Below are positions 1-33,970 of a stretch of DNA of 33,970 nt, in pieces. The notes beneath the pieces are model-generated. The model did not search any database, was not told the DNA's origin, and was given only the letters and a program-made list of their open reading frames with translations. The translations under genes were made by a program, and so were the position numbers. Location: IMG/VR virus record IMGVR_UViG_3300032294_002231, positions 1 to 33,970 of that record; one strand, written 5' to 3'. How positions within the stretch are numbered: the stretch's first letter is position 1; every line of letters starts with the position of its first letter. The stretch comes from a virus.

Positions 1-270
1 CTCTGTTGCTTCTGTTTTCATTCTCTATTTCTTTTCTTAGTTTTTGAATTTCTAATCTTTCTTTTTGATATTCATCATTTTCGGACGGGCGGTGGCCGTT
101 GATTACCGCTCTAGTTACTTTTAATTCTAGCTCTAGGATTCTAGATATTCTTGGGTCATTATATTTCATAGCCTGTTTATTATTTTATACCATAACTTTC
201 TTAGTATGAGTCTTGTTATTTCCCATGTTATTAGTATGATTAGGACTTCTTGTAGTGTAGTTTCTGGCAT
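1..270 (-). CDS. Membrane-anchored coiled-coil protein (partial, runs off window start)
   Basis: Reading down from the ATG at 270, the frame stays open for 90 codons to base 1, so the C-terminus lies outside the window. Residues about 6-27 are hydrophobic with charged borders (LQEVLIILITWEITRL, then RKLWYKIK), which looks like one N-terminal membrane anchor. From about residue 55 the protein is very rich in Glu, Lys, Arg and Gln with a heptad-like pattern, as in a coiled coil. An internal Met at 171 could start a soluble form. I do not recognise the family. The plan of an anchor plus a coiled coil is shared by spanin-like and scaffold-like phage proteins, but nothing here decides between them. 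Confidence 0.6.
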
Positions 271-293
271 ATTTGTATTTATGGTATTTTTTA

Positions 294-328
294 GGCCCTC
301 TCGGAAAGCACCCTACCCGCGGCCGCGC
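294..328. other. GC-rich intergenic element with perfect palindrome
   Basis: Between the stop of the gene at 329 and the start at 270 lies a block of about 35 bases that is strongly GC-rich in a very AT-rich window. It contains the perfect 10-bp palindrome CGCGGCCGCG at 318-327, which includes a NotI site, and a run read on the minus strand as CCGAGAGGGCC. It could fold as RNA between the two cistrons. No T-run follows, so it is not a normal intrinsic terminator. Its function is unknown. Confidence 0.45.
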
Positions 329-559
329 TTACTCATATCCTTCTAAACCTCTTAGTCCGGAATATTCACATATGTTTACTCCTGTTATTTGATATGCATC
401 CCAAAGATTTTTCATTGCTTCATCTATAAGTTTTTTTATATCATCATTAGATGCAGGATGATCATAACAGTATTCATCTAAGTTACCCATAATGACACTT
501 AATCTATCAGCTAATTCTAGATAATGTCCAGAATTGTGTTGCTTATAATTTTTTTCCAT
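329..559 (-). CDS. Hypothetical protein, 76 aa
   Basis: A small acidic soluble protein (MEKNYKQHNSGHYLELADRL at the N-terminus) with no membrane segment. The middle contains helical Asp/Glu/Lys-rich sequence. I recognise no family. The ATG is preceded by AAAAGTT, the AGTTATG context seen at many starts in this window. It overlaps the end of the upstream gene (543-926) by 17 bases, as expected for translationally coupled phage genes. The GC-rich palindromic element lies directly after its stop. Confidence 0.7.
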   Translation of the reverse strand: MEKNYKQHNSGHYLELADRLSVIMGNLDEYCYDHPASNDDIKKLIDEAMKNLWDAYQITGVNICEYSGLRGLEGYE

Positions 560-926
560 AACTTTTTATTTTAATTCTTAATGGATAATACCATTCACAC
601 TTTATAAAATTTAATAACTTAAAATATTCATTCACATCTTTTTCCCATCTAAAAATATAATCCATTAGTTCACGCATCTCAGTTTCAGAAGGTTTTTTTG
701 CTTTGAACTCTTCTGTGTCTGTCCAATAGAATAATCTTATATCATCCCATATTCTACCTATTCCTTTATCTTGTAGTTCACCGTATGTAATTATATACGT
801 AGGAAAGTCATGGATCATAAACATTTGTTTCCTCTTTTCTCTTTTAGTAGGAAACTTTATTCCTGATCTATAATCTTCATACCAATAAGTGTACCAATGG
901 CTGGATCCGAAACGACTGTACGCCAT
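543..926 (-). CDS. Hypothetical protein, 127 aa
   Basis: A soluble, aromatic- and charge-rich protein (many Trp, Tyr, Phe; N-terminus MAYSRFGSSHWYTYWYEDY). There is no signal peptide or membrane segment and I see no catalytic motif. The start is in the AGAGTTATGG context. It starts 6 bases after the stop of the 54-residue gene at 933-1097 and overlaps the next gene, so it belongs to the same transcript. I cannot assign a function. Confidence 0.7.
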   Translation of the reverse strand: MAYSRFGSSHWYTYWYEDYRSGIKFPTKREKRKQMFMIHDFPTYIITYGELQDKGIGRIWDDIRLFYWTDTEEFKAKKPSETEMRELMDYIFRWEKDVNEYFKLLNFIKCEWYYPLRIKIKSYGKKL

Positions 927-932
927 AACTCT

Positions 933-1097
933 TTATTTAATAGTTGAATACATTTTTATCTTTGATACTTTATTTACTTCTTCTATTAACTTATTGATAG
1001 TTACTTTCCATTCTTGATATTCCTTCTTCTTTCTTTTATCAGGCATATCAGTAAACATTTCTTCTATACGATCTACTAGATCAACTACATTAGGCAT
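933..1097 (-). CDS. Small hypothetical protein, 54 aa
   Basis: A short open frame from ATG 1097 to TAA 933, starting MPNVVDLVDRIEEMF and ending KIKMYSTIK. It is charged and predicted helical, with a Lys/Glu-rich middle (DKRKKKEYQEW). Its start overlaps the stop of the upstream gene in the arrangement ATGCCTAATG, and the next gene begins 6 bases after its stop. That spacing supports it as a real small gene. Function unknown. Confidence 0.6.
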   Translation of the reverse strand: MPNVVDLVDRIEEMFTDMPDKRKKKEYQEWKVTINKLIEEVNKVSKIKMYSTIK

Positions 1098-1263
1098 TAA
1101 CTTGTTTTTTATTTGTTATAATTTCTTGACACGTTTTAAGTACATCTTTCCAATAAGACAAATACTTTGTTTCTGTATTGTCTTCTAATAAACTATTAAC
1201 AACTTGAATACAATTCTCTCCATATCTTTCTACTAAGAAATTTGCTCTTTCTTTTACTGACAT
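1090..1263 (-). CDS. Small hypothetical protein, 57 aa
   Basis: An open frame from ATG 1263 to TAA 1090, starting MSVKERANFLVERYGENCIQ. It is a compact helical protein with conserved-looking Trp and Tyr residues (YLSYWKDVLKTC). Small proteins of this style (ERANFLVERYG) are common in phages of Bacteroidota, but I cannot name a function. It overlaps the next gene by 8 bases and follows the phosphoesterase gene by 9 bases, so it sits inside one operon. Confidence 0.6.
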   Translation of the reverse strand: MSVKERANFLVERYGENCIQVVNSLLEDNTETKYLSYWKDVLKTCQEIITNKKQVNA

Positions 1264-1272
1264 AGTTAATAA

Positions 1273-2010
1273 TCATTTTACAGAATTAACACTTAACATA
1301 CCATCATTTATAATTAAATAATCTCCAGAATATTCCATAGTATCTATAAAATAATATCTGCCTCCTGTAAATTTATCACTGCCTATAATATCTATTTCTC
1401 GCATAGCCGTATGTCCTACAATTTGGATATAATCATCCTTTAATCCTTTAGGATGTTTCTTATTTACAGACATTAAAGATCTAGGTCTAATCCATATAGG
1501 AGTTTGTGTAGTATTATCGCCTGTTGCTTCAAAACCATTAAAGTCAAATGCTCTAGGTTTATATTTAAACATTTCATTTAGATCAACTACAACATTTTCA
1601 ATACTCCAATCATTCTTACCAAATACTTCATCCATAAAAACAGGACTTACACCGGCATGAGTAAATAGATATTCACCAAAACCATAAGCCATTTGCAAAT
1701 GATGTCTATTCTCATCTACAACTTGTGTAATTGATGGAGCAATTTTTGATTGATAACCTGATGTACCTGTATATCCTACTTCTGGAAAGTAATGATGATC
1801 ATGATTGCCAATTAACATTATTACTTCAACTTGTGGATTATCTTCTTTATACTTTATAATCTCTTTGAAGTTATTAATCTGCTCTACTCCACTAAACTCA
1901 AATGAGTCAAAGTAGTCACCAATGAATATGACTCTGTTAGGCTTTTCTTGATGAATAGCCAATTTCCAATTAGATCTTCCATGAGTGTCTCCTAATACAA
2001 TAGTTTTCAT
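1273..2010 (-). CDS. Calcineurin-like metallophosphoesterase (PPP-type)
   Basis: A two-metal phosphoesterase, likely acting on phosphoproteins, nucleotides or nucleic acid ends; the substrate cannot be read from sequence. The signature blocks appear in the right order: GDTHGR near residue 7, GDYFD near 31, GNHDHH near 67 and a C-terminal VGHT near 199. At 245 residues the length fits the family. The start is placed at 2010 (MKTIVLGDTHGR). The frame extends 16 codons further upstream, but there it would run into the preceding gene, whose TGA overlaps this ATG as ATGA. Phage PPP-type enzymes such as lambda NinI are the known precedent. Sure of family, unsure of substrate. Confidence 0.9.
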   Translation of the reverse strand: MKTIVLGDTHGRSNWKLAIHQEKPNRVIFIGDYFDSFEFSGVEQINNFKEIIKYKEDNPQVEVIMLIGNHDHHYFPEVGYTGTSGYQSKIAPSITQVVDENRHHLQMAYGFGEYLFTHAGVSPVFMDEVFGKNDWSIENVVVDLNEMFKYKPRAFDFNGFEATGDNTTQTPIWIRPRSLMSVNKKHPKGLKDDYIQIVGHTAMREIDIIGSDKFTGGRYYFIDTMEYSGDYLIINDGMLSVNSVK

Positions 2011-2354
2011 TTCCACAATATTTGTATCAAAATTATACAAAAAGAAAGAAATAAACAAATTGAAGTCTTTAGTGAGATACCTTCTTTAAATAAAAACCAA
2101 CCCATTAAAGCAAAAGTAATTATACCTACCGCAAAACCAAGTATGCGACTAGGATAGATTTCTCCACCAAATGCTAAGATAAAATTCTCGACACTCTTCA
2201 TGAATGCCCAACTAATAGGAAGTCCAAGTAGCATAAGAGCCCAACTGTATTTCTCAGTCCAACCCCATTTGATACCACCTTGTAGTTGAATAAAAGATAA
2301 GACTTGTCCTATAATACCGTAAAGAACTCCGTAAACTAAATTTAACAAAACCAT
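2007..2354 (-). CDS. Multi-pass membrane protein, 115 aa
   Basis: Three or four hydrophobic segments are visible: about residues 4-22, 38-52, 70-88 and 95-113. The N-terminal block (YGIIGQVLSFIQLQGG) resembles small conserved membrane proteins of T4-like marine phages that I know from memory; no search was done. It probably sits in the host inner membrane. Its stop overlaps the phosphoesterase start as ATGA, so the two are translationally coupled. Function is unknown. A role in lysis or superinfection is possible but nothing in the sequence shows it. Confidence 0.7.
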   Translation of the reverse strand: MVLLNLVYGVLYGIIGQVLSFIQLQGGIKWGWTEKYSWALMLLGLPISWAFMKSVENFILAFGGEIYPSRILGFAVGIITFALMGWFLFKEGISLKTSICLFLSFCIILIQILWK

Positions 2355-2366
2355 TTTATTTCTTTT

Positions 2367-2645
2367 TTATTCCTCTTCTGTACTCATATACAATCCTGAA
2401 GACATATTACCACCTTCTTCTGCAATGGCATCTTTATTAATTAATTCATTGATCTCTTTCTTAATTTCTTTTATAGCATCAATGTATTCCTTAAGTTTCT
2501 TTTGATCATCAGGAGAAAGTTTACTAACTCTCTCTTTCATGCTCATAGTACCTTCAACAGGAATGGTTTCCTCTTGTGGCATTGATTCATCTTCCATCAA
2601 TGATAGAATTGCTTTGCTATACTTAACTGGATCTACGTAATTCAT
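2367..2645 (-). CDS. Hypothetical charged helical protein, 92 aa
   Basis: The start is placed at 2645 (MNYVDPVKYSKAILSLMEDE), because the longer frame overlaps the zinc-ribbon gene upstream and its extra sequence is that gene in another frame. The protein is acidic and helical, with a Lys/Glu-rich coiled-coil stretch at about residues 40-75 (KERVSKLSPDDQKKLKEYI), and ends in an acidic tail. It may be a small structural or assembly protein, but I recognise no family. Confidence 0.65.
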   Translation of the reverse strand: MNYVDPVKYSKAILSLMEDESMPQEETIPVEGTMSMKERVSKLSPDDQKKLKEYIDAIKEIKKEINELINKDAIAEEGGNMSSGLYMSTEEE

Positions 2646-2655
2646 TTGATTCTTT

Positions 2656-2859
2656 CTAATAAATATTTGACATCTTAACAAGTTCTTTGGCAACCTTACT
2701 ATCTTTAATGACATGAACTTCAAAGTCATTTTTAGATCCTGCTGCCACGATACCTGTGTATCTTTCGGCAGTCGAATGCTTTACACAAGAAGTAGAATAT
2801 CCTAATGCTACACGTTTTGGGTGGATCTCAGTTCCACATACTTTACAATACTTTTTCAT
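2656..2859 (-). CDS. Zinc-binding mini-protein, 67 aa
   Basis: The N-terminus MKKYCKVCGTEIHPKR has a CxxCG knuckle. A later Cys and His (YSTSCVKHST) could complete a treble-clef or ribbon zinc site. The C-terminal half (FEVHVIKDSKVAKELVKM) looks like a small beta-alpha domain. Such mini-proteins are frequent in large phages, and their targets are usually unknown. The ATG overlaps the stop of the upstream gene (GAGTTATGA), giving 4-base coupling. Confidence 0.7.
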   Translation of the reverse strand: MKKYCKVCGTEIHPKRVALGYSTSCVKHSTAERYTGIVAAGSKNDFEVHVIKDSKVAKELVKMSNIY

Positions 2860-3125
2860 AACTCTTGAATTTGTTTTAATAGTTCTGTAACTTCATCAGG
2901 TGTCAAATGCCCTCTAACATCTCCATTAGCTACTGGATTGTCGTAATGCAGCTTTCCATTCTCATCTAATACAGCAAGCTCATAGAGACCTTCTTTTCCT
3001 CCATAACTAAAGTTGTGCCTAACTATGCTGGCTCCGTATCCATTGCCAAATTGAATTCTACACTGTACTCCATTATAGAATAGATCTTTCATTTCTATAA
3101 ATTCTAAGTCTTTAAATGTTTTCAT
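2856..3125 (-). CDS. Hypothetical protein, 89 aa
   Basis: A soluble mixed alpha/beta protein starting MKTFKDLEFIEMKDL, with a Gly-rich middle (QFGNGYGASIVRHNFSYGG) and an acidic C-terminus (LTPDEVTELLKQIQEL). It is encoded 2 bases after the stop of the long gene at 3128-4003 and overlaps the next gene by 4 bases. I see no motif that indicates a function. Confidence 0.7.
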   Translation of the reverse strand: MKTFKDLEFIEMKDLFYNGVQCRIQFGNGYGASIVRHNFSYGGKEGLYELAVLDENGKLHYDNPVANGDVRGHLTPDEVTELLKQIQEL

Positions 3126-3127
3126 TA

Positions 3128-4003
3128 TTATGCATTTTCTTTTTTAGCATATTGCCTATTGTATCTATCTGTTGTATACCTACTATCACTTTCAGATCCA
3201 CCATTCTGCCAATTAAATACGTCATCAATAAACTCATTAAATCTCTTAATTGTTATTGTAACTTCTTTATCTGATCGGCTGTCATTAGAAAACTCTAATG
3301 TACATTTATACTTGTTTAATTCTTTCACTTTGAAAGCACTTACATATACATAATCATAGTTACTTCTACCTATTTGCAATTTCATTTGGTGTTTAATATC
3401 TTCCAAAGTAACTTCACCCGTGTCATAATTTCTATTGATATACTTCTTAGTGTTTAGTTCACAAGAGAAGCCAACTTTTTTGTATTGATTCTTTGCTTCA
3501 TTAGCAATCTCGCTCTTTGTATTACTAATCGTAACACGCAAATCTGAGCATTCTCTTTCCATTTTATTTGCTTCACGATATATCTCTAAGAATGCTGGAC
3601 TCCATTCGTGCTTGAATTTGTTTTCTATTTCTTGAAACTTAGCAGCTACTGCTCCAAATACCTGTACATCGGCTAAAACAAATCCGTCTTTTGCCGTAGC
3701 TCTAGAACTATACCAACTAAATTCAGCGTACTTAGATCTATTTTCACTTCTATAGTCATGCATTAAAGAAATGGTACACGAATTCCAACGTGCGTGCTCT
3801 TCGAATTTCATGATCTCAATCCTATCGCTAGTAGCTACTATTTTTTGAATTAAATTAGATACATTTTCTTGGAACCAAGATAAGATGACGGCATTTTGTG
3901 CTTCGTACGCTGGCTTGACTACGTTATTTTCGTAGACTTCTGTTTCTGATTCTTTTGTCTTGAGCTGTGCTTCTAAAGCTGAGAGGATAATTTGCTTATT
4001 CAT
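3128..4003 (-). CDS. Hypothetical coiled-coil-containing protein, 291 aa
   Basis: The start is placed at 4003 (MNKQIILSALEAQLKTKESE), just inside the AAAGGTTATG context. The longer frame would run upstream into the control region. Residues 1-60 and 140-175 are rich in Glu, Lys and Gln and look helical. The C-terminal 100 residues are beta-rich and end with a low-complexity tail (RYTTDRYNRQYAKKENA). There is no signal peptide. It is the first gene behind one of two duplicated control regions with three dyads, so it may be an early or specially regulated product. I recognise no family. Confidence 0.75.
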   Translation of the reverse strand: MNKQIILSALEAQLKTKESETEVYENNVVKPAYEAQNAVILSWFQENVSNLIQKIVATSDRIEIMKFEEHARWNSCTISLMHDYRSENRSKYAEFSWYSSRATAKDGFVLADVQVFGAVAAKFQEIENKFKHEWSPAFLEIYREANKMERECSDLRVTISNTKSEIANEAKNQYKKVGFSCELNTKKYINRNYDTGEVTLEDIKHQMKLQIGRSNYDYVYVSAFKVKELNKYKCTLEFSNDSRSDKEVTITIKRFNEFIDDVFNWQNGGSESDSRYTTDRYNRQYAKKENA

Positions 4004-4015
4004 AACCTTTATTTG

Positions 4016-4152
4016 TTTGATACATAGTAAAATTAAGACAATCCGTCGAAACAAAAAAATTTATTTTGATCTTTTTTGAAAATTCTCGATTGAAAATCAA
4101 TCAGTTATAAGTGGTTGATTATCAATAAGTTATAAGTGATTGGAAATCAATC
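4016..4152 (-). promoter_or_regulatory. Control region A: promoter-like block plus three dyad repeats
   Basis: Thirteen bases upstream of the ATG at 4003 is a 25-base block (4016-4040) that is identical to 7296-7320 upstream of another gene. Upstream on the transcript lie three copies of a palindromic unit of the type TTGAAAATCAA (4090-4100, 4115-4125, 4140-4150), exactly 25 bp apart, each followed on the plus strand by GTTAT. The block holds TTTG, 16 bases, TAATTTTA, loosely like the Bacteroidota -33/-7 elements. I infer a promoter with tandem operator sites; iteron-type origin sites are the alternative. Confidence 0.6.
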
Positions 4153-4465
4153 AGTTATGAGAAGTGTACTTTAGGATTAGTTGGTCTATGATCTGTTTGT
4201 CTGATTGATCAAATGACTTTTTATTTTGAACCTTTTTTACGTAGTCAATATGCTTTTCAACTACTTCTAATTTAATTGCATAATTTAAATGCTTACCTTT
4301 ATTTTCATTAGCAAATTTATATTCGTGAGTAAGGATCTCTTTTAGTGTCTGTATTTTTCTAATATAATTATTTTCAACTTCTTTTTTATCGAAATGCTCT
4401 TTAGCTTCCATTGCTTTAACTAACTTGTCTCCCATTTTGCCTAAAGAATATTTCTTGTAATCCAT
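4151..4465 (-). CDS. Hypothetical helical protein, 104 aa
   Basis: The start ATG at 4465 (MDYKKYSLGKMGDKLVKAME) overlaps the stop of the upstream gene as TGATG. A GTG three bases earlier is less likely. The protein is basic and acidic in alternation and predicted all-helical, with no membrane segment. Its C-terminal codons touch the last dyad of control region A, so transcription reading out of this gene passes through the repeats. Function unknown. Confidence 0.7.
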   Translation of the reverse strand: MDYKKYSLGKMGDKLVKAMEAKEHFDKKEVENNYIRKIQTLKEILTHEYKFANENKGKHLNYAIKLEVVEKHIDYVKKVQNKKSFDQSDKQIIDQLILKYTSHN

Positions 4466-4755
4466 CACTCATTATTTTTAACCATATACTTGAATATTGT
4501 TTTCTGTAATTCACGTAACGCTTCAGTATTATCTTTAATAAGTTCTGCTAATCTATCTCTTTCTTCTGCAATTAATCCCATCATCTCTTCTTGAAGTCTA
4601 TCTACTTTTTCTTCAAGCATATCATTCTTTTTAACAAGTCTTTGATATTGCATCCATGCAAAATATCCAAGTAAAAAAGCAAGTATGCCTAAAATTCCGT
4701 ATTGCAAAAAATACTCTTTTATATGTTCTGATTCTGCTACCTGAAGTAAGGTCAT
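4465..4755 (-). CDS. Single-pass membrane coiled-coil protein, possibly holin- or spanin-like
   Basis: A short N-terminal part is followed by one transmembrane segment at about residues 17-36 (YGILGILAFLLGYFAWMQY). A long charged coiled coil with regular Leu, Glu and Arg spacing follows to residue 90. This plan (N-out anchor, cytoplasmic helix) is shared by BhlA/UviB-type small holins and some Rz-like proteins, but there is no diagnostic motif. The next gene starts within its stop codon. It lies far from the better holin candidate at 30993. Confidence 0.65.
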   Translation of the reverse strand: MTLLQVAESEHIKEYFLQYGILGILAFLLGYFAWMQYQRLVKKNDMLEEKVDRLQEEMMGLIAEERDRLAELIKDNTEALRELQKTIFKYMVKNNE

Positions 4756-4803
4756 ACTTTATAGTTATTTAATATAACAATAAATATTAATAGTAAGATT
4801 AAA

Positions 4804-5184
4804 CTACTTAGTGCCGAATAGTTCTTTTAAACACTTTTTTGTGTCTCTTTTAGCAATTTTTGAAGCTTCAATCTCCATAGGATTTTTATGGTCTGGTAGA
4901 TACATTGCAAGTATCTGATAATGCTTCATGTTTTGTTTATAGTGTATATATTCATGAATAATACTATTTGCTAATTCAGTTAAATTATCGTTAGCAACTT
5001 TATCTACGAATATAACAGCATCAATCTCATCGTAATATGCTATACATCCTTCTGTATAGTAGTCTGGTTTCTTAAACTCTATTTCTGGAATTGGTCTATT
5101 GAATTTAGATTTGCCATAAGTTTTTATACACCAATCAAGGATTTGATTTACGTGTTTTCTCGTAGGCTTTATTGTTGAGTCCAT
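4804..5184 (-). CDS. HExxH zinc-metalloprotease-like protein, 126 aa
   Basis: The motif HEYIHYKQ at about residue 90 is a zincin HExxH helix. It is preceded by a beta-strand pattern (AVIFVDKVANDN) and the sequence NSIIHEYIH, as in small SprT/IrrE-like or phage zincin domains. A third zinc ligand cannot be fixed by eye; the C-terminal Glu in MEIEASKIAKRD is a candidate. It is followed 2 bases upstream by another HExxH gene. The protein could be a real peptidase or a degenerate fold; the substrate is unknown. The start is in the AGTTATG context. Confidence 0.7.
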   Translation of the reverse strand: MDSTIKPTRKHVNQILDWCIKTYGKSKFNRPIPEIEFKKPDYYTEGCIAYYDEIDAVIFVDKVANDNLTELANSIIHEYIHYKQNMKHYQILAMYLPDHKNPMEIEASKIAKRDTKKCLKELFGTK

Positions 5185-5186
5185 AA

Positions 5187-5780
5187 CTATAAGTTTTCTT
5201 GTATGAATACTTTTTCTATTCTTTTAGGTGTTATTGAATAATCAGCTTTAAAATATCTTGGCATTTTCTCTATGATCTTTTGGTTACTGTACGGACTATT
5301 GTTTGGAGTAGCCCACTTTCTTGTAGCCAGTAGTCTATTGTAGAAATAGATATAGGCATTAGCTTTCTTTATATAACTATCTATATCTACATCTAGACCA
5401 AATTTCTTAATAATTCTTACAGACCTCTTTTCATTATCTAGTTCTAACTCTCTAGATACTGCCAAATGTTTCTTTATATTAGGAACCTCTTCACCTTCTA
5501 ACCAAGCATCTACAAGAGGCATACTTGTCATACACTTTTTCCAGATATCTATCTGCTCTACCCATTGAGTGAGGTGAGAAAATTCATGTGCAAGGATCTC
5601 TATCCAATCCTTTCTATTCATTGAACAAACAAGGGCCGGAGCATCTTCATCAAAATATCCTGAGCACTTTATATTTCCTGATAATCTGACATATCTAGTT
5701 TTCCTCAAGTCACACTTGACTCCATACTTTTTACATTCAGACTTTACGTATTTGACGAACTCTCTTTCCTTCTTGTTCAT
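5187..5780 (-). CDS. HExxH zinc-metalloprotease-like protein, 197 aa
   Basis: A second zincin-type protein: ILAHEFSHLTQWVEQ near residue 65 supplies HExxH, and the downstream ELELDNEKRSVRIIKKFG could supply the third ligand. The N-terminal part (YGVKCDLRKTRYVRLSGN) resembles the strand-rich lead-in of such domains. It has no signal peptide, so it acts in the cytoplasm or virion. It lies in the same operon as the 126-residue HExxH protein and differs from it in length and sequence, so the pair is not a recent tandem duplication. Confidence 0.75.
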   Translation of the reverse strand: MNKKEREFVKYVKSECKKYGVKCDLRKTRYVRLSGNIKCSGYFDEDAPALVCSMNRKDWIEILAHEFSHLTQWVEQIDIWKKCMTSMPLVDAWLEGEEVPNIKKHLAVSRELELDNEKRSVRIIKKFGLDVDIDSYIKKANAYIYFYNRLLATRKWATPNNSPYSNQKIIEKMPRYFKADYSITPKRIEKVFIQENL

Positions 5781-5798
5781 ATAGATAGGTTTTAGGTC

Positions 5799-6122
5799 CT
5801 ATGATAAATATGAACCCTTTAAGTCCTCTATATGTTTGCATGTTCTTTTATTTCCAGAAAATTTAAAAGAGTCACAGTTGCACTCCCAGGTTTTTCCTTT
5901 AAGTGTCACTAGATACTTTTTACCTTTTGTACCTTCCACATCCCATTCAATATCTCTTTCAAATGCCGGATTCTTTCCACCTCTATAAGGCTTCTTGAAC
6001 CACAGGATCTGATCTCTTGTGGTACCTTGAGGCAAATCTCTTCTCCCGTCATCATCTATTAGATAAGGACCTTTCTCATCTATCCAAAAGAACGGGACTA
6101 TAAAAGAGTGCACAATTATCAT
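5799..6122 (-). CDS. SWIM zinc-finger protein, 107 aa
   Basis: The C-terminal third holds the SWIM pattern CxC-x(n)-CxH (WECNCDSFKFSG, then TCKHIEDL). This zinc finger is known from MuDR transposases, SNF2-family proteins and Sws1-type recombination factors, where it binds DNA or protein. The N-terminus (MIIVHSFIVPFFWIDEKGPY) is hydrophobic-aromatic but followed closely by charged residues, so it is not a clear signal peptide. The start overlaps the upstream gene by 4 bases. A DNA- or protein-binding accessory factor is the best guess. Confidence 0.75.
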   Translation of the reverse strand: MIIVHSFIVPFFWIDEKGPYLIDDDGRRDLPQGTTRDQILWFKKPYRGGKNPAFERDIEWDVEGTKGKKYLVTLKGKTWECNCDSFKFSGNKRTCKHIEDLKGSYLS

Positions 6123-6340
6123 AGGAACTTAAATTTAACCAATTCTAGGATATTTTTAAAACTAAACTCTTCAGTCTGAGGAATTAGTTTGGTAAAGTCA
6201 TAGTGATCATTTAAAGAATGCTTCCTAGCTTTCTCTTTAGTAAGATCATAAGCACTACCAAAATTAAATTCTTTTAGCCATTCATTATACTCTAAAGAAT
6301 TCTTAGGTAGAATTGTTTTCTGTACTCTTAATTTATTCAT
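6119..6340 (-). CDS. Hypothetical protein, 73 aa
   Basis: The start is placed at 6340 (MNKLRVQKTILPKNSLEYNE), 4 bases after the stop of the preceding gene; the longer frame would overlap that gene. It is soluble and basic, with a C-terminal helical part (EEFSFKNILELVKFKFL). I recognise no motif. Its last bases overlap the start of the SWIM protein gene. Confidence 0.6.
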   Translation of the reverse strand: MNKLRVQKTILPKNSLEYNEWLKEFNFGSAYDLTKEKARKHSLNDHYDFTKLIPQTEEFSFKNILELVKFKFL

Positions 6341-6344
6341 AGTA

Positions 6345-6707
6345 TTATTTTTTATAACCAAATGTTTTTGACATGTCATGTCCGCGTAAATGATAATTGA
6401 CTTCAACTACTGACTCTAAAAATATTTCTGTAATTTGTCCAGTCAATCTATCTTCAATCATAGCATGTCCTGTGCCGTAACGATGATCAAGATCTATTGT
6501 ATTAAAATATTCCTCGGCCTCTTCATAAGTGTCGAAGAGTTCTATTGTAGTATCTTTATCAGTATACCCATCAATAAGCTCTTGATTATGATCTCCAAAC
6601 TCATCAATAGTTGTAATGTAAGGACTTACTGTTACAAAAAACTTATTAGGAAGTTGTCCGTCACCAACGATCTCTGATGCCAATGCTTTAATTTCTTTCT
6701 GAGTCAT
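6345..6707 (-). CDS. Hypothetical protein, 120 aa
   Basis: An acidic soluble protein (MTQKEIKALASEIVGDGQLP at the start) with a beta-strand pattern, FFVTVSPYITTIDEF and TTIELFDTYEEAEEYFNTID. This resembles the small phage proteins that carry a 'property + EEAxxYF' block, but the role of that group is unknown to me. The start is in the AAAGTTATGACT context, 4 bases downstream of the stop of the tiny frame at 6712-6783. Confidence 0.7.
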   Translation of the reverse strand: MTQKEIKALASEIVGDGQLPNKFFVTVSPYITTIDEFGDHNQELIDGYTDKDTTIELFDTYEEAEEYFNTIDLDHRYGTGHAMIEDRLTGQITEIFLESVVEVNYHLRGHDMSKTFGYKK

Positions 6708-6711
6708 AACT

Positions 6712-6783
6712 TTAATTTAAGTGGATTGTTTGAATTTCTTTTGGAAAATGTGGATAAGTAACGATTGGAATTGTTAACGTCAT
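6712..6783 (-). CDS. Possible micro-protein, 23 aa
   Basis: A 23-codon frame (MTLTIPIVTYPHFPKEIQTI...) fills the gap between two genes. It begins 6 bases after the stop of the 47-residue gene, in the AATAGTTATG context used by its neighbours, and ends 4 bases before the next start. Position and start context support it. Its length is too short to be sure; it may only be a spacer. Confidence 0.4.
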   Translation of the reverse strand: MTLTIPIVTYPHFPKEIQTIHLN

Positions 6784-6789
6784 AACTAT

Positions 6790-6933
6790 TTATTTAATGA
6801 ATAAAATTGGAATTGAAGGATCAGTTGGAGCTCCATATTTCTTGTCAAACTCTTCACGTGGAATGTATTCGATCTCATTATCGTCTATCCACAATACCTC
6901 TACAAAATAATCATTTACGCTTAATATTTTCAT
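6790..6933 (-). CDS. Small hypothetical protein, 47 aa
   Basis: A short acidic protein starting MKILSVNDYFVEVLWIDDNE, with a strand-like N-terminus and the C-terminus DPSIPILFIK. It may form a small SH3-like beta domain, since KILxVNDxxVEVLWIDDxxIxYIPxEEF is a pattern of beta-strands with an exposed acidic face. It fits snugly between two genes of the operon. Function unknown. Confidence 0.55.
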   Translation of the reverse strand: MKILSVNDYFVEVLWIDDNEIEYIPREEFDKKYGAPTDPSIPILFIK

Positions 6934-6944
6934 ATCCTATTATT

Positions 6945-7283
6945 TTATAAATTTTGAGAATAAAATGCAGCATGCGCCATATCTTCATAGCTAGGCATAT
7001 CGCTATCGCTTTCTAATGCTGAACCTCCGTGCCATTTAGACACATACTCGTTCCAAGTCATACGACCTTCTTCATAAGCGATCTCGTCCTTTTCTTGATT
7101 TAAAGGCGGAGCAAAAATAAAGTTCTTACTATCAATTACAAAATTGACTTGACAGTCCGGATGAACTTCTCTAAATACCTGGTGGTTAGCCTCGGCTGTT
7201 GCAAAATCGCCTTGAACAGTAATTGTACTGTCAATGACTGTTTCTTTAGTAATGTAGTTAAAAACGAAGATCTTGATGTCCAT
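6945..7283 (-). CDS. Hypothetical protein behind control region B, 112 aa
   Basis: A soluble protein with a beta-rich N-terminus (MDIKIFVFNYITKETVIDST) and a C-terminal acidic, Met/His-rich tail (SYEDMAHAAFYSQNL). I choose the ATG at 7283 rather than 7289, because its distance to the 25-base block at 7296-7320 is then 13 bases, exactly as for the gene starting at 4003. It is the first gene behind the second triple-dyad region and so likely shares regulation with the 291-residue protein. I recognise no family. Confidence 0.7.
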   Translation of the reverse strand: MDIKIFVFNYITKETVIDSTITVQGDFATAEANHQVFREVHPDCQVNFVIDSKNFIFAPPLNQEKDEIAYEEGRMTWNEYVSKWHGGSALESDSDMPSYEDMAHAAFYSQNL

Positions 7284-7295
7284 ATTCATTATTGA

Positions 7296-7432
7296 TTTGA
7301 TACATAGTAAAATTAAGACATATTTTTGACATAAAAAAATCTTTTTAGTCTTTTTTTAAAAATTGTCGATTGGAAATCAATCAGTTATGCAAGTGATTGA
7401 AAATCAATAAGTTATAAAGTATTGGAAATCAA
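7296..7432 (-). promoter_or_regulatory. Control region B: promoter-like block plus three dyad repeats
   Basis: The block 7296-7320 is identical over 25 bases to 4016-4040. Upstream on the transcript are three palindromic units, TTGGAAATCAA at 7370-7380, TTGAAAATCAA at 7397-7407 and TTGGAAATCAA at 7422-7432, spaced 27 and 25 bp. The DNA between block and dyads is T/A-rich in both copies but not identical, so block and dyads are the conserved, probably functional, parts. This is a likely phage promoter with operator sites for one regulator. Confidence 0.6.
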
Positions 7433-7436
7433 TAGG

Positions 7437-7465
7437 TTATATATATAAAGAAACTATATATATAA
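7437..7465. terminator. AT-only hairpin downstream of the HTH/HNH-like gene
   Basis: A perfect 11-bp inverted repeat (TTATATATATA at 7437-7447 and its complement at 7455-7465) with the 7-base loop AAGAAAC lies 4 bases after the stop of the gene at 7470. It could act as a weak terminator or a cruciform that separates this gene from control region B. No T-run follows on the minus strand and the stem is pure A/T, so the terminator role is uncertain. Confidence 0.4.
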
Positions 7466-7469
7466 ATGG

Positions 7470-8222
7470 TTACTTTCTAATGTCTATAAATTCGGATCCA
7501 TCGTCTTGATCCTTATAGTCTATGATGTCTTCGTCTTTGAATAATATATCTCCATCTCCTTCTAGTCCAAGCTTTTTTAAATGCTCATAGTAAAAGTCAT
7601 CGAGTTGATATAATTCTTGTACTTCTTCTTTTATTTCAGGACTATCAATAGAAACTGCTTCTACTCTTTGTAACATCTTATTTGAGAATGGATCTCCTAC
7701 ATAAAGAAAATGACAATTGTAACAAAGCCATTGTAAATTCTCAAGTCTCCAATCACTCTTCTTTCCGTTTTTAAAACTGAGTAGTAGTGGAGCTTTCATA
7801 TCTGTTAATCTTTTCTCTGAGAACTTGCACGATGAACATTGATATCCAAGTCTACCATCTTTCATTAAAGCTTCTTTGAGCTTTGCTATTCTCTTTGAAT
7901 TAATAGGTTGACTCTCTTTAAGCATTTCATCTAAGTCAACTTTCCATTTGGAACCTGCAAGGTTTTTAGGTACACCTCTACCAGGAATATTCTTATGTAA
8001 TTCAAATAAACTCTTTCCTGTTTCTTGATCAATATAAGACTTAGCGTATTTCTTATACGTTATATCTGTAATACCAAGCCATCTAGCGGCTTCTTTATTA
8101 CTACGGCTATTTGCCATAGCTTCTCTAAGTTGCTCTTCTGTTAATTGAAGTCCTTTATTCCACCAGGTATCTGGTCTGGCTTCCTTAGCCATGTTTTCTT
8201 TTGTGAAGAATCCTTTAGGCAT
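7470..8222 (-). CDS. HTH plus zinc-ribbon/HNH-like DNA-binding protein, 250 aa
   Basis: Residues about 27-58 form a helix-turn-helix of the homing-endonuclease style (NSRSNKEAARWLGITDITYK). Residues about 129-175 carry two Cys pairs (CSSC and CYNCH) bracketing PLLLSFKNGKKSDWRLENLQ, which matches the zinc-bound core of HNH/treble-clef nucleases, with L-x-x-L-C-x-x-CH at its end. A clear catalytic His in the first strand is not obvious, so it may bind DNA without cutting. The C-terminus is very acidic. The AT hairpin and control region B follow its stop. The family could be nuclease or transcription factor. Confidence 0.7.
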   Translation of the reverse strand: MPKGFFTKENMAKEARPDTWWNKGLQLTEEQLREAMANSRSNKEAARWLGITDITYKKYAKSYIDQETGKSLFELHKNIPGRGVPKNLAGSKWKVDLDEMLKESQPINSKRIAKLKEALMKDGRLGYQCSSCKFSEKRLTDMKAPLLLSFKNGKKSDWRLENLQWLCYNCHFLYVGDPFSNKMLQRVEAVSIDSPEIKEEVQELYQLDDFYYEHLKKLGLEGDGDILFKDEDIIDYKDQDDGSEFIDIRK

Positions 8223-8622
8223 CTAACTTAGGATTTAATTTACACATTAAATGCCAAAGATCATATGGATTTTCAAGTATTAATTCATCTTTGTCATTAA
8301 CTATTATTGGATTTAATGTACCATCACTATTTACTCTTTCATATAAATAGAAACTAATTACCTCAGTACATTGTTTACCAAAGTGCATATAGATAAGAGC
8401 ATCTATAACAGTAAAAAACTTCTCATCATAATCTGCAAAGTCTAAGTTAAGATCTGCATACATAATGTTTTGTCTAACATTTAATTCATCTAGACTATTC
8501 ATCATGTTAAAAAACAATTCTCTCTTCTTATCTACTTCAGTCTTTTTCTTTCTTCTTATTACAGTCTTAGTTCCAATTATAGAGTCTACTCCTAATTGAA
8601 TTTGTTTGAAATCATTCTCCAC
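8215..8622 (-). CDS. Conserved hypothetical protein, 135 aa
   Basis: A soluble acidic protein with a basic patch near the N-terminus (VIRRKKKTEVDKKREL) and a conserved-looking middle (NIMYADLNLDFADYDEKFF). From memory, the block around YADLNLDF and YLYERVN resembles proteins conserved in T4-like marine phages, without known function. It overlaps the next gene by 8 bases and the previous one by 11 bases. Confident it is a gene; no function assigned. Confidence 0.7.
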   Translation of the reverse strand: MENDFKQIQLGVDSIIGTKTVIRRKKKTEVDKKRELFFNMMNSLDELNVRQNIMYADLNLDFADYDEKFFTVIDALIYMHFGKQCTEVISFYLYERVNSDGTLNPIIVNDKDELILENPYDLWHLMCKLNPKLDA

Positions 8623-8968
8623 TGGCTTTAGTTTTAGTTGTAAATTTTCTGGCCTTATTCTTATCTTGAATTGATTGAATCATATTTTTAATATGAGTAC
8701 ACATTTCATAATTCTCTTCTTCAACATACCATAATAAACAGGTTTCTAAAGCCTGTACCCAATGGTTTTTATGGATCTCTACGTATTCATTAGTTTCATT
8801 TATCTCAAACAAACAAGCATAAATCTTCTTATTAACTATAGCATACTCTATAGAATTAGGTATATGTATCTTTAATAAAGATTTAAGTATTTCAGATTGG
8901 GAAACGTCTTCTGCTGTAATGTGTTCAGGATTATCAAATAAAGCCCTGACAACTCTTCTTCTTACCAT
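8612..8968 (-). CDS. Hypothetical protein, 118 aa
   Basis: A helical soluble protein starting MVRRRVVRALFDNPEHITAE and ending in a basic tail (KARKFTTKTKASGE). Its middle has Trp, Cys and Tyr-rich helices (WVQALETCLLWYVEEENYEM). It sits between two conserved small phage genes, and the start is in the TTAGTTATGG context. No motif was recognised. The basic tail and helical core would fit a nucleic-acid or virion accessory protein, but that is a guess. Confidence 0.65.
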   Translation of the reverse strand: MVRRRVVRALFDNPEHITAEDVSQSEILKSLLKIHIPNSIEYAIVNKKIYACLFEINETNEYVEIHKNHWVQALETCLLWYVEEENYEMCTHIKNMIQSIQDKNKARKFTTKTKASGE

Positions 8969-8985
8969 AACTAATTTATTTTATT

Positions 8986-9300
8986 TTAAGCTCCTCCTTT
9001 CATGGCTTTAATCAATAGCATTGCCACAGAATTTAAAGGTACAATGAAGCCTATTACGTTTTTATATGGATTGCGATCATCATAGTCAACCATAACTCCA
9101 GAAGCACCAAGTTTCTTTTGTAATGCCACACTAATTTCATTAGCTAACATTTGCTTATCTCTAGGATCTTCAAGTTCTTGATCTAATACGAACTGCATTT
9201 TAACTCCAAGCTTTGTTGGATTATCATTTACGTCAAACCTAAGTTTGTACTTTTTTCCTGCTACAGTTATATCAAATAATGGATTAGCTGCCTTTGCCAT
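8986..9300 (-). CDS. Hypothetical protein, 104 aa
   Basis: The N-terminus (MAKAANPLFDITVAGKKYKL) is beta-rich, the middle helical (KQMLANEISVALQKKLGAS) and the C-terminus hydrophobic (VIGFIVPLNSVAMLLIKAM). The hydrophobic end is short of a convincing transmembrane segment. It is the last small gene before the sugar cassette, which starts 18 bases after its ATG side. Function unknown; a virion component is possible by size and style only. Confidence 0.65.
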   Translation of the reverse strand: MAKAANPLFDITVAGKKYKLRFDVNDNPTKLGVKMQFVLDQELEDPRDKQMLANEISVALQKKLGASGVMVDYDDRNPYKNVIGFIVPLNSVAMLLIKAMKGGA

Positions 9301-9318
9301 TTGTTTTTTATATAAATA

Positions 9319-10602
9319 TTACTCTATAATCAATAATGAATAGTCGAACGGTGGATTAGTTACAACAATTTGATTCTGGGCTAGATCTACCACATTTCTA
9401 ACCTCTATTTTTGCAGATCCTAGTTCATATATTCCAGGTTCAGAACCTTCCAGAATGTCACCCAAGCGCGTTATATTTTGTAAGAATTCATCTTTAGTTG
9501 GATCTATATTTGTAAAGTCTACTTCTACTTTTATATTAAAGTCTATTGGGCTTCCTACTTTATATATAGATTCAAAATCTGTTGCATTATAAAACTTTTG
9601 TGCAAAGTTCCAATCTTCATTTGAAAATCCTAAAAGTTGATTTGCTGGCTCATGCTCATTACTTAGAGTATTAATCATTAATTGTTTTTGATCCTGACTA
9701 GATATCCATACTCTAGAAAAATAAACTTCTAATTGTGCAAGGAACATTGGATTTATCGTTCTACTATCTTTAATTACTAGGTCTATATCTAATTTTTTTA
9801 ATTTAGATTCTCCATGATTAAATCCTCCCCACTTTTTTAAAAATCTTCTTAATTCAATTCCATCAGCAACTTTTTGAAGTTCCACTCTTTTTTTAGCTTC
9901 TTCGTTATTTGGATCAAACCAATTCTTTCCTCTAGAACTTGTGCATGTAAAATGATATACATTAGCTTTCCAAGTTTGAATTAGTTTAATCTCAGCGTGA
10001 ATACATCTTTGTACAAGATCTGAATCTTCTCTTGATCTTCTAAATAACGTATCATAACCACCGATGCTTTGCCATACTTTTTTATAAAATGTTATAGGTG
10101 CAAAGAAATACTCAGCAGTTCTATTAGATTTTACAGATTCGGAATATGCATTCCATTTATTAATATCGAATACTGTAGGATCTGTTCCAAAATCTTCTGT
10201 TATTGTATAATCAGAATATCCATGTAATGGTGGTTCTATTCTAGTTGCAGACAATATACAATTATCTTCTATCTCAGATAATATATTGGTATCATAATGA
10301 GGACCTATAACCATGTCTGATTGAAGATAGGATATTATATCGTGTTTTGCTAATTCTACTAATAAATTATTATTCCTAGAATATCCTATACAAGGTTTTA
10401 TTTTATGTGTTATTATTTTTAAATCAAAAAAATCTTTTTGAATGCTTTTTAAATAACCATAAACATCTTCATTATCTGAATCTATAAATACTATTATCTC
10501 ATGCTCTTTGCCATCTAAATTATCTTTTAAAGATTTCATTAACAACTCTACATGATCTCTGGTGTTAACGGATGTGTTAGTTACAAAACTTATATTTTTC
10601 AT
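9319..10602 (-). CDS. Family 2-type (GT-A) glycosyltransferase, 427 aa
   Basis: A GT-A fold is indicated by the N-terminal strand and nucleotide-sugar site (ISFVTNTSVNTRDHVELLMK, then IIVFIDSDNED). A metal-binding acidic motif, YLQSDMVIG, lies near residue 93, and the acceptor-side REDSDLVQRC near residue 190. This catalytic domain spans about residues 1-235. The remaining 190 residues are a C-terminal extension that I do not recognise, which makes the protein longer than a minimal family-2 enzyme. It is the last gene of the sugar cassette in transcription order and overlaps the preceding epimerase gene by 26 bases. Donor and acceptor are unknown. Confidence 0.8.
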   Translation of the reverse strand: MKNISFVTNTSVNTRDHVELLMKSLKDNLDGKEHEIIVFIDSDNEDVYGYLKSIQKDFFDLKIITHKIKPCIGYSRNNNLLVELAKHDIISYLQSDMVIGPHYDTNILSEIEDNCILSATRIEPPLHGYSDYTITEDFGTDPTVFDINKWNAYSESVKSNRTAEYFFAPITFYKKVWQSIGGYDTLFRRSREDSDLVQRCIHAEIKLIQTWKANVYHFTCTSSRGKNWFDPNNEEAKKRVELQKVADGIELRRFLKKWGGFNHGESKLKKLDIDLVIKDSRTINPMFLAQLEVYFSRVWISSQDQKQLMINTLSNEHEPANQLLGFSNEDWNFAQKFYNATDFESIYKVGSPIDFNIKVEVDFTNIDPTKDEFLQNITRLGDILEGSEPGIYELGSAKIEVRNVVDLAQNQIVVTNPPFDYSLLIIE

Positions 10603-11368
10603 ATTCTAATTTTAATGCATTTTCAAAACCTATTAAGTCTATTGGTAGATCTAATAGTGAAGTTTCCTCTCCTACATATTTTGTAGTACTACTAATTTTA
10701 TCTTCAATGTTTATATCCACTTCATAGTCTCCTAAAGTGTTTATTAGTTTAGCAATATCAATTAAAGATCTTTTTTCTTTTGAGTAACAGCAGTCTACGA
10801 ACTTGGCAGGATATTCAGTTTCTATATAATATTTAACTACGGTCCAAAGATCTTCCATGTAAAAAAAGTCCATGAATTTATTTCTATGTATTTCAATTGG
10901 TTTTTTATTTACATAATTACTTAATGCAGATCTAATAAATCTAGTCTCTAATTCTCCTTCACCAAATAAAGAAAATATTCTTATATTGTAAAAATTAAAT
11001 TGATCAAGTATAGATTTATGAATTACTTTTTTACTTAGACCATAAGGAGTGTAGTCTAAATAATCTTCAGCTCCAGATCCAAATGTTATAAATTTACTAT
11101 ACTTATTTTTGTGTTCTAAAATATTATAGTACATTCTTATATTATCATCTAAAACATCCCAGCTATCATGATACAATCTACTACCACCTCTAACTGCGCA
11201 ATGAATAACCAAATCAAACCTAGTATGAGAATTAAATAATAGGTCTACATGCCCTCTATTAGTGAAGTCTACTACAGATCTTTTAGGTGTATATACATCA
11301 TGATTCTTTAATTTTTTAGATAAAAATCTACCTATAGTGCCATTACTACCTGTTATAAGAATCTTCAT
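10577..11368 (-). CDS. NAD(P)-dependent sugar epimerase/dehydratase or reductase (SDR), 263 aa
   Basis: An extended short-chain dehydrogenase: Rossmann motif TGSNGTIG at residues 6-13 and active-site Tyr-Lys in TPYGLSKK near residue 120, with a Ser/Gly-rich region (FGSGAED) just before. It is shorter than the usual 310-340 residues, resembling compact 4-keto-reductases and GDP-fucose-synthase-like enzymes. It could reduce or epimerise a keto-sugar made by the dehydratases of the cassette. It directly follows (abuts) the E1-beta-like gene, whose product may act on the same sugar. The exact reaction cannot be told. Confidence 0.8.
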   Translation of the reverse strand: MKILITGSNGTIGRFLSKKLKNHDVYTPKRSVVDFTNRGHVDLLFNSHTRFDLVIHCAVRGGSRLYHDSWDVLDDNIRMYYNILEHKNKYSKFITFGSGAEDYLDYTPYGLSKKVIHKSILDQFNFYNIRIFSLFGEGELETRFIRSALSNYVNKKPIEIHRNKFMDFFYMEDLWTVVKYYIETEYPAKFVDCCYSKEKRSLIDIAKLINTLGDYEVDINIEDKISSTTKYVGEETSLLDLPIDLIGFENALKLEYEKYKFCN

Positions 11369-11907
11369 TATTTTTCTTTTGAATAGTCTGCAAACTCTAC
11401 AAGAATTGTACTCTTACCATCTTCACGCTCTAAAGCTTTTTTATAAGCAGGCATAATATCTTCTGGTTCATTTAATTCAATAACTTCTATATTTTGAAGC
11501 ATGGATCTAAATGCATTAGAAAAATTTCCTTTATGCTGACATTGGGGATCTATAGGTCTCTCACTTCCTACTGCAACTCTAATAATAACTTTAGGTCTAC
11601 ACTTACCACTTGACATAGTGATAAATTTATCAAGATGATTTACTATTTGATCTGCGCCCATTAAAATAAAATTCCATCTAGGAAATGTAGATACTGGTAT
11701 TAATCCGCCTTCTATTGCCATTCCATTTGCTAAACCGCATTGTAGATATTCTGCAACAGGTAATTCTATTCTTTTATTTTCTGATATATGTTTTAATGAA
11801 TCATACAATCCGGTTCCTTCATACTCTACAGCTTGACCAATAAAAATAGTTTTTGGATCTTCTGCTAAAAAACTCATTGCTTGTTTTAATTCTTCTGCGT
11901 ATTTCAT
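11368..11907 (-). CDS. E1-beta-like subunit of a thiamine-diphosphate enzyme, 179 aa
   Basis: This resembles the pyrimidine-binding (Pyr) domain of 2-oxo-acid dehydrogenase E1-beta and transketolase. It begins YAEELKQAMSFLAEDP and has FIGQAVEYEGTGLY, ELPVAEYLQCGLANGMAIEG (the Glu that activates thiamine diphosphate lies here in the family) and the QIVNHLDKF helix. The start is placed at 11907, 4 bases after the stop of the partner gene. A full E1-beta has about 325 residues; the C-terminal transketolase domain is missing. With the neighbouring E1-alpha-like subunit it should form a split ThDP enzyme. In a sugar cassette, two-carbon transfer to a keto-sugar is the likely job (inference). Confidence 0.8.
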   Translation of the reverse strand: MKYAEELKQAMSFLAEDPKTIFIGQAVEYEGTGLYDSLKHISENKRIELPVAEYLQCGLANGMAIEGGLIPVSTFPRWNFILMGADQIVNHLDKFITMSSGKCRPKVIIRVAVGSERPIDPQCQHKGNFSNAFRSMLQNIEVIELNEPEDIMPAYKKALEREDGKSTILVEFADYSKEK

Positions 11908-11911
11908 AATA

Positions 11912-12538
11912 TTAAAATTGAACTCTTTGTCCTGCCCCAGCATGAGGATATTTTTCATTATTATATTTGTAGTATATTAAATGAGGTTGATATACAATAT
12001 CTTCTGTTGGTTCTTTATCTAAATAGTAAGGAATATCTCTTCCCCATATTTTATTTGTTGGAGTACAAACAGACTTCTGATTATCTTCTACAACAAATAT
12101 TATAGGAAGATCATGACCTTGTGCAAATTTATACGCTTCATGCCAATGTCCTGTTTCTGTACTCATGTCTCCCGTCCAAACCCACACTCTTCCTTTTTTA
12201 TTTTGTAATTTCAAAGACCATGCTATACCTGTCGCTATAGAAGGAATACCTCCTACTATAGATGAACAAATAAATTTATACTCAGGCAAATTCATTACCA
12301 TTGATTTTCCATCTAATATTCTTTCTGTAATTACTTCTTTAGGAATTCCTTTTAGTAGTGCCTGATAGTGATTTCTCCAAGTACAACACACCCAATCATT
12401 TTCTGTATCTATATTTTTAAATACCTTAATTATTTGATCTTCATTTCCAGAATATAAATGTATAGGTGCTTTTATTTTACCAGCATTAAAAAGATCTCCT
12501 ATTTCTTTTTCAAAATCTATAAGTTGTTCTTTTGTCAT
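11912..12538 (-). CDS. E1-alpha-like thiamine-diphosphate-binding subunit, 208 aa
   Basis: The ThDP-binding motif GD-(x28)-N is present as GDMSTETG at residue 123 and VVEDN ending at residue 153. Upstream blocks typical of E1-alpha are seen: HLYSGNE, CTWRNHYQALLKG and SSIVGGIPSIATG. The chain is much shorter than the usual 330-370 residues. It lacks the phosphorylation-loop region and any lipoyl-domain partner in the cluster, so a dehydrogenase complex is unlikely. Its stop lies 4 bases before the E1-beta-like start, so the two subunits are made together. It probably decarboxylates a 2-keto acid or cleaves a ketose and donates a two-carbon unit. Confidence 0.82.
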   Translation of the reverse strand: MTKEQLIDFEKEIGDLFNAGKIKAPIHLYSGNEDQIIKVFKNIDTENDWVCCTWRNHYQALLKGIPKEVITERILDGKSMVMNLPEYKFICSSIVGGIPSIATGIAWSLKLQNKKGRVWVWTGDMSTETGHWHEAYKFAQGHDLPIIFVVEDNQKSVCTPTNKIWGRDIPYYLDKEPTEDIVYQPHLIYYKYNNEKYPHAGAGQRVQF

Positions 12539-12542
12539 ATTA

Positions 12543-13241
12543 TTATTTTCTATGTTTAAAGATCATATAATGGTTCCAATCAGTTATATTTTCATCTGGT
12601 AAAAGCGTTTCACTACTAATTCTTGGATAGTGAGGAGTTTTTAATTCTGATCCATAGAATCCTTCCATTTGCCAATGATGGGTATATAGTAAATAAATAA
12701 AGTTATCAAAATCAAATAAACCTCTATAAACATACTGATGAGACATTCTCCAATTAGGATTGCTTATAAAGAACAAAGAGTTTTCATTTGTTAATTGATA
12801 TACGGTTTTTATAATAATATGAGGATTGTATACATGTTCTAAAAAATCATTAGCAATAACTAAATCGTATTTATCATACAATCCAGAAGTATCAAATGCG
12901 CTTGATAATTCTTTTACAAAAAAAGTTCCTTTAAATCCATGTTCTTTAAAATATTTTTCTGCAAATGGTTTATCTACCAAATGATATTCTAAATTAGGAT
13001 TTGTTTCTAATATTTTTTGAGATAATATTCCTGGACCACTACCAATCTCTAGTACTCTTTTGATATGTGGATTCTGTGAAATTGTTTCTAATATAAGAGA
13101 AGCTTCGTATTCATATCTTCTTTGCCATGCATTTTCTTGTAATCTACCAGCATCTTCCCATTCATTTAAATGTTCTGTGTCAAAATGCTCCATTGAAAAT
13201 ATTTCCTCAAAATTTGTATGTTGTATTCTAAATAGTCCCAT
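12543..13241 (-). CDS. Class I SAM-dependent methyltransferase, 232 aa
   Basis: SAM-binding motif I is VLEIGSGPG near residue 70. Motif II/III-like YHLVDKPFAEK and YDLVIANDFLEHVYNP follow in order, matching Methyltransf_11/23-type enzymes. The C-terminal part is rich in Tyr and His, perhaps for sugar binding. The start is at the ATG 13241 within TAATG, overlapping the stop of the RmlB-like gene; a TTG 6 bases upstream is less likely. It probably methylates a sugar or glycan made by this cassette. A role on a protein or lipid is not excluded. Confidence 0.82.
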   Translation of the reverse strand: MGLFRIQHTNFEEIFSMEHFDTEHLNEWEDAGRLQENAWQRRYEYEASLILETISQNPHIKRVLEIGSGPGILSQKILETNPNLEYHLVDKPFAEKYFKEHGFKGTFFVKELSSAFDTSGLYDKYDLVIANDFLEHVYNPHIIIKTVYQLTNENSLFFISNPNWRMSHQYVYRGLFDFDNFIYLLYTHHWQMEGFYGSELKTPHYPRISSETLLPDENITDWNHYMIFKHRK

Positions 13242-14206
13242 TACCAAATAAATTTATTTTTATAATAATTTACAATCTCTTTTAGTTCTTCATCAAAATC
13301 TGCTTCAGGTTTCCAACCAAGTGATCTAAGTTTAGAATCATCTAAAGCATATCTAACATCCTGACCTGGTCTTGAGTACGATAAGTCTAAATAAGATTCT
13401 ATAGGAAAAATCTCTTCTGCTCTATTATATTCATTTATTACTTTCTTAACAGTATCCCAATTAGATTGTTCATATCCTCCTGCTATATTGAATATTTCAT
13501 TTTGAATTTCACTTTCAATTATTTTTACAACTGCTTTAGCTGTATCAGAAGCATGTAGCCAATTTCTTATAGGACTTCCATTATTATGAAGAGGTATTTT
13601 TTTTCCTAATTTTAAATACTTACAAGATCTAGGAATTAATTTTTCTACATATTGCCCTATACCATAGTTATTTGTTGGTCTAACTATAACATATGGAATT
13701 TTATATGTTCTTCCCCAAGCTAATATTAATTGATCTGCCGCTGCTTTAGTTGCGGAATAAGGATTAGAAGGTTTTAATAAATCTAATTCTGTATGCACTC
13801 CATCTTCTATATCACCATAAACTTCATCTGTAGAAAAATGTATTAGTGTAGGTTTTTTACTTGATTCCTGTCTATAGTTTTTAATTAATTCTAATAAATT
13901 ATGAACACCATTTATATTAGAATGGATAAACTCATTAGAATTAACTATTGAATTTCCTACATGAGTTTCTGCTGCTGTGTTTATTATGGCATCACATTCA
14001 TATAAAAATTTTAGATTATTAATATCTTCTTTTTCCCATAAAAATTTATCTTTATACTTTTCTGAGAATTCAAATAAAAGATCTTTATTTGCGGCGTATG
14101 TGCATTTATCTATACCATATACATACCAACCTTTTTCTAAACAGGCTTTTGTTATGTGACTACCTATTAGTCCAAAACAACCTGTGATATAAACTGATTT
14201 ATTCAT
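13241..14206 (-). CDS. dTDP-glucose 4,6-dehydratase-like enzyme (RmlB family), 321 aa
   Basis: The Rossmann motif is TGCFGLIG. NTAAETHVGNSI, FSTDEVYGD and the catalytic YSATKAAAD occur in RmlB order, and VRPTNNYG and YALDDSKLRSLGW are typical C-terminal blocks. It would convert a nucleotide-activated glucose into the 4-keto-6-deoxy intermediate, the branch point of many deoxysugars and the expected substrate step for the RfbH-like gene at 22941. The nucleotide (dTDP, CDP or GDP) is uncertain. The length is typical. It overlaps both neighbours by a few bases. Confidence 0.88.
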   Translation of the reverse strand: MNKSVYITGCFGLIGSHITKACLEKGWYVYGIDKCTYAANKDLLFEFSEKYKDKFLWEKEDINNLKFLYECDAIINTAAETHVGNSIVNSNEFIHSNINGVHNLLELIKNYRQESSKKPTLIHFSTDEVYGDIEDGVHTELDLLKPSNPYSATKAAADQLILAWGRTYKIPYVIVRPTNNYGIGQYVEKLIPRSCKYLKLGKKIPLHNNGSPIRNWLHASDTAKAVVKIIESEIQNEIFNIAGGYEQSNWDTVKKVINEYNRAEEIFPIESYLDLSYSRPGQDVRYALDDSKLRSLGWKPEADFDEELKEIVNYYKNKFIW

Positions 14207-14984
14207 AAATACTTTTTATTTTAGAATACGGAATTTGATTTCTTATTTCTAGTTCTAATTCATTACCTGCTTCATTCTCTCTAATAATTCCACGTTGTCT
14301 ATTAGAAGGTGTTTCATTAAATACATAAGAATAAAAATCTAAAACTCCTATTTTATTTTCAGGACACATTTCTAAACATGGAAAAGATGTTGCTAAATCT
14401 TCTGCATGAAAATAGTAATCATTAGTTTTACTATAGATCATACTTTCCAATTTAATTTTTTTATATAATCCCCATTTAAAAGTTCTCAAATGAGAAGCTC
14501 TCCAATGATCTAATCTAAATAAATTTTTATCACAAACTTCATTAGCATACTTAGTATTTTGTGGATATCCTGGTGTTTCACTAGGATAACAAATCAATCC
14601 TCCGTATGTCATCCAAATATTTTTTTCACTATAAAAGTTAGATAGTTTGTAAAAAACATTTTCATCAAATAACCAATCATCACCATCTACAAATACCAAG
14701 ACATCATCGTCATTATTAATGAAGTTTATTATGTCAGGATTATAGGGACTTACATTATATCCACGTCTTCTATTTACTTTATTTGATATTATTTTCCAAT
14801 TATTAAGATTTCCAACTATGTCATTAACTTTTGATAGCGTATTATCTATAGATGCATCATTTATATACAGTACTTCATAATTAGTGTAAGTTTGATTTAA
14901 TATACTAGCTAAATTATACTCTACCCAACTTTCATTATTATATGAAGGTATTACTACTTTAAATTTAACTTCCGTAGAATTCAT
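14199..14984 (-). CDS. Family 2 (GT-A) glycosyltransferase, 261 aa
   Basis: Typical GT2 blocks are present: FKVVIPSYNNESWVEYNLAS, SILNQTYTNYEVLYINDAS and the metal-binding VFVDGDDWLF at about residue 95. The ED-like acceptor motif HAEDLATSF lies near residue 200. The start is placed at 14984 (MNSTEVKFKVVIPSY); it overlaps the tandem methyltransferase by 20 bases. No membrane segment, so it works in the cytoplasm on an activated sugar and an unknown acceptor. Confidence 0.85.
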   Translation of the reverse strand: MNSTEVKFKVVIPSYNNESWVEYNLASILNQTYTNYEVLYINDASIDNTLSKVNDIVGNLNNWKIISNKVNRRRGYNVSPYNPDIINFINNDDDVLVFVDGDDWLFDENVFYKLSNFYSEKNIWMTYGGLICYPSETPGYPQNTKYANEVCDKNLFRLDHWRASHLRTFKWGLYKKIKLESMIYSKTNDYYFHAEDLATSFPCLEMCPENKIGVLDFYSYVFNETPSNRQRGIIRENEAGNELELEIRNQIPYSKIKSIYE

Positions 14985-16227
14985 ATAGCGTATCGTATTT
15001 AAATCTATTTTTAACAATATAACCTAAATCTTTCATAAAATTATCAAAATCTTTTAAGTTAGTACCAGTTTCGTAAGTTTCAAACTCACTAGTTTCTGCA
15101 AAAATTAGTTTTGGTCTAAAATCGCCTAAACACTTTAAAACTTTCATCTCAGCCCCTTGAACATCTATATGTAAATAATCTATATTTTTTATATTACTTT
15201 CTATGCAAAATGTATCAAATCTTTTTGTTTTTACTTTATATCCTTTTAAATCATATTCTAGACCGTCATGAAAAATACCTTCTGAAGTACCTTCTTTTAC
15301 AACTGGTTTTACTATAGATCCTGAATTTTTCCATGTTTTACCATTTAAGTTATCACTAGGATAAAATAATATTTCTCCATCTGAATCGGATAGCGCTATC
15401 GGTAATACTTCTATTCCAAATCTAATAGCATTTTGTGAAAATTGATCTATATTATATGAATCTGGTTCGAAAGAATAGACTTTTGAATTTTTAAATGCAG
15501 ATTTAAATACAATTGATTCTTTAAAGTCGCATGCTCCTACATCAAATATAGTTAAATTATCTTGATCAGTAAAATAATTTTTAATTATTTCAACTTCTGG
15601 ATGAATTACAAATATATCATCTGTATGTAGTCTGTCTACTAAATTATATCCTTTGCTAAATAACAAGTCTCTTATATCTTTATTTTCATAATTATTTTCT
15701 ATAGCCATTGTTTTTATATTAAATTTGTAAAAATCTATACATTTTAAAACTTCTAGCTCTCCTCCTTCTATGTCTAAACTTAGAAAATCTATTTTTTTAA
15801 AATTATTATCTAATAAAAGTTTATTTATATCATAACACTTCATATTAATATCAGTGGTTTTTTGATTTAAAGAATCTACTTCTTTATTTATTCTTTCCAC
15901 ATGTTGATCTTCATAAACTTCTACTATACCACTAAGCATTTCAGAATATCCTTCAATCATTCTAAAAACTTTATTAGTATCTTCACTCCATGCGCATCCT
16001 TCAACTAATATACAGTTTCTATTTTGTTTTAATTTAGTAAAAATTTTAGGATGAGGTTCTATACAAATTCCACTCCAATTAAGAACTTTTTCAAAAAAGA
16101 AAGTATTACTTAAACTTTCTCCATCATGTGCTCCTATATCAACAAAAACTCCACCTATTTTATTTTTAAAATAGTTTTCATTTATATATCTATCTTGTCC
16201 ATATTGAGATTTGTAAAAATTAACCAT
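14965..16227 (-). CDS. Tandem FkbM-family methyltransferase (two domains), 420 aa
   Basis: Two successive FkbM-type methyltransferase domains lie in one chain. Domain 1 (about residues 1-205) has SQYGQDRYI, VFVDIGAHDGESLSN, CIEPHPKIF and FLSLDIEGGELEVLK. Domain 2 (about 215-420) has IFDVGACDFKES, VYSFEPDSYNIDQFSQ and YLHIDVQGAEMKVLK. FkbM enzymes O-methylate sugars and polyketides using SAM. The usual enzyme has a single domain of about 200-270 residues, so this is a fusion or duplication. The two halves differ enough that they may act at different positions of one sugar. It sits between two sugar-modifying genes. Confidence 0.88.
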   Translation of the reverse strand: MVNFYKSQYGQDRYINENYFKNKIGGVFVDIGAHDGESLSNTFFFEKVLNWSGICIEPHPKIFTKLKQNRNCILVEGCAWSEDTNKVFRMIEGYSEMLSGIVEVYEDQHVERINKEVDSLNQKTTDINMKCYDINKLLLDNNFKKIDFLSLDIEGGELEVLKCIDFYKFNIKTMAIENNYENKDIRDLLFSKGYNLVDRLHTDDIFVIHPEVEIIKNYFTDQDNLTIFDVGACDFKESIVFKSAFKNSKVYSFEPDSYNIDQFSQNAIRFGIEVLPIALSDSDGEILFYPSDNLNGKTWKNSGSIVKPVVKEGTSEGIFHDGLEYDLKGYKVKTKRFDTFCIESNIKNIDYLHIDVQGAEMKVLKCLGDFRPKLIFAETSEFETYETGTNLKDFDNFMKDLGYIVKNRFKYDTLYEFYGS

Positions 16228-17266
16228 AAATTTCTATTATATTATTTAATATTTTTTCTATACTATAATCTTGTTTCCAATTTGGATAATGTTTTTTAAA
16301 CTTGCTTGTATTACTAATCCACCAAATATGATCTCCTATTCTATTTTCATTAATATAATTTAATTTCATTTTTTTATCAGTAATCTTTTCAATTAATGAT
16401 ATGGCTTCAATTATGGAGCAGTTTGAATATCTACTTCCTCCTATGTTATAAACTTCTCCAATCTTTGGATTTTTATAAACTTCATAAAATGCAGATACTA
16501 AATCCATGGAGTGTATATTGTCTCTGACTTGTTTTCCTTTATATCCATATAAATTATATGTACGACCTTCTATATTACATTTAACAAGATAATTTAAAAA
16601 ACCATGAAGTTCTGCACCTTTATGTTTTGATCCTGTTAAACAACCTCCCCTAAATACTGTTGTTTTTAAATTAAAATACTTTCCGTACTCTTGTACATAT
16701 ACGTCAGCAGATAATTTAGAGCATCCGAATAAACTATGTTTTGTTTGATCCATAGAAAAATTTTCAGGTATTCCTTCATAATACTCATGAGATTTTTCTA
16801 ATTCATATCTAGTCTCTAATTCTATTAACGGTAAATAATTTGGATTATCACCGTAAACTTTATTAGTAGAAGTAAAAATAAATGTAGCTTTAGAACAGTA
16901 TTTTTTAGTTAATTCTAATAAATTTAATGTTGCTGTTGTGTTAATATGAAAATCAGTAAAAGGTTCTTTTGCTGCCCAGTCGTGTGATGGTTGGGCAGCG
17001 GTATGTATTATACAATCTATATCAGATGAATATTCATTAAAAATTTTTTCTAAGTCAATATAATTGCGTATATCTATTGTATGCAAAATAAAATTATTCT
17101 GTGCACGTAAGTCATCAAGACTAGAATTTACTGAGCCATCTTTTCCAAAAAAATATTCTCTCATGTTATTATCTATCCCAATCACTCTAAATCCTTTTGA
17201 TAAAAAAAATTCAGTTGATTCACTTCCTATAAGTCCACCGCATCCGGTAATTATTATTGTTTTCAT
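16220..17266 (-). CDS. CDP-paratose 2-epimerase-like SDR, 348 aa
   Basis: The Rossmann motif is TGCGGLIGSE. Blocks matching the CDP-paratose/tyvelose epimerase group follow: FTSTNKVYGD, LETRYE, GKQVRDNIHS and a C-terminal YNIGGSRYSN. The family converts CDP-paratose to CDP-tyvelose by C2 epimerisation. An oddity: the usual catalytic Tyr of YxxxK is Phe here (SLFGCSK). I recall related phage/bacterial homologues with the same FGxSK motif, so this may be a subfamily trait rather than a mutation. Length is normal. It would pair well with the RfbH-like gene of the same cassette. Confidence 0.78.
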   Translation of the reverse strand: MKTIIITGCGGLIGSESTEFFLSKGFRVIGIDNNMREYFFGKDGSVNSSLDDLRAQNNFILHTIDIRNYIDLEKIFNEYSSDIDCIIHTAAQPSHDWAAKEPFTDFHINTTATLNLLELTKKYCSKATFIFTSTNKVYGDNPNYLPLIELETRYELEKSHEYYEGIPENFSMDQTKHSLFGCSKLSADVYVQEYGKYFNLKTTVFRGGCLTGSKHKGAELHGFLNYLVKCNIEGRTYNLYGYKGKQVRDNIHSMDLVSAFYEVYKNPKIGEVYNIGGSRYSNCSIIEAISLIEKITDKKMKLNYINENRIGDHIWWISNTSKFKKHYPNWKQDYSIEKILNNIIEIYG

Positions 17267-18120
17267 TTTCTATTTTTATAATATTGAACAAGTTTTTTAA
17301 CAGCAGAAGATGCAGTATACTCTAATTTAAATCCTAGTTTAGTAATCTTTGATACATCTAAGTATGAATTACGTACCTGTACTATATTGTGAAATTTTGT
17401 TGCTGGTATATTATTTATTTTTGAATTTGATGAAGCAGTATTTATAGCTATATTTATTAAGTCTAAAAACTTAGAAGGTATACCACTTCCTATATTATAA
17501 ATTTCATTCATGGCACCTTTATCCATAGCTAGTTTAATTCCTTTACATACATCATCAACATGAATGTAATCCCTTAATACATCGCCTCCGTAATATAGAT
17601 CTACGTCATTTCCTTCTACAATCTCCTTGATCATATACTGTAGTGCATTTTTCTTTTTAGAAATTTTTTCATCACCCTCTCCTACTACGTTTGCTAATCT
17701 AAATATTCTGTACTTGTATCCAAATGTTTCACAAAAACAGATTAACATCTGTTCAGCACAACGTTTTGTAATAGAATAAAATCCTGTAGGATTACAGTGA
17801 GAATCTTCTTTAAACGGCACATTTTCATTTTGACCATATACAAACCAAGAACTAACAAAATTTATAACAGGTGCTTCTTCAGGAGTATATGTAGTTTTAA
17901 TACTCTCTAACATTTTCATTAGTACAGTTAAATTTGTTTCTATATCTATGTGTAAATTAGTGTGTATGTGGTAATTATCAATTGTGCTAATAAAGTACAG
18001 AATGTTTTTAGTTGGAGATGTATATTGATGTTTTGAAACTCGAATAATTTCGTCTGAGTATAGCTCAGAAAAACGACTTCCAATAAATCCAGTAGACCCA
18101 AAAACAGATATTTTATTCAT
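17263..18120 (-). CDS. NAD(P)-dependent epimerase/dehydratase or reductase, 285 aa
   Basis: An extended SDR with GSTGFIGS at the N-terminus, NFVSSWFVYGQNE and catalytic GFYSITKRCAEQ near residue 130. The domain-closing YYGGDVLRDYIHVDDVCKGI and YNIGSG typical of sugar enzymes follow. The length is slightly short. It may be a 4-ketoreductase or epimerase, as in abequose, paratose or ascarylose synthesis, where a reductase follows the 3-dehydratase step. The exact stereochemistry cannot be inferred. It overlaps the CDP-paratose-epimerase-like gene by 4 bases. Confidence 0.8.
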   Translation of the reverse strand: MNKISVFGSTGFIGSRFSELYSDEIIRVSKHQYTSPTKNILYFISTIDNYHIHTNLHIDIETNLTVLMKMLESIKTTYTPEEAPVINFVSSWFVYGQNENVPFKEDSHCNPTGFYSITKRCAEQMLICFCETFGYKYRIFRLANVVGEGDEKISKKKNALQYMIKEIVEGNDVDLYYGGDVLRDYIHVDDVCKGIKLAMDKGAMNEIYNIGSGIPSKFLDLINIAINTASSNSKINNIPATKFHNIVQVRNSYLDVSKITKLGFKLEYTASSAVKKLVQYYKNRK

Positions 18121-18131
18121 ATAATTTAATT

Positions 18132-18887
18132 TTAAATTCCTCTATAGATGTCATAAGGTGCATCTACTGATTTAACTTTTAATTTATGTATACCTTGCAC
18201 TTGATAACCTATATAACACTCTGAATAATTTTCAGGATAGATGTCTTCATATATTTTTTCAAAATTAGGAAATACTTCGCATACCTTATCCATATTTTCA
18301 GGATTTGCAAACATAAAAGTTTCAGACATACTTGGATAGCGCAATCCCGAATTAGCTATCAAGTAGTGGTTATCTCTCATATACTGGTGGTTATATGGAA
18401 CATATACACAATCCTTGTCTGTTTCTTTAAAAAAAGTTCTTACATCTATCGGTTTATGGTATATATGATCTATTCTACTACGTACTATAATATCATACTT
18501 GATATTATTTTTTACCTCATATTCTTTTCTAAGGTTATTAGCCTTTGTAACCGAACAGAACATACTCGCTAATGCTTTTTGATTAGCTCGGCCAGGTACA
18601 TCTTTAAGATGTGAAAATTCATTCATATCTCTTTGAGGTTCTACTACCATACTAACAGGCTTAAGTTGATCTCTTACATAGTTATCCGAGTCTGGTTGCC
18701 ATGTTCCTATTTTATTGTCTAGATGTGGCTGAGAAGAATTAAACGGCTTTCCATCCATTGAAGAATCATACCATAAATGTACAAAGATATCCGTGATATT
18801 ACTTGGTTGTATTAATAAATGGTTTAACATATTACAGCCACCTATTAAACTTCTTGGTTGTCCTGATATACATAATGCTATCCTCAT
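18132..18887 (-). CDS. Putative glycosyltransferase with ISGQPR motif, 251 aa
   Basis: The N-terminus MRIALCISGQPRS is the signature of a poorly described group of glycosyltransferase-like proteins found in polysaccharide and phage loci. A possible metal-binding DxD-like motif lies in IIVRSRIDHIY near residue 145. No signal or membrane segment. It overlaps the next gene by 4 bases. I see the N-terminal and middle motifs only; the donor sugar is unknown. The alternative is a regulatory or inactive transferase fold. Confidence 0.6.
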   Translation of the reverse strand: MRIALCISGQPRSLIGGCNMLNHLLIQPSNITDIFVHLWYDSSMDGKPFNSSQPHLDNKIGTWQPDSDNYVRDQLKPVSMVVEPQRDMNEFSHLKDVPGRANQKALASMFCSVTKANNLRKEYEVKNNIKYDIIVRSRIDHIYHKPIDVRTFFKETDKDCVYVPYNHQYMRDNHYLIANSGLRYPSMSETFMFANPENMDKVCEVFPNFEKIYEDIYPENYSECYIGYQVQGIHKLKVKSVDAPYDIYRGI

Positions 18888-19711
18888 AGTATGTCTTTAT
18901 ATTTTGTATATAAAAAATCTTCTCCTATTTTATGTTTTAAAGCTAAATTAAAATTTTCTTTTATTTCTTTATGATGAGAATTATAAAAATTTATCAAGTA
19001 TTCTTGATTGTTTATTATCTTTTCAAGTTCTTCATAAGTGTCAAAAATTAAAAATCCGTTAGAATTAAAAAAATTTTGTATGTATTTAGATCCATAATAT
19101 ATAGGAATACATCCTGATAGGAAACAATCTATTATTTTTTCTGTAAAATAATAACCCTCTTTAATGTTTTCAACTACTACAGAAAAAGCATAGTCTTTTA
19201 CTGAATGTATTTTTTTAACTCTTCCTGTACCTGTTCCACTTCCCATAACATCAATTAAATTTCCATACATTTTAGCAATGTTATGTCTAATACTATGACC
19301 AGGAGCAAAGTTTTTATCTGAATACATCATGGATATTAACTTCGTTTTTTCATAGTCTAGCTTAATCTCTTCTTCATCTAAATGGCATCCTCCTATAGGA
19401 ACTATATATGAGTTAGGAAATTGTAAAATACTTTCTGAGTGAGTAAATATTTTATCAAATAAATGATGATTTGACATTACAAAATTATATGCTTCTCTAG
19501 TAACCGCTGGGGATTCTATTAACCATGCATACTTTTTAAGGTGTTTATACTCTAAATTGCTAACTGTATTTACATGGCTGTCTGTAAAAAATATAAAATT
19601 ATTTAAGACATTATTAAAATCCCACTCAAAGTATGTTGGCTTAAACCAATTACTAGTAGAATAGGCATGAGAAAAGTGCGCATCTTTTATAGACCATTTT
19701 TCTAAATTCAT
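18884..19711 (-). CDS. Family 10-type (fucosyltransferase-like) glycosyltransferase, 275 aa
   Basis: The C-terminal donor-binding block FTEKIIDCFLSGCIPIYYG (residues 189-207) and the preceding SVVVENIKEGYYF closely match the alpha-1,3-fucosyltransferase (GT10) signature. It is smaller than the 300-450 residues of most family members, and the N-terminal half is poorly conserved. GT10 enzymes transfer 6-deoxy-sugars from GDP-fucose. Here the donor may be the unusual deoxysugar built by the cassette (inference). It overlaps its neighbours by 4 bases on each side. Confidence 0.78.
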   Translation of the reverse strand: MNLEKWSIKDAHFSHAYSTSNWFKPTYFEWDFNNVLNNFIFFTDSHVNTVSNLEYKHLKKYAWLIESPAVTREAYNFVMSNHHLFDKIFTHSESILQFPNSYIVPIGGCHLDEEEIKLDYEKTKLISMMYSDKNFAPGHSIRHNIAKMYGNLIDVMGSGTGTGRVKKIHSVKDYAFSVVVENIKEGYYFTEKIIDCFLSGCIPIYYGSKYIQNFFNSNGFLIFDTYEELEKIINNQEYLINFYNSHHKEIKENFNLALKHKIGEDFLYTKYKDIL

Positions 19712-20349
19712 ACAAGATCAGTTAATTTATCAAAAACTTTCCATTTAGTTGGCATAGTTTTTACAACATATAAAGATTTTAAATTTATAAGAGAATTCCA
19801 AACATTATAAAAATTATCAGAACTTAATATATTATCATTAATTTTTTTAGGATTTAATATTTGTATTCCACTTGCAAATAAATTAGATTCACAATCTCTA
19901 GATATTTTATCTATAATGTTATTACTATGTAGTATTTTATCTGCCTCTAATTTTATATCTATAGGAATTATACAAGCAGAAGGAGATCCTAACTCTACAT
20001 ATTCATCATATACTTTTTTTAAATCTAAATCTATGATAACATCACATGGTGATATTACTATAGGTTCATCAATGTATTTTATAATACTGTTAAATAAAAA
20101 ATATGAATTATCTTTATTTTTTGTATTAATAAAACCAGAAACTTTATTTTCTAATTCTTTAACAAGTATATCTCCTTTATATCCATAAGTAACATAGATA
20201 TTTTCTATATTATTTGAGTTTAGAAAATTTATTACATGATCTATTAAAAATACATTATTAACTTTAACCAAAGCTTTTGGAACATATTCTGTTATAGGTT
20301 TCATTCTAGAACCTAAACCTCCTGATAATATGATAGCATTTTTAAACAT
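19708..20349 (-). CDS. Sugar-1-phosphate nucleotidyltransferase, 213 aa
   Basis: The NTP-binding loop is AIILSGGLGSRMKPITEYVP with PKALVKVNN following, the classic GGxGxRxxP...PKxLxxV pattern. The later VISPCDVIIDLDL is the Mg-binding Asp region. Without C-terminal beta-helix it is compact, like GCD1/ManC-N-type enzymes; typical RfbF/RmlA proteins are about 255-290 residues. It would activate a sugar-1-phosphate for the cassette. Which nucleotide (CTP, GTP or TTP) is used cannot be seen. Given the RfbH-like gene, CTP is an attractive guess. Confidence 0.85.
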   Translation of the reverse strand: MFKNAIILSGGLGSRMKPITEYVPKALVKVNNVFLIDHVINFLNSNNIENIYVTYGYKGDILVKELENKVSGFINTKNKDNSYFLFNSIIKYIDEPIVISPCDVIIDLDLKKVYDEYVELGSPSACIIPIDIKLEADKILHSNNIIDKISRDCESNLFASGIQILNPKKINDNILSSDNFYNVWNSLINLKSLYVVKTMPTKWKVFDKLTDLV

Positions 20350-21299
20350 TATAGAGTATCAGGTTGTGCTTTAATAAGCTCTAAGATTTCTTCCTCAGTC
20401 AATCTTTCAGCTTCTTTAGAAGTAAAAATAAAAGGATGCGGAGTTTCTACTTTTTCATTAGGATGAATTAAAAAATGGTTAACCCCGTTAAACTCTAATG
20501 TTTGGCAAAATGAAAGTTCTGATTCTCCTACTAGATATTCATCGTCTCTTTCACCGGGTCTGTCAGTAATTTTTTCCCATTTTCCTCCAAAGTGTTTTGT
20601 CCATACATTTAAAATATCTTCAATTTTAGCAGACTTCATTACTCTAGATAAAATCTGACCTTGTATAAGATCTATATTATTCATAGCAGTTTCTACAAGT
20701 TGTACTGCATGATCTACTGTAAAGAAAAATCTTCTCATATCTGGGCCTGTAGTTCCTATTATTCCTGTTTCTTCATGCATTTTTTTCCAAATAGGTAAAA
20801 CAGATCCTGTAGACCATGCAACATTACCATATCTTACACAAGCAAATTTAGTTTTAGTCTTTCCATTAAGTAGACAAAACATTCTCTCCATTGTAGCTTT
20901 TGTAAGACCATAAATGTTTCTTACGGGAGGGCAGGCTTTATCAGTAGAAATTCCCACTACAAAATCTACTTCATATTCCATAGCAACTCTAGCAACATTT
21001 TGAGAACCTAATATATTTACATCTATACTTTCTAGAGGATATACCTCTGAAAGATCTACAAACTTAGTTGCTGCAGCATGAATAACAATATCAGGTCTTA
21101 CAAATTTAAAGGCATCTCTTATAGATTCAATATTAGAAATATCTAAAGGTAATGTAGTAGCATTAGTAGTTTTCTTTGCTTGAAAATTTTGTTTGTTATT
21201 TCTAGCACCTAAATAAACTTCGTATTTGCCATTTAATTTAAGAGCTAAATTTCTTCCTAAAAATCCGCTTCCACCTGTTATTAAAATCCTTTTTTTCAT
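20349..21299 (-). CDS. UDP-GlcNAc 4,6-dehydratase-like enzyme (PseB/CapD type), 316 aa
   Basis: The Rossmann motif is TGGSGFLGRN. PDIVIHAAATKFVDLSE, GISTDKACPPVRNIYGLTKA with the catalytic Tyr/Lys, CVRYGNVAWSTGSV and the MRRFFFTVDHAVQLV block are typical of the PseB/FlaA1/CapD group. These enzymes dehydrate UDP-GlcNAc at C4/C6, opening routes to pseudaminic acid, bacillosamine and related sugars. No aminotransferase with a catalytic Lys is present in the window for such a route. It is soluble (no N-terminal membrane domain). It overlaps both neighbours by one base. Confidence 0.85.
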   Translation of the reverse strand: MKKRILITGGSGFLGRNLALKLNGKYEVYLGARNNKQNFQAKKTTNATTLPLDISNIESIRDAFKFVRPDIVIHAAATKFVDLSEVYPLESIDVNILGSQNVARVAMEYEVDFVVGISTDKACPPVRNIYGLTKATMERMFCLLNGKTKTKFACVRYGNVAWSTGSVLPIWKKMHEETGIIGTTGPDMRRFFFTVDHAVQLVETAMNNIDLIQGQILSRVMKSAKIEDILNVWTKHFGGKWEKITDRPGERDDEYLVGESELSFCQTLEFNGVNHFLIHPNEKVETPHPFIFTSKEAERLTEEEILELIKAQPDTL

Positions 21300-21958
21300 T
21301 ATTTATTTGATTTTGGGGTTATACTATTTGTTCCTATATGTTTACAATATGATTTTTCCAAACATGCTGATGTATATCCGTGGTCTTTGTAAAACTTACC
21401 TGCCGCGGATTCTTCTCCATGTTGTTTAAACGATCCTATTAATTCATACTCTTTTTTTCTTCTTAATCCAGGATTCCATGAAAATCCATGCCAAGCATTT
21501 AAATAGTTTTTTTCATATTCATGGTATCTAATTCCTGAGGTACTTGTCATAATATCTGTTATGGGATGCATGCTACCTTTTTCTCCATCAAATCTAACTC
21601 TTAAATTAATATTAACTATATCGGGTCTATCGTCTAAAAGTATTTTAGATTTAGATAAAAATCCAGTATCAAAAAATTCCCAATCATCTTCACAATGAAA
21701 AATATATTCTGTATTAACAAAGGAATACACTCTATCTATACTAGAAACTTGTCCTATATTTTCTTCATTAATTATTAGATCAAAAGGTCTATTTATAGAA
21801 ATGGATATATTTTCCATATGTTTTTCAATATTTAGATCCGCTGAATTTTCTATGACTATAGTCTGTTCTATAGGTAAGTCTATATAATTAAAAAAACTCT
21901 GCATTGTTTTTTCTAATAAATTAAATCTACCGCAAGATGTAAATACAGCAGTTATCAT
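21299..21958 (-). CDS. GT-A glycosyltransferase-like protein, 219 aa
   Basis: The N-terminus MITAVFTSCGRFNLLEKTMQ and the metal-binding YIFHCEDDWEFFD at about residue 92 indicate a GT2-like domain; the C-terminal WHGFSWNPGLRRKKEY and HGEESAAGKFY look like acceptor-side blocks. It is smaller than the usual family-2 enzyme but the key acidic motif is intact. Donor and acceptor are unknown. The start codon abuts the gene at 21955 with a 4-base overlap. Confidence 0.75.
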   Translation of the reverse strand: MITAVFTSCGRFNLLEKTMQSFFNYIDLPIEQTIVIENSADLNIEKHMENISISINRPFDLIINEENIGQVSSIDRVYSFVNTEYIFHCEDDWEFFDTGFLSKSKILLDDRPDIVNINLRVRFDGEKGSMHPITDIMTSTSGIRYHEYEKNYLNAWHGFSWNPGLRRKKEYELIGSFKQHGEESAAGKFYKDHGYTSACLEKSYCKHIGTNSITPKSNK

Positions 21959-22944
21959 AAAGTATAAAGTTTTTGGATTATATCTTTTTTCCAGACTTCT
22001 ATAGAATAGTATTTATTGTAATTGTTTTTTGCAATATAACTACATTCTTCGTAAAATGATTTATTTTCTTTTAAAGTAGTAGCTAATTCTACGGCTCTAT
22101 TTATATCGTTAACATCTACAGATAAACTAGGATGGCATATTTTTTGAGTGTCTACTTCTCTGTTACCTATACAAGGTATTCCAAAATATGCACAATTTAA
22201 ACTAAAAGTACCTGCTGCTATCGTAGGCATTAGATGCACTGCATATTTAAAGTTAGATAAATTTTTCATCCAATCCAACCACTCCATTCTTGGTAGATGA
22301 TTTAATTCATCCATCATTTCCTCTGCTTCTCTTTTAGCATGAGAATCTTGAACATATATAGGAATAGAAAACTTAGATGCTACTATATAACTTTCAAAAC
22401 CTCCATACCATCTAGCAAAATTTCCTCCAATAATACAAATATCTTGTTTAGTGGGAATTATTGAAGATAGATTTTTTTCTATCATTAAAGTTTGTATAGT
22501 ATTTACTTTCTTATTTGGAAATAAACCTTTATAATATTGAGTATCATGTTCATTATGCGCAAATATAGAATCGCATTCTTGTATTAAATTATAAAAATGT
22601 ATTTGATCATAAACTTTATAATCGTTCCATAACCAGTGTGGACCTTCTTGTACAAAGTGAACTTTTTTATTTTTAGATTTTAATTTAGTAACTAGATTAG
22701 ATACTAATATATCTGAGATAGGATTTGTATTATTTACTAGTTTTACTCCTATTGAATTTAAATAAACTTCTCCTTTTGGAAATATAATAAAAATATGATC
22801 ATAGTTTTGAATAGACTCAAATAATCTTATATTATAGTGATCAGCATTTAATGCATGCATCCATGCAAATTCAGTTCTCATATTACGATGATCTTCTGAT
22901 ATTTTCCCTGAGAATCCCATCTCTGTAAGAAAAGCTATTTTCAT
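21955..22944 (-). CDS. GT-B-like glycosyltransferase, 329 aa
   Basis: A protein starting MKIAFLTEMGFSGKISEDH with an alternating strand-helix pattern through both halves, as in GT-B enzymes. The C-terminal half contains IVASKFSIPIYVQDSH, HLMPTIAAGTFSLNCAYFG and IPCIGNREVDTQK, the equivalent of the donor-binding region. Clear EX7E or similar motifs are not seen, so the family number is unsure. It sits between two recognised sugar genes with 4-base overlaps on both sides, which supports a role in the same glycan. Confidence 0.62.
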   Translation of the reverse strand: MKIAFLTEMGFSGKISEDHRNMRTEFAWMHALNADHYNIRLFESIQNYDHIFIIFPKGEVYLNSIGVKLVNNTNPISDILVSNLVTKLKSKNKKVHFVQEGPHWLWNDYKVYDQIHFYNLIQECDSIFAHNEHDTQYYKGLFPNKKVNTIQTLMIEKNLSSIIPTKQDICIIGGNFARWYGGFESYIVASKFSIPIYVQDSHAKREAEEMMDELNHLPRMEWLDWMKNLSNFKYAVHLMPTIAAGTFSLNCAYFGIPCIGNREVDTQKICHPSLSVDVNDINRAVELATTLKENKSFYEECSYIAKNNYNKYYSIEVWKKDIIQKLYTL

Positions 22945-24254
22945 ATTTGATTAATAAATTTATTAAGAATAGTTTCTATATAGTCTATCTTTTCTTTATT
23001 AATTACCGGCGATGTTCCTAAAAAAAATGTATCTGTAGTAACTTTTCTTGCAATAGGAAACTTTTCAATAACTTCTTTTGGATCCATAAGTCCTTCATAA
23101 GCAGGTTGTAACATAATATTACCTGCAAAATACGGTCTTGTTTGTATTTTATTTGCTTCAAAAAATTGACAAATATCTGATCTTTTAAATGGCGCATCAT
23201 CTTTTAAAGTTATTGGGAATGCAAACCAATCTACATCTGCTCCTGCTTGTGCTTCATGTAAATGAAAATATTGATCATACTTTTTAAAAGCATTAAATAG
23301 ATTTTTATAGTTTTCTCTTCTCTTAACTCCTATTTCTTCTAACTTTTCCATCTGTACTAATCCAATTGATGCCTGAAGCTCAATAGGTTTTAAATTATAG
23401 CCTATCTCTTCATAAACATATTTGTGATCAAATAAATCATTTGGTAGCGATGGTAGCCAATTATTAAAGCGGCAACCGCATGATCCTTTTTCTAACAAGT
23501 TTTGCTTACCTATACAATAACAACCACGACCCCATTCTCTAAAGCTACGTATAATTCTTTCAGTTTGTTCATCTTTACATGCAACAAATCCACCTTCTGC
23601 CATAGTCATATGATGCGCTGGATAAAATGAGCAACTTGCTAATTCACCAAATGATCCTAAAGGTTTTCCTTCATAGAAAGATCCTAATGCGTCACAACAA
23701 TCTTCTAATAAAATTAATTCATACTTTTCAACAATTTCCATAAGCTTTTTCATATTGGGAGGATTTCCTAATACGTGAGCAAATGTAATAATCTTTGCAT
23801 CAGGATTATTTATGCATGCTTGTTCTACTTGATCAAGATCTAAATTAAGAGTTTCAAGTTCAATATCAACAAATATAGGAGTGAATCCTACTTGTAATAT
23901 AGGATTAATAGTAGTAGGAAAACCTGCAATTGGTGTAATTACTTTTGTACCTTTAGGTAAGTTACGACCTCTTTTAGATGTCATAACTAACATCATTAAT
24001 AAGTTAGCACTTGATCCTGAATTGGCTAATAGTCCATAGTCTTTACCAAACTTTTTAGGAAACCTTGTTTCAAATTTGTTTGCATCTGCTCCTAATACTA
24101 ACCATTCAGTCAATAAACTTTTAACAGCGGCAACATATTCATCTGAAGAAAAATACGGTCCTGCATATTGAACCCAATCTTTTCCTGCTTCCCATTTCTT
24201 TTCTGCGTGTTTTTCTTTAATATACTTTTCTACTAATCCTAATATTTCTTTCAT
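22941..24254 (-). CDS. rfbH: RfbH-type CDP-4-keto-6-deoxyglucose-3-dehydratase (DegT fold), 437 aa
   Basis: A PLP-binding DegT/DnrJ/EryC1/StrS fold protein, but the catalytic Lys is replaced by His (SFYPAHHMTMAEGG, residue 214), the hallmark of RfbH/E1 and ColD-type dehydratases. The 2Fe-2S region is recognisable: WGRGCYCIGK then GSCGCRF (Cys 245, 247, 259, 261), followed by DHKYVYEEIGYNLKPIELQASIG. The 437-residue length matches RfbH. It removes the C3 hydroxyl on the way to 3,6-dideoxyhexoses such as paratose, tyvelose, abequose or ascarylose; in bacteria a reductase (RfbI/E3) supplies electrons, and none is visible here. ATGA overlap couples it to the next gene. Confidence 0.88.
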   Translation of the reverse strand: MKEILGLVEKYIKEKHAEKKWEAGKDWVQYAGPYFSSDEYVAAVKSLLTEWLVLGADANKFETRFPKKFGKDYGLLANSGSSANLLMMLVMTSKRGRNLPKGTKVITPIAGFPTTINPILQVGFTPIFVDIELETLNLDLDQVEQACINNPDAKIITFAHVLGNPPNMKKLMEIVEKYELILLEDCCDALGSFYEGKPLGSFGELASCSFYPAHHMTMAEGGFVACKDEQTERIIRSFREWGRGCYCIGKQNLLEKGSCGCRFNNWLPSLPNDLFDHKYVYEEIGYNLKPIELQASIGLVQMEKLEEIGVKRRENYKNLFNAFKKYDQYFHLHEAQAGADVDWFAFPITLKDDAPFKRSDICQFFEANKIQTRPYFAGNIMLQPAYEGLMDPKEVIEKFPIARKVTTDTFFLGTSPVINKEKIDYIETILNKFINQI

Positions 24255-24256
24255 AA

Positions 24257-24856
24257 CTATATTGTTTCGTATAAAGCGTTTTGTTTTTCTTGTCTTTGAA
24301 TATCTTTAGGATGAAATAAACAGTATTCTTCCATTTGTGGCAATACTGAGTATGTTTCAAATCTTTCTAAGCGTTCATGTACTTTATTTATCCACTTAAT
24401 CTTACTATTATTTTTCCATATTCTCCATTGATAATCCGGAAAGTTAATCCATCCTTTATCATTAACATTCCAACCCCACCGACCAATGTGTTGTGCAGTT
24501 AGTCCAGATACAGTATTAATCCTAGGTACTAAAATTACATCAATTGTTTGATTATATTCTAATATATCTCCCAAGTTAGTAATTAAATGTTGATGAGGAT
24601 ACTCATCTGCATCTATTTGAAAGATATAGTCTTTAGTACAATGCTTACTAAGATTATTTTTAAATGATGCAAAGTCTTTATTAAGAGGAAATTCTATATA
24701 GTCTTTGGCAATAGACCTAACCTCCTTAGTCGCATTAGAGTCTAATTGGATCACTATTTCATCTTCTTGACGTATATTATTACGTAAAACTTCTAATAGA
24801 AAGGATAGTTCCCTGTGCTCGTTACAGGCGGTTATAGCATAACTAATTGATGGCAT
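24257..24856 (-). CDS. Short family 2 glycosyltransferase, 199 aa
   Basis: N-terminal SISYAITACNEHRELSFLLE and the metal-binding DYIFQIDADEYPHQHL near residue 80 show a GT2 fold of the WaaE/KdtX-like type; the block WINKVHERLERF near the C-terminus is typical of that subgroup. It lacks the C-terminal domain of larger members. It is the first gene of the sugar cassette in transcription order (2 bases before the RfbH-like gene). Donor and acceptor are unknown. Confidence 0.82.
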   Translation of the reverse strand: MPSISYAITACNEHRELSFLLEVLRNNIRQEDEIVIQLDSNATKEVRSIAKDYIEFPLNKDFASFKNNLSKHCTKDYIFQIDADEYPHQHLITNLGDILEYNQTIDVILVPRINTVSGLTAQHIGRWGWNVNDKGWINFPDYQWRIWKNNSKIKWINKVHERLERFETYSVLPQMEEYCLFHPKDIQRQEKQNALYETI

Positions 24857-24861
24857 AACAT

Positions 24862-25308
24862 TTATTTTATATCAAAAAATCCAATATAGTCACAAGCTTC
24901 AAAATAATCTTTACCAAAACTCTTTAGTGTTTTAGAATCTGACTTATATTTTTTTCCTTTAAATTTAGGGAGTTCTTTTTCTTCTTTAGTAAGTTTTATA
25001 CTCTTGATAGAGCTCCACTCCCATTCATCTTTAGAAGCGCCATTAGCAAATACTGTTCCTTTACCTTCTATATTAATTACATTAGGATACCAAACTCTTC
25101 CATCTTCATCAATTTCTTTTATATCTCTATAAAGTTCAGGAAGTTCATTCTCGTATTCTTTAAAGTTAAATTCATTTTCACGCATTAAGTCGTTTGTTTG
25201 AAAACCACAAGATAGACAAACATACGCTTTATGAAATTCATTTACAGGTTGAGTGTAACAGGACTCTGGAGCTTTACACTTTGGACATGTTATTAAATTA
25301 TCAGTCAT
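24862..25308 (-). CDS. Zinc-ribbon protein, 148 aa
   Basis: An N-terminal zinc ribbon is formed by CPKCKAP and VCLSCGFQT (residues about 8-37). The rest is acidic and Lys-rich (IKLTKEEKELPKFKGKKYKS) without further motifs. Phage zinc-ribbon proteins of this style are common; some act in transcription or DNA packaging, but the sequence gives no clue which. It overlaps the next gene (25301) by 8 bases and is separate from the sugar genes in type. Confidence 0.7.
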   Translation of the reverse strand: MTDNLITCPKCKAPESCYTQPVNEFHKAYVCLSCGFQTNDLMRENEFNFKEYENELPELYRDIKEIDEDGRVWYPNVINIEGKGTVFANGASKDEWEWSSIKSIKLTKEEKELPKFKGKKYKSDSKTLKSFGKDYFEACDYIGFFDIK

Positions 25309-25543
25309 TGAGTTGTTGTTTAGTTGTATAAGTAATATTTGTTCCTGATGGTAATGAAGTAACGTCTGTTCTCCCGGATGTATTTAGAAAACCAGTCCCG
25401 CCTACTCCTATAGAAAAGCTTTTGTTATCAGATACTTTTTCTAGAACTTCTTTTATTTTATCCCATTGTTTAGGTGTAGGAGAAAAATCATTACAAGCTT
25501 CCACAAATCCTTTTAACCATGTTGTAAATTCACTTGATGTCAT
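25301..25543 (-). CDS. Small phage protein, 80 aa
   Basis: Starts MTSSEFTTWLKGFVEACNDF, followed by SPTPKQWDKIKEVLEKV and a Gly/Thr-rich C-terminus. The block FTTWLKGFVEA...PxxxQWxxIKExL is one I recognise as a recurrent small-phage-protein pattern of unknown function. Coupled to the glycosyltransferase at 25543 by a one-base overlap. Function unknown. Confidence 0.65.
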   Translation of the reverse strand: MTSSEFTTWLKGFVEACNDFSPTPKQWDKIKEVLEKVSDNKSFSIGVGGTGFLNTSGRTDVTSLPSGTNITYTTKQQLND

Positions 25544-26847
25544 TAGTCTACCTTTTTAAGTTTAGGAAGTTCTATCTTCTTTAATTGCGGAAGTTGAATA
25601 GGAGTTTGTTTTGGAATTTTATCTAAATATGTTGAAAGTAAACCTTTCATTTCATCAAAAGAGAATTTAGTTCTAGATATGTGAGACTGTCTTTTTGCTA
25701 ACTCTTCATATTTAGAATACTTTTCATAAACATTTTTTAAATATGTACTTGCTTCATTAATGTCTGGATTAAACCACAAAGATTCTGCTAATATCATATT
25801 CTGTACTTGAGCAGATGGATGAACATTTTTTAAATCTCCACCAATTAAACAACAAAATTCTTTATCAAGAAAATCTACATGTCCAGACCAAGCAGACACT
25901 ATGATTGGTTTTTTACTAAGTGTAAACTCTAATAATGGCCTGCCAAATCCTTCACCTTTAGTTAGATTAAACATAGCTTTAACTTTAGGGTGATTGTAAA
26001 GATTATTAATATCTTTATCATCTAATTCACCATGAAGTAAATAAACATTAGGTAAATCTCCACTAACCATACTTCTAATAGAATCAATCTTTTTAAGCAT
26101 TTCATCACGATCCATTATACTAGATCCAGCGCCAGATGTTTTCATTATTAATGCTGGCTTATTTTTTTTATCTTTAAATGTTTCAAAGAATGTTTTTAGC
26201 ATTAAGCTAGTATTTTTTCTATCTTCACCCAATTCTCCTTGAAGCCAATGCCCCACATATAAGAAACAAAACTCTTCTTTAATCTCATCTAGTTCTAATA
26301 CTACATCTGTTTCTTCAAGATCTTCATCTTCAATATGAAAGTACTTATTTAAATCTACTCCTTCAAATAAAACTTCAACGGGTTTTTCAAGTTTAATTAC
26401 TCCAAGAACTTGATTTTGTTGGTCTCTTTTTTCAAATGTAGATTGTTGAAATACTTTTTTAGAATGTTCTGAAGATACTAGGGTTATATTCATTCTATTA
26501 ACTCCTTCAATCCAACTAGGATCACAAATTGTAGTTTCAATACCGGCAGTCAAACCTATATTATATTTTCCAATAGGTTGAAATTCATTAGGTACAGTAA
26601 TTTGAATCCAAATGTCTGGTTGTTTTGGTAATTGAGGAACTTGTAGAATTAAAGATTCTAACCAACTATATTCTTTTTTATTGTCTTTAATATATCCCCA
26701 AGGAGTAACTCCCCATCTTTGAGATATGATTTTAATATCGTATTCTTCTTTTTTTAATTCATATAGAGCTTTAACAAAGTCTCTAGATCTAGCACCATAA
26801 CCTGAATATGTGTCAATAGGACAACTAATTACGCACAACTGTTTCAT
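25543..26847 (-). CDS. GT-B glycosyltransferase (family 4-like), 434 aa
   Basis: The GT-B donor-binding half is visible from about residue 185: CFLYVGHWLQGELGEDRKN, KPALIMKTSGAG, VKAMFNLTKGEGFGRPLLEF (with the conserved Glu pair of EX7E type) and PIIVSAWSGHVDFL. The N-terminal half starts CVISCPIDTYSGYGARSRD, with a Gly-rich loop. It probably uses a nucleotide sugar to modify a glycan or virion component. The downstream partner at 26849 is another GT-B enzyme, so the two may act in sequence. Confidence 0.85.
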   Translation of the reverse strand: MKQLCVISCPIDTYSGYGARSRDFVKALYELKKEEYDIKIISQRWGVTPWGYIKDNKKEYSWLESLILQVPQLPKQPDIWIQITVPNEFQPIGKYNIGLTAGIETTICDPSWIEGVNRMNITLVSSEHSKKVFQQSTFEKRDQQNQVLGVIKLEKPVEVLFEGVDLNKYFHIEDEDLEETDVVLELDEIKEEFCFLYVGHWLQGELGEDRKNTSLMLKTFFETFKDKKNKPALIMKTSGAGSSIMDRDEMLKKIDSIRSMVSGDLPNVYLLHGELDDKDINNLYNHPKVKAMFNLTKGEGFGRPLLEFTLSKKPIIVSAWSGHVDFLDKEFCCLIGGDLKNVHPSAQVQNMILAESLWFNPDINEASTYLKNVYEKYSKYEELAKRQSHISRTKFSFDEMKGLLSTYLDKIPKQTPIQLPQLKKIELPKLKKVD

Positions 26848-26848
26848 A

Positions 26849-28291
26849 TTAATAAACTAAAGGGTGTACAATTTTTTTTCTTTCTAATTTTTCTGTCTTA
26901 ATTAATTCAAACTGTTTTTTAGGTTTAAATGTATCAATAGTTTCATTTATAGTAGATATAACATTATCACACATATGAGCGGCACTCATCATAGATTCAT
27001 TAGATAATACCCACTCTCTAGCAGACATACCCTTTCTACTTCTTTCATCAGGAGATAAATTATAACAATTTTCAATTGCTTTAGCAACATCTCTAAAGTC
27101 GCATCTATCATCATAAATGTACGGAGTTGGTATAGATCCTACGATACTAATATTAGTAGGAAATACTGGTAATGCCCATTCACCATGCTTTTTATATTTA
27201 CCAAAATGATTTGAGCAGAACTTATCATTAAAATCAATCCACTTACCATCTTCATCTTCAAATCTCATTTGGTCTTGCATTCCTCCTGTAACATTAGCTA
27301 TAATCATTCTACCTGCCATCATAGATTCTGTTAGAGACAATCCCCAACCTTCATTAGATGAAATTAAAGCAGTCACATCAGACATATTATAAAGTAGGTT
27401 TACTTCTTCTGCATTAAGTCTTGCATCTGAAAAATATACTTTTTGATATTCTGGATTGCATATTAGGTCTGTCACTGCATTTAAGTCAGTTCCATTTTCA
27501 TCTGCTCTTTGAGTATGCATTAATAAAGCGCACTTGCTAGCTTTTTCTTTTCCTATTTTATCACAAAATGTAGCATAGGCCGCAATTAAATCAGAAGTAC
27601 ATTTTCTTCTAATGTTTCTAGCATTATAGAATACTACAAACTCAGGTTTAAAATCACCAAATATTTCTTTTTTCTTTTTTTCTAAAGCTGCATTTTGAGA
27701 TTGCATAAATTCAGTAATAGGATAGAATATCTTTTCATTAATTCCATGAGGAACATATTTAAGAAGTTTTCCTTTTACTTTATCTCCTAAAACCATTTTA
27801 TTGATATTAAGAGTTTGCTTTGATATAGCCATTAAAGTATCACAAGAATCATAGAATGATTGATTATAAAGTGGAGCGGGGAGATCATCCCAAATATTTA
27901 AATAGATCATAGGTATTTTTTTCCTAATCTCATTCTCCATTTGAAATAACCAAACCCAATATCTAGGATCTGTAAAAAAGAAAATAGCGTCTGGTTTTTC
28001 TATTTCAATTAATTGCCTAATTAATTCAGGACTTCCGTATCCATTAGTTGGATAGATAAAAACAGATGAATCATTAATACCCATAATTTTATTGGTATCA
28101 GCAGATATATCTAATTTTTTTCCTTGATCTGGGTGGTTAATCGCACCGCCTACATTTACCCAATTAAATACGTGAGAACTTCCTACAACTATTTCTCTAG
28201 CCATTGTAGAGATACCGCTTGTCATTCTAATATCATCACATAGAAAAAGGATTTTTTTTCTTTGTGCTTGAGGAATATAACCATTTATCAT
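26849..28291 (-). CDS. GT-B glycosyltransferase (family 4-like), 480 aa
   Basis: The Rossmann-like N-terminus ILFLCDDIRMTSGISTMARE, the middle FVVFYNARNIRRKC, and the donor-binding SDVTALISSNEGWGLSLTES with the MAGRMIIANVTGGMQDQM block are typical of GT4. It is somewhat long because of a C-terminal Lys-rich tail (KPKKQFELIKTEKLERKK). No signal or membrane segment. It precedes the other GT-B gene by one base in transcription order; the RHH-type regulator gene lies directly upstream. Confidence 0.85.
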   Translation of the reverse strand: MINGYIPQAQRKKILFLCDDIRMTSGISTMAREIVVGSSHVFNWVNVGGAINHPDQGKKLDISADTNKIMGINDSSVFIYPTNGYGSPELIRQLIEIEKPDAIFFFTDPRYWVWLFQMENEIRKKIPMIYLNIWDDLPAPLYNQSFYDSCDTLMAISKQTLNINKMVLGDKVKGKLLKYVPHGINEKIFYPITEFMQSQNAALEKKKKEIFGDFKPEFVVFYNARNIRRKCTSDLIAAYATFCDKIGKEKASKCALLMHTQRADENGTDLNAVTDLICNPEYQKVYFSDARLNAEEVNLLYNMSDVTALISSNEGWGLSLTESMMAGRMIIANVTGGMQDQMRFEDEDGKWIDFNDKFCSNHFGKYKKHGEWALPVFPTNISIVGSIPTPYIYDDRCDFRDVAKAIENCYNLSPDERSRKGMSAREWVLSNESMMSAAHMCDNVISTINETIDTFKPKKQFELIKTEKLERKKIVHPLVY

Positions 28292-28298
28292 GTGTAAC

Positions 28299-28517
28299 TT
28301 ATTTTATTGCTTCAATTAAACTAGATCCTGTATAATGAGTATTATATTGTTCATGAATACTTTGTCTAAATTCTGAATCTGTCAGATACATATACATAGC
28401 TCTTTCAACTATATCTTGTAGATTTATTTTAGTCTTAACAGATGTTACTTTAAAGTCTTCATATAGAGTTTCCGGTATTTTTACCGATGTTATAACTCTC
28501 TTTGATTTATTTATCAT
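28299..28517 (-). CDS. Ribbon-helix-helix (Arc/CopG-like) DNA-binding protein, 72 aa
   Basis: A basic strand (KRVITSVKIPETLYEDFKV) followed by two helices (KINLQDIVERAMYMYLTD) is the RHH plan, with the strand residues contacting the DNA major groove as a dimer. The length is normal for this group. It sits at the head of the two GT-B genes after a 60-base AT-rich gap (28518-28577), so it may start a transcript and regulate it or other phage promoters. Candidate targets are the TTGA dyads, but that link is only a guess. Confidence 0.68.
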   Translation of the reverse strand: MINKSKRVITSVKIPETLYEDFKVTSVKTKINLQDIVERAMYMYLTDSEFRQSIHEQYNTHYTGSSLIEAIK

Positions 28518-28577
28518 ATTTTCTTTTATAATAAATATACAAGAATATACAAATAAATATGTAAATAAAAAAATATT

Positions 28578-29483
28578 TTATAGAGTTTTATTACACAATT
28601 CAGGTTTATTTGTATAAGGACAAAACTTACAGCTATTAATATTTTTTAAATACTGCCTTTCCTTATTATGCTTAGCATTAGAATTAAAACACTCTCTTAT
28701 AAATTTAGAAAAGTCTTCAAATGCATCTTGTACTTTTTTCTTTCCATTAGCCGGTATAAACTCTTGAACTCTATATGTTGGATAGTCGGGGTTAACAAAT
28801 ACTTTTCTTTTTACTATAAAGAATTTAACATCAATTTTTTCTTCTGGTACATTCATTGCCTTGGAATAAAACCTTTTGTATAGAAGTATCTGATTGATCT
28901 TTGTTTGATCTTTCTTTTCATAGTCAGACCATCCTTTAGTTGATGTCTTTATATCATAGATAGTATACTTGTCTACAGCCTTTTCATATATTATAAAGTC
29001 TATAGATCCATTCATAAGAACTCCAGGGATATCATCTATTACTGGAAGTAAGATAGGAATTTCTATGCCAACTAAATCAGATGTTTTTCTTGAAAAGTAT
29101 TTAGATCTATTCTTCTTGAACCAATCTAAAGTAGCTTGTCCATCTGCTAAGAATTCTTTTAATTCTTCTTTAGTACTAAAGTGTTCATTTTTGTTATCTA
29201 CTATACTGGACTTATAGTTTTCGACTATCCTGTCTTCTAATATCTTATTTAGATCAAGTTCATCTGCAGCTTTACCAGACTTTTCATACATGATTTTAAG
29301 ATATTCCTGTATAGTCTCATGCATTGCAGTACCATATACTAAATAAATAGATGGCTTAAATGAACTCTCTTTCTTTATATAAGTCAAATACCACTGGTAT
29401 TCACATTGCTTATAAATAGAATATTGAGAATAAGATACGGGAGTTTGGGTAGCCCAATTGATGTTTAAATTAGGTTTGGGCAT
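28578..29483 (-). CDS. PD-(D/E)XK nuclease, Cas4/RecB-like, 301 aa
   Basis: The N-terminal YSQYSIYKQCEYQWYLTYIK and the following YGTAMHETIQEYL (His of motif I) begin a PDDEXK_1 domain. MNGSIDFIIYEKAV then YTIYDIKTSTKGW supply the catalytic D-x(n)-D-x-K core at about residues 160-185. The C-terminal CKFCPYTNKPELC gives three Cys which, with the first Cys near residue 27, make a likely 4Fe-4S cluster as in Cas4 and AddB. No Cas genes or repeats of CRISPR type are nearby, so a recombination or DNA-end-processing nuclease is the better reading. Confidence 0.85.
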   Translation of the reverse strand: MPKPNLNINWATQTPVSYSQYSIYKQCEYQWYLTYIKKESSFKPSIYLVYGTAMHETIQEYLKIMYEKSGKAADELDLNKILEDRIVENYKSSIVDNKNEHFSTKEELKEFLADGQATLDWFKKNRSKYFSRKTSDLVGIEIPILLPVIDDIPGVLMNGSIDFIIYEKAVDKYTIYDIKTSTKGWSDYEKKDQTKINQILLYKRFYSKAMNVPEEKIDVKFFIVKRKVFVNPDYPTYRVQEFIPANGKKKVQDAFEDFSKFIRECFNSNAKHNKERQYLKNINSCKFCPYTNKPELCNKTL

Positions 29484-29749
29484 TATTTCTTTTTACCTGT
29501 AATAATAGATTTGATTTTCTGTAGATATAGAATAGCATCCATATGTTCTTCAATTGCGGCTTCTATCCACTGTTCTAATGACCAATCTTCACGATCTAAG
29601 GTAACTCCGTATTTTTCTTTACCTACTCTAGAACGATCTATAAATTTGTCTACAATAGAATCTACAATAGAGTCAGTCTTAACTACTATTCTACTATTAG
29701 AATCATTATATGTTGTTATTGTTCCGTATATATCTTTATTCTTGCTCAT
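29483..29749 (-). CDS. MazG-like / dATP-dGTP diphosphohydrolase-like small protein, 88 aa
   Basis: The core RVGKEKYGVTLDREDW followed by QWIEAAIEEHMDAILYLQ resembles the helical MazG-type or dATP/dGTP diphosphohydrolase N-terminal domain, in which EExxD residues bind metal and nucleotide. It is a minimal version of about 60 relevant residues. Such phage enzymes cleanse or bias nucleotide pools. The last helix ends with a basic tail (IITGKKK). It overlaps its neighbours by 1 and 14 bases. The family assignment is moderate. Confidence 0.62.
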   Translation of the reverse strand: MSKNKDIYGTITTYNDSNSRIVVKTDSIVDSIVDKFIDRSRVGKEKYGVTLDREDWSLEQWIEAAIEEHMDAILYLQKIKSIITGKKK

Positions 29750-29969
29750 TAGCTAATTCTTTAGGGTAAAAATCTTTATTAACATGTCCACATTTTGTAC
29801 ATACAAATGTTGCAATAGGAATAACTCCGTCTTGCATTTCACCTGTTAAAAACTTGCTAACCCTACGAAGCATAAGAGCTTCTTGAAATGTTGTATTAGA
29901 ACACTCTTCGCATACTACTGATGTAGTCTTTTTTAAGTCTATGTTGACTTTCATTCTTTGATCCTGCAT
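29736..29969 (-). CDS. Two-knuckle zinc-ribbon protein, 77 aa
   Basis: Two CxxC pairs (VCEECSN and VCTKCGHVN) about 34 residues apart bracket ALMLRRVSKFLTGEMQDG. From memory this block (LRRVSKFLTG...PIxTFxCxxCGHVN) recurs in T4-like marine phages with no settled function; no search was done. It is a likely zinc-binding mini-protein. It starts 2 bases after the stop of the small membrane protein at 29971. Confidence 0.72.
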   Translation of the reverse strand: MQDQRMKVNIDLKKTTSVVCEECSNTTFQEALMLRRVSKFLTGEMQDGVIPIATFVCTKCGHVNKDFYPKELANEQE

Positions 29970-29970
29970 A

Positions 29971-30102
29971 TTATTTCTTTTTAAATAAATCTTTTAGTTT
30001 TTTTGCTGGTACTACCGTATTGTAATTATCATCTATTAATGGGGCTCTCCATACTTCATAAGAAATCCATAATATAGCTACTACAAATAATGCTAAAACC
30101 AT
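29971..30102 (-). CDS. Small membrane protein, 43 aa
   Basis: An open frame from ATG 30102 to TAA 29971. Residues 1-17 (MVLALFVVAILWISYEVW) form one hydrophobic segment, followed by a polar tail ending KKLKDLFKKK. It could be a short membrane anchor or signal-anchor peptide of the phage. It fits exactly between two neighbouring genes, which supports it being translated. Function unknown. Confidence 0.6.
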   Translation of the reverse strand: MVLALFVVAILWISYEVWRAPLIDDNYNTVVPAKKLKDLFKKK

Positions 30103-30105
30103 AAT

Positions 30106-30357
30106 TTATATTTTTTTAGAGCTCCAATAAATTTCTCTTACTTTACCTCCTAATTCTTGATCATTGGGTGTTGAATAAATTAATTCTTCACTAACTGTAA
30201 TTAGTCTTCTACTACGTTCTTGGCTACACATGTGTGGTTGGTAGCATCCTTGACCAGCACCTTCAACATATCCTATTCTAATATCGATGTGATCATTAAA
30301 TCTGTATGGCGTATCTTTACCACACATTACGCATTTGTCGATTGGGTTGTTTTGCAT
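30106..30357 (-). CDS. Zinc-knuckle protein, 83 aa
   Basis: The start is placed at 30357 (MQNNPIDKCVMCGKDTPY); the longer frame would read into the tRNA-Leu gene. CVMCGK plus a later Cys pair region (GQGCYQPHMCSQE) makes a likely zinc site, and IGYVEGAGQGC resembles a block I know from T4-like marine phages (memory, unsearched). The start is in the ATAGTTATG context and the gene lies 14 bases after tRNA-Leu. Function unknown. Confidence 0.7.
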   Translation of the reverse strand: MQNNPIDKCVMCGKDTPYRFNDHIDIRIGYVEGAGQGCYQPHMCSQERSRRLITVSEELIYSTPNDQELGGKVREIYWSSKKI

Positions 30358-30371
30358 AACTATTATTTTAG

Positions 30372-30458
30372 TACCTGAAGTGGGACTTGAACCCACACGA
30401 GCTTTTTCTGCTCACAAGATTTTAAGTCTTGCGCGTATACCGATTTCGCCATCCAGGT
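30372..30458 (-). tRNA. tRNA-Leu (anticodon UAA)
   Basis: A complete cloverleaf of class II form, 87 bases: the acceptor arm ACCTGGA pairs with TTCAGGT, D-arm GCG...CGC, anticodon stem CAAGA/TCTTG with loop CTTAAAA (anticodon TAA), a long variable arm with stem GAGC/GCTC, and T-arm GTGGG/CCCAC with TTCAAGT. The long variable arm agrees with Leu. CCA is not encoded after the discriminator A. UUA is likely a frequent codon in this AT-rich phage, so the tRNA could supply it. Confidence 0.93.
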
Positions 30459-30466
30459 TTAAAGAG

Positions 30467-30623
30467 CTGTCAGGGGAGGAGTCGAACCTCCATGCTGCAA
30501 TTTGGTATTAGACAAAATAGCCGGCTTTGTGGTCAACCCATATCTAAATACCTATCTTGTTTTTCAGCGCCCACGAGACGAGTGGGTGTGTATGCCGTGT
30601 AGCTACTCTTTCACCACCTGACA
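30467..30623 (-). tRNA. tRNA-like gene with enlarged middle (157 nt, no clear anticodon)
   Basis: The ends are perfect for a tRNA: acceptor TGTCAGG/CCTGACA, discriminator G, D-arm GTG...CAC and T-arm GGAGG-TTCGACT-CCTCC. Between D- and T-arms there are about 106 bases instead of about 30-45. They can form a hairpin CCCAC-TCGTCTC-GTGGG and a long hairpin closed by GGTATT/AATACC. No loop fits an anticodon with U33. This may be a tRNA with an insertion or intron, a degraded tRNA, or a new tRNA-like RNA. It lies 8 bases from tRNA-Leu. Confidence 0.55.
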
Positions 30624-30627
30624 ATGA

Positions 30628-30846
30628 TTAATAAATTCTATCTTGTTTTTCTTGTTTATACTCTTTGTACTTTCTTACCCAAGTAAAGCTAACATCAACT
30701 GCCATTAATACTGGTGCCATCACTAATATGGCTAATGTTTCTAATGCAGGAGACGCATATAGAGGATCTTCATTTCTTTTGGCATAACTTGTATACATTT
30801 TATATATGCAGTAAATTATGCTGATAATGTAAATAGTTAATATCAT
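30628..30846 (-). CDS. Membrane protein, 72 aa
   Basis: Two hydrophobic segments: residues 1-19 (MILTIYIISIIYCIYKMYT) and about 35-54 (ALETLAILVMAPVLMAVDV), then a basic/acidic tail (KEYKQEKQDRIY). It is probably an inner-membrane protein with both ends in the cytoplasm. The gene is first in the minus-strand block behind the control region at 30880-30970 and lies next to the tRNA-like gene. The start context is AACGTTATG. I recognise no family. Confidence 0.65.
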   Translation of the reverse strand: MILTIYIISIIYCIYKMYTSYAKRNEDPLYASPALETLAILVMAPVLMAVDVSFTWVRKYKEYKQEKQDRIY

Positions 30847-30879
30847 AACGTTTTATTTATTTAAATATAAGAATGTCTT

Positions 30880-30970
30880 TTGATATTGATATAATCGATC
30901 TTTAGAGTGGTTCATTTTATTGATTTAGAAAGATATTTATTCTTGTACCTATAATATAAGTTGGTACATA
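30880..30970. promoter_or_regulatory. Divergent control region with inverted repeat between minus operon and holin
   Basis: This gap separates the minus-strand genes from the plus-strand holin. It holds the inverted repeat TGTACC (30944-30949)/GGTACA (30963-30968). It also holds a stretch (about 30885-30911) which, read on the minus strand, shares the pattern CCACTnTAAAGATnnAnTATATC with the region upstream of the lipoprotein gene at 33285. I infer divergent promoters with an operator. A 20-codon frame on the minus strand here is probably spurious. Confidence 0.45.
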
Positions 30971-30992
30971 TTTTTAACTTAAATCATTAGAA

Positions 30993-31163
30993 ATGAAAAA
31001 AAATGAATTGTTAGGACTTATCAGACACGCCCTTACTTTTGTTGGCGGTATTATCGTTGCAAAAGGTTTGATTGATGAGAGCCTATTCCAAGAAGTTCTT
31101 GGTGGTGTTATGACTTTGTTTGGTGCTGGTTGGTCTCTTTGGGAGAAGAAAAAAGCTGCGTAA
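30993..31163 (+). CDS. Holin, Pam3-gp28-like, 56 aa
   Basis: The only plus-strand gene of the window. The protein runs MKKNELLGLIRHALTFVGG then IIVAKGLIDESLFQE, a second hydrophobic part VLGGVMTLFGAGWSLW and the basic end EKKKAA. This pattern (RHxLTxxGG, VAKGxID, WSxWxKK) matches the Pam3-gp28 type of small phage holins. It would form lesions in the inner membrane to release the endolysin at lysis. No endolysin is visible nearby. The gene ends just before a strong bidirectional terminator. Confidence 0.8.
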   Translation: MKKNELLGLIRHALTFVGGIIVAKGLIDESLFQEVLGGVMTLFGAGWSLWEKKKAA

Positions 31164-31184
31164 TTAAAACACTTTATTTAAAAC

Positions 31185-31215
31185 AAAAAAGAGCCGGTTT
31201 ATGTCGGCTTTTTTT
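31185..31215. terminator. Bidirectional intrinsic terminator
   Basis: The stem AGCCG (31192-31196)/CGGCT (31205-31209) with loop GTTTATGT is followed by a run of 7 T on the plus strand and preceded by A-rich sequence, so it also gives a T-run on the minus strand. It sits between the convergent holin gene (plus) and the coiled-coil membrane protein gene (minus) and can stop both transcripts. Confidence 0.88.
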
Positions 31216-31243
31216 ATTAAAAGACTACTGTTCTCTAACTATT

Positions 31244-31519
31244 TTATTTTTTGTTTGTTAATTTAGTTTCTAATTTATCTAGTCTTGAATCTAATTGTGA
31301 ATAGATGTCTTTTTCAAAACCATCAATTCTCGAGTGACAATGTCTATTTTCTTCAGCTATATTTTGATAAATTTCACCTACAACTGAATCAAGTTGTCTT
31401 TGAGTATTATCTAATTGATTTTTCACTTTTATTACCTTAACGAAGGCATAAGTAGCAACTATAGCCAAAGCTATAACCACAACGAATGCTATCCCTAAAA
31501 CGAATGATAGTGTTTCCAT
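31244..31519 (-). CDS. Single-pass membrane coiled-coil protein, 91 aa
   Basis: The start at 31519 (METLSFVLGIAFVVVIALAI) is preceded by AAGGAG 8 bases upstream, the one clear Shine-Dalgarno sequence in the window; the frame opens 8 codons earlier but without such support. One transmembrane segment at about residues 5-27 is followed by a coiled coil (NQLDNTQRQLDSVVGEIYQN) and a charged C-terminus. Spanin- or holin-accessory-like architecture fits the closeness to the holin gene, but no motif proves it. Confidence 0.7.
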   Translation of the reverse strand: METLSFVLGIAFVVVIALAIVATYAFVKVIKVKNQLDNTQRQLDSVVGEIYQNIAEENRHCHSRIDGFEKDIYSQLDSRLDKLETKLTNKK

Positions 31520-31558
31520 GTTTTGTTTCTCCTTATATGTCAAAGAACAGTAGCCTTG

Positions 31559-31632
31559 TTGACCCTCTCGGGCTTGAACCGAGGACCCACAGATTATGAG
31601 TCTGTTGCTCTAACCAACTGAGCTAAGGATCA
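31559..31632 (-). tRNA. tRNA-Met (anticodon CAU)
   Basis: A complete 74-base class I cloverleaf: acceptor TGATCCT/AGGGTCA, D-arm GCTC/GAGC, anticodon stem ACAGA/TCTGT with loop CTCATAA (CAT), T-arm CTCGG/CCGAG with TTCAAGC. The discriminator is A and CCA is not encoded. The CAT anticodon could be elongator Met or a lysidine-modified Ile tRNA; the sequence alone does not decide. It lies directly downstream of the terminator of the structured RNA. Confidence 0.92.
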
Positions 31633-31634
31633 TT

Positions 31635-31662
31635 AAAAAAGGGAAGCCATTTCTGACCTCCC
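31635..31662 (-). terminator. Intrinsic terminator of the structured RNA
   Basis: On the minus strand GGGAGGTC (from 31662) pairs with GGCTTCCC (to 31641) across the loop AGAAAT, including two G-T pairs, followed by TTTTTT (31640-31635). It ends the region of unidentified RNA structure on the minus strand and lies only 3 bases before the tRNA-Met gene. Confidence 0.85.
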
Positions 31663-31950
31663 TATAAATTGATGGGAGTAACGATTACCCACAATCCATG
31701 GACAGACCCCTTTTCACCCATAGTCCACAAAGATGATCAGTCTAAGTGTTAAGACTAGCTGGATTGTATACCAGCAACGCCTGCGGAGATCGTGTCAATT
31801 ATCTTCGGCATATCCAGAGCACTTTCAGGTTGCGCATTCTACCCTTAGTGGTGGTGGTTTTAACTCATCTGTCTGTGAAACCCAACTCAATAGCTTTTCA
31901 GCCATCTTATCAGTGCCTTAATCCCTCTCAAGGATTTATTCGGCCACATT
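31641..31950 (-). ncRNA. Unidentified structured RNA, about 310 nt
   Basis: There is no convincing gene in this 310-base stretch, but on the minus strand it is GC-richer than its surroundings and rich in hairpins: AATCC/GGATT near 31925, GCTGG-(8)-CCAGC near 31765, AGTCT-(8)-AGACT near 31745, TGGAC/GTCCA near 31710, GGGTAA-TCG-TTACTCCC near 31685, and the terminator at the end. I see no RNase P core (no GAGGAAAGTCC), no tRNA parts and no intron-type exon context. Conserved phage RNAs such as GOLLD are a candidate class, but I cannot match it. Short plus-strand frames over it are probably chance. Confidence 0.65.
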
Positions 31951-31962
31951 TTTAAATAACTT

Positions 31963-32361
31963 CTATTGGCAGTTTTCTACTTTACTAACTTGACCATTTT
32001 GATCAATAGTTAAAGCATATTTTTTCTCTCCTCCAGACCCTTTCCAATTTACAGCCCATATAACACCTTTGCCATCAAAAACTTTTTGTAAAGAAGAATC
32101 TAAAAATAATTTTGTTCCTACTGTTGGAAAGTTGTCAGAATACATTGAATAGATCTCTGATGGTGTAGATGCTCCGCATACGCTTTGAGCGCTTTGTGCT
32201 GGGGTATTTGATCTTTCATTTTTTACAAAAACTGGTTTAGATGCTAGATCTGTTGAGTCTTTTACAATAGTTATTTGCTCCTGCGTATTTCTTTGATTCG
32301 GAGAATCACAAGATATAAAAAACATAATTGATACTAAACTCGCTAATAATACTTTTTTCAT
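31963..32361 (-). CDS. Lipoprotein, 132 aa
   Basis: The N-terminus MKKVLLASLVSIMFFISCDS is a signal peptide with a lipobox ending ISC, so the mature protein is lipid-anchored at Cys 19. The rest is soluble with a beta-rich C-terminal half (WKGSGGEKKYALTIDQNG) and Ser/Thr-rich middle. I recognise no family. A surface or periplasmic role such as superinfection exclusion or lysogenic conversion would fit a phage lipoprotein. The gene lies between the tmRNA and the structured RNA. Confidence 0.75.
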   Translation of the reverse strand: MKKVLLASLVSIMFFISCDSPNQRNTQEQITIVKDSTDLASKPVFVKNERSNTPAQSAQSVCGASTPSEIYSMYSDNFPTVGTKLFLDSSLQKVFDGKGVIWAVNWKGSGGEKKYALTIDQNGQVSKVENCQ

Positions 32362-32387
32362 ATTTTTTGTTTTTTTTTAATTTTTAG

Positions 32388-32773
32388 TGGAGATAGTGGG
32401 ATTCGAACCCACGTCTCCGAAAGAGACAATAATACTAACGTCTCACATGCTTAGTACTGCTTGCGCTGCACCGTAAGGGCTGACTTGTTATGGTCGGATC
32501 CACCACTTGATTTTATGACTATCAAGAAAACTAATCCACAGTCCTTATTTAACGAGTCGATCGTGAATACTCGGAGTAGTTCTGTTCCTAGGTTACTCAC
32601 CCGAGTTTGACTAGGCAGCTACTGCGTAGTCAGCACCAACGAAAGACATTGCGTCTTCGAAAGTGAAAGAAGATAATTCTTCAGCGTTTATTGTTTAGTA
32701 TCTTCTAAGGCAGTATACTCAAATGCCTGCATGTAGTATTACCTCAACATTCGGATCGATACCGGTTATCCCC
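32388..32773 (-). ncRNA. ssrA: tmRNA (ssrA), 386 nt
   Basis: The ends form a tRNA-like domain: GGGGATA at 32773 pairs with TATCTCC at 32389-32395 (discriminator A), with a T-arm CGTGGG/CCCACT region carrying TTCGAAT just inside. The tag frame runs from about 32685 (GCT) to the TAG at 32611-32613: it starts AEELSSFTFE and ends GADYAVAA, 24 residues in all. The -VAA end is the usual protease-recognition end. The tag is unusually long against the 8-12 residues common in bacteria. tmRNA rescues stalled ribosomes; a phage copy could do so with its own tag. It is not the 3' half of a host gene. Confidence 0.9.
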
Positions 32774-32786
32774 ATATTTTAAAGAT

Positions 32787-32999
32787 CTATGTAGTATAGT
32801 CTACTACAGATTGTTCTTCATAAACAGTTTCATCGCTTGTAATAAGAGGAACAAATCTATTAGAGTTAAATGATGTATATCCTTCTGGAACAGCAACCTC
32901 TTCTAATAAAAAGTTATTACCTATAGTTACTTGAGCTACAGTATAAACTTCACCTTCAGTAAGCACATCTTCATATCCATTTATACAGAGAACTTTCAT
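32787..32999 (-). CDS. Small phage protein, 70 aa (SH3-like)
   Basis: Starts MKVLCINGYEDVLTEGEVYT, a pattern KVxCIN...LTEGxVYxV...  followed by a beta-rich middle and SNRFVPL, which I recognise from small phage proteins likely to form an SH3-like barrel. The end is acidic (ETVYEEQSVVDYTT). The function of that group is unknown to me. The gene follows the structured 5' region and sits just upstream of the tmRNA. Confidence 0.65.
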   Translation of the reverse strand: MKVLCINGYEDVLTEGEVYTVAQVTIGNNFLLEEVAVPEGYTSFNSNRFVPLITSDETVYEEQSVVDYTT

Positions 33000-33006
33000 A
33001 TAATAA

Positions 33007-33073
33007 GTATTTGATTTTATGTAAAAAGACGTTTCAACGGTAGTCGTTCCGAGCGTTTCCCTCGACAGCCCAT
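33007..33073 (-). other. GC-rich structured leader
   Basis: Between the lipoprotein stop at 33079 and the ATG at 32999 the minus strand reads a GC-rich stretch with hairpin CGAG-GGAAACG-CTCG and a second stem AACG/CGTT, then a T-run (TTTTT). This is unlike the AT-rich gaps elsewhere. It may be an attenuator, a riboswitch-like leader or a terminator; no known class was recognised. Confidence 0.45.
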
Positions 33074-33078
33074 AGTAA

Positions 33079-33285
33079 TTACTTTACTGGAATCTCATGT
33101 GCAGATTGACCAGCACCTACTGCATCATTTAATTGAGCAGAATCAGTTACTACATTTACAGAGTCAACTGGAGCTGCTACTGAATCTACAGGAGCTACAA
33201 GTGAATCAGTGGCAGGAGTCTCACCAGAACCACCACAAGAGGCAAGCATAACAAGCATTGCCATAGCGATAACCATCTTTTTCAT
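33079..33285 (-). CDS. Small acidic lipoprotein, 68 aa
   Basis: The signal peptide MKKMVIAMAMLVMLASCGGS ends with lipobox LASC, lipidation at Cys 17. The mature part is short, acidic and repetitive (APVDSVAAPVDSV), typical of low-complexity surface lipoproteins in Bacteroidota. The TATATTTG element at 33311-33318 lies about 25 bases upstream, a good Bacteroidota -7 box. Function unknown; a host-surface moron or remnant is possible. Confidence 0.7.
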   Translation of the reverse strand: MKKMVIAMAMLVMLASCGGSGETPATDSLVAPVDSVAAPVDSVNVVTDSAQLNDAVGAGQSAHEIPVK

Positions 33286-33310
33286 TTTTCTATTTTGATT
33301 TGTTTCAATA

Positions 33311-33360
33311 CAAATATAAGATAGATTTGTTTATTGGATATAGTTAATCTTTATAGTGGG
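33311..33360 (-). promoter_or_regulatory. Promoter of the small lipoprotein gene
   Basis: Read on the minus strand, TATATTTG (33311-33318) fits the Bacteroidota -7 consensus TAnnTTTG. No exact -33 TTTG is seen at the usual distance. Further upstream (about 33334-33360) is the CCACTnTAAAGATnnAnTATATC pattern shared with the region near 30885-30911. Confidence 0.5.
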
Positions 33361-33379
33361 ACACTTTTTTTATTGTCCC
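33358..33379. terminator. Hairpin overlapping the stop of the surface protein gene
   Basis: GGGACA (33358-33363) pairs with TGTCCC (33374-33379), and the loop is mostly T on the plus strand (A on the minus). It overlaps the TAA of the gene ending at 33370. No T-run follows on the minus strand, so it is at best a weak terminator or an mRNA 3' end stabiliser. Confidence 0.35.
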
Positions 33380-33970
33380 TTACTAGGAAATTTAGTCCAA
33401 CCATTGATCCAAGTAGGCATGGCTAATTCAGGAATAATAACATCAATCTCTTTATTACCTTTTCCTAAAGCTAAAGTCTTTAATTGATCATTAGTTAGGA
33501 TTGTAGTTGCTTTACTAATGAAATTTAAAGTTGGATTAAATGCACCTACTGAATTGTTTTCAAATATAGATACACCATCTTTTACTGCTTGAGCTGTTTC
33601 ATTACTTTCTAAGCTAAGTCCACCTTTCATCCAACCGTAGATAACACTATTCTTTACTGTAAATTGTGTAGCTCTTCTAAATCTTAAACCTAGATTGTGG
33701 TTAGCTAATGCGGTTTGATTATTAGGTCCAACTAATACCATTCCAATTAATTTAGGATGTGTAAATGGTTGTGCCAATGAGCCCACACCATCATTATCAC
33801 ATTCTACACCATTACCAGCATCACCATTGTCTACAAATTGAGGATCGCGTTTTGCAATACCATTTGTTACAGTTCCAGTGTAACCAAAATCAAAGTCAAA
33901 GTCATCATCTGCTGTAGCATACGCATAAAGATTTTTTGGAGATACAGTGCCACCAAAGAATTCAAATGCA
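33370..33970 (-). CDS. Surface protein of a Bacteroidota family, C-terminal part (partial)
   Basis: The frame is open from the window end to the TAA at 33370-33372, about 200 codons visible. It reads FEFFGGTVSPKNLYAYATAD, then DFDFDFGYTGTVTNGIAKRD, VECDNDGVGSLAQPFTHPKL and GLRFRRATQFTVKNSVIYGW. From memory this matches a family of Bacteroidota surface lipoproteins with right-handed beta-helix character; no search was done. The visible part lacks the N-terminal signal. It may be a host-derived moron, an adhesin or a virion protein. Confidence 0.6.
   Translation of the reverse strand, partial: AFEFFGGTVSPKNLYAYATADDDFDFDFGYTGTVTNGIAKRDPQFVDNGDAGNGVECDNDGVGSLAQPFTHPKLIGMVLVGPNNQTALANHNLGLRFRRATQFTVKNSVIYGWMKGGLSLESNETAQAVKDGVSIFENNSVGAFNPTLNFISKATTILTNDQLKTLALGKGNKEIDVIIPELAMPTWINGWTKFPSKGQ

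Follow-up and report, generated by a model that had tools for sequence, protein, structure and literature searches.

A constant-edged, exchangeable glycan-gene cassette in phages related to Flavobacterium phage immuto, a candidate protein-glycosylation locus

Gene content of the locus

The window, by which we mean the whole 33,970-nucleotide stretch of IMG/VR record IMGVR_UViG_3300032294_002231 that was analyzed, comes from a relative of the cultured Flavobacterium phage immuto and covers part of that phage's genome. Eighteen minus-strand ORFs of 196–437 aa each (c0–c17) fill 9319–24856 (Table 1). The initial annotation had counted seventeen consecutive glycan genes there, a number that does not hold; its description of a gap-free cassette with overlaps of a few bases or small gaps is confirmed, as neighbors overlap by 1–53 bases or are separated by at most 11 bases, the 53-base overlap (c10/c11) resting on a TTG start of c11 that may be wrong. 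The larger locus includes the glycosyltransferases GT4a and GT4b, which are assigned to it because of conserved synteny. Residual genes of uncertain family are c2, for which there is no Pfam family, c3, for which Pfam and PHROG searches gave no match, and the 148-aa protein, which is without a Pfam family and whose immuto homolog is without a PHROG. The PseB-like c4 scores 166 bits against a PseB cut-off of 407.75.

Table 1. Features of the locus in the window, in the direction of transcription
Feature	Position	Strand	Evidence
PD-(D/E)XK nuclease, conserved upstream flank	28578..29483	-	PF12705, phrog_69; same place in immuto and relatives
Small ribbon-helix-helix protein, conserved upstream flank	28299..28517	-	PF12651, 22.2 vs 21.6 bits; synteny
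GT4a, conserved group-1 (GT-B type) glycosyltransferase, opens locus	26849..28291	-	PF00534, phrog_2170
GT4b, second conserved glycosyltransferase	25543..26847	-	phrog_2170, E=8e-21; PF00534 below cut-off; synteny
Small protein, 80 aa	25301..25543	-	family in 19/41 records
148-aa protein, Cys pairs, zinc-ribbon-like by eye	24862..25308	-	family in 38/41 records
c0, GT2 with polypeptide-glycosyltransferase kinship	24257..24856	-	PF00535; family in 40/41 records
c1, RfbH-type NDP-4-keto-6-deoxyhexose 3-dehydrase	22941..24254	-	NF011936; family in 25/41 records
c2, without known family	21955..22944	-	own family in 17/41 records
c3, small-glycosyltransferase-like by eye	21299..21958	-	among 41 records, family in window only
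c4, PseB-like 4,6-dehydratase	20349..21299	-	PF02719; among 41 records, family in window only
c5, divergent nucleotidyltransferase	19708..20349	-	PF00483; among 41 records, family in window only
c6, GT10 (fucosyltransferase-like)	18884..19711	-	PF00852
c7, DUF7796 / phrog_13607	18132..18887	-	DUF7796 weak, 28.5 vs 27 bits
c8, SDR sugar epimerase/reductase	17263..18120	-	PF01370; family in 6/41 records
c9, SDR sugar epimerase	16220..17266	-	PF01370, PF16363
c10, tandem FkbM methyltransferase	14965..16227	-	PF05050, two stretches
c11, GT2	14199..15017	-	PF00535; TTG start, ATG 11 codons in
c12, RmlB-like NDP-glucose 4,6-dehydratase	13241..14206	-	TIGR01181; family in 24/41 records
c13, methyltransferase	12543..13247	-	PF13489; family in 5/41 records
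c14, ThDP enzyme alpha half (pyruvate dehydrogenase E1-alpha-like)	11912..12538	-	PF00676; TIGR03182 below cut-off; family in 4/41 records
c15, ThDP enzyme beta half	11368..11958	-	PF02779; PRK09212 below cut-off; family in 4/41 records
c16, SDR reductase, would end branched-sugar module	10577..11368	-	PF01370; family in 25/41 records
c17, right-end GT2	9319..10602	-	PF00535; model pLDDT 91.6, GT-A type matches
Conserved right border, HNH-like protein and three small proteins	7470..9300	-	phrog_10822

Comparison with related phages

Gene-order comparison found cassettes at the matching site in the complete cultured phage immuto and in many IMG/VR contigs, with flanks and conserved glycosyltransferases that are the same genes in the same order as in the window; such a cluster, initially thought unusual for a phage, is the rule among the phages compared here. 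The records were collected by similarity to the RfbH or the nuclease of the window, and the family frequencies are therefore biased. GT4a was matched in all 48 chosen records and is split or stop-containing in three. In the 37 records with both borders, which include the window and immuto, the cassette measures 6.6–27.4 kb (median 15.6 kb), and the HNH-like protein is at most eight ORFs away from the right border in every one, the protein also being among the four genes used to recognize that border. The 714 cassette genes of 41 records fall into 248 families, 167 of which occur in a single record, and 34 of these records have either c17 or an alternative family (family 5) but never the two together. 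Mean gene sharing (Jaccard) is 0.25 over the 15 record pairs in which GT4a is 80–90% identical, and the window itself shares genes at 0.11 with G019, 0.13 with G002, and 0.19 with G032. G001 and G030 are the two nearest relatives; the DNA identity of the window with G001 (91.6%) stops at 22941, which is the end of RfbH, and that with G030 stops at 24259, the end of c0. These large aquatic phages related to immuto carry, at one site, a locus whose edges stay constant and whose middle can be exchanged, with identity changing at gene ends, and the constant edges make the variable part easy to locate in sequence data.

Phage-borne glycan clusters are an already known kind of locus, of which the present one is a variant. 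The cassette of immuto (vB_FspM_immuto, Immutovirus) is like that of the window in its site, in the order of flanks and conserved glycosyltransferases, and in the variable sugar genes between them, but it is 8.1 kb long compared with 16.2 kb in the window, and at a 40% identity threshold it has no member of the RfbH, RmlB, ThDP, or c16 families. The moraphages, which are large aquatic Bacteroidota phages, resemble the phages compared here by description in having four core glycosyltransferase groups and low-homology islands, the contents of which are deferred to future work in the sections of that report used here (PMC12619734). The cyanophages P-SSM2, S-SSM7, and S-SM2 belong to another phage group and carry LPS gene clusters near tRNAs, and a locus with constant edges and a swapped middle is not described in the portions of the two reports on which we draw (PMC3037559, PMC2984593). 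A homolog of c14 is present in S-SM2 and in P-TIM68 (39–41%).

The predicted branched-sugar module

The hallmarks of RfbH are a histidine that replaces lysine at the PMP/PLP site and the iron-sulfur cysteines. The c1 protein exceeds the NCBIfam curated cut-off (459.6 compared with 423 bits) and matches 3bcx with E=2.9e-99, with the His-His aligned and conserved. At the iron-sulfur site it has two Cys pairs, along with four inserted residues that 3bcx lacks. RfbH is said to require a partner reductase (E3); none was recognized among the 18 cassette genes of the window, and the host may supply one. In the case of c12, the score of 286.7 bits is below the curated cut-off of 365.1 for what is nevertheless its best family, and for this reason it is named RmlB-like only. 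As the nucleotidyltransferase c5 is also far under every curated cut-off, the pathway cannot be called complete, as it had been initially. RmlB-type dehydratases usually give dTDP sugars and RfbH is described for CDP sugars, and this mismatch in the nucleotide carrier counts against the module proposed here.

RfbH co-occurs with RmlB in 24 of 25 records. A YerE-like family is present in 18 of the 41 records and absent from the cassette of the window; c16 comes next after 16 of these 18 genes, either directly or behind DmpF-DmpG, and the slot is occupied in the window and in G029 by the ThDP pair. Of 79 related viral loci found with c14 as the seed, 78 have the beta half next to it, 73 have an RmlB relative at a distance of no more than 3 kb, and 50 have RfbH at no more than 3 kb. 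In the window, the adjoining alpha and beta halves beside a 4,6-dehydratase have the arrangement of the alphaKADH2 sugar-branching enzymes and are a candidate enzyme of that type. The pair has the ThDP motif GDM...N and not GDG...N, and its subunits are short (208 and 196 aa); the PDB matches of c14 are to E1 alpha and weak, and in c15 the pyrimidine-binding domain alone is matched. A C-branched dideoxy sugar is the predicted product of the recurrent RmlB-RfbH-ThDP enzyme-SDR module. The module is similar to the yersiniose-type pathway (RfbH/E1, YerE) in its above-cut-off RfbH and in the YerE-like gene of the relatives, which in G002 has JanthE (8rph) as its best PDB match, but it is viral, it uses an RmlB-type in place of a CDP-glucose dehydratase, and the window has the ThDP pair in the place that a YerE-like gene takes in many relatives. 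The branched sugar is not general, because 13 of the 41 records are without any RfbH, RmlB, or c16 family.

Transferases and the likely acceptor

The model of c0 (pLDDT 95.4) has SunS and ThuS at Foldseek ranks 1–6 and VIA-align ranks 1–3, with Z scores of 16.5–18.7 and 1.9–2.1 Å over 169–171 residues. Its best PDB profile match is GmaR (2.1e-13), followed by an uncharacterized Leptospira glycosyltransferase and chondroitin synthase (1.2–1.3e-9) and then SunS (1.6e-8), so that c0, a lone 199-aa catalytic domain, is closest to SunS and ThuS by fold and to GmaR by profile; GmaR is not among the best 50 Foldseek matches listed for it. The fold of SunS, ThuS, and GmaR is common to sugar-to-sugar GT2 enzymes, and the kinship of c0 is therefore no proof of a protein acceptor. 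The best PDB profile match of GT4a is the glycosyltransferase B736L (3oy2, E=1.8e-14), which we take to be a chlorella-virus protein. Chlorovirus virions carry glycans. Virion glycans are also reported for mycobacteriophages, as cited in the part of PMC12619734 consulted; both groups have virus-encoded glycosyltransferases as here, and in the present phages a glycan is predicted from the genes.

Across the 37 records, a membrane segment is predicted in 7 of 660 ORFs inside the cassette compared with 111 of 1065 outside, and 3 of the 7 have at least two segments. All 18 cassette genes of the window are without one, and no flippase, polymerase, initiating transferase, or transporter (Wzx/Wzy/ABC) was found among them. 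Because membrane proteins are nearly absent, the cassettes supply no means of export themselves, and this, together with the polypeptide-glycosyltransferase kinship of c0, favors a cytosolic protein acceptor. The claim that the phage builds its own glycan fits these data, as the genes sit in phage genomes and very likely lead to a glycan; of the two targets that had been left open, the virion or the host surface, we prefer the former, reading the locus from its gene content and the c0 model as a cytosolic, hypervariable protein-glycosylation locus whose acceptor is probably a virion protein (probability about 0.5). That the acceptor is specifically a virion protein we infer.

Proposed pathway and significance

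Infected cells would make the nucleotide sugars in the cytosol, where RmlB would yield a 4-keto-6-deoxy sugar and RfbH would take off its oxygen at C3. Next, a two-carbon unit from pyruvate may be put onto the keto carbon by the two-subunit ThDP enzyme (c14 and c15), after which the c16 reductase would complete the branch to give a yersiniose-like C-branched dideoxy sugar, with c4, c8, c9, c10, and c13 supplying or decorating further sugars. The glycan would be built in the cytosol straight on a polypeptide, with c0, and perhaps GT4a and GT4b as well, as the constant transferases closest to the protein; the variable glycosyltransferases would extend the chain, and c17 could add a final or separate part. 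If, as seems most likely, the acceptor is an abundant virion protein, the cassette would set the outer glycan of the virion, and a cassette swap would change that glycan by one recombination event. Three ThDP modules may be distinguished, namely a GDG YerE-like enzyme (using pyruvate), a CDG YerE-like enzyme with DmpF/DmpG (which would make a longer hydroxy-keto-acid donor), and the two-subunit enzyme. The full proposal, of a virion "serotype" locus in which a constant polypeptide-glycosyltransferase gate is joined to a cassette exchanged in a single step, with C-branched dideoxy sugars on a virion protein and three interchangeable ThDP modules branching one sugar differently, is tentative, and we give it somewhat less than an even chance.

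That close relatives differ almost completely in the cassette suggests that an unusual glycan is made by these viruses themselves and exchanged among them, its most likely place being a viral protein. If this is true, phages would have a counterpart to the O-antigen or flagellin-glycosylation islands of bacteria, and sugar-branching ThDP enzymes would be placed in viruses. With immuto in culture, whether the virion carries the glycan can be tested directly.

Alternative readings and origin of the genes

The cassette could instead alter the host surface polysaccharide in infection (superinfection exclusion), its cytosolic glycosyltransferases using host lipid-linked intermediates that the host then exports. 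Such a role is proposed for 24 LPS genes of cyanophage P-SSM2, and LPS is described as containing YerE-type branched sugars, in the passages of these papers used here (PMC2984593, PMC12247030). However, with so few membrane proteins this route would depend on the flippase, polymerase, and initiating transferase of the host, and its constant first GT2 is the one nearest to cytosolic polypeptide glycosyltransferases, so that we regard a host-surface target as unlikely, if a serious contender. Glycosylation of the phage DNA, with a hydroxymethylated base or a deazaguanine as the site of the hypermodification, is quite improbable. It would be consistent with the short thymidylate-synthase-like protein (212–222 aa, a possible base hydroxymethylase) that adjoins a deaminase-like frame in G028, G029, G019, and G005 (duplicated by G004), and with the DpdA and queuosine genes annotated in the immuto record, but PHROGs labels the short form thymidylate synthase, and cassettes are present where it is not seen: the complete immuto has only the canonical 423-aa form, G010, G015, and G025 show only a long canonical-type enzyme, and the fragments G008 and G043 show no thymidylate synthase. 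Nor do the matches listed for the sequences of GT4a, c0, and c17 include a DNA glucosyltransferase.

It is highly improbable that the cassette is an assembly chimera, stuffer DNA, or cargo recently taken from a host, with no function for the phage. Stuffer DNA was weighed for the cyanophage LPS clusters, in the part of the report used here (PMC3037559), and 67–70% DNA matches in Bacteroidota genomes (c4, 70% over 577 bases; c9, 67% over 801 bases) indicate that hosts may have supplied individual genes. In the 395 sampled Bacteroidota genomes, DNA matches were scattered and confined to single genes, that of c9 being the longest, in a comparison that scored two candidates per genome and may have missed short matches; no whole-cassette match was found in them, nor by megablast among 50,697 phage and 72,556 plasmid records, and the host cargo or chimera initially offered as the refuting case did not appear where it was sought. 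The open frames and the synteny are preserved in a cultured phage and in dozens of records that come from many different metagenomes. In the RfbH tree, the phage sequences form one group (100/100 support), far from six Bacteroidota RfbHs at 40–44% identity; 29 RfbH matches were obtained in the 395 genomes at E<=1e-60, the best full-length one at 45%. The Pirellula sequence is the only other one inside the phage group, and the MAG contig that carries it, with relatives of RfbH, c8, and RmlB beside a transposase-like ORF, could speak for host cargo.

The Pirellula proteins are 79%, 59%, and 68% identical to the RfbH, c8, and RmlB of the window, respectively. Their genes adjoin the ORF in question, which is transposase-like by eye.

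Cassette content and limits of the locus

The cassette comprises 18 consecutive ORFs (c0 to c17, 9319-24856), with neighbors that overlap by 1-53 bases or are separated by gaps of at most 11 bases, and it encodes three GT2 glycosyltransferases, a GT10, five SDR epimerases/dehydratases, a nucleotidyltransferase, a ThDP pair, RfbH, and two methyltransferase genes, one of them a tandem FkbM. The gene families and tight packing given in the initial annotation hold, but its count of seventeen genes becomes 18 and its description of the pathway as complete is not retained. Pfam leaves two cassette genes, c2 and c3, without any family and gives one a weak match, and the 148-aa protein preceding c0 has no Pfam family either. 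PHROGs contain no match for c2, c3, the border proteins at 8215 and 8986, or the proteins that correspond to the 148-aa protein and to three border proteins in Flavobacterium phage vB_FspM_immuto (160 kb, complete), which by the conserved glycosyltransferase GT4a (62% identical) is the nearest cultured relative found.

The annotated order in immuto is DUF3310, nuclease, small protein, two glycosyltransferases, small protein, GT2, variable sugar genes, glycosyltransferase, small proteins, and HNH, and this order, on the minus strand of the window, recurs in most related IMG/VR contigs compared, a few of which have no recognizable nuclease, small protein, or right border. Microcystis phage Mel-JY01 has the left gate GT4a-GT4b-c0 in common with the window. 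The locus therefore spans about 9319-28291, and the nuclease and the HNH-like group should be taken as its constant flanks. GT4a is split or contains a stop in three records (G010, G009, and G026), reflecting decay or sequencing error. No description of this locus was found in the accessible parts of open-licence papers, and a term search of the LMO8 phage paper returned no mention of immuto.

Features of the window and of related loci (coordinates of the named record)
Feature	Coordinates	Strand	Remark
GT4a	26849-28291	minus	conserved glycosyltransferase
GT4b	25543-26847	minus	conserved glycosyltransferase
148-aa protein	24862-25308		
c0	24257-24856	minus	first GT2
Tandem FkbM methyltransferase	14965	minus	
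Methyltransferase	12543	minus	
ThDP pair (c14 and c15)	11368-12538	minus	phrog_34187
HNH-like protein	7470-8222		right border
tmRNA gene	32387-32773	minus	RF00023, 68 bits; upstream of locus
Small proteins with lipoprotein-like starts	31963-32361, 33079-33285		by eye
Edge ORF	33370-33969		resembles Bacteroidota secreted protein
RfbH, c8, and RmlB homologues	L239:529-3895		Pirellula MAG
Short thymidylate-synthase-like protein	L242:3519-4157		
Short thymidylate-synthase-like protein	L243:267-935		
Short thymidylate-synthase-like protein	L244:431-1075		
Short thymidylate-synthase-like protein	L245:469-1116		

Variable interior and break points

GT4a was found in 48 records and sequence was taken for 41, the other seven (G011, G012, G021, G023, G024, G039, and G044) being omitted by choice, as apparent duplicates, or because sequence downstream was missing; adding the window, immuto, and Mel-JY01 brings the set to 44, of which 37 show both borders and seven lack the right one. 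Family counts refer to 41 records, with G010, G026, and Mel-JY01 omitted because the right border was not seen, and with the near-duplicates G004/G005 and G043/G045 retained; because records were selected for their resemblance to the RfbH or nuclease of the window, these frequencies do not represent such phages as a whole. The interior between the borders measures 6.6-27.4 kb (median 15.6 kb, 37 records), where the two largest values, G025 (27.4 kb) and G020 (24.4 kb), are upper limits because the right border was recognized late and ORFs beyond the last glycosyltransferase were counted.

Clustering at 40% identity and 70% coverage sorts the 714 interior genes of the 41 records into 248 families, and 167 families are confined to a single record. 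The first GT2, c0, is the most widely distributed cassette gene (40 records), and the 148-aa protein is present in 38, RfbH and the SDR reductase c16 in 25 each, and RmlB in 24; eight families (c3, c4, c5, c6, c7, c9, c10, and c11) occur only in the window. The mean proportion of interior families shared is 0.25 for the 15 pairs of records whose GT4a proteins are 80-90% identical, and for the window it is 0.11 with G019, 0.13 with G002, and 0.19 with G032. In the two nearest relatives the break is seen directly. DNA identity with G001 (91.6%) stops at 22941, where RfbH ends, and that with G030 (84-98% in pieces) stops with c0, at 24259. No alignment longer than 60 bases lies beyond these points in another 6.6 and 7.5 kb of the two contigs, both of which stop short of the right border. 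Within the cassette, G032 and G002 align with the window at RmlB and in a few other places, and alignment resumes for good at c16/c17 and continues through the right flank. A fixed site with a constant gate, a changed middle, and cytosolic enzymes is well supported.

As to how the middle is exchanged, the right border carries the HNH-like protein in all 37 records that show it. In the column where the first catalytic His of the motif should fall, a His is found in only 2/37, making an active HNH nuclease doubtful, and swapping driven by a homing endonuclease was dropped as the mechanism for the same reason. The protein may instead be a DNA-binding protein.

Membrane segments and the glycan acceptor

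In the 37 cassettes, 7 of 660 plus-strand ORFs have a membrane segment by the Kyte-Doolittle criterion (19 residues, mean of 1.9 or more), compared with 111 of 1065 outside them in the same records; the 18 cassette genes of the window have none. If a flippase, polymerase, or initiating lipid transferase were present, it would hardly escape notice. The scarcity speaks against a self-sufficient surface-polysaccharide locus, and it fits assembly of the glycan on a soluble acceptor.

The AlphaFold2 model of c0 (pLDDT 95.4) has SunS and ThuS, named in their entries as glycocin S-glycosyltransferases, at Foldseek ranks 1-6, and in VIA-align these give Z scores of 18.7, 17.4, and 16.5 (1.9-2.1 Å over 169-171 residues), followed as the next family by a fucosyltransferase (Z 15.2, 3.0 Å). 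The c0 profile has as its best PDB match GmaR, which glycosylates flagellin (E=2.1e-13, positions 4-203 of 208), then an uncharacterized Leptospira glycosyltransferase and chondroitin synthase (1.2-1.3e-9), and SunS (1.6e-8); GmaR is absent among the best 50 Foldseek matches. The GT4a profile best matches glycosyltransferase B736L (3oy2, 1.8e-14; next 1.4e-7), a chlorella-virus protein. According to PMC3150276, GmaR has a dual function as flagellar anti-repressor and glycosyltransferase, and a paper cited there calls it an O-GlcNAc transferase. The fold of the right-end GT2, c17, returns a scatter of generic glycosyltransferases (chondroitin synthase, GalNAc-T2, TarP, and TarS) with no hint of an acceptor. 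The c0 and GT4a likenesses are kinships rather than activities, and taken with the scarcity of membrane proteins they favor a polypeptide acceptor; a protein is the probable acceptor. That it would be a virion protein is plausible, because a phage gains most from modifying its own abundant proteins and because virion glycans have been reported for mycobacteriophages (as cited in PMC12619734).

Sugar and ThDP modules

The window's RfbH (c1) scores above the curated cut-off and retains the His in place of the usual Lys. In the 25 records with RfbH, RmlB is also present in 24 and c16 in 22, and all three are absent from 13/41. A ThDP enzyme of 575-600 aa is found in 18 records, and that of G002 has as its best PDB match 8rph (4e-176), which is JanthE, a YerE-like enzyme (PMC12188165). 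YerE is described as transferring activated acetaldehyde to CDP-3,6-dideoxy-4-keto-glucose towards yersiniose A, and in JanthE a CDG replaces GDG (PMC12247030). In 16/18 the YerE-like gene precedes c16, either immediately or with DmpF and DmpG, in this order, in between. The position ahead of c16 is taken in the window and G029 by the two-subunit ThDP pair, G020 has both ThDP types, and G014 ends at the pair.

Eight phage YerE-like enzymes have the CDG form and ten the GDG form, the latter including G027, whose match reads DGDGS. DmpF (PF09290) and DmpG (PF00682 and PF07836), of the acylating acetaldehyde dehydrogenase and 4-hydroxy-2-oxovalerate aldolase types, accompany 7/8 CDG forms versus 0/10 GDG forms (Fisher p=2.5e-4, an inexact probability as the records are related); the phage-borne pairs are in G002, G006, G015, G018, G019, G025, and G032. 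A related enzyme, ErwE, prefers 4-hydroxy-2-oxo acids as donors (PMC12247030), so that a donor of this kind could come from DmpF and DmpG if they run towards synthesis.

Two-subunit alphaKADH2 enzymes are described as branching sugars with pyruvate in antibiotic pathways (PMC12247030). A second set of 79 viral loci, seeded with c14 alone, overlaps the first (several contigs are the same) and includes near-duplicates; the beta half adjoins in 78/79, and an RmlB relative (at least 50% identical) lies within 3 kb in 73/79, with the match placed within 3 bases of the c14 start in 32 of the 73 and downstream in 18. RfbH is no more than 3 kb away in 50/79, and c16 (at least 35%) in 31/79. The predicted product of the cassette would be a C-branched dideoxy sugar, and the window's cassette likely makes a branched sugar. 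Both ThDP halves match the same 405-position PHROG of unassigned function, suggesting that the halves are fused in some phages, and c14 homologues occur in cyanophages P-TIM68 and S-SM2.

Origin and relation to known systems

A megablast of the cassette gave no match in phage or plasmid collections. That the cluster might match a host locus at the DNA level, a possibility raised initially, is not borne out, as no whole cassette was found in any of 395 sampled Bacteroidota genomes. With two candidates scored in each genome, 70 of these genomes give DNA matches at E≤0.001, every one of them to only part of the cassette. The two strongest lie in c4 (577 bases, 70%) and c9 (801 bases, 67%), single genes that may be host-derived. 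RfbH matches at E≤1e-60 in 29 of the same genomes, with 45% identity for the best full-length match, and in the RfbH tree (midpoint root, 100/100 on both sides) the phage sequences, among them G041 on a very long branch, form one group in which the Pirellula MAG sequence is nested, separate from six Bacteroidota RfbHs. The RfbH survey, the tree, and the DNA comparison all count against a recent transfer of the entire cassette from a Bacteroidota host. An exact peptide pattern scan of genome contigs, which detects close relatives only, gave 3 matches, and a search for GT4a in 46 genomes of one order, run without a positive control, gave none and is given no weight.

A 3-kb Flavobacteriales MAG contig carries a 57% RfbH fragment adjoining RmlB, and it may itself be phage. 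An archaeal MAG contig holds distant RfbH, RmlB, and ThDP homologues together, indicating that this module also exists in cells. In the Pirellula MAG contig, RfbH, c8, and RmlB are 79%, 59%, and 68% identical to those of the window, and the adjoining ORF is transposase-like; phage-bacterium exchange is the likely explanation. On this evidence the cassette is an established component of the phages, with a degree of exchange with bacteria. Phage-borne glycan clusters are already known as the LPS clusters of cyanophages (PMC3037559, PMC2984593), and moraphages are described as having core glycosyltransferases and unexplored islands (PMC12619734), so the cassette is a variant of something known, for which immuto offers a clear experimental handle.

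Surroundings of the locus

The window record (33,970 bases) is classed as linear in IMG/VR and is therefore probably a fragment. Its minus strand holds almost all likely genes, and it also encodes a PD-(D/E)XK nuclease, the HNH-like protein, two tRNAs, and a tmRNA. A tmRNA is also present in 14/27 related loci scanned (L002, L003, L033, L060, L082, L087, L090, L092, L095, L101, L103, L108, L110, and L115), some of which share one contig, and the tags predicted by ARAGORN are of two kinds, short ones (ADYALAA, ANEYAVAA) and unusually long ones that resemble each other (AEELSSFTFEDAMSFVGADYAVAA, DEMSTMTFEDLMSFVGADYALAA). The window also has two small proteins with lipoprotein-like starts, and its edge ORF is kept in several relatives (71-97%). 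PF01702, used as a test for DpdA, was over the cut-off in 0/17 records, and since these include immuto, in which DpdA is annotated, this family misses phage DpdA. In several related phages, short thymidylate-synthase-like proteins (212-222 aa) adjoin a dCMP-deaminase-like frame and are possible base-modifying enzymes; G028 has a canonical thymidylate synthase besides the short form.

Follow-up and report, generated by a model that had tools for sequence, protein, structure and literature searches.

A pair of mini E1-type genes within a phage sugar cassette

The stretch of DNA analyzed here (the window) is a virus record of 33,970 bases, and its main genes are encoded by the minus strand. Among these are two genes resembling the alpha and beta subunits of thiamine diphosphate (ThDP)-dependent E1 enzymes, mini E1-alpha (11912..12538, minus strand; 208 aa) and mini E1-beta (11368..11907, minus strand; 179 aa). 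Each gene keeps only its ThDP-binding domain. Alpha represents the pyrophosphate-binding domain and covers only positions 5-171 of the 300 in the Pfam model E1_dh (7e-18), while beta represents the pyrimidine-binding domain, with Transket_pyr (3.4e-9) as its sole Pfam match and no transketolase C-terminal domain reported by Pfam. A spacer of 4 bases (TATT) lies between the alpha stop codon and the beta ATG, and a preliminary description of two E1-like genes truncated to their ThDP cores was thus right in coordinates, lengths and spacing. An upstream in-frame ATG at 11958 would extend beta to 196 aa and make it overlap alpha; beta homologues, by contrast, are mostly about 178 aa long. Residue numbers given below are counted from the starts that yield 208 and 179 aa. 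The same description had stated that E2/E3 partners are missing, and no E2 or E3 genes occurred among the neighbors of the pair examined in the window, nor among the conserved neighbors of the 79 related viral loci described below. With short subunits, a beta chain without C-terminal domain and no E2/E3 nearby, the pair differs from the E1 component of a 2-oxoacid dehydrogenase complex.

The pair had also been placed amid sugar genes, which holds for the sugar SDRs, the glycosyltransferases and RfbH. SDR-A (13241..14206, minus strand) is an RmlB-type nucleotide-sugar 4,6-dehydratase that scores 286.7 bits with TIGR01181, below the cut-off of 365. The scores of this protein, 286.7 bits for the dTDP-type versus 67.8 bits for the CDP-type dehydratase model, favor a dTDP-type enzyme, but do not by themselves settle whether the nucleotide is CDP or dTDP. 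RfbH (22941..24254, minus strand), a PLP- and Fe-S-type 4-keto-6-deoxysugar 3-dehydratase, reaches 459.6 bits with NF011936 and so exceeds the cut-off of 423. Both proteins bear the residues of a yersiniose-type pathway: the catalytic T-D-E and the Y and K of YxxxK in SDR-A are identical in 89/89 distinct homologues, and the replacement of the PLP lysine by His, together with three clustered (Fe-S) cysteines, is found in 95/95 distinct close phage homologues of RfbH.

SDR-B (10577..11368, minus strand; Pfam Epimerase, 2.4e-17) is an extended SDR for which we propose, by analogy to YerF, the role of ketoreductase of the sugar branch. The glycosyltransferase adjoining it (9319..10602, minus strand; Pfam Glycos_transf_2, 3.3e-6) is, by its position, a candidate for transferring the finished sugar. 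A SAM methyltransferase (12543..13247, minus strand; Pfam Methyltransf_23, 1.7e-13) is encoded between SDR-A and alpha and possibly tailors the sugar; a homologue directly follows SDR-A in two of the related loci (L006 and L035). A second extended SDR of the epimerase/dehydratase family (16220..17266, minus strand; Pfam Epimerase, 2.4e-35) belongs to the same gene run, outside the conserved core. A reductase partner of RfbH (E3) was not seen among the cassette genes scanned in the window, nor was a clear cytidylyltransferase seen in the window. Both activities would have to be supplied by the host, whose enzymes could serve here. A short nucleotidyltransferase gene is present at 19708-20349; among the loci of the alpha scan, it was found in just one. 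The window further contains two tRNA genes and a tmRNA gene (32387-32773, minus strand; Rfam RF00023, 68 bits) with the tag AEELSSFTFEDAMSFVGADYAVAA.

Predicted fold and active-site residues of the pair

AlphaFold2 models were obtained for alpha (pLDDT 93.8) and beta (pLDDT 90.9). The best matches in the PDB were E1-alpha chains for the former (1umb_C, Z 19.1; 1ni4_A, Z 18.9 over 200 residues at 2.5 A) and an E1-beta chain for the latter (1um9_B, Z 24.0 over 171 residues at 1.7 A). Both proteins match E1 families and not acetolactate synthase families, which sets them apart from YerE-like single-chain flavoproteins. In profile alignments, G123-D124 and N153 of alpha, which are conserved in the family, align to the GDG...N Mg-ThDP motif, and E53 and H125 of beta align to PISE and QH of human PDH, respectively. 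The pair therefore possesses both the Mg-ThDP motif and the activating Glu (beta E53) of ThDP enzymes of the E1/transketolase superfamily. The structural alignment of alpha ends with residue 204 on 268 of PDH alpha and on 296 of BCKD alpha. Read back from there without gaps, His199 of alpha falls on PDH alpha-His263 and on BCKD His291, and the title of PDB entry 1olx names a catalytic role of His291-alpha in BCKD. Judged from these alignment ranges, an internal segment and the C-terminal end seem to have been deleted from alpha, with the catalytic histidine loop retained. The preliminary description had raised the possibility that key ThDP residues are missing. They are not: D124, N153 and H199 of alpha and E53 and H125 of beta are invariant in 53 alpha and 36 beta homologues.

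The same superfamily includes the transketolases, which also matched both models, and the pair might accordingly be read as a minimal split transketolase that takes a two-carbon (hydroxyacetyl) unit off a ketose phosphate and passes it to a keto-sugar, as proposed for miharamycin-type split transketolases. Split transketolases have been proposed as keto-sugar-branching enzymes in streptomycetes (PMC12247030), and the fused cyanophage relatives described below carry a transketolase-like annotation. We nevertheless consider this reading unlikely. Transketolases and DXS ranked below E1 in the structural comparison, with transketolase Z scores of about 14-15 for alpha and about 17 for beta versus 18.9 and 24 for E1 chains; no transketolase model attained its cut-off, and the E1-type histidines are retained in the pair. 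In addition, in related phages the same slot is filled by a relative of enzymes that use 2-oxo acids (see below).

A conserved gene module and a shared slot in phage genomes

Scanning viral sequences with alpha identified 79 loci with homologues at 58-74% identity, 77 of which also hold beta and 72 the RmlB-like 4,6-dehydratase SDR-A, so that the pair lies beside sugar genes in many other phages as well. SDR-B was detected in 61 to 70 of the loci, depending on the threshold, and comes after beta in most of them. RfbH was found in 68/79 loci by clustering and nearby, at a sequence identity of at least 50%, in 58/79. For 12 alpha loci with no RfbH in the vicinity, the search was extended to the whole records: all seven records longer than 20 kb gave a match (six RfbH matches at 70-85% and one distant DegT only), and the five shorter ones gave none. 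The gene order of the pair is constant across the loci. Alpha, beta, SDR-A, RfbH and SDR-B thus form a conserved five-gene module. A look for homologues in isoprenoid, vitamin or acetoin surroundings, which would have spoken against the earlier reading, brought up no close one; the relatives reside in sugar or polysaccharide-like clusters. A role in acetoin, pyruvate dehydrogenase, isoprenoid or vitamin metabolism was rejected, since E2/E3 are missing and no such context appeared in the related loci examined. One locus (L009:16324-18657) contains a second, diverged alpha/beta pair beside a DegT protein whose PLP lysine is replaced by His, possibly a 3-dehydratase of another type.

Vice versa, we started from RfbH and ignored ThDP genes, which resulted in 80 loci, 63 of them distinct. 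A ThDP gene was present in 29/39 distinct loci with SDR-A versus 2/24 without it (p = 2e-7), and SDR-B was also linked to a ThDP gene (Fisher p = 4e-4), where both p values ignore kinship among the loci and are thus optimistic. SDR-B also occurs in two RfbH loci in which no ThDP gene was detected. In the RfbH-scan loci, the slot directly after SDR-A is occupied four times by alpha and 14 times by a ThDP protein that consists of one chain of about 590 aa. A representative of the latter (from L156) matched acetolactate synthase models below their cut-offs. Compared with solved structures, it scored 468 bits with 8rph, a record titled thiamine pyrophosphate-binding protein, and 264 bits with the next best. 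We take 8rph to be the YerE-like lyase JanthE. By its sequence matches, the single-chain enzyme of this slot appears to be a relative of acetolactate synthase and of the YerE-like lyases.

Within the main subgroup of the single-chain enzyme, 12/16 loci additionally encode an acetaldehyde dehydrogenase and a 4-hydroxy-2-oxovalerate aldolase, and the copies in L162 exceed the curated cut-offs for both. These two enzymes would make the kind of donor that is used by ErwE. They were found in 0/119 alpha loci (not deduplicated) and not in the window, and their absence from the alpha loci favors pyruvate as donor and a two-carbon branch for the mini pair. Loci in which the single-chain enzyme and both donor genes come after the 4,6-dehydratase (L162:13727-17330; also L177, L181, L191, L200, L207 and L208) are candidates for an erwiniose-like pathway in phages, leading to a four-carbon branch. 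The two ThDP types are not strictly exclusive, as six alpha loci (L002, L005, L007, L008, L017 and L028) also contain a single-chain ThDP gene that is more distantly related and adjoins SDR-B in at least some of them.

Phylogenetic analysis placed the window in a well-supported, phage-only clade (100/100), beside which stands a group of phages and a few cellular sequences. No member of the window's clade was found among about 85,000 cellular genomes in a scan that started from the clade-A alpha alignment and used only two peptide patterns. A second, broader scan also rested on few peptide patterns, and the cellular relatives among its listed matches belong to CPR bacteria, Omnitrophota, Pelagibacteraceae, Verrucomicrobiota and archaea. 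These relatives often lie in polysaccharide-like clusters, and some have His-type DegT genes alongside the mini enzyme. Radical SAM-looking genes flank the pair in several of them (L132, L134 and L136), and in a 735-kb phage (LR756501; L083:8388-10606) such a gene is located between beta and alpha. The best matches on plasmids reached about 30% identity and bear annotations of ordinary E1 genes or of other ThDP genes; a Streptomyces plasmid match was rejected as a branching cluster, as the region looks catabolic.

In the cyanophages S-SM2 and P-TIM68, the same two mini domains are present in one fused chain, the alpha part of which is 39-41% identical to that of the window. PHROG 34187 groups this fused phage form and is annotated as unknown function. 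An alcohol dehydrogenase is encoded alongside in 32/32 of the fused cyanophage relatives, and close homologues of RfbH or SDR-A were never found beside them. In L081:10969-14731 (Synechococcus phage S-SM2) and in L084-L115, the fused mini ThDP enzyme is accompanied by an MDR alcohol dehydrogenase and an HldE-type sugar kinase, and heptose-type genes also occur near the fused proteins of S-SM2 and P-TIM68. These neighbors suggest a different sugar product, and the lack of a close RfbH indicates that the family at large is not bound to a single acceptor.

This diversity bears on a further alternative, namely that the pair is a true carboligase that uses another 2-oxo acid donor, or an acceptor other than the RfbH product, so that the branch would not be a two-carbon unit at C4. 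It would fit the fused and cellular relatives that lack a close RfbH and lie near alcohol dehydrogenase, kinase or radical SAM genes, as well as the six loci with both ThDP types. However, the window's clade is nearly always accompanied by the dehydratase and RfbH, and donor-making genes were never found in mini-pair loci, which makes this alternative quite improbable for the pair studied here. The occurrence of the pair cannot be attributed to chance, as it has homologues in 79 viral loci and a low median dN/dS among close relatives (0.14 for alpha, 0.17 for beta). That the two genes derive from the E1 of a host pyruvate or acetoin dehydrogenase and have decayed to functionless relics, as their being far shorter than known E1 subunits might suggest, is hardly credible in view of this low dN/dS, the invariant catalytic positions, the constant gene order and the confident models of folded proteins.

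A proposed yersiniose-like pathway

Branched 3,6-dideoxy sugars occur in some bacterial O-antigens and antibiotics, and YerE is a single-chain ThDP flavoprotein of the decarboxylase superfamily. YerE acts on pyruvate and CDP-3,6-dideoxy-4-keto-glucose (PMC12247030, a 2025 review). We consider it likely that alpha and beta are the two halves of a minimal E1-type ThDP carboligase in a phage-encoded, yersiniose-like pathway. In this pathway, SDR-A would convert an NDP-glucose to an NDP-4-keto-6-deoxyhexose, from which RfbH, with electrons from a host reductase, would remove the C3 hydroxyl to give a 3,6-dideoxy-4-keto sugar. The mini alpha/beta enzyme would then decarboxylate pyruvate and add the acetyl anion to the C4 ketone, and SDR-B would reduce the ketone of the new branch. 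The product would be a yersiniose-like, 4-C-branched 3,6-dideoxy sugar that phage glycosyltransferases may put on a host or virion glycan. The computed basis of this reading consists of the fold, the conserved catalytic residues, the five-gene module and the slot shared with the enzyme akin to YerE-like lyases; from it we infer every catalytic step, including the pyruvate donor, the C4 acceptor, the order of the steps, the nucleotide and the destination of the sugar. The candidate role in making a branched deoxysugar that had been assigned earlier gains support from the module in 79 viral loci, the reverse scan and the sharing of the slot, and on these sequence-based grounds the phage probably makes an unusual branched sugar.

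The proposed logic is that of yersiniose A synthesis, with a 4,6-dehydratase, an RfbH-type 3-dehydratase, a ThDP carboligase and a ketoreductase, and in related phages the enzymes akin to YerE-like lyases occupy the very slot of the pair. In contrast to YerE, the phage carboligase is a two-chain E1-type mini enzyme and does not have the acetolactate synthase fold; the pathway is also phage-borne and, in the window, comes without a visible RfbH reductase partner or clear cytidylyltransferase. Sugar branching by ThDP enzymes is known from single chains of the YerE type and from E1-type pairs of full length, and has been proposed for split transketolases. Among the full-length pairs, termed alpha-keto acid dehydrogenase 2, which attach two-carbon branches from pyruvate (PMC12247030, PMC4425429), AviB1/AviB2, Pau11/Pau12 and KbDH-alpha/beta likewise are E1-alpha/E1-beta-type pairs without E2/E3 in deoxysugar clusters. 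The analogy to avilamycin-type sugars drawn in the preliminary description therefore stands insofar as such E1-like pairs exist, but not with regard to size: these pairs are full length (Pau11, 325 aa; Pau12, 345 aa; PMC4425429), whereas the phage pair (208 + 179 aa) lacks the beta C-terminal domain and has an apparent internal deletion in alpha. By its length, the pair represents a distinct mini form, though of similar proposed action. The fused ThDP proteins of S-SM2 and P-TIM68 (PHROG 34187) share its two mini domains, but in one chain. The erwiniose enzyme ErwE prefers 4-hydroxy-2-oxo acids (PMC12247030), a preference that the single-chain enzyme and donor genes of the L162-type phages fit; the mini-pair loci and the window, in contrast, have no donor-making genes.

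Neither phage-encoded yersiniose nor the mini pair came up in the open-licence literature searched. Viral RfbH alone has already been listed among auxiliary genes (PMC10653327); what is new is the joining of the pair and RfbH as a branched-sugar pathway, which no open-licence paper that we found describes. Taking all loci together, we lean slightly towards a broader view, in which a large phage lineage possesses a class of sugar-branching enzyme peculiar to it, an E1-type carboligase of two domains whose size is below that of the described E1-type pairs. Through the exchange of this enzyme in the slot with YerE/ErwE-like ones, phages would change the branched sugar on virion or host glycans from a yersiniose-like one with a two-carbon branch to an erwiniose-like one with a four-carbon branch, or back. 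If true, viruses with a nearly complete and widespread pathway remodel glycans using rare sugars, for which superinfection exclusion, evasion of surface-based defenses and virion decoration are plausible uses. The mini pair would then also offer a biocatalyst of very small size for making chiral tertiary alcohols, and the exchange in the slot would amount to a natural experiment on donor length. Many of the loci L153-L231 (clusters k7 and k15) additionally encode GDP-mannose 4,6-dehydratase-like and GDP-fucose synthase-like proteins, and these phages thus seem to make more than one deoxysugar.

Follow-up and report, generated by a model that had tools for sequence, protein, structure and literature searches.

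On the minus strand of the window, by which we mean the whole stretch of DNA analysed, namely the 33,970-base IMG/VR virus record IMGVR_UViG_3300032294_002231, a gene for a structured RNA lies among tRNA and tmRNA genes, with a tmRNA upstream and a tRNA-Met just downstream (Table 1). The conserved part of the RNA runs from about 31962 to 31662, approximately 300 nt, and the terminator comes next. A sequence-only reading had described positions 31635-31955 as a gene-free stretch, GC-richer than its surroundings, with a good terminator at its end, and all three points hold: the two listed ORFs in the stretch (62 and 69 aa) are antisense and not conserved, GC content is about 0.44-0.46 against about 0.27-0.35 in most of the surroundings, and the terminator hairpin is followed by a T-run. 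That reading named no strand; we assign the RNA to the minus strand because GU cells outnumber AC cells by 178 to 6 in the homologue alignment. The end of the small phrog_21885 ORF adjoins the RNA in the window phage, and the ORF is missing at that spot in two related contigs (L002, L003). The tag peptides of the tmRNAs vary in this phage group, where we find AEELSSFTFEDAMSFVGADYAVAA, DEMSTMTFDDLMAFVGADEATFA, DEMSEMTYDDLMAFVGADYALAA and ANEYAVAA.

Table 1. Features of the RNA locus, in window coordinates.
Feature	Position	Strand	Basis or remark
Whole RNA gene (conserved RNA and terminator)	31640..31962	-	Homologue alignments over the stretch; structure counts
5' module GUGGCCGAAUAA-hairpin-UAAGGCAC, common to manA	31913..31947	-	Helices 1 and 2: 100% paired, 7/10 pairs compensated; aligned to the manA consensus
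GAAA-loop hairpin, loop invariant	31882..31913	-	Helices 3 and 4
Long-range helix GACRGAU/GUCYGUC around the interior domain	31701..31873 (5' strand about 31873-31867, 3' strand about 31707-31701)	-	Helix 5
3' terminal hairpin GUGGGUAAUCGUUACUCCCAU, loop pairing with CGAU at about 31792-31789 (pseudoknot)	31672..31692	-	Helices 11 and 16; resembles the manA 3' hairpin
Intrinsic terminator AGGGAGGTCAGAAATGGCTTCCCT then TTTTT	31663-31640	-	10-pair hairpin and T-run
tRNA-Met, just downstream of the RNA	31558-31632	-	ARAGORN
tRNA-Leu	30371-30458	-	
Small ORF, 132 aa, phrog_21885, between tmRNA and RNA	31963..32361	-	Function not known
tmRNA, upstream of the RNA	32387-32773	-	Tag AEELSSFTFEDAMSFVGADYAVAA

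Thermodynamic folding is only mildly above chance and by itself weak proof of an RNA: the minus strand has a folding energy of -95.4 kcal/mol (z = -1.98, with 3 of 100 shuffles equally good) and the plus strand gives z = -0.62. The decisive support is comparative. An alignment of 20 distinct full RNA sequences (A3) yields a fold of 16 helices, one of them a pseudoknot, with 68 pairs in total; of its 1357 cells 97.9% form standard pairs, and compensatory changes are seen in 42 of the 68 pairs. The covariation score of 0.468 lies far above shuffled alignments (0.218±0.009) and slid partners (at most 0.105), the slid control being somewhat favourable as the structure was derived from the same 20 sequences and the shuffle control ignoring phylogeny; no shuffle out of 500 reached four of the five measures, and the slid controls collapsed. 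The effect size leaves little doubt that the RNA structure is real. The proposal of the sequence-only reading that a structured RNA lies beside the phage tRNAs is thus borne out, and the homologues keep the stems and share no reading frame, the reverse of the pattern that the reading had named as refuting it, with stops in every frame of every homologue and longest open runs that disagree.

The 5' module has the consensus GUGRCYGAAYAA-hairpin-UAARGYAC across homologues. The long-range helix is 100% paired, with three pairs each compensated in 6-9 of the 20 sequences; it takes the form GACNNNU/GNNNGUC, in which the N positions pair as GGA/UCC, AGA/UCU, GAG/CUC, AUG/CAU or AUA/UAU. Within the RNA lies a central hairpin, GCUGG-UANUCAAU-CCAGC, and two hairpins have the motif GGUANNCA-AUYCC in common. 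In the pseudoknot, an upstream CGAU or UGAU is the partner of a loop that reads AUCG or AUCA, and pair 192-323 is UA in 12 sequences and CG in 8, so that pairing is kept in all 20. A closing helix formed by the RNA ends is clear in six members (L035, L094, L095, L097, L108, L113) and weak in the window. A UGUG/CACA helix proposed by RNAalifold (columns 21-24/92-95 of alignment A2) was poorly supported and dropped. A core so complex, with many helices, a pseudoknot and unpaired stretches that never vary, might bring to mind an unlisted ribozyme or RNA-processing RNA with an RNase P-like or group I intron-like core, and the helix CACAGACNNN/NNNGUCC is one that we take to recall group I P7. This explanation is highly improbable, given that Rfam finds neither RNase P RNA nor a group I intron in the window at E up to 10, that the order of helices is unlike that of group I introns, and that no exon or cleavage-site signature is seen.

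Homologues of the RNA occur in 30 IMG/VR contigs besides the window. The first relatives were found through the neighbouring exonuclease, whose relatives led to three further copies (L002 and L003 with 94-95% identity, L035 with 73%), and more through patterns of conserved blocks in IMG/VR, checked by profile HMM. All homologues are metagenomic. When four members were compared with 50,697 annotated phage records by blastn, tRNA matches or short matches due to chance were all that came up, and of three pattern hits in species genomes not one proved homologous. The RNA is missing from close relatives of the window phage, namely the records behind L004 (162 kb), L007, L012 and L015, which makes it a patchy, accessory element. 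The nearby nuclease is similar to the one in Flavobacterium phages of the immuto group (41% identity), and from this likeness the host is probably a member of the Bacteroidota. Neither Flavobacterium immuto phage nor Microcystis phage Mel-JY01, both of which carry relatives of the nuclease, has the RNA; a 17-bit match of model R2 (the 3' part of the RNA) in Mel-JY01 was judged to be due to chance, as model R1 (the 5' part) fails there and the 3' hairpin is missing.

Another unlisted RNA, about 160 nt long, is encoded nearby (window 30462-30626, minus strand) and is called by neither ARAGORN nor Rfam. It has a tRNA-like acceptor stem, an anticodon-like arm with the loop (U/C)CGUCU(C/A), a T-arm and a variable domain of about 80 nt. 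It is present at 74-98% identity across many contigs of the phage group (L085, L021, L091, L090, L093, L102, L007, L008, L084, L015, L006, L012, L117, L004, L028, L087, L032 and L023), and 22 of its 41 predicted pairs have compensatory changes.

Large structured RNAs without a known function are rare, and those borne by phages, such as GOLLD and ROOL, are structurally remarkable. The ~300-nt RNA had been thought to match no recognised class, to be possibly akin to GOLLD, and to be either a new member or a new class. A search against all 4227 Rfam families gives no match at gathering score in the RNA, in agreement with the first point; kinship with GOLLD is not supported, with no match to that family even at E up to 10 and about 300 nt in place of roughly 800. 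Novelty stands in part: the RNA is unlisted at Rfam gathering thresholds, but it is not isolated, for its two ends and its terminal pseudoknot have counterparts in manA (RF01745), the one family matched, if weakly. Other weak names returned at E up to 10 (sR43, DLEU2_3, freshwater-2, DUF2693 and Plastid-ycf2, the last being the antisense of a tRNA) were chance or strand artefacts.

The manA RNA has been met mostly in T4-like cyanophages and is a candidate riboswitch, an unexplained RNA of ocean viruses whose role has, to our knowledge, been open since 2010. Because it precedes metabolic and photosynthesis genes, it was listed as a possible riboswitch (Weinberg et al., 2010, PMC2864571). The Rfam model, with 192 positions and a gathering score of 55.2 bits, matches the window RNA at 18.0 bits (E 0.016-0.033), below the gathering score. 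Four divergent members are matched over the full length of the model (1-192), each match lying on the RNA and all below 55.2 bits: L117 at 33.4 bits (E 2.1e-5), L113 at 31.1 (1.1e-4), L095 at 30.0 (2.2e-4) and L035 at 29.4 (3.3e-4). In a comparison set of 17 cyanophage loci, manA shows GUGACUGAAUAA-hairpin-UAAGGUGA as well as a 3' hairpin, GGUAUACAGGAAUCC, that stands immediately ahead of the closing strand CUCCC and whose loop is able to pair with an upstream CUGUA. The counterparts in the new RNA are GUGGCUGAAUAA-hairpin-UAAGGCAC and GGUAGUCAGGAUUCC, again directly before the closing strand, with a loop that pairs with an upstream CUGAUC, so that 5' module, 3' hairpin and closing helix keep the manA order, the closing helix being weak in the window.

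In the reverse direction, the 13 best unfiltered matches of R2 within 53 kb of cyanophage sequence include 11 that lie on the manA 3' hairpin or extend across it, singly at rough E-values of 0.09-0.4, and R1 gave no significant match to manA, its E-values being likewise rough. As R1 gives nothing significant and single R2 matches are weak, homology is argued from the matches of the Rfam model and from the order of the motifs. Small HMMs of manA modules gave scattered results against the new RNAs, above shuffles for several members and absent for others, and a swap test of the manA loop pairing gave modest support (mean run 5.4 versus 4.5). Common descent of the two RNAs is likely on this evidence, and we would hold to it with good confidence. 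The new RNA is most likely a larger manA-related subclass, and we file it as such rather than as manA itself because it has another interior and scores below the gathering threshold. In four cyanophages, annotated hypothetical proteins overlap manA (S-SSM7, GU071098 151441-151572; P-HM2, GU075905 4849-4953; P-SSM4, AY940168 164884-165057; S-SSM5, GU071097 116417-116623); these are probably spurious ORFs.

The genomic placement of the RNA bears on how it might act. It starts 0-5 bases after the tmRNA in L002, L003, L091 and L093, and about 45 to 670 bases after it in L085, L117, L087, the window and L035. In most of the tmRNA-linked members it is followed by an intrinsic terminator whose sequence differs from phage to phage with pairing kept. 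Four divergent types (L095, L097, L108 and L113, 13 contigs) have no terminator, and the RNA fills the gap between two tRNA genes, as in L095 where it spans that from tRNA-Thr to tRNA-Gly. The genes downstream are tRNAs or small ORFs from several unrelated families, with no common downstream gene. Varied next genes, changing terminators and placement by tRNAs and tmRNA fit a stable RNA gene and not a leader regulating one gene, and with no conserved downstream gene, and either its own fast-changing terminator or a place in a tRNA cassette, the RNA is probably free-standing and acting in trans.

Several further elements were seen in these loci. A TATTTATATA-type motif, which may be a phage promoter, stands shortly before the RNA or before a 49-nt element in L082, L084, L087, L100, L106 and L117, and is rare elsewhere in these loci. 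The 49-nt element is a conserved hairpin (AGTACTTAGCACAGTTCTCCTGGTTCACTGTCCCAGGCTAAGT...) found at L084 2671-2719 (-), L085 5715-5763 (-), L117 4609-4657 (+) and L004 8752-8800 (+), directly upstream of the RNA in the first three and also present in L004, which is without the RNA. In L085, about 22 tRNA genes (2302-4506, minus strand), a nearly full decoding set, follow directly downstream of the tmRNA and the RNA.

Another possibility, already raised for manA, is that the new RNA regulates in cis as a riboswitch or leader, sensing a metabolite and controlling termination into the downstream unit. Apart from the listing of manA as a possible riboswitch (PMC2864571), such a role would suit the terminator directly after the RNA in most tmRNA-linked members, the small ORF that begins 13-71 nt past the RNA in ten members (L082, L084, L087, L088, L090, L091, L093, L100, L106, L117), and the cyanophage manA copies examined, most of which resemble 5' UTR elements with the next co-directional gene 16-135 nt downstream. 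However, the genes downstream of the new RNA are tRNAs or belong to unrelated families, packed tRNA genes leave no mRNA to regulate, and the terminator stems vary beside a conserved RNA, which makes a conserved antiterminator within it unlikely; we thus consider a cis role unlikely, though less clearly so in the members followed by a small ORF. In S-SSM7 the last base of manA is followed at once by a tRNA-Gly gene, and in P-TIM68 the gene after manA is on the opposite strand; in combination with the location of the new RNA in tRNA arrays and near tmRNA genes, these two cases favour a free-standing RNA that acts in trans.

With moderate confidence, we therefore prefer to see in the new RNA a free-standing structured RNA of tailed phages, a larger sister of manA that would be matured with the stable RNAs and act in trans as a scaffold or decoy; the tailed nature of the carriers is part of this joint explanation and is held no more firmly. 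The RNA would share its transcription with the phage tmRNA, the tRNAs or both, though some phages might have a separate promoter for it; its release would come about at a terminator of its own or, where it lies in a tRNA array, through the enzymes that process the adjacent tRNAs. It would then fold around the closing helix, the long-range helix and the pseudoknot between 3' hairpin loop and interior, and its role in the infected cell would most likely be to provide a protein, the ribosome or a tRNA-handling factor with a stable scaffold or decoy. Judging from the neighbouring genes, our guess for the partner would be the translation machinery or a tRNA-directed host factor. A rival, more specific proposal is that the RNA imitates an element of a tRNA or of the ribosome and in this way soaks up the nuclease or effector of a host defence that attacks tRNA or translation. 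Its place among phage tRNAs and tmRNA, its two hairpins with a common motif and its patchy presence in close relatives, typical of accessory or defence cassettes, would agree with this, but ARAGORN and Rfam detect no tRNA-like fold in the RNA itself, and we regard such a defence decoy as quite improbable.

If the trans-acting reading of the new RNA is extended to its cyanophage relative, manA and the new RNA would form one superfamily of free-standing phage RNAs made with tRNAs and tmRNA, with a shared role in trans during infection of which the ribosome or tRNA-directed defence could be the object, and manA would have been misfiled as a riboswitch. We put this forward tentatively, as a possibility to which we give rather less than even weight. 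The new RNA brings strong covariation support, a nearly complete secondary structure and a link to manA, so the role of the manA family may need rethinking if it is a free-standing cousin, and its placement between tRNA genes poses a testable question: are members of the manA superfamily riboswitches or stable trans-acting RNAs?

Among known systems, GOLLD resembles the new RNA as a phage-borne structured RNA near tRNAs and differs from it in sequence, with nothing in common found and no Rfam match, and in its far greater length. tmRNA (RF00023) is the adjoining gene on the same strand, probably in one transcription unit in several phages, whereas the new RNA has neither a tRNA-like domain nor a tag reading frame, and the Rfam tmRNA match lies upstream of it. 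The closest counterpart is manA. Shared between the two are the 5' module GUGRCYGAAUAA-hairpin-UAAGG inside a closing helix, the 3' hairpin GGUA..CAGGAnUCC just before the closing strand, a 3' loop pairable with an upstream element (CUGUA/UACAG in manA, CUGAUC/GAUCAG in the new RNA), a multibranch long-range helix, and carriers that would in both cases be large tailed phages. In contrast to manA, of about 200 nt, the new RNA is about 300 nt long, lacks the 5' hairpin and the three-hairpin interior, having other helices and about 100 nt more in its place, scores 18-33 bits against a gathering score of 55.2, and was not found in annotated cyanophages; and whereas manA was described from the 5' UTR of metabolic or photosynthesis genes, the new RNA has its own terminator or a place in a tRNA array.
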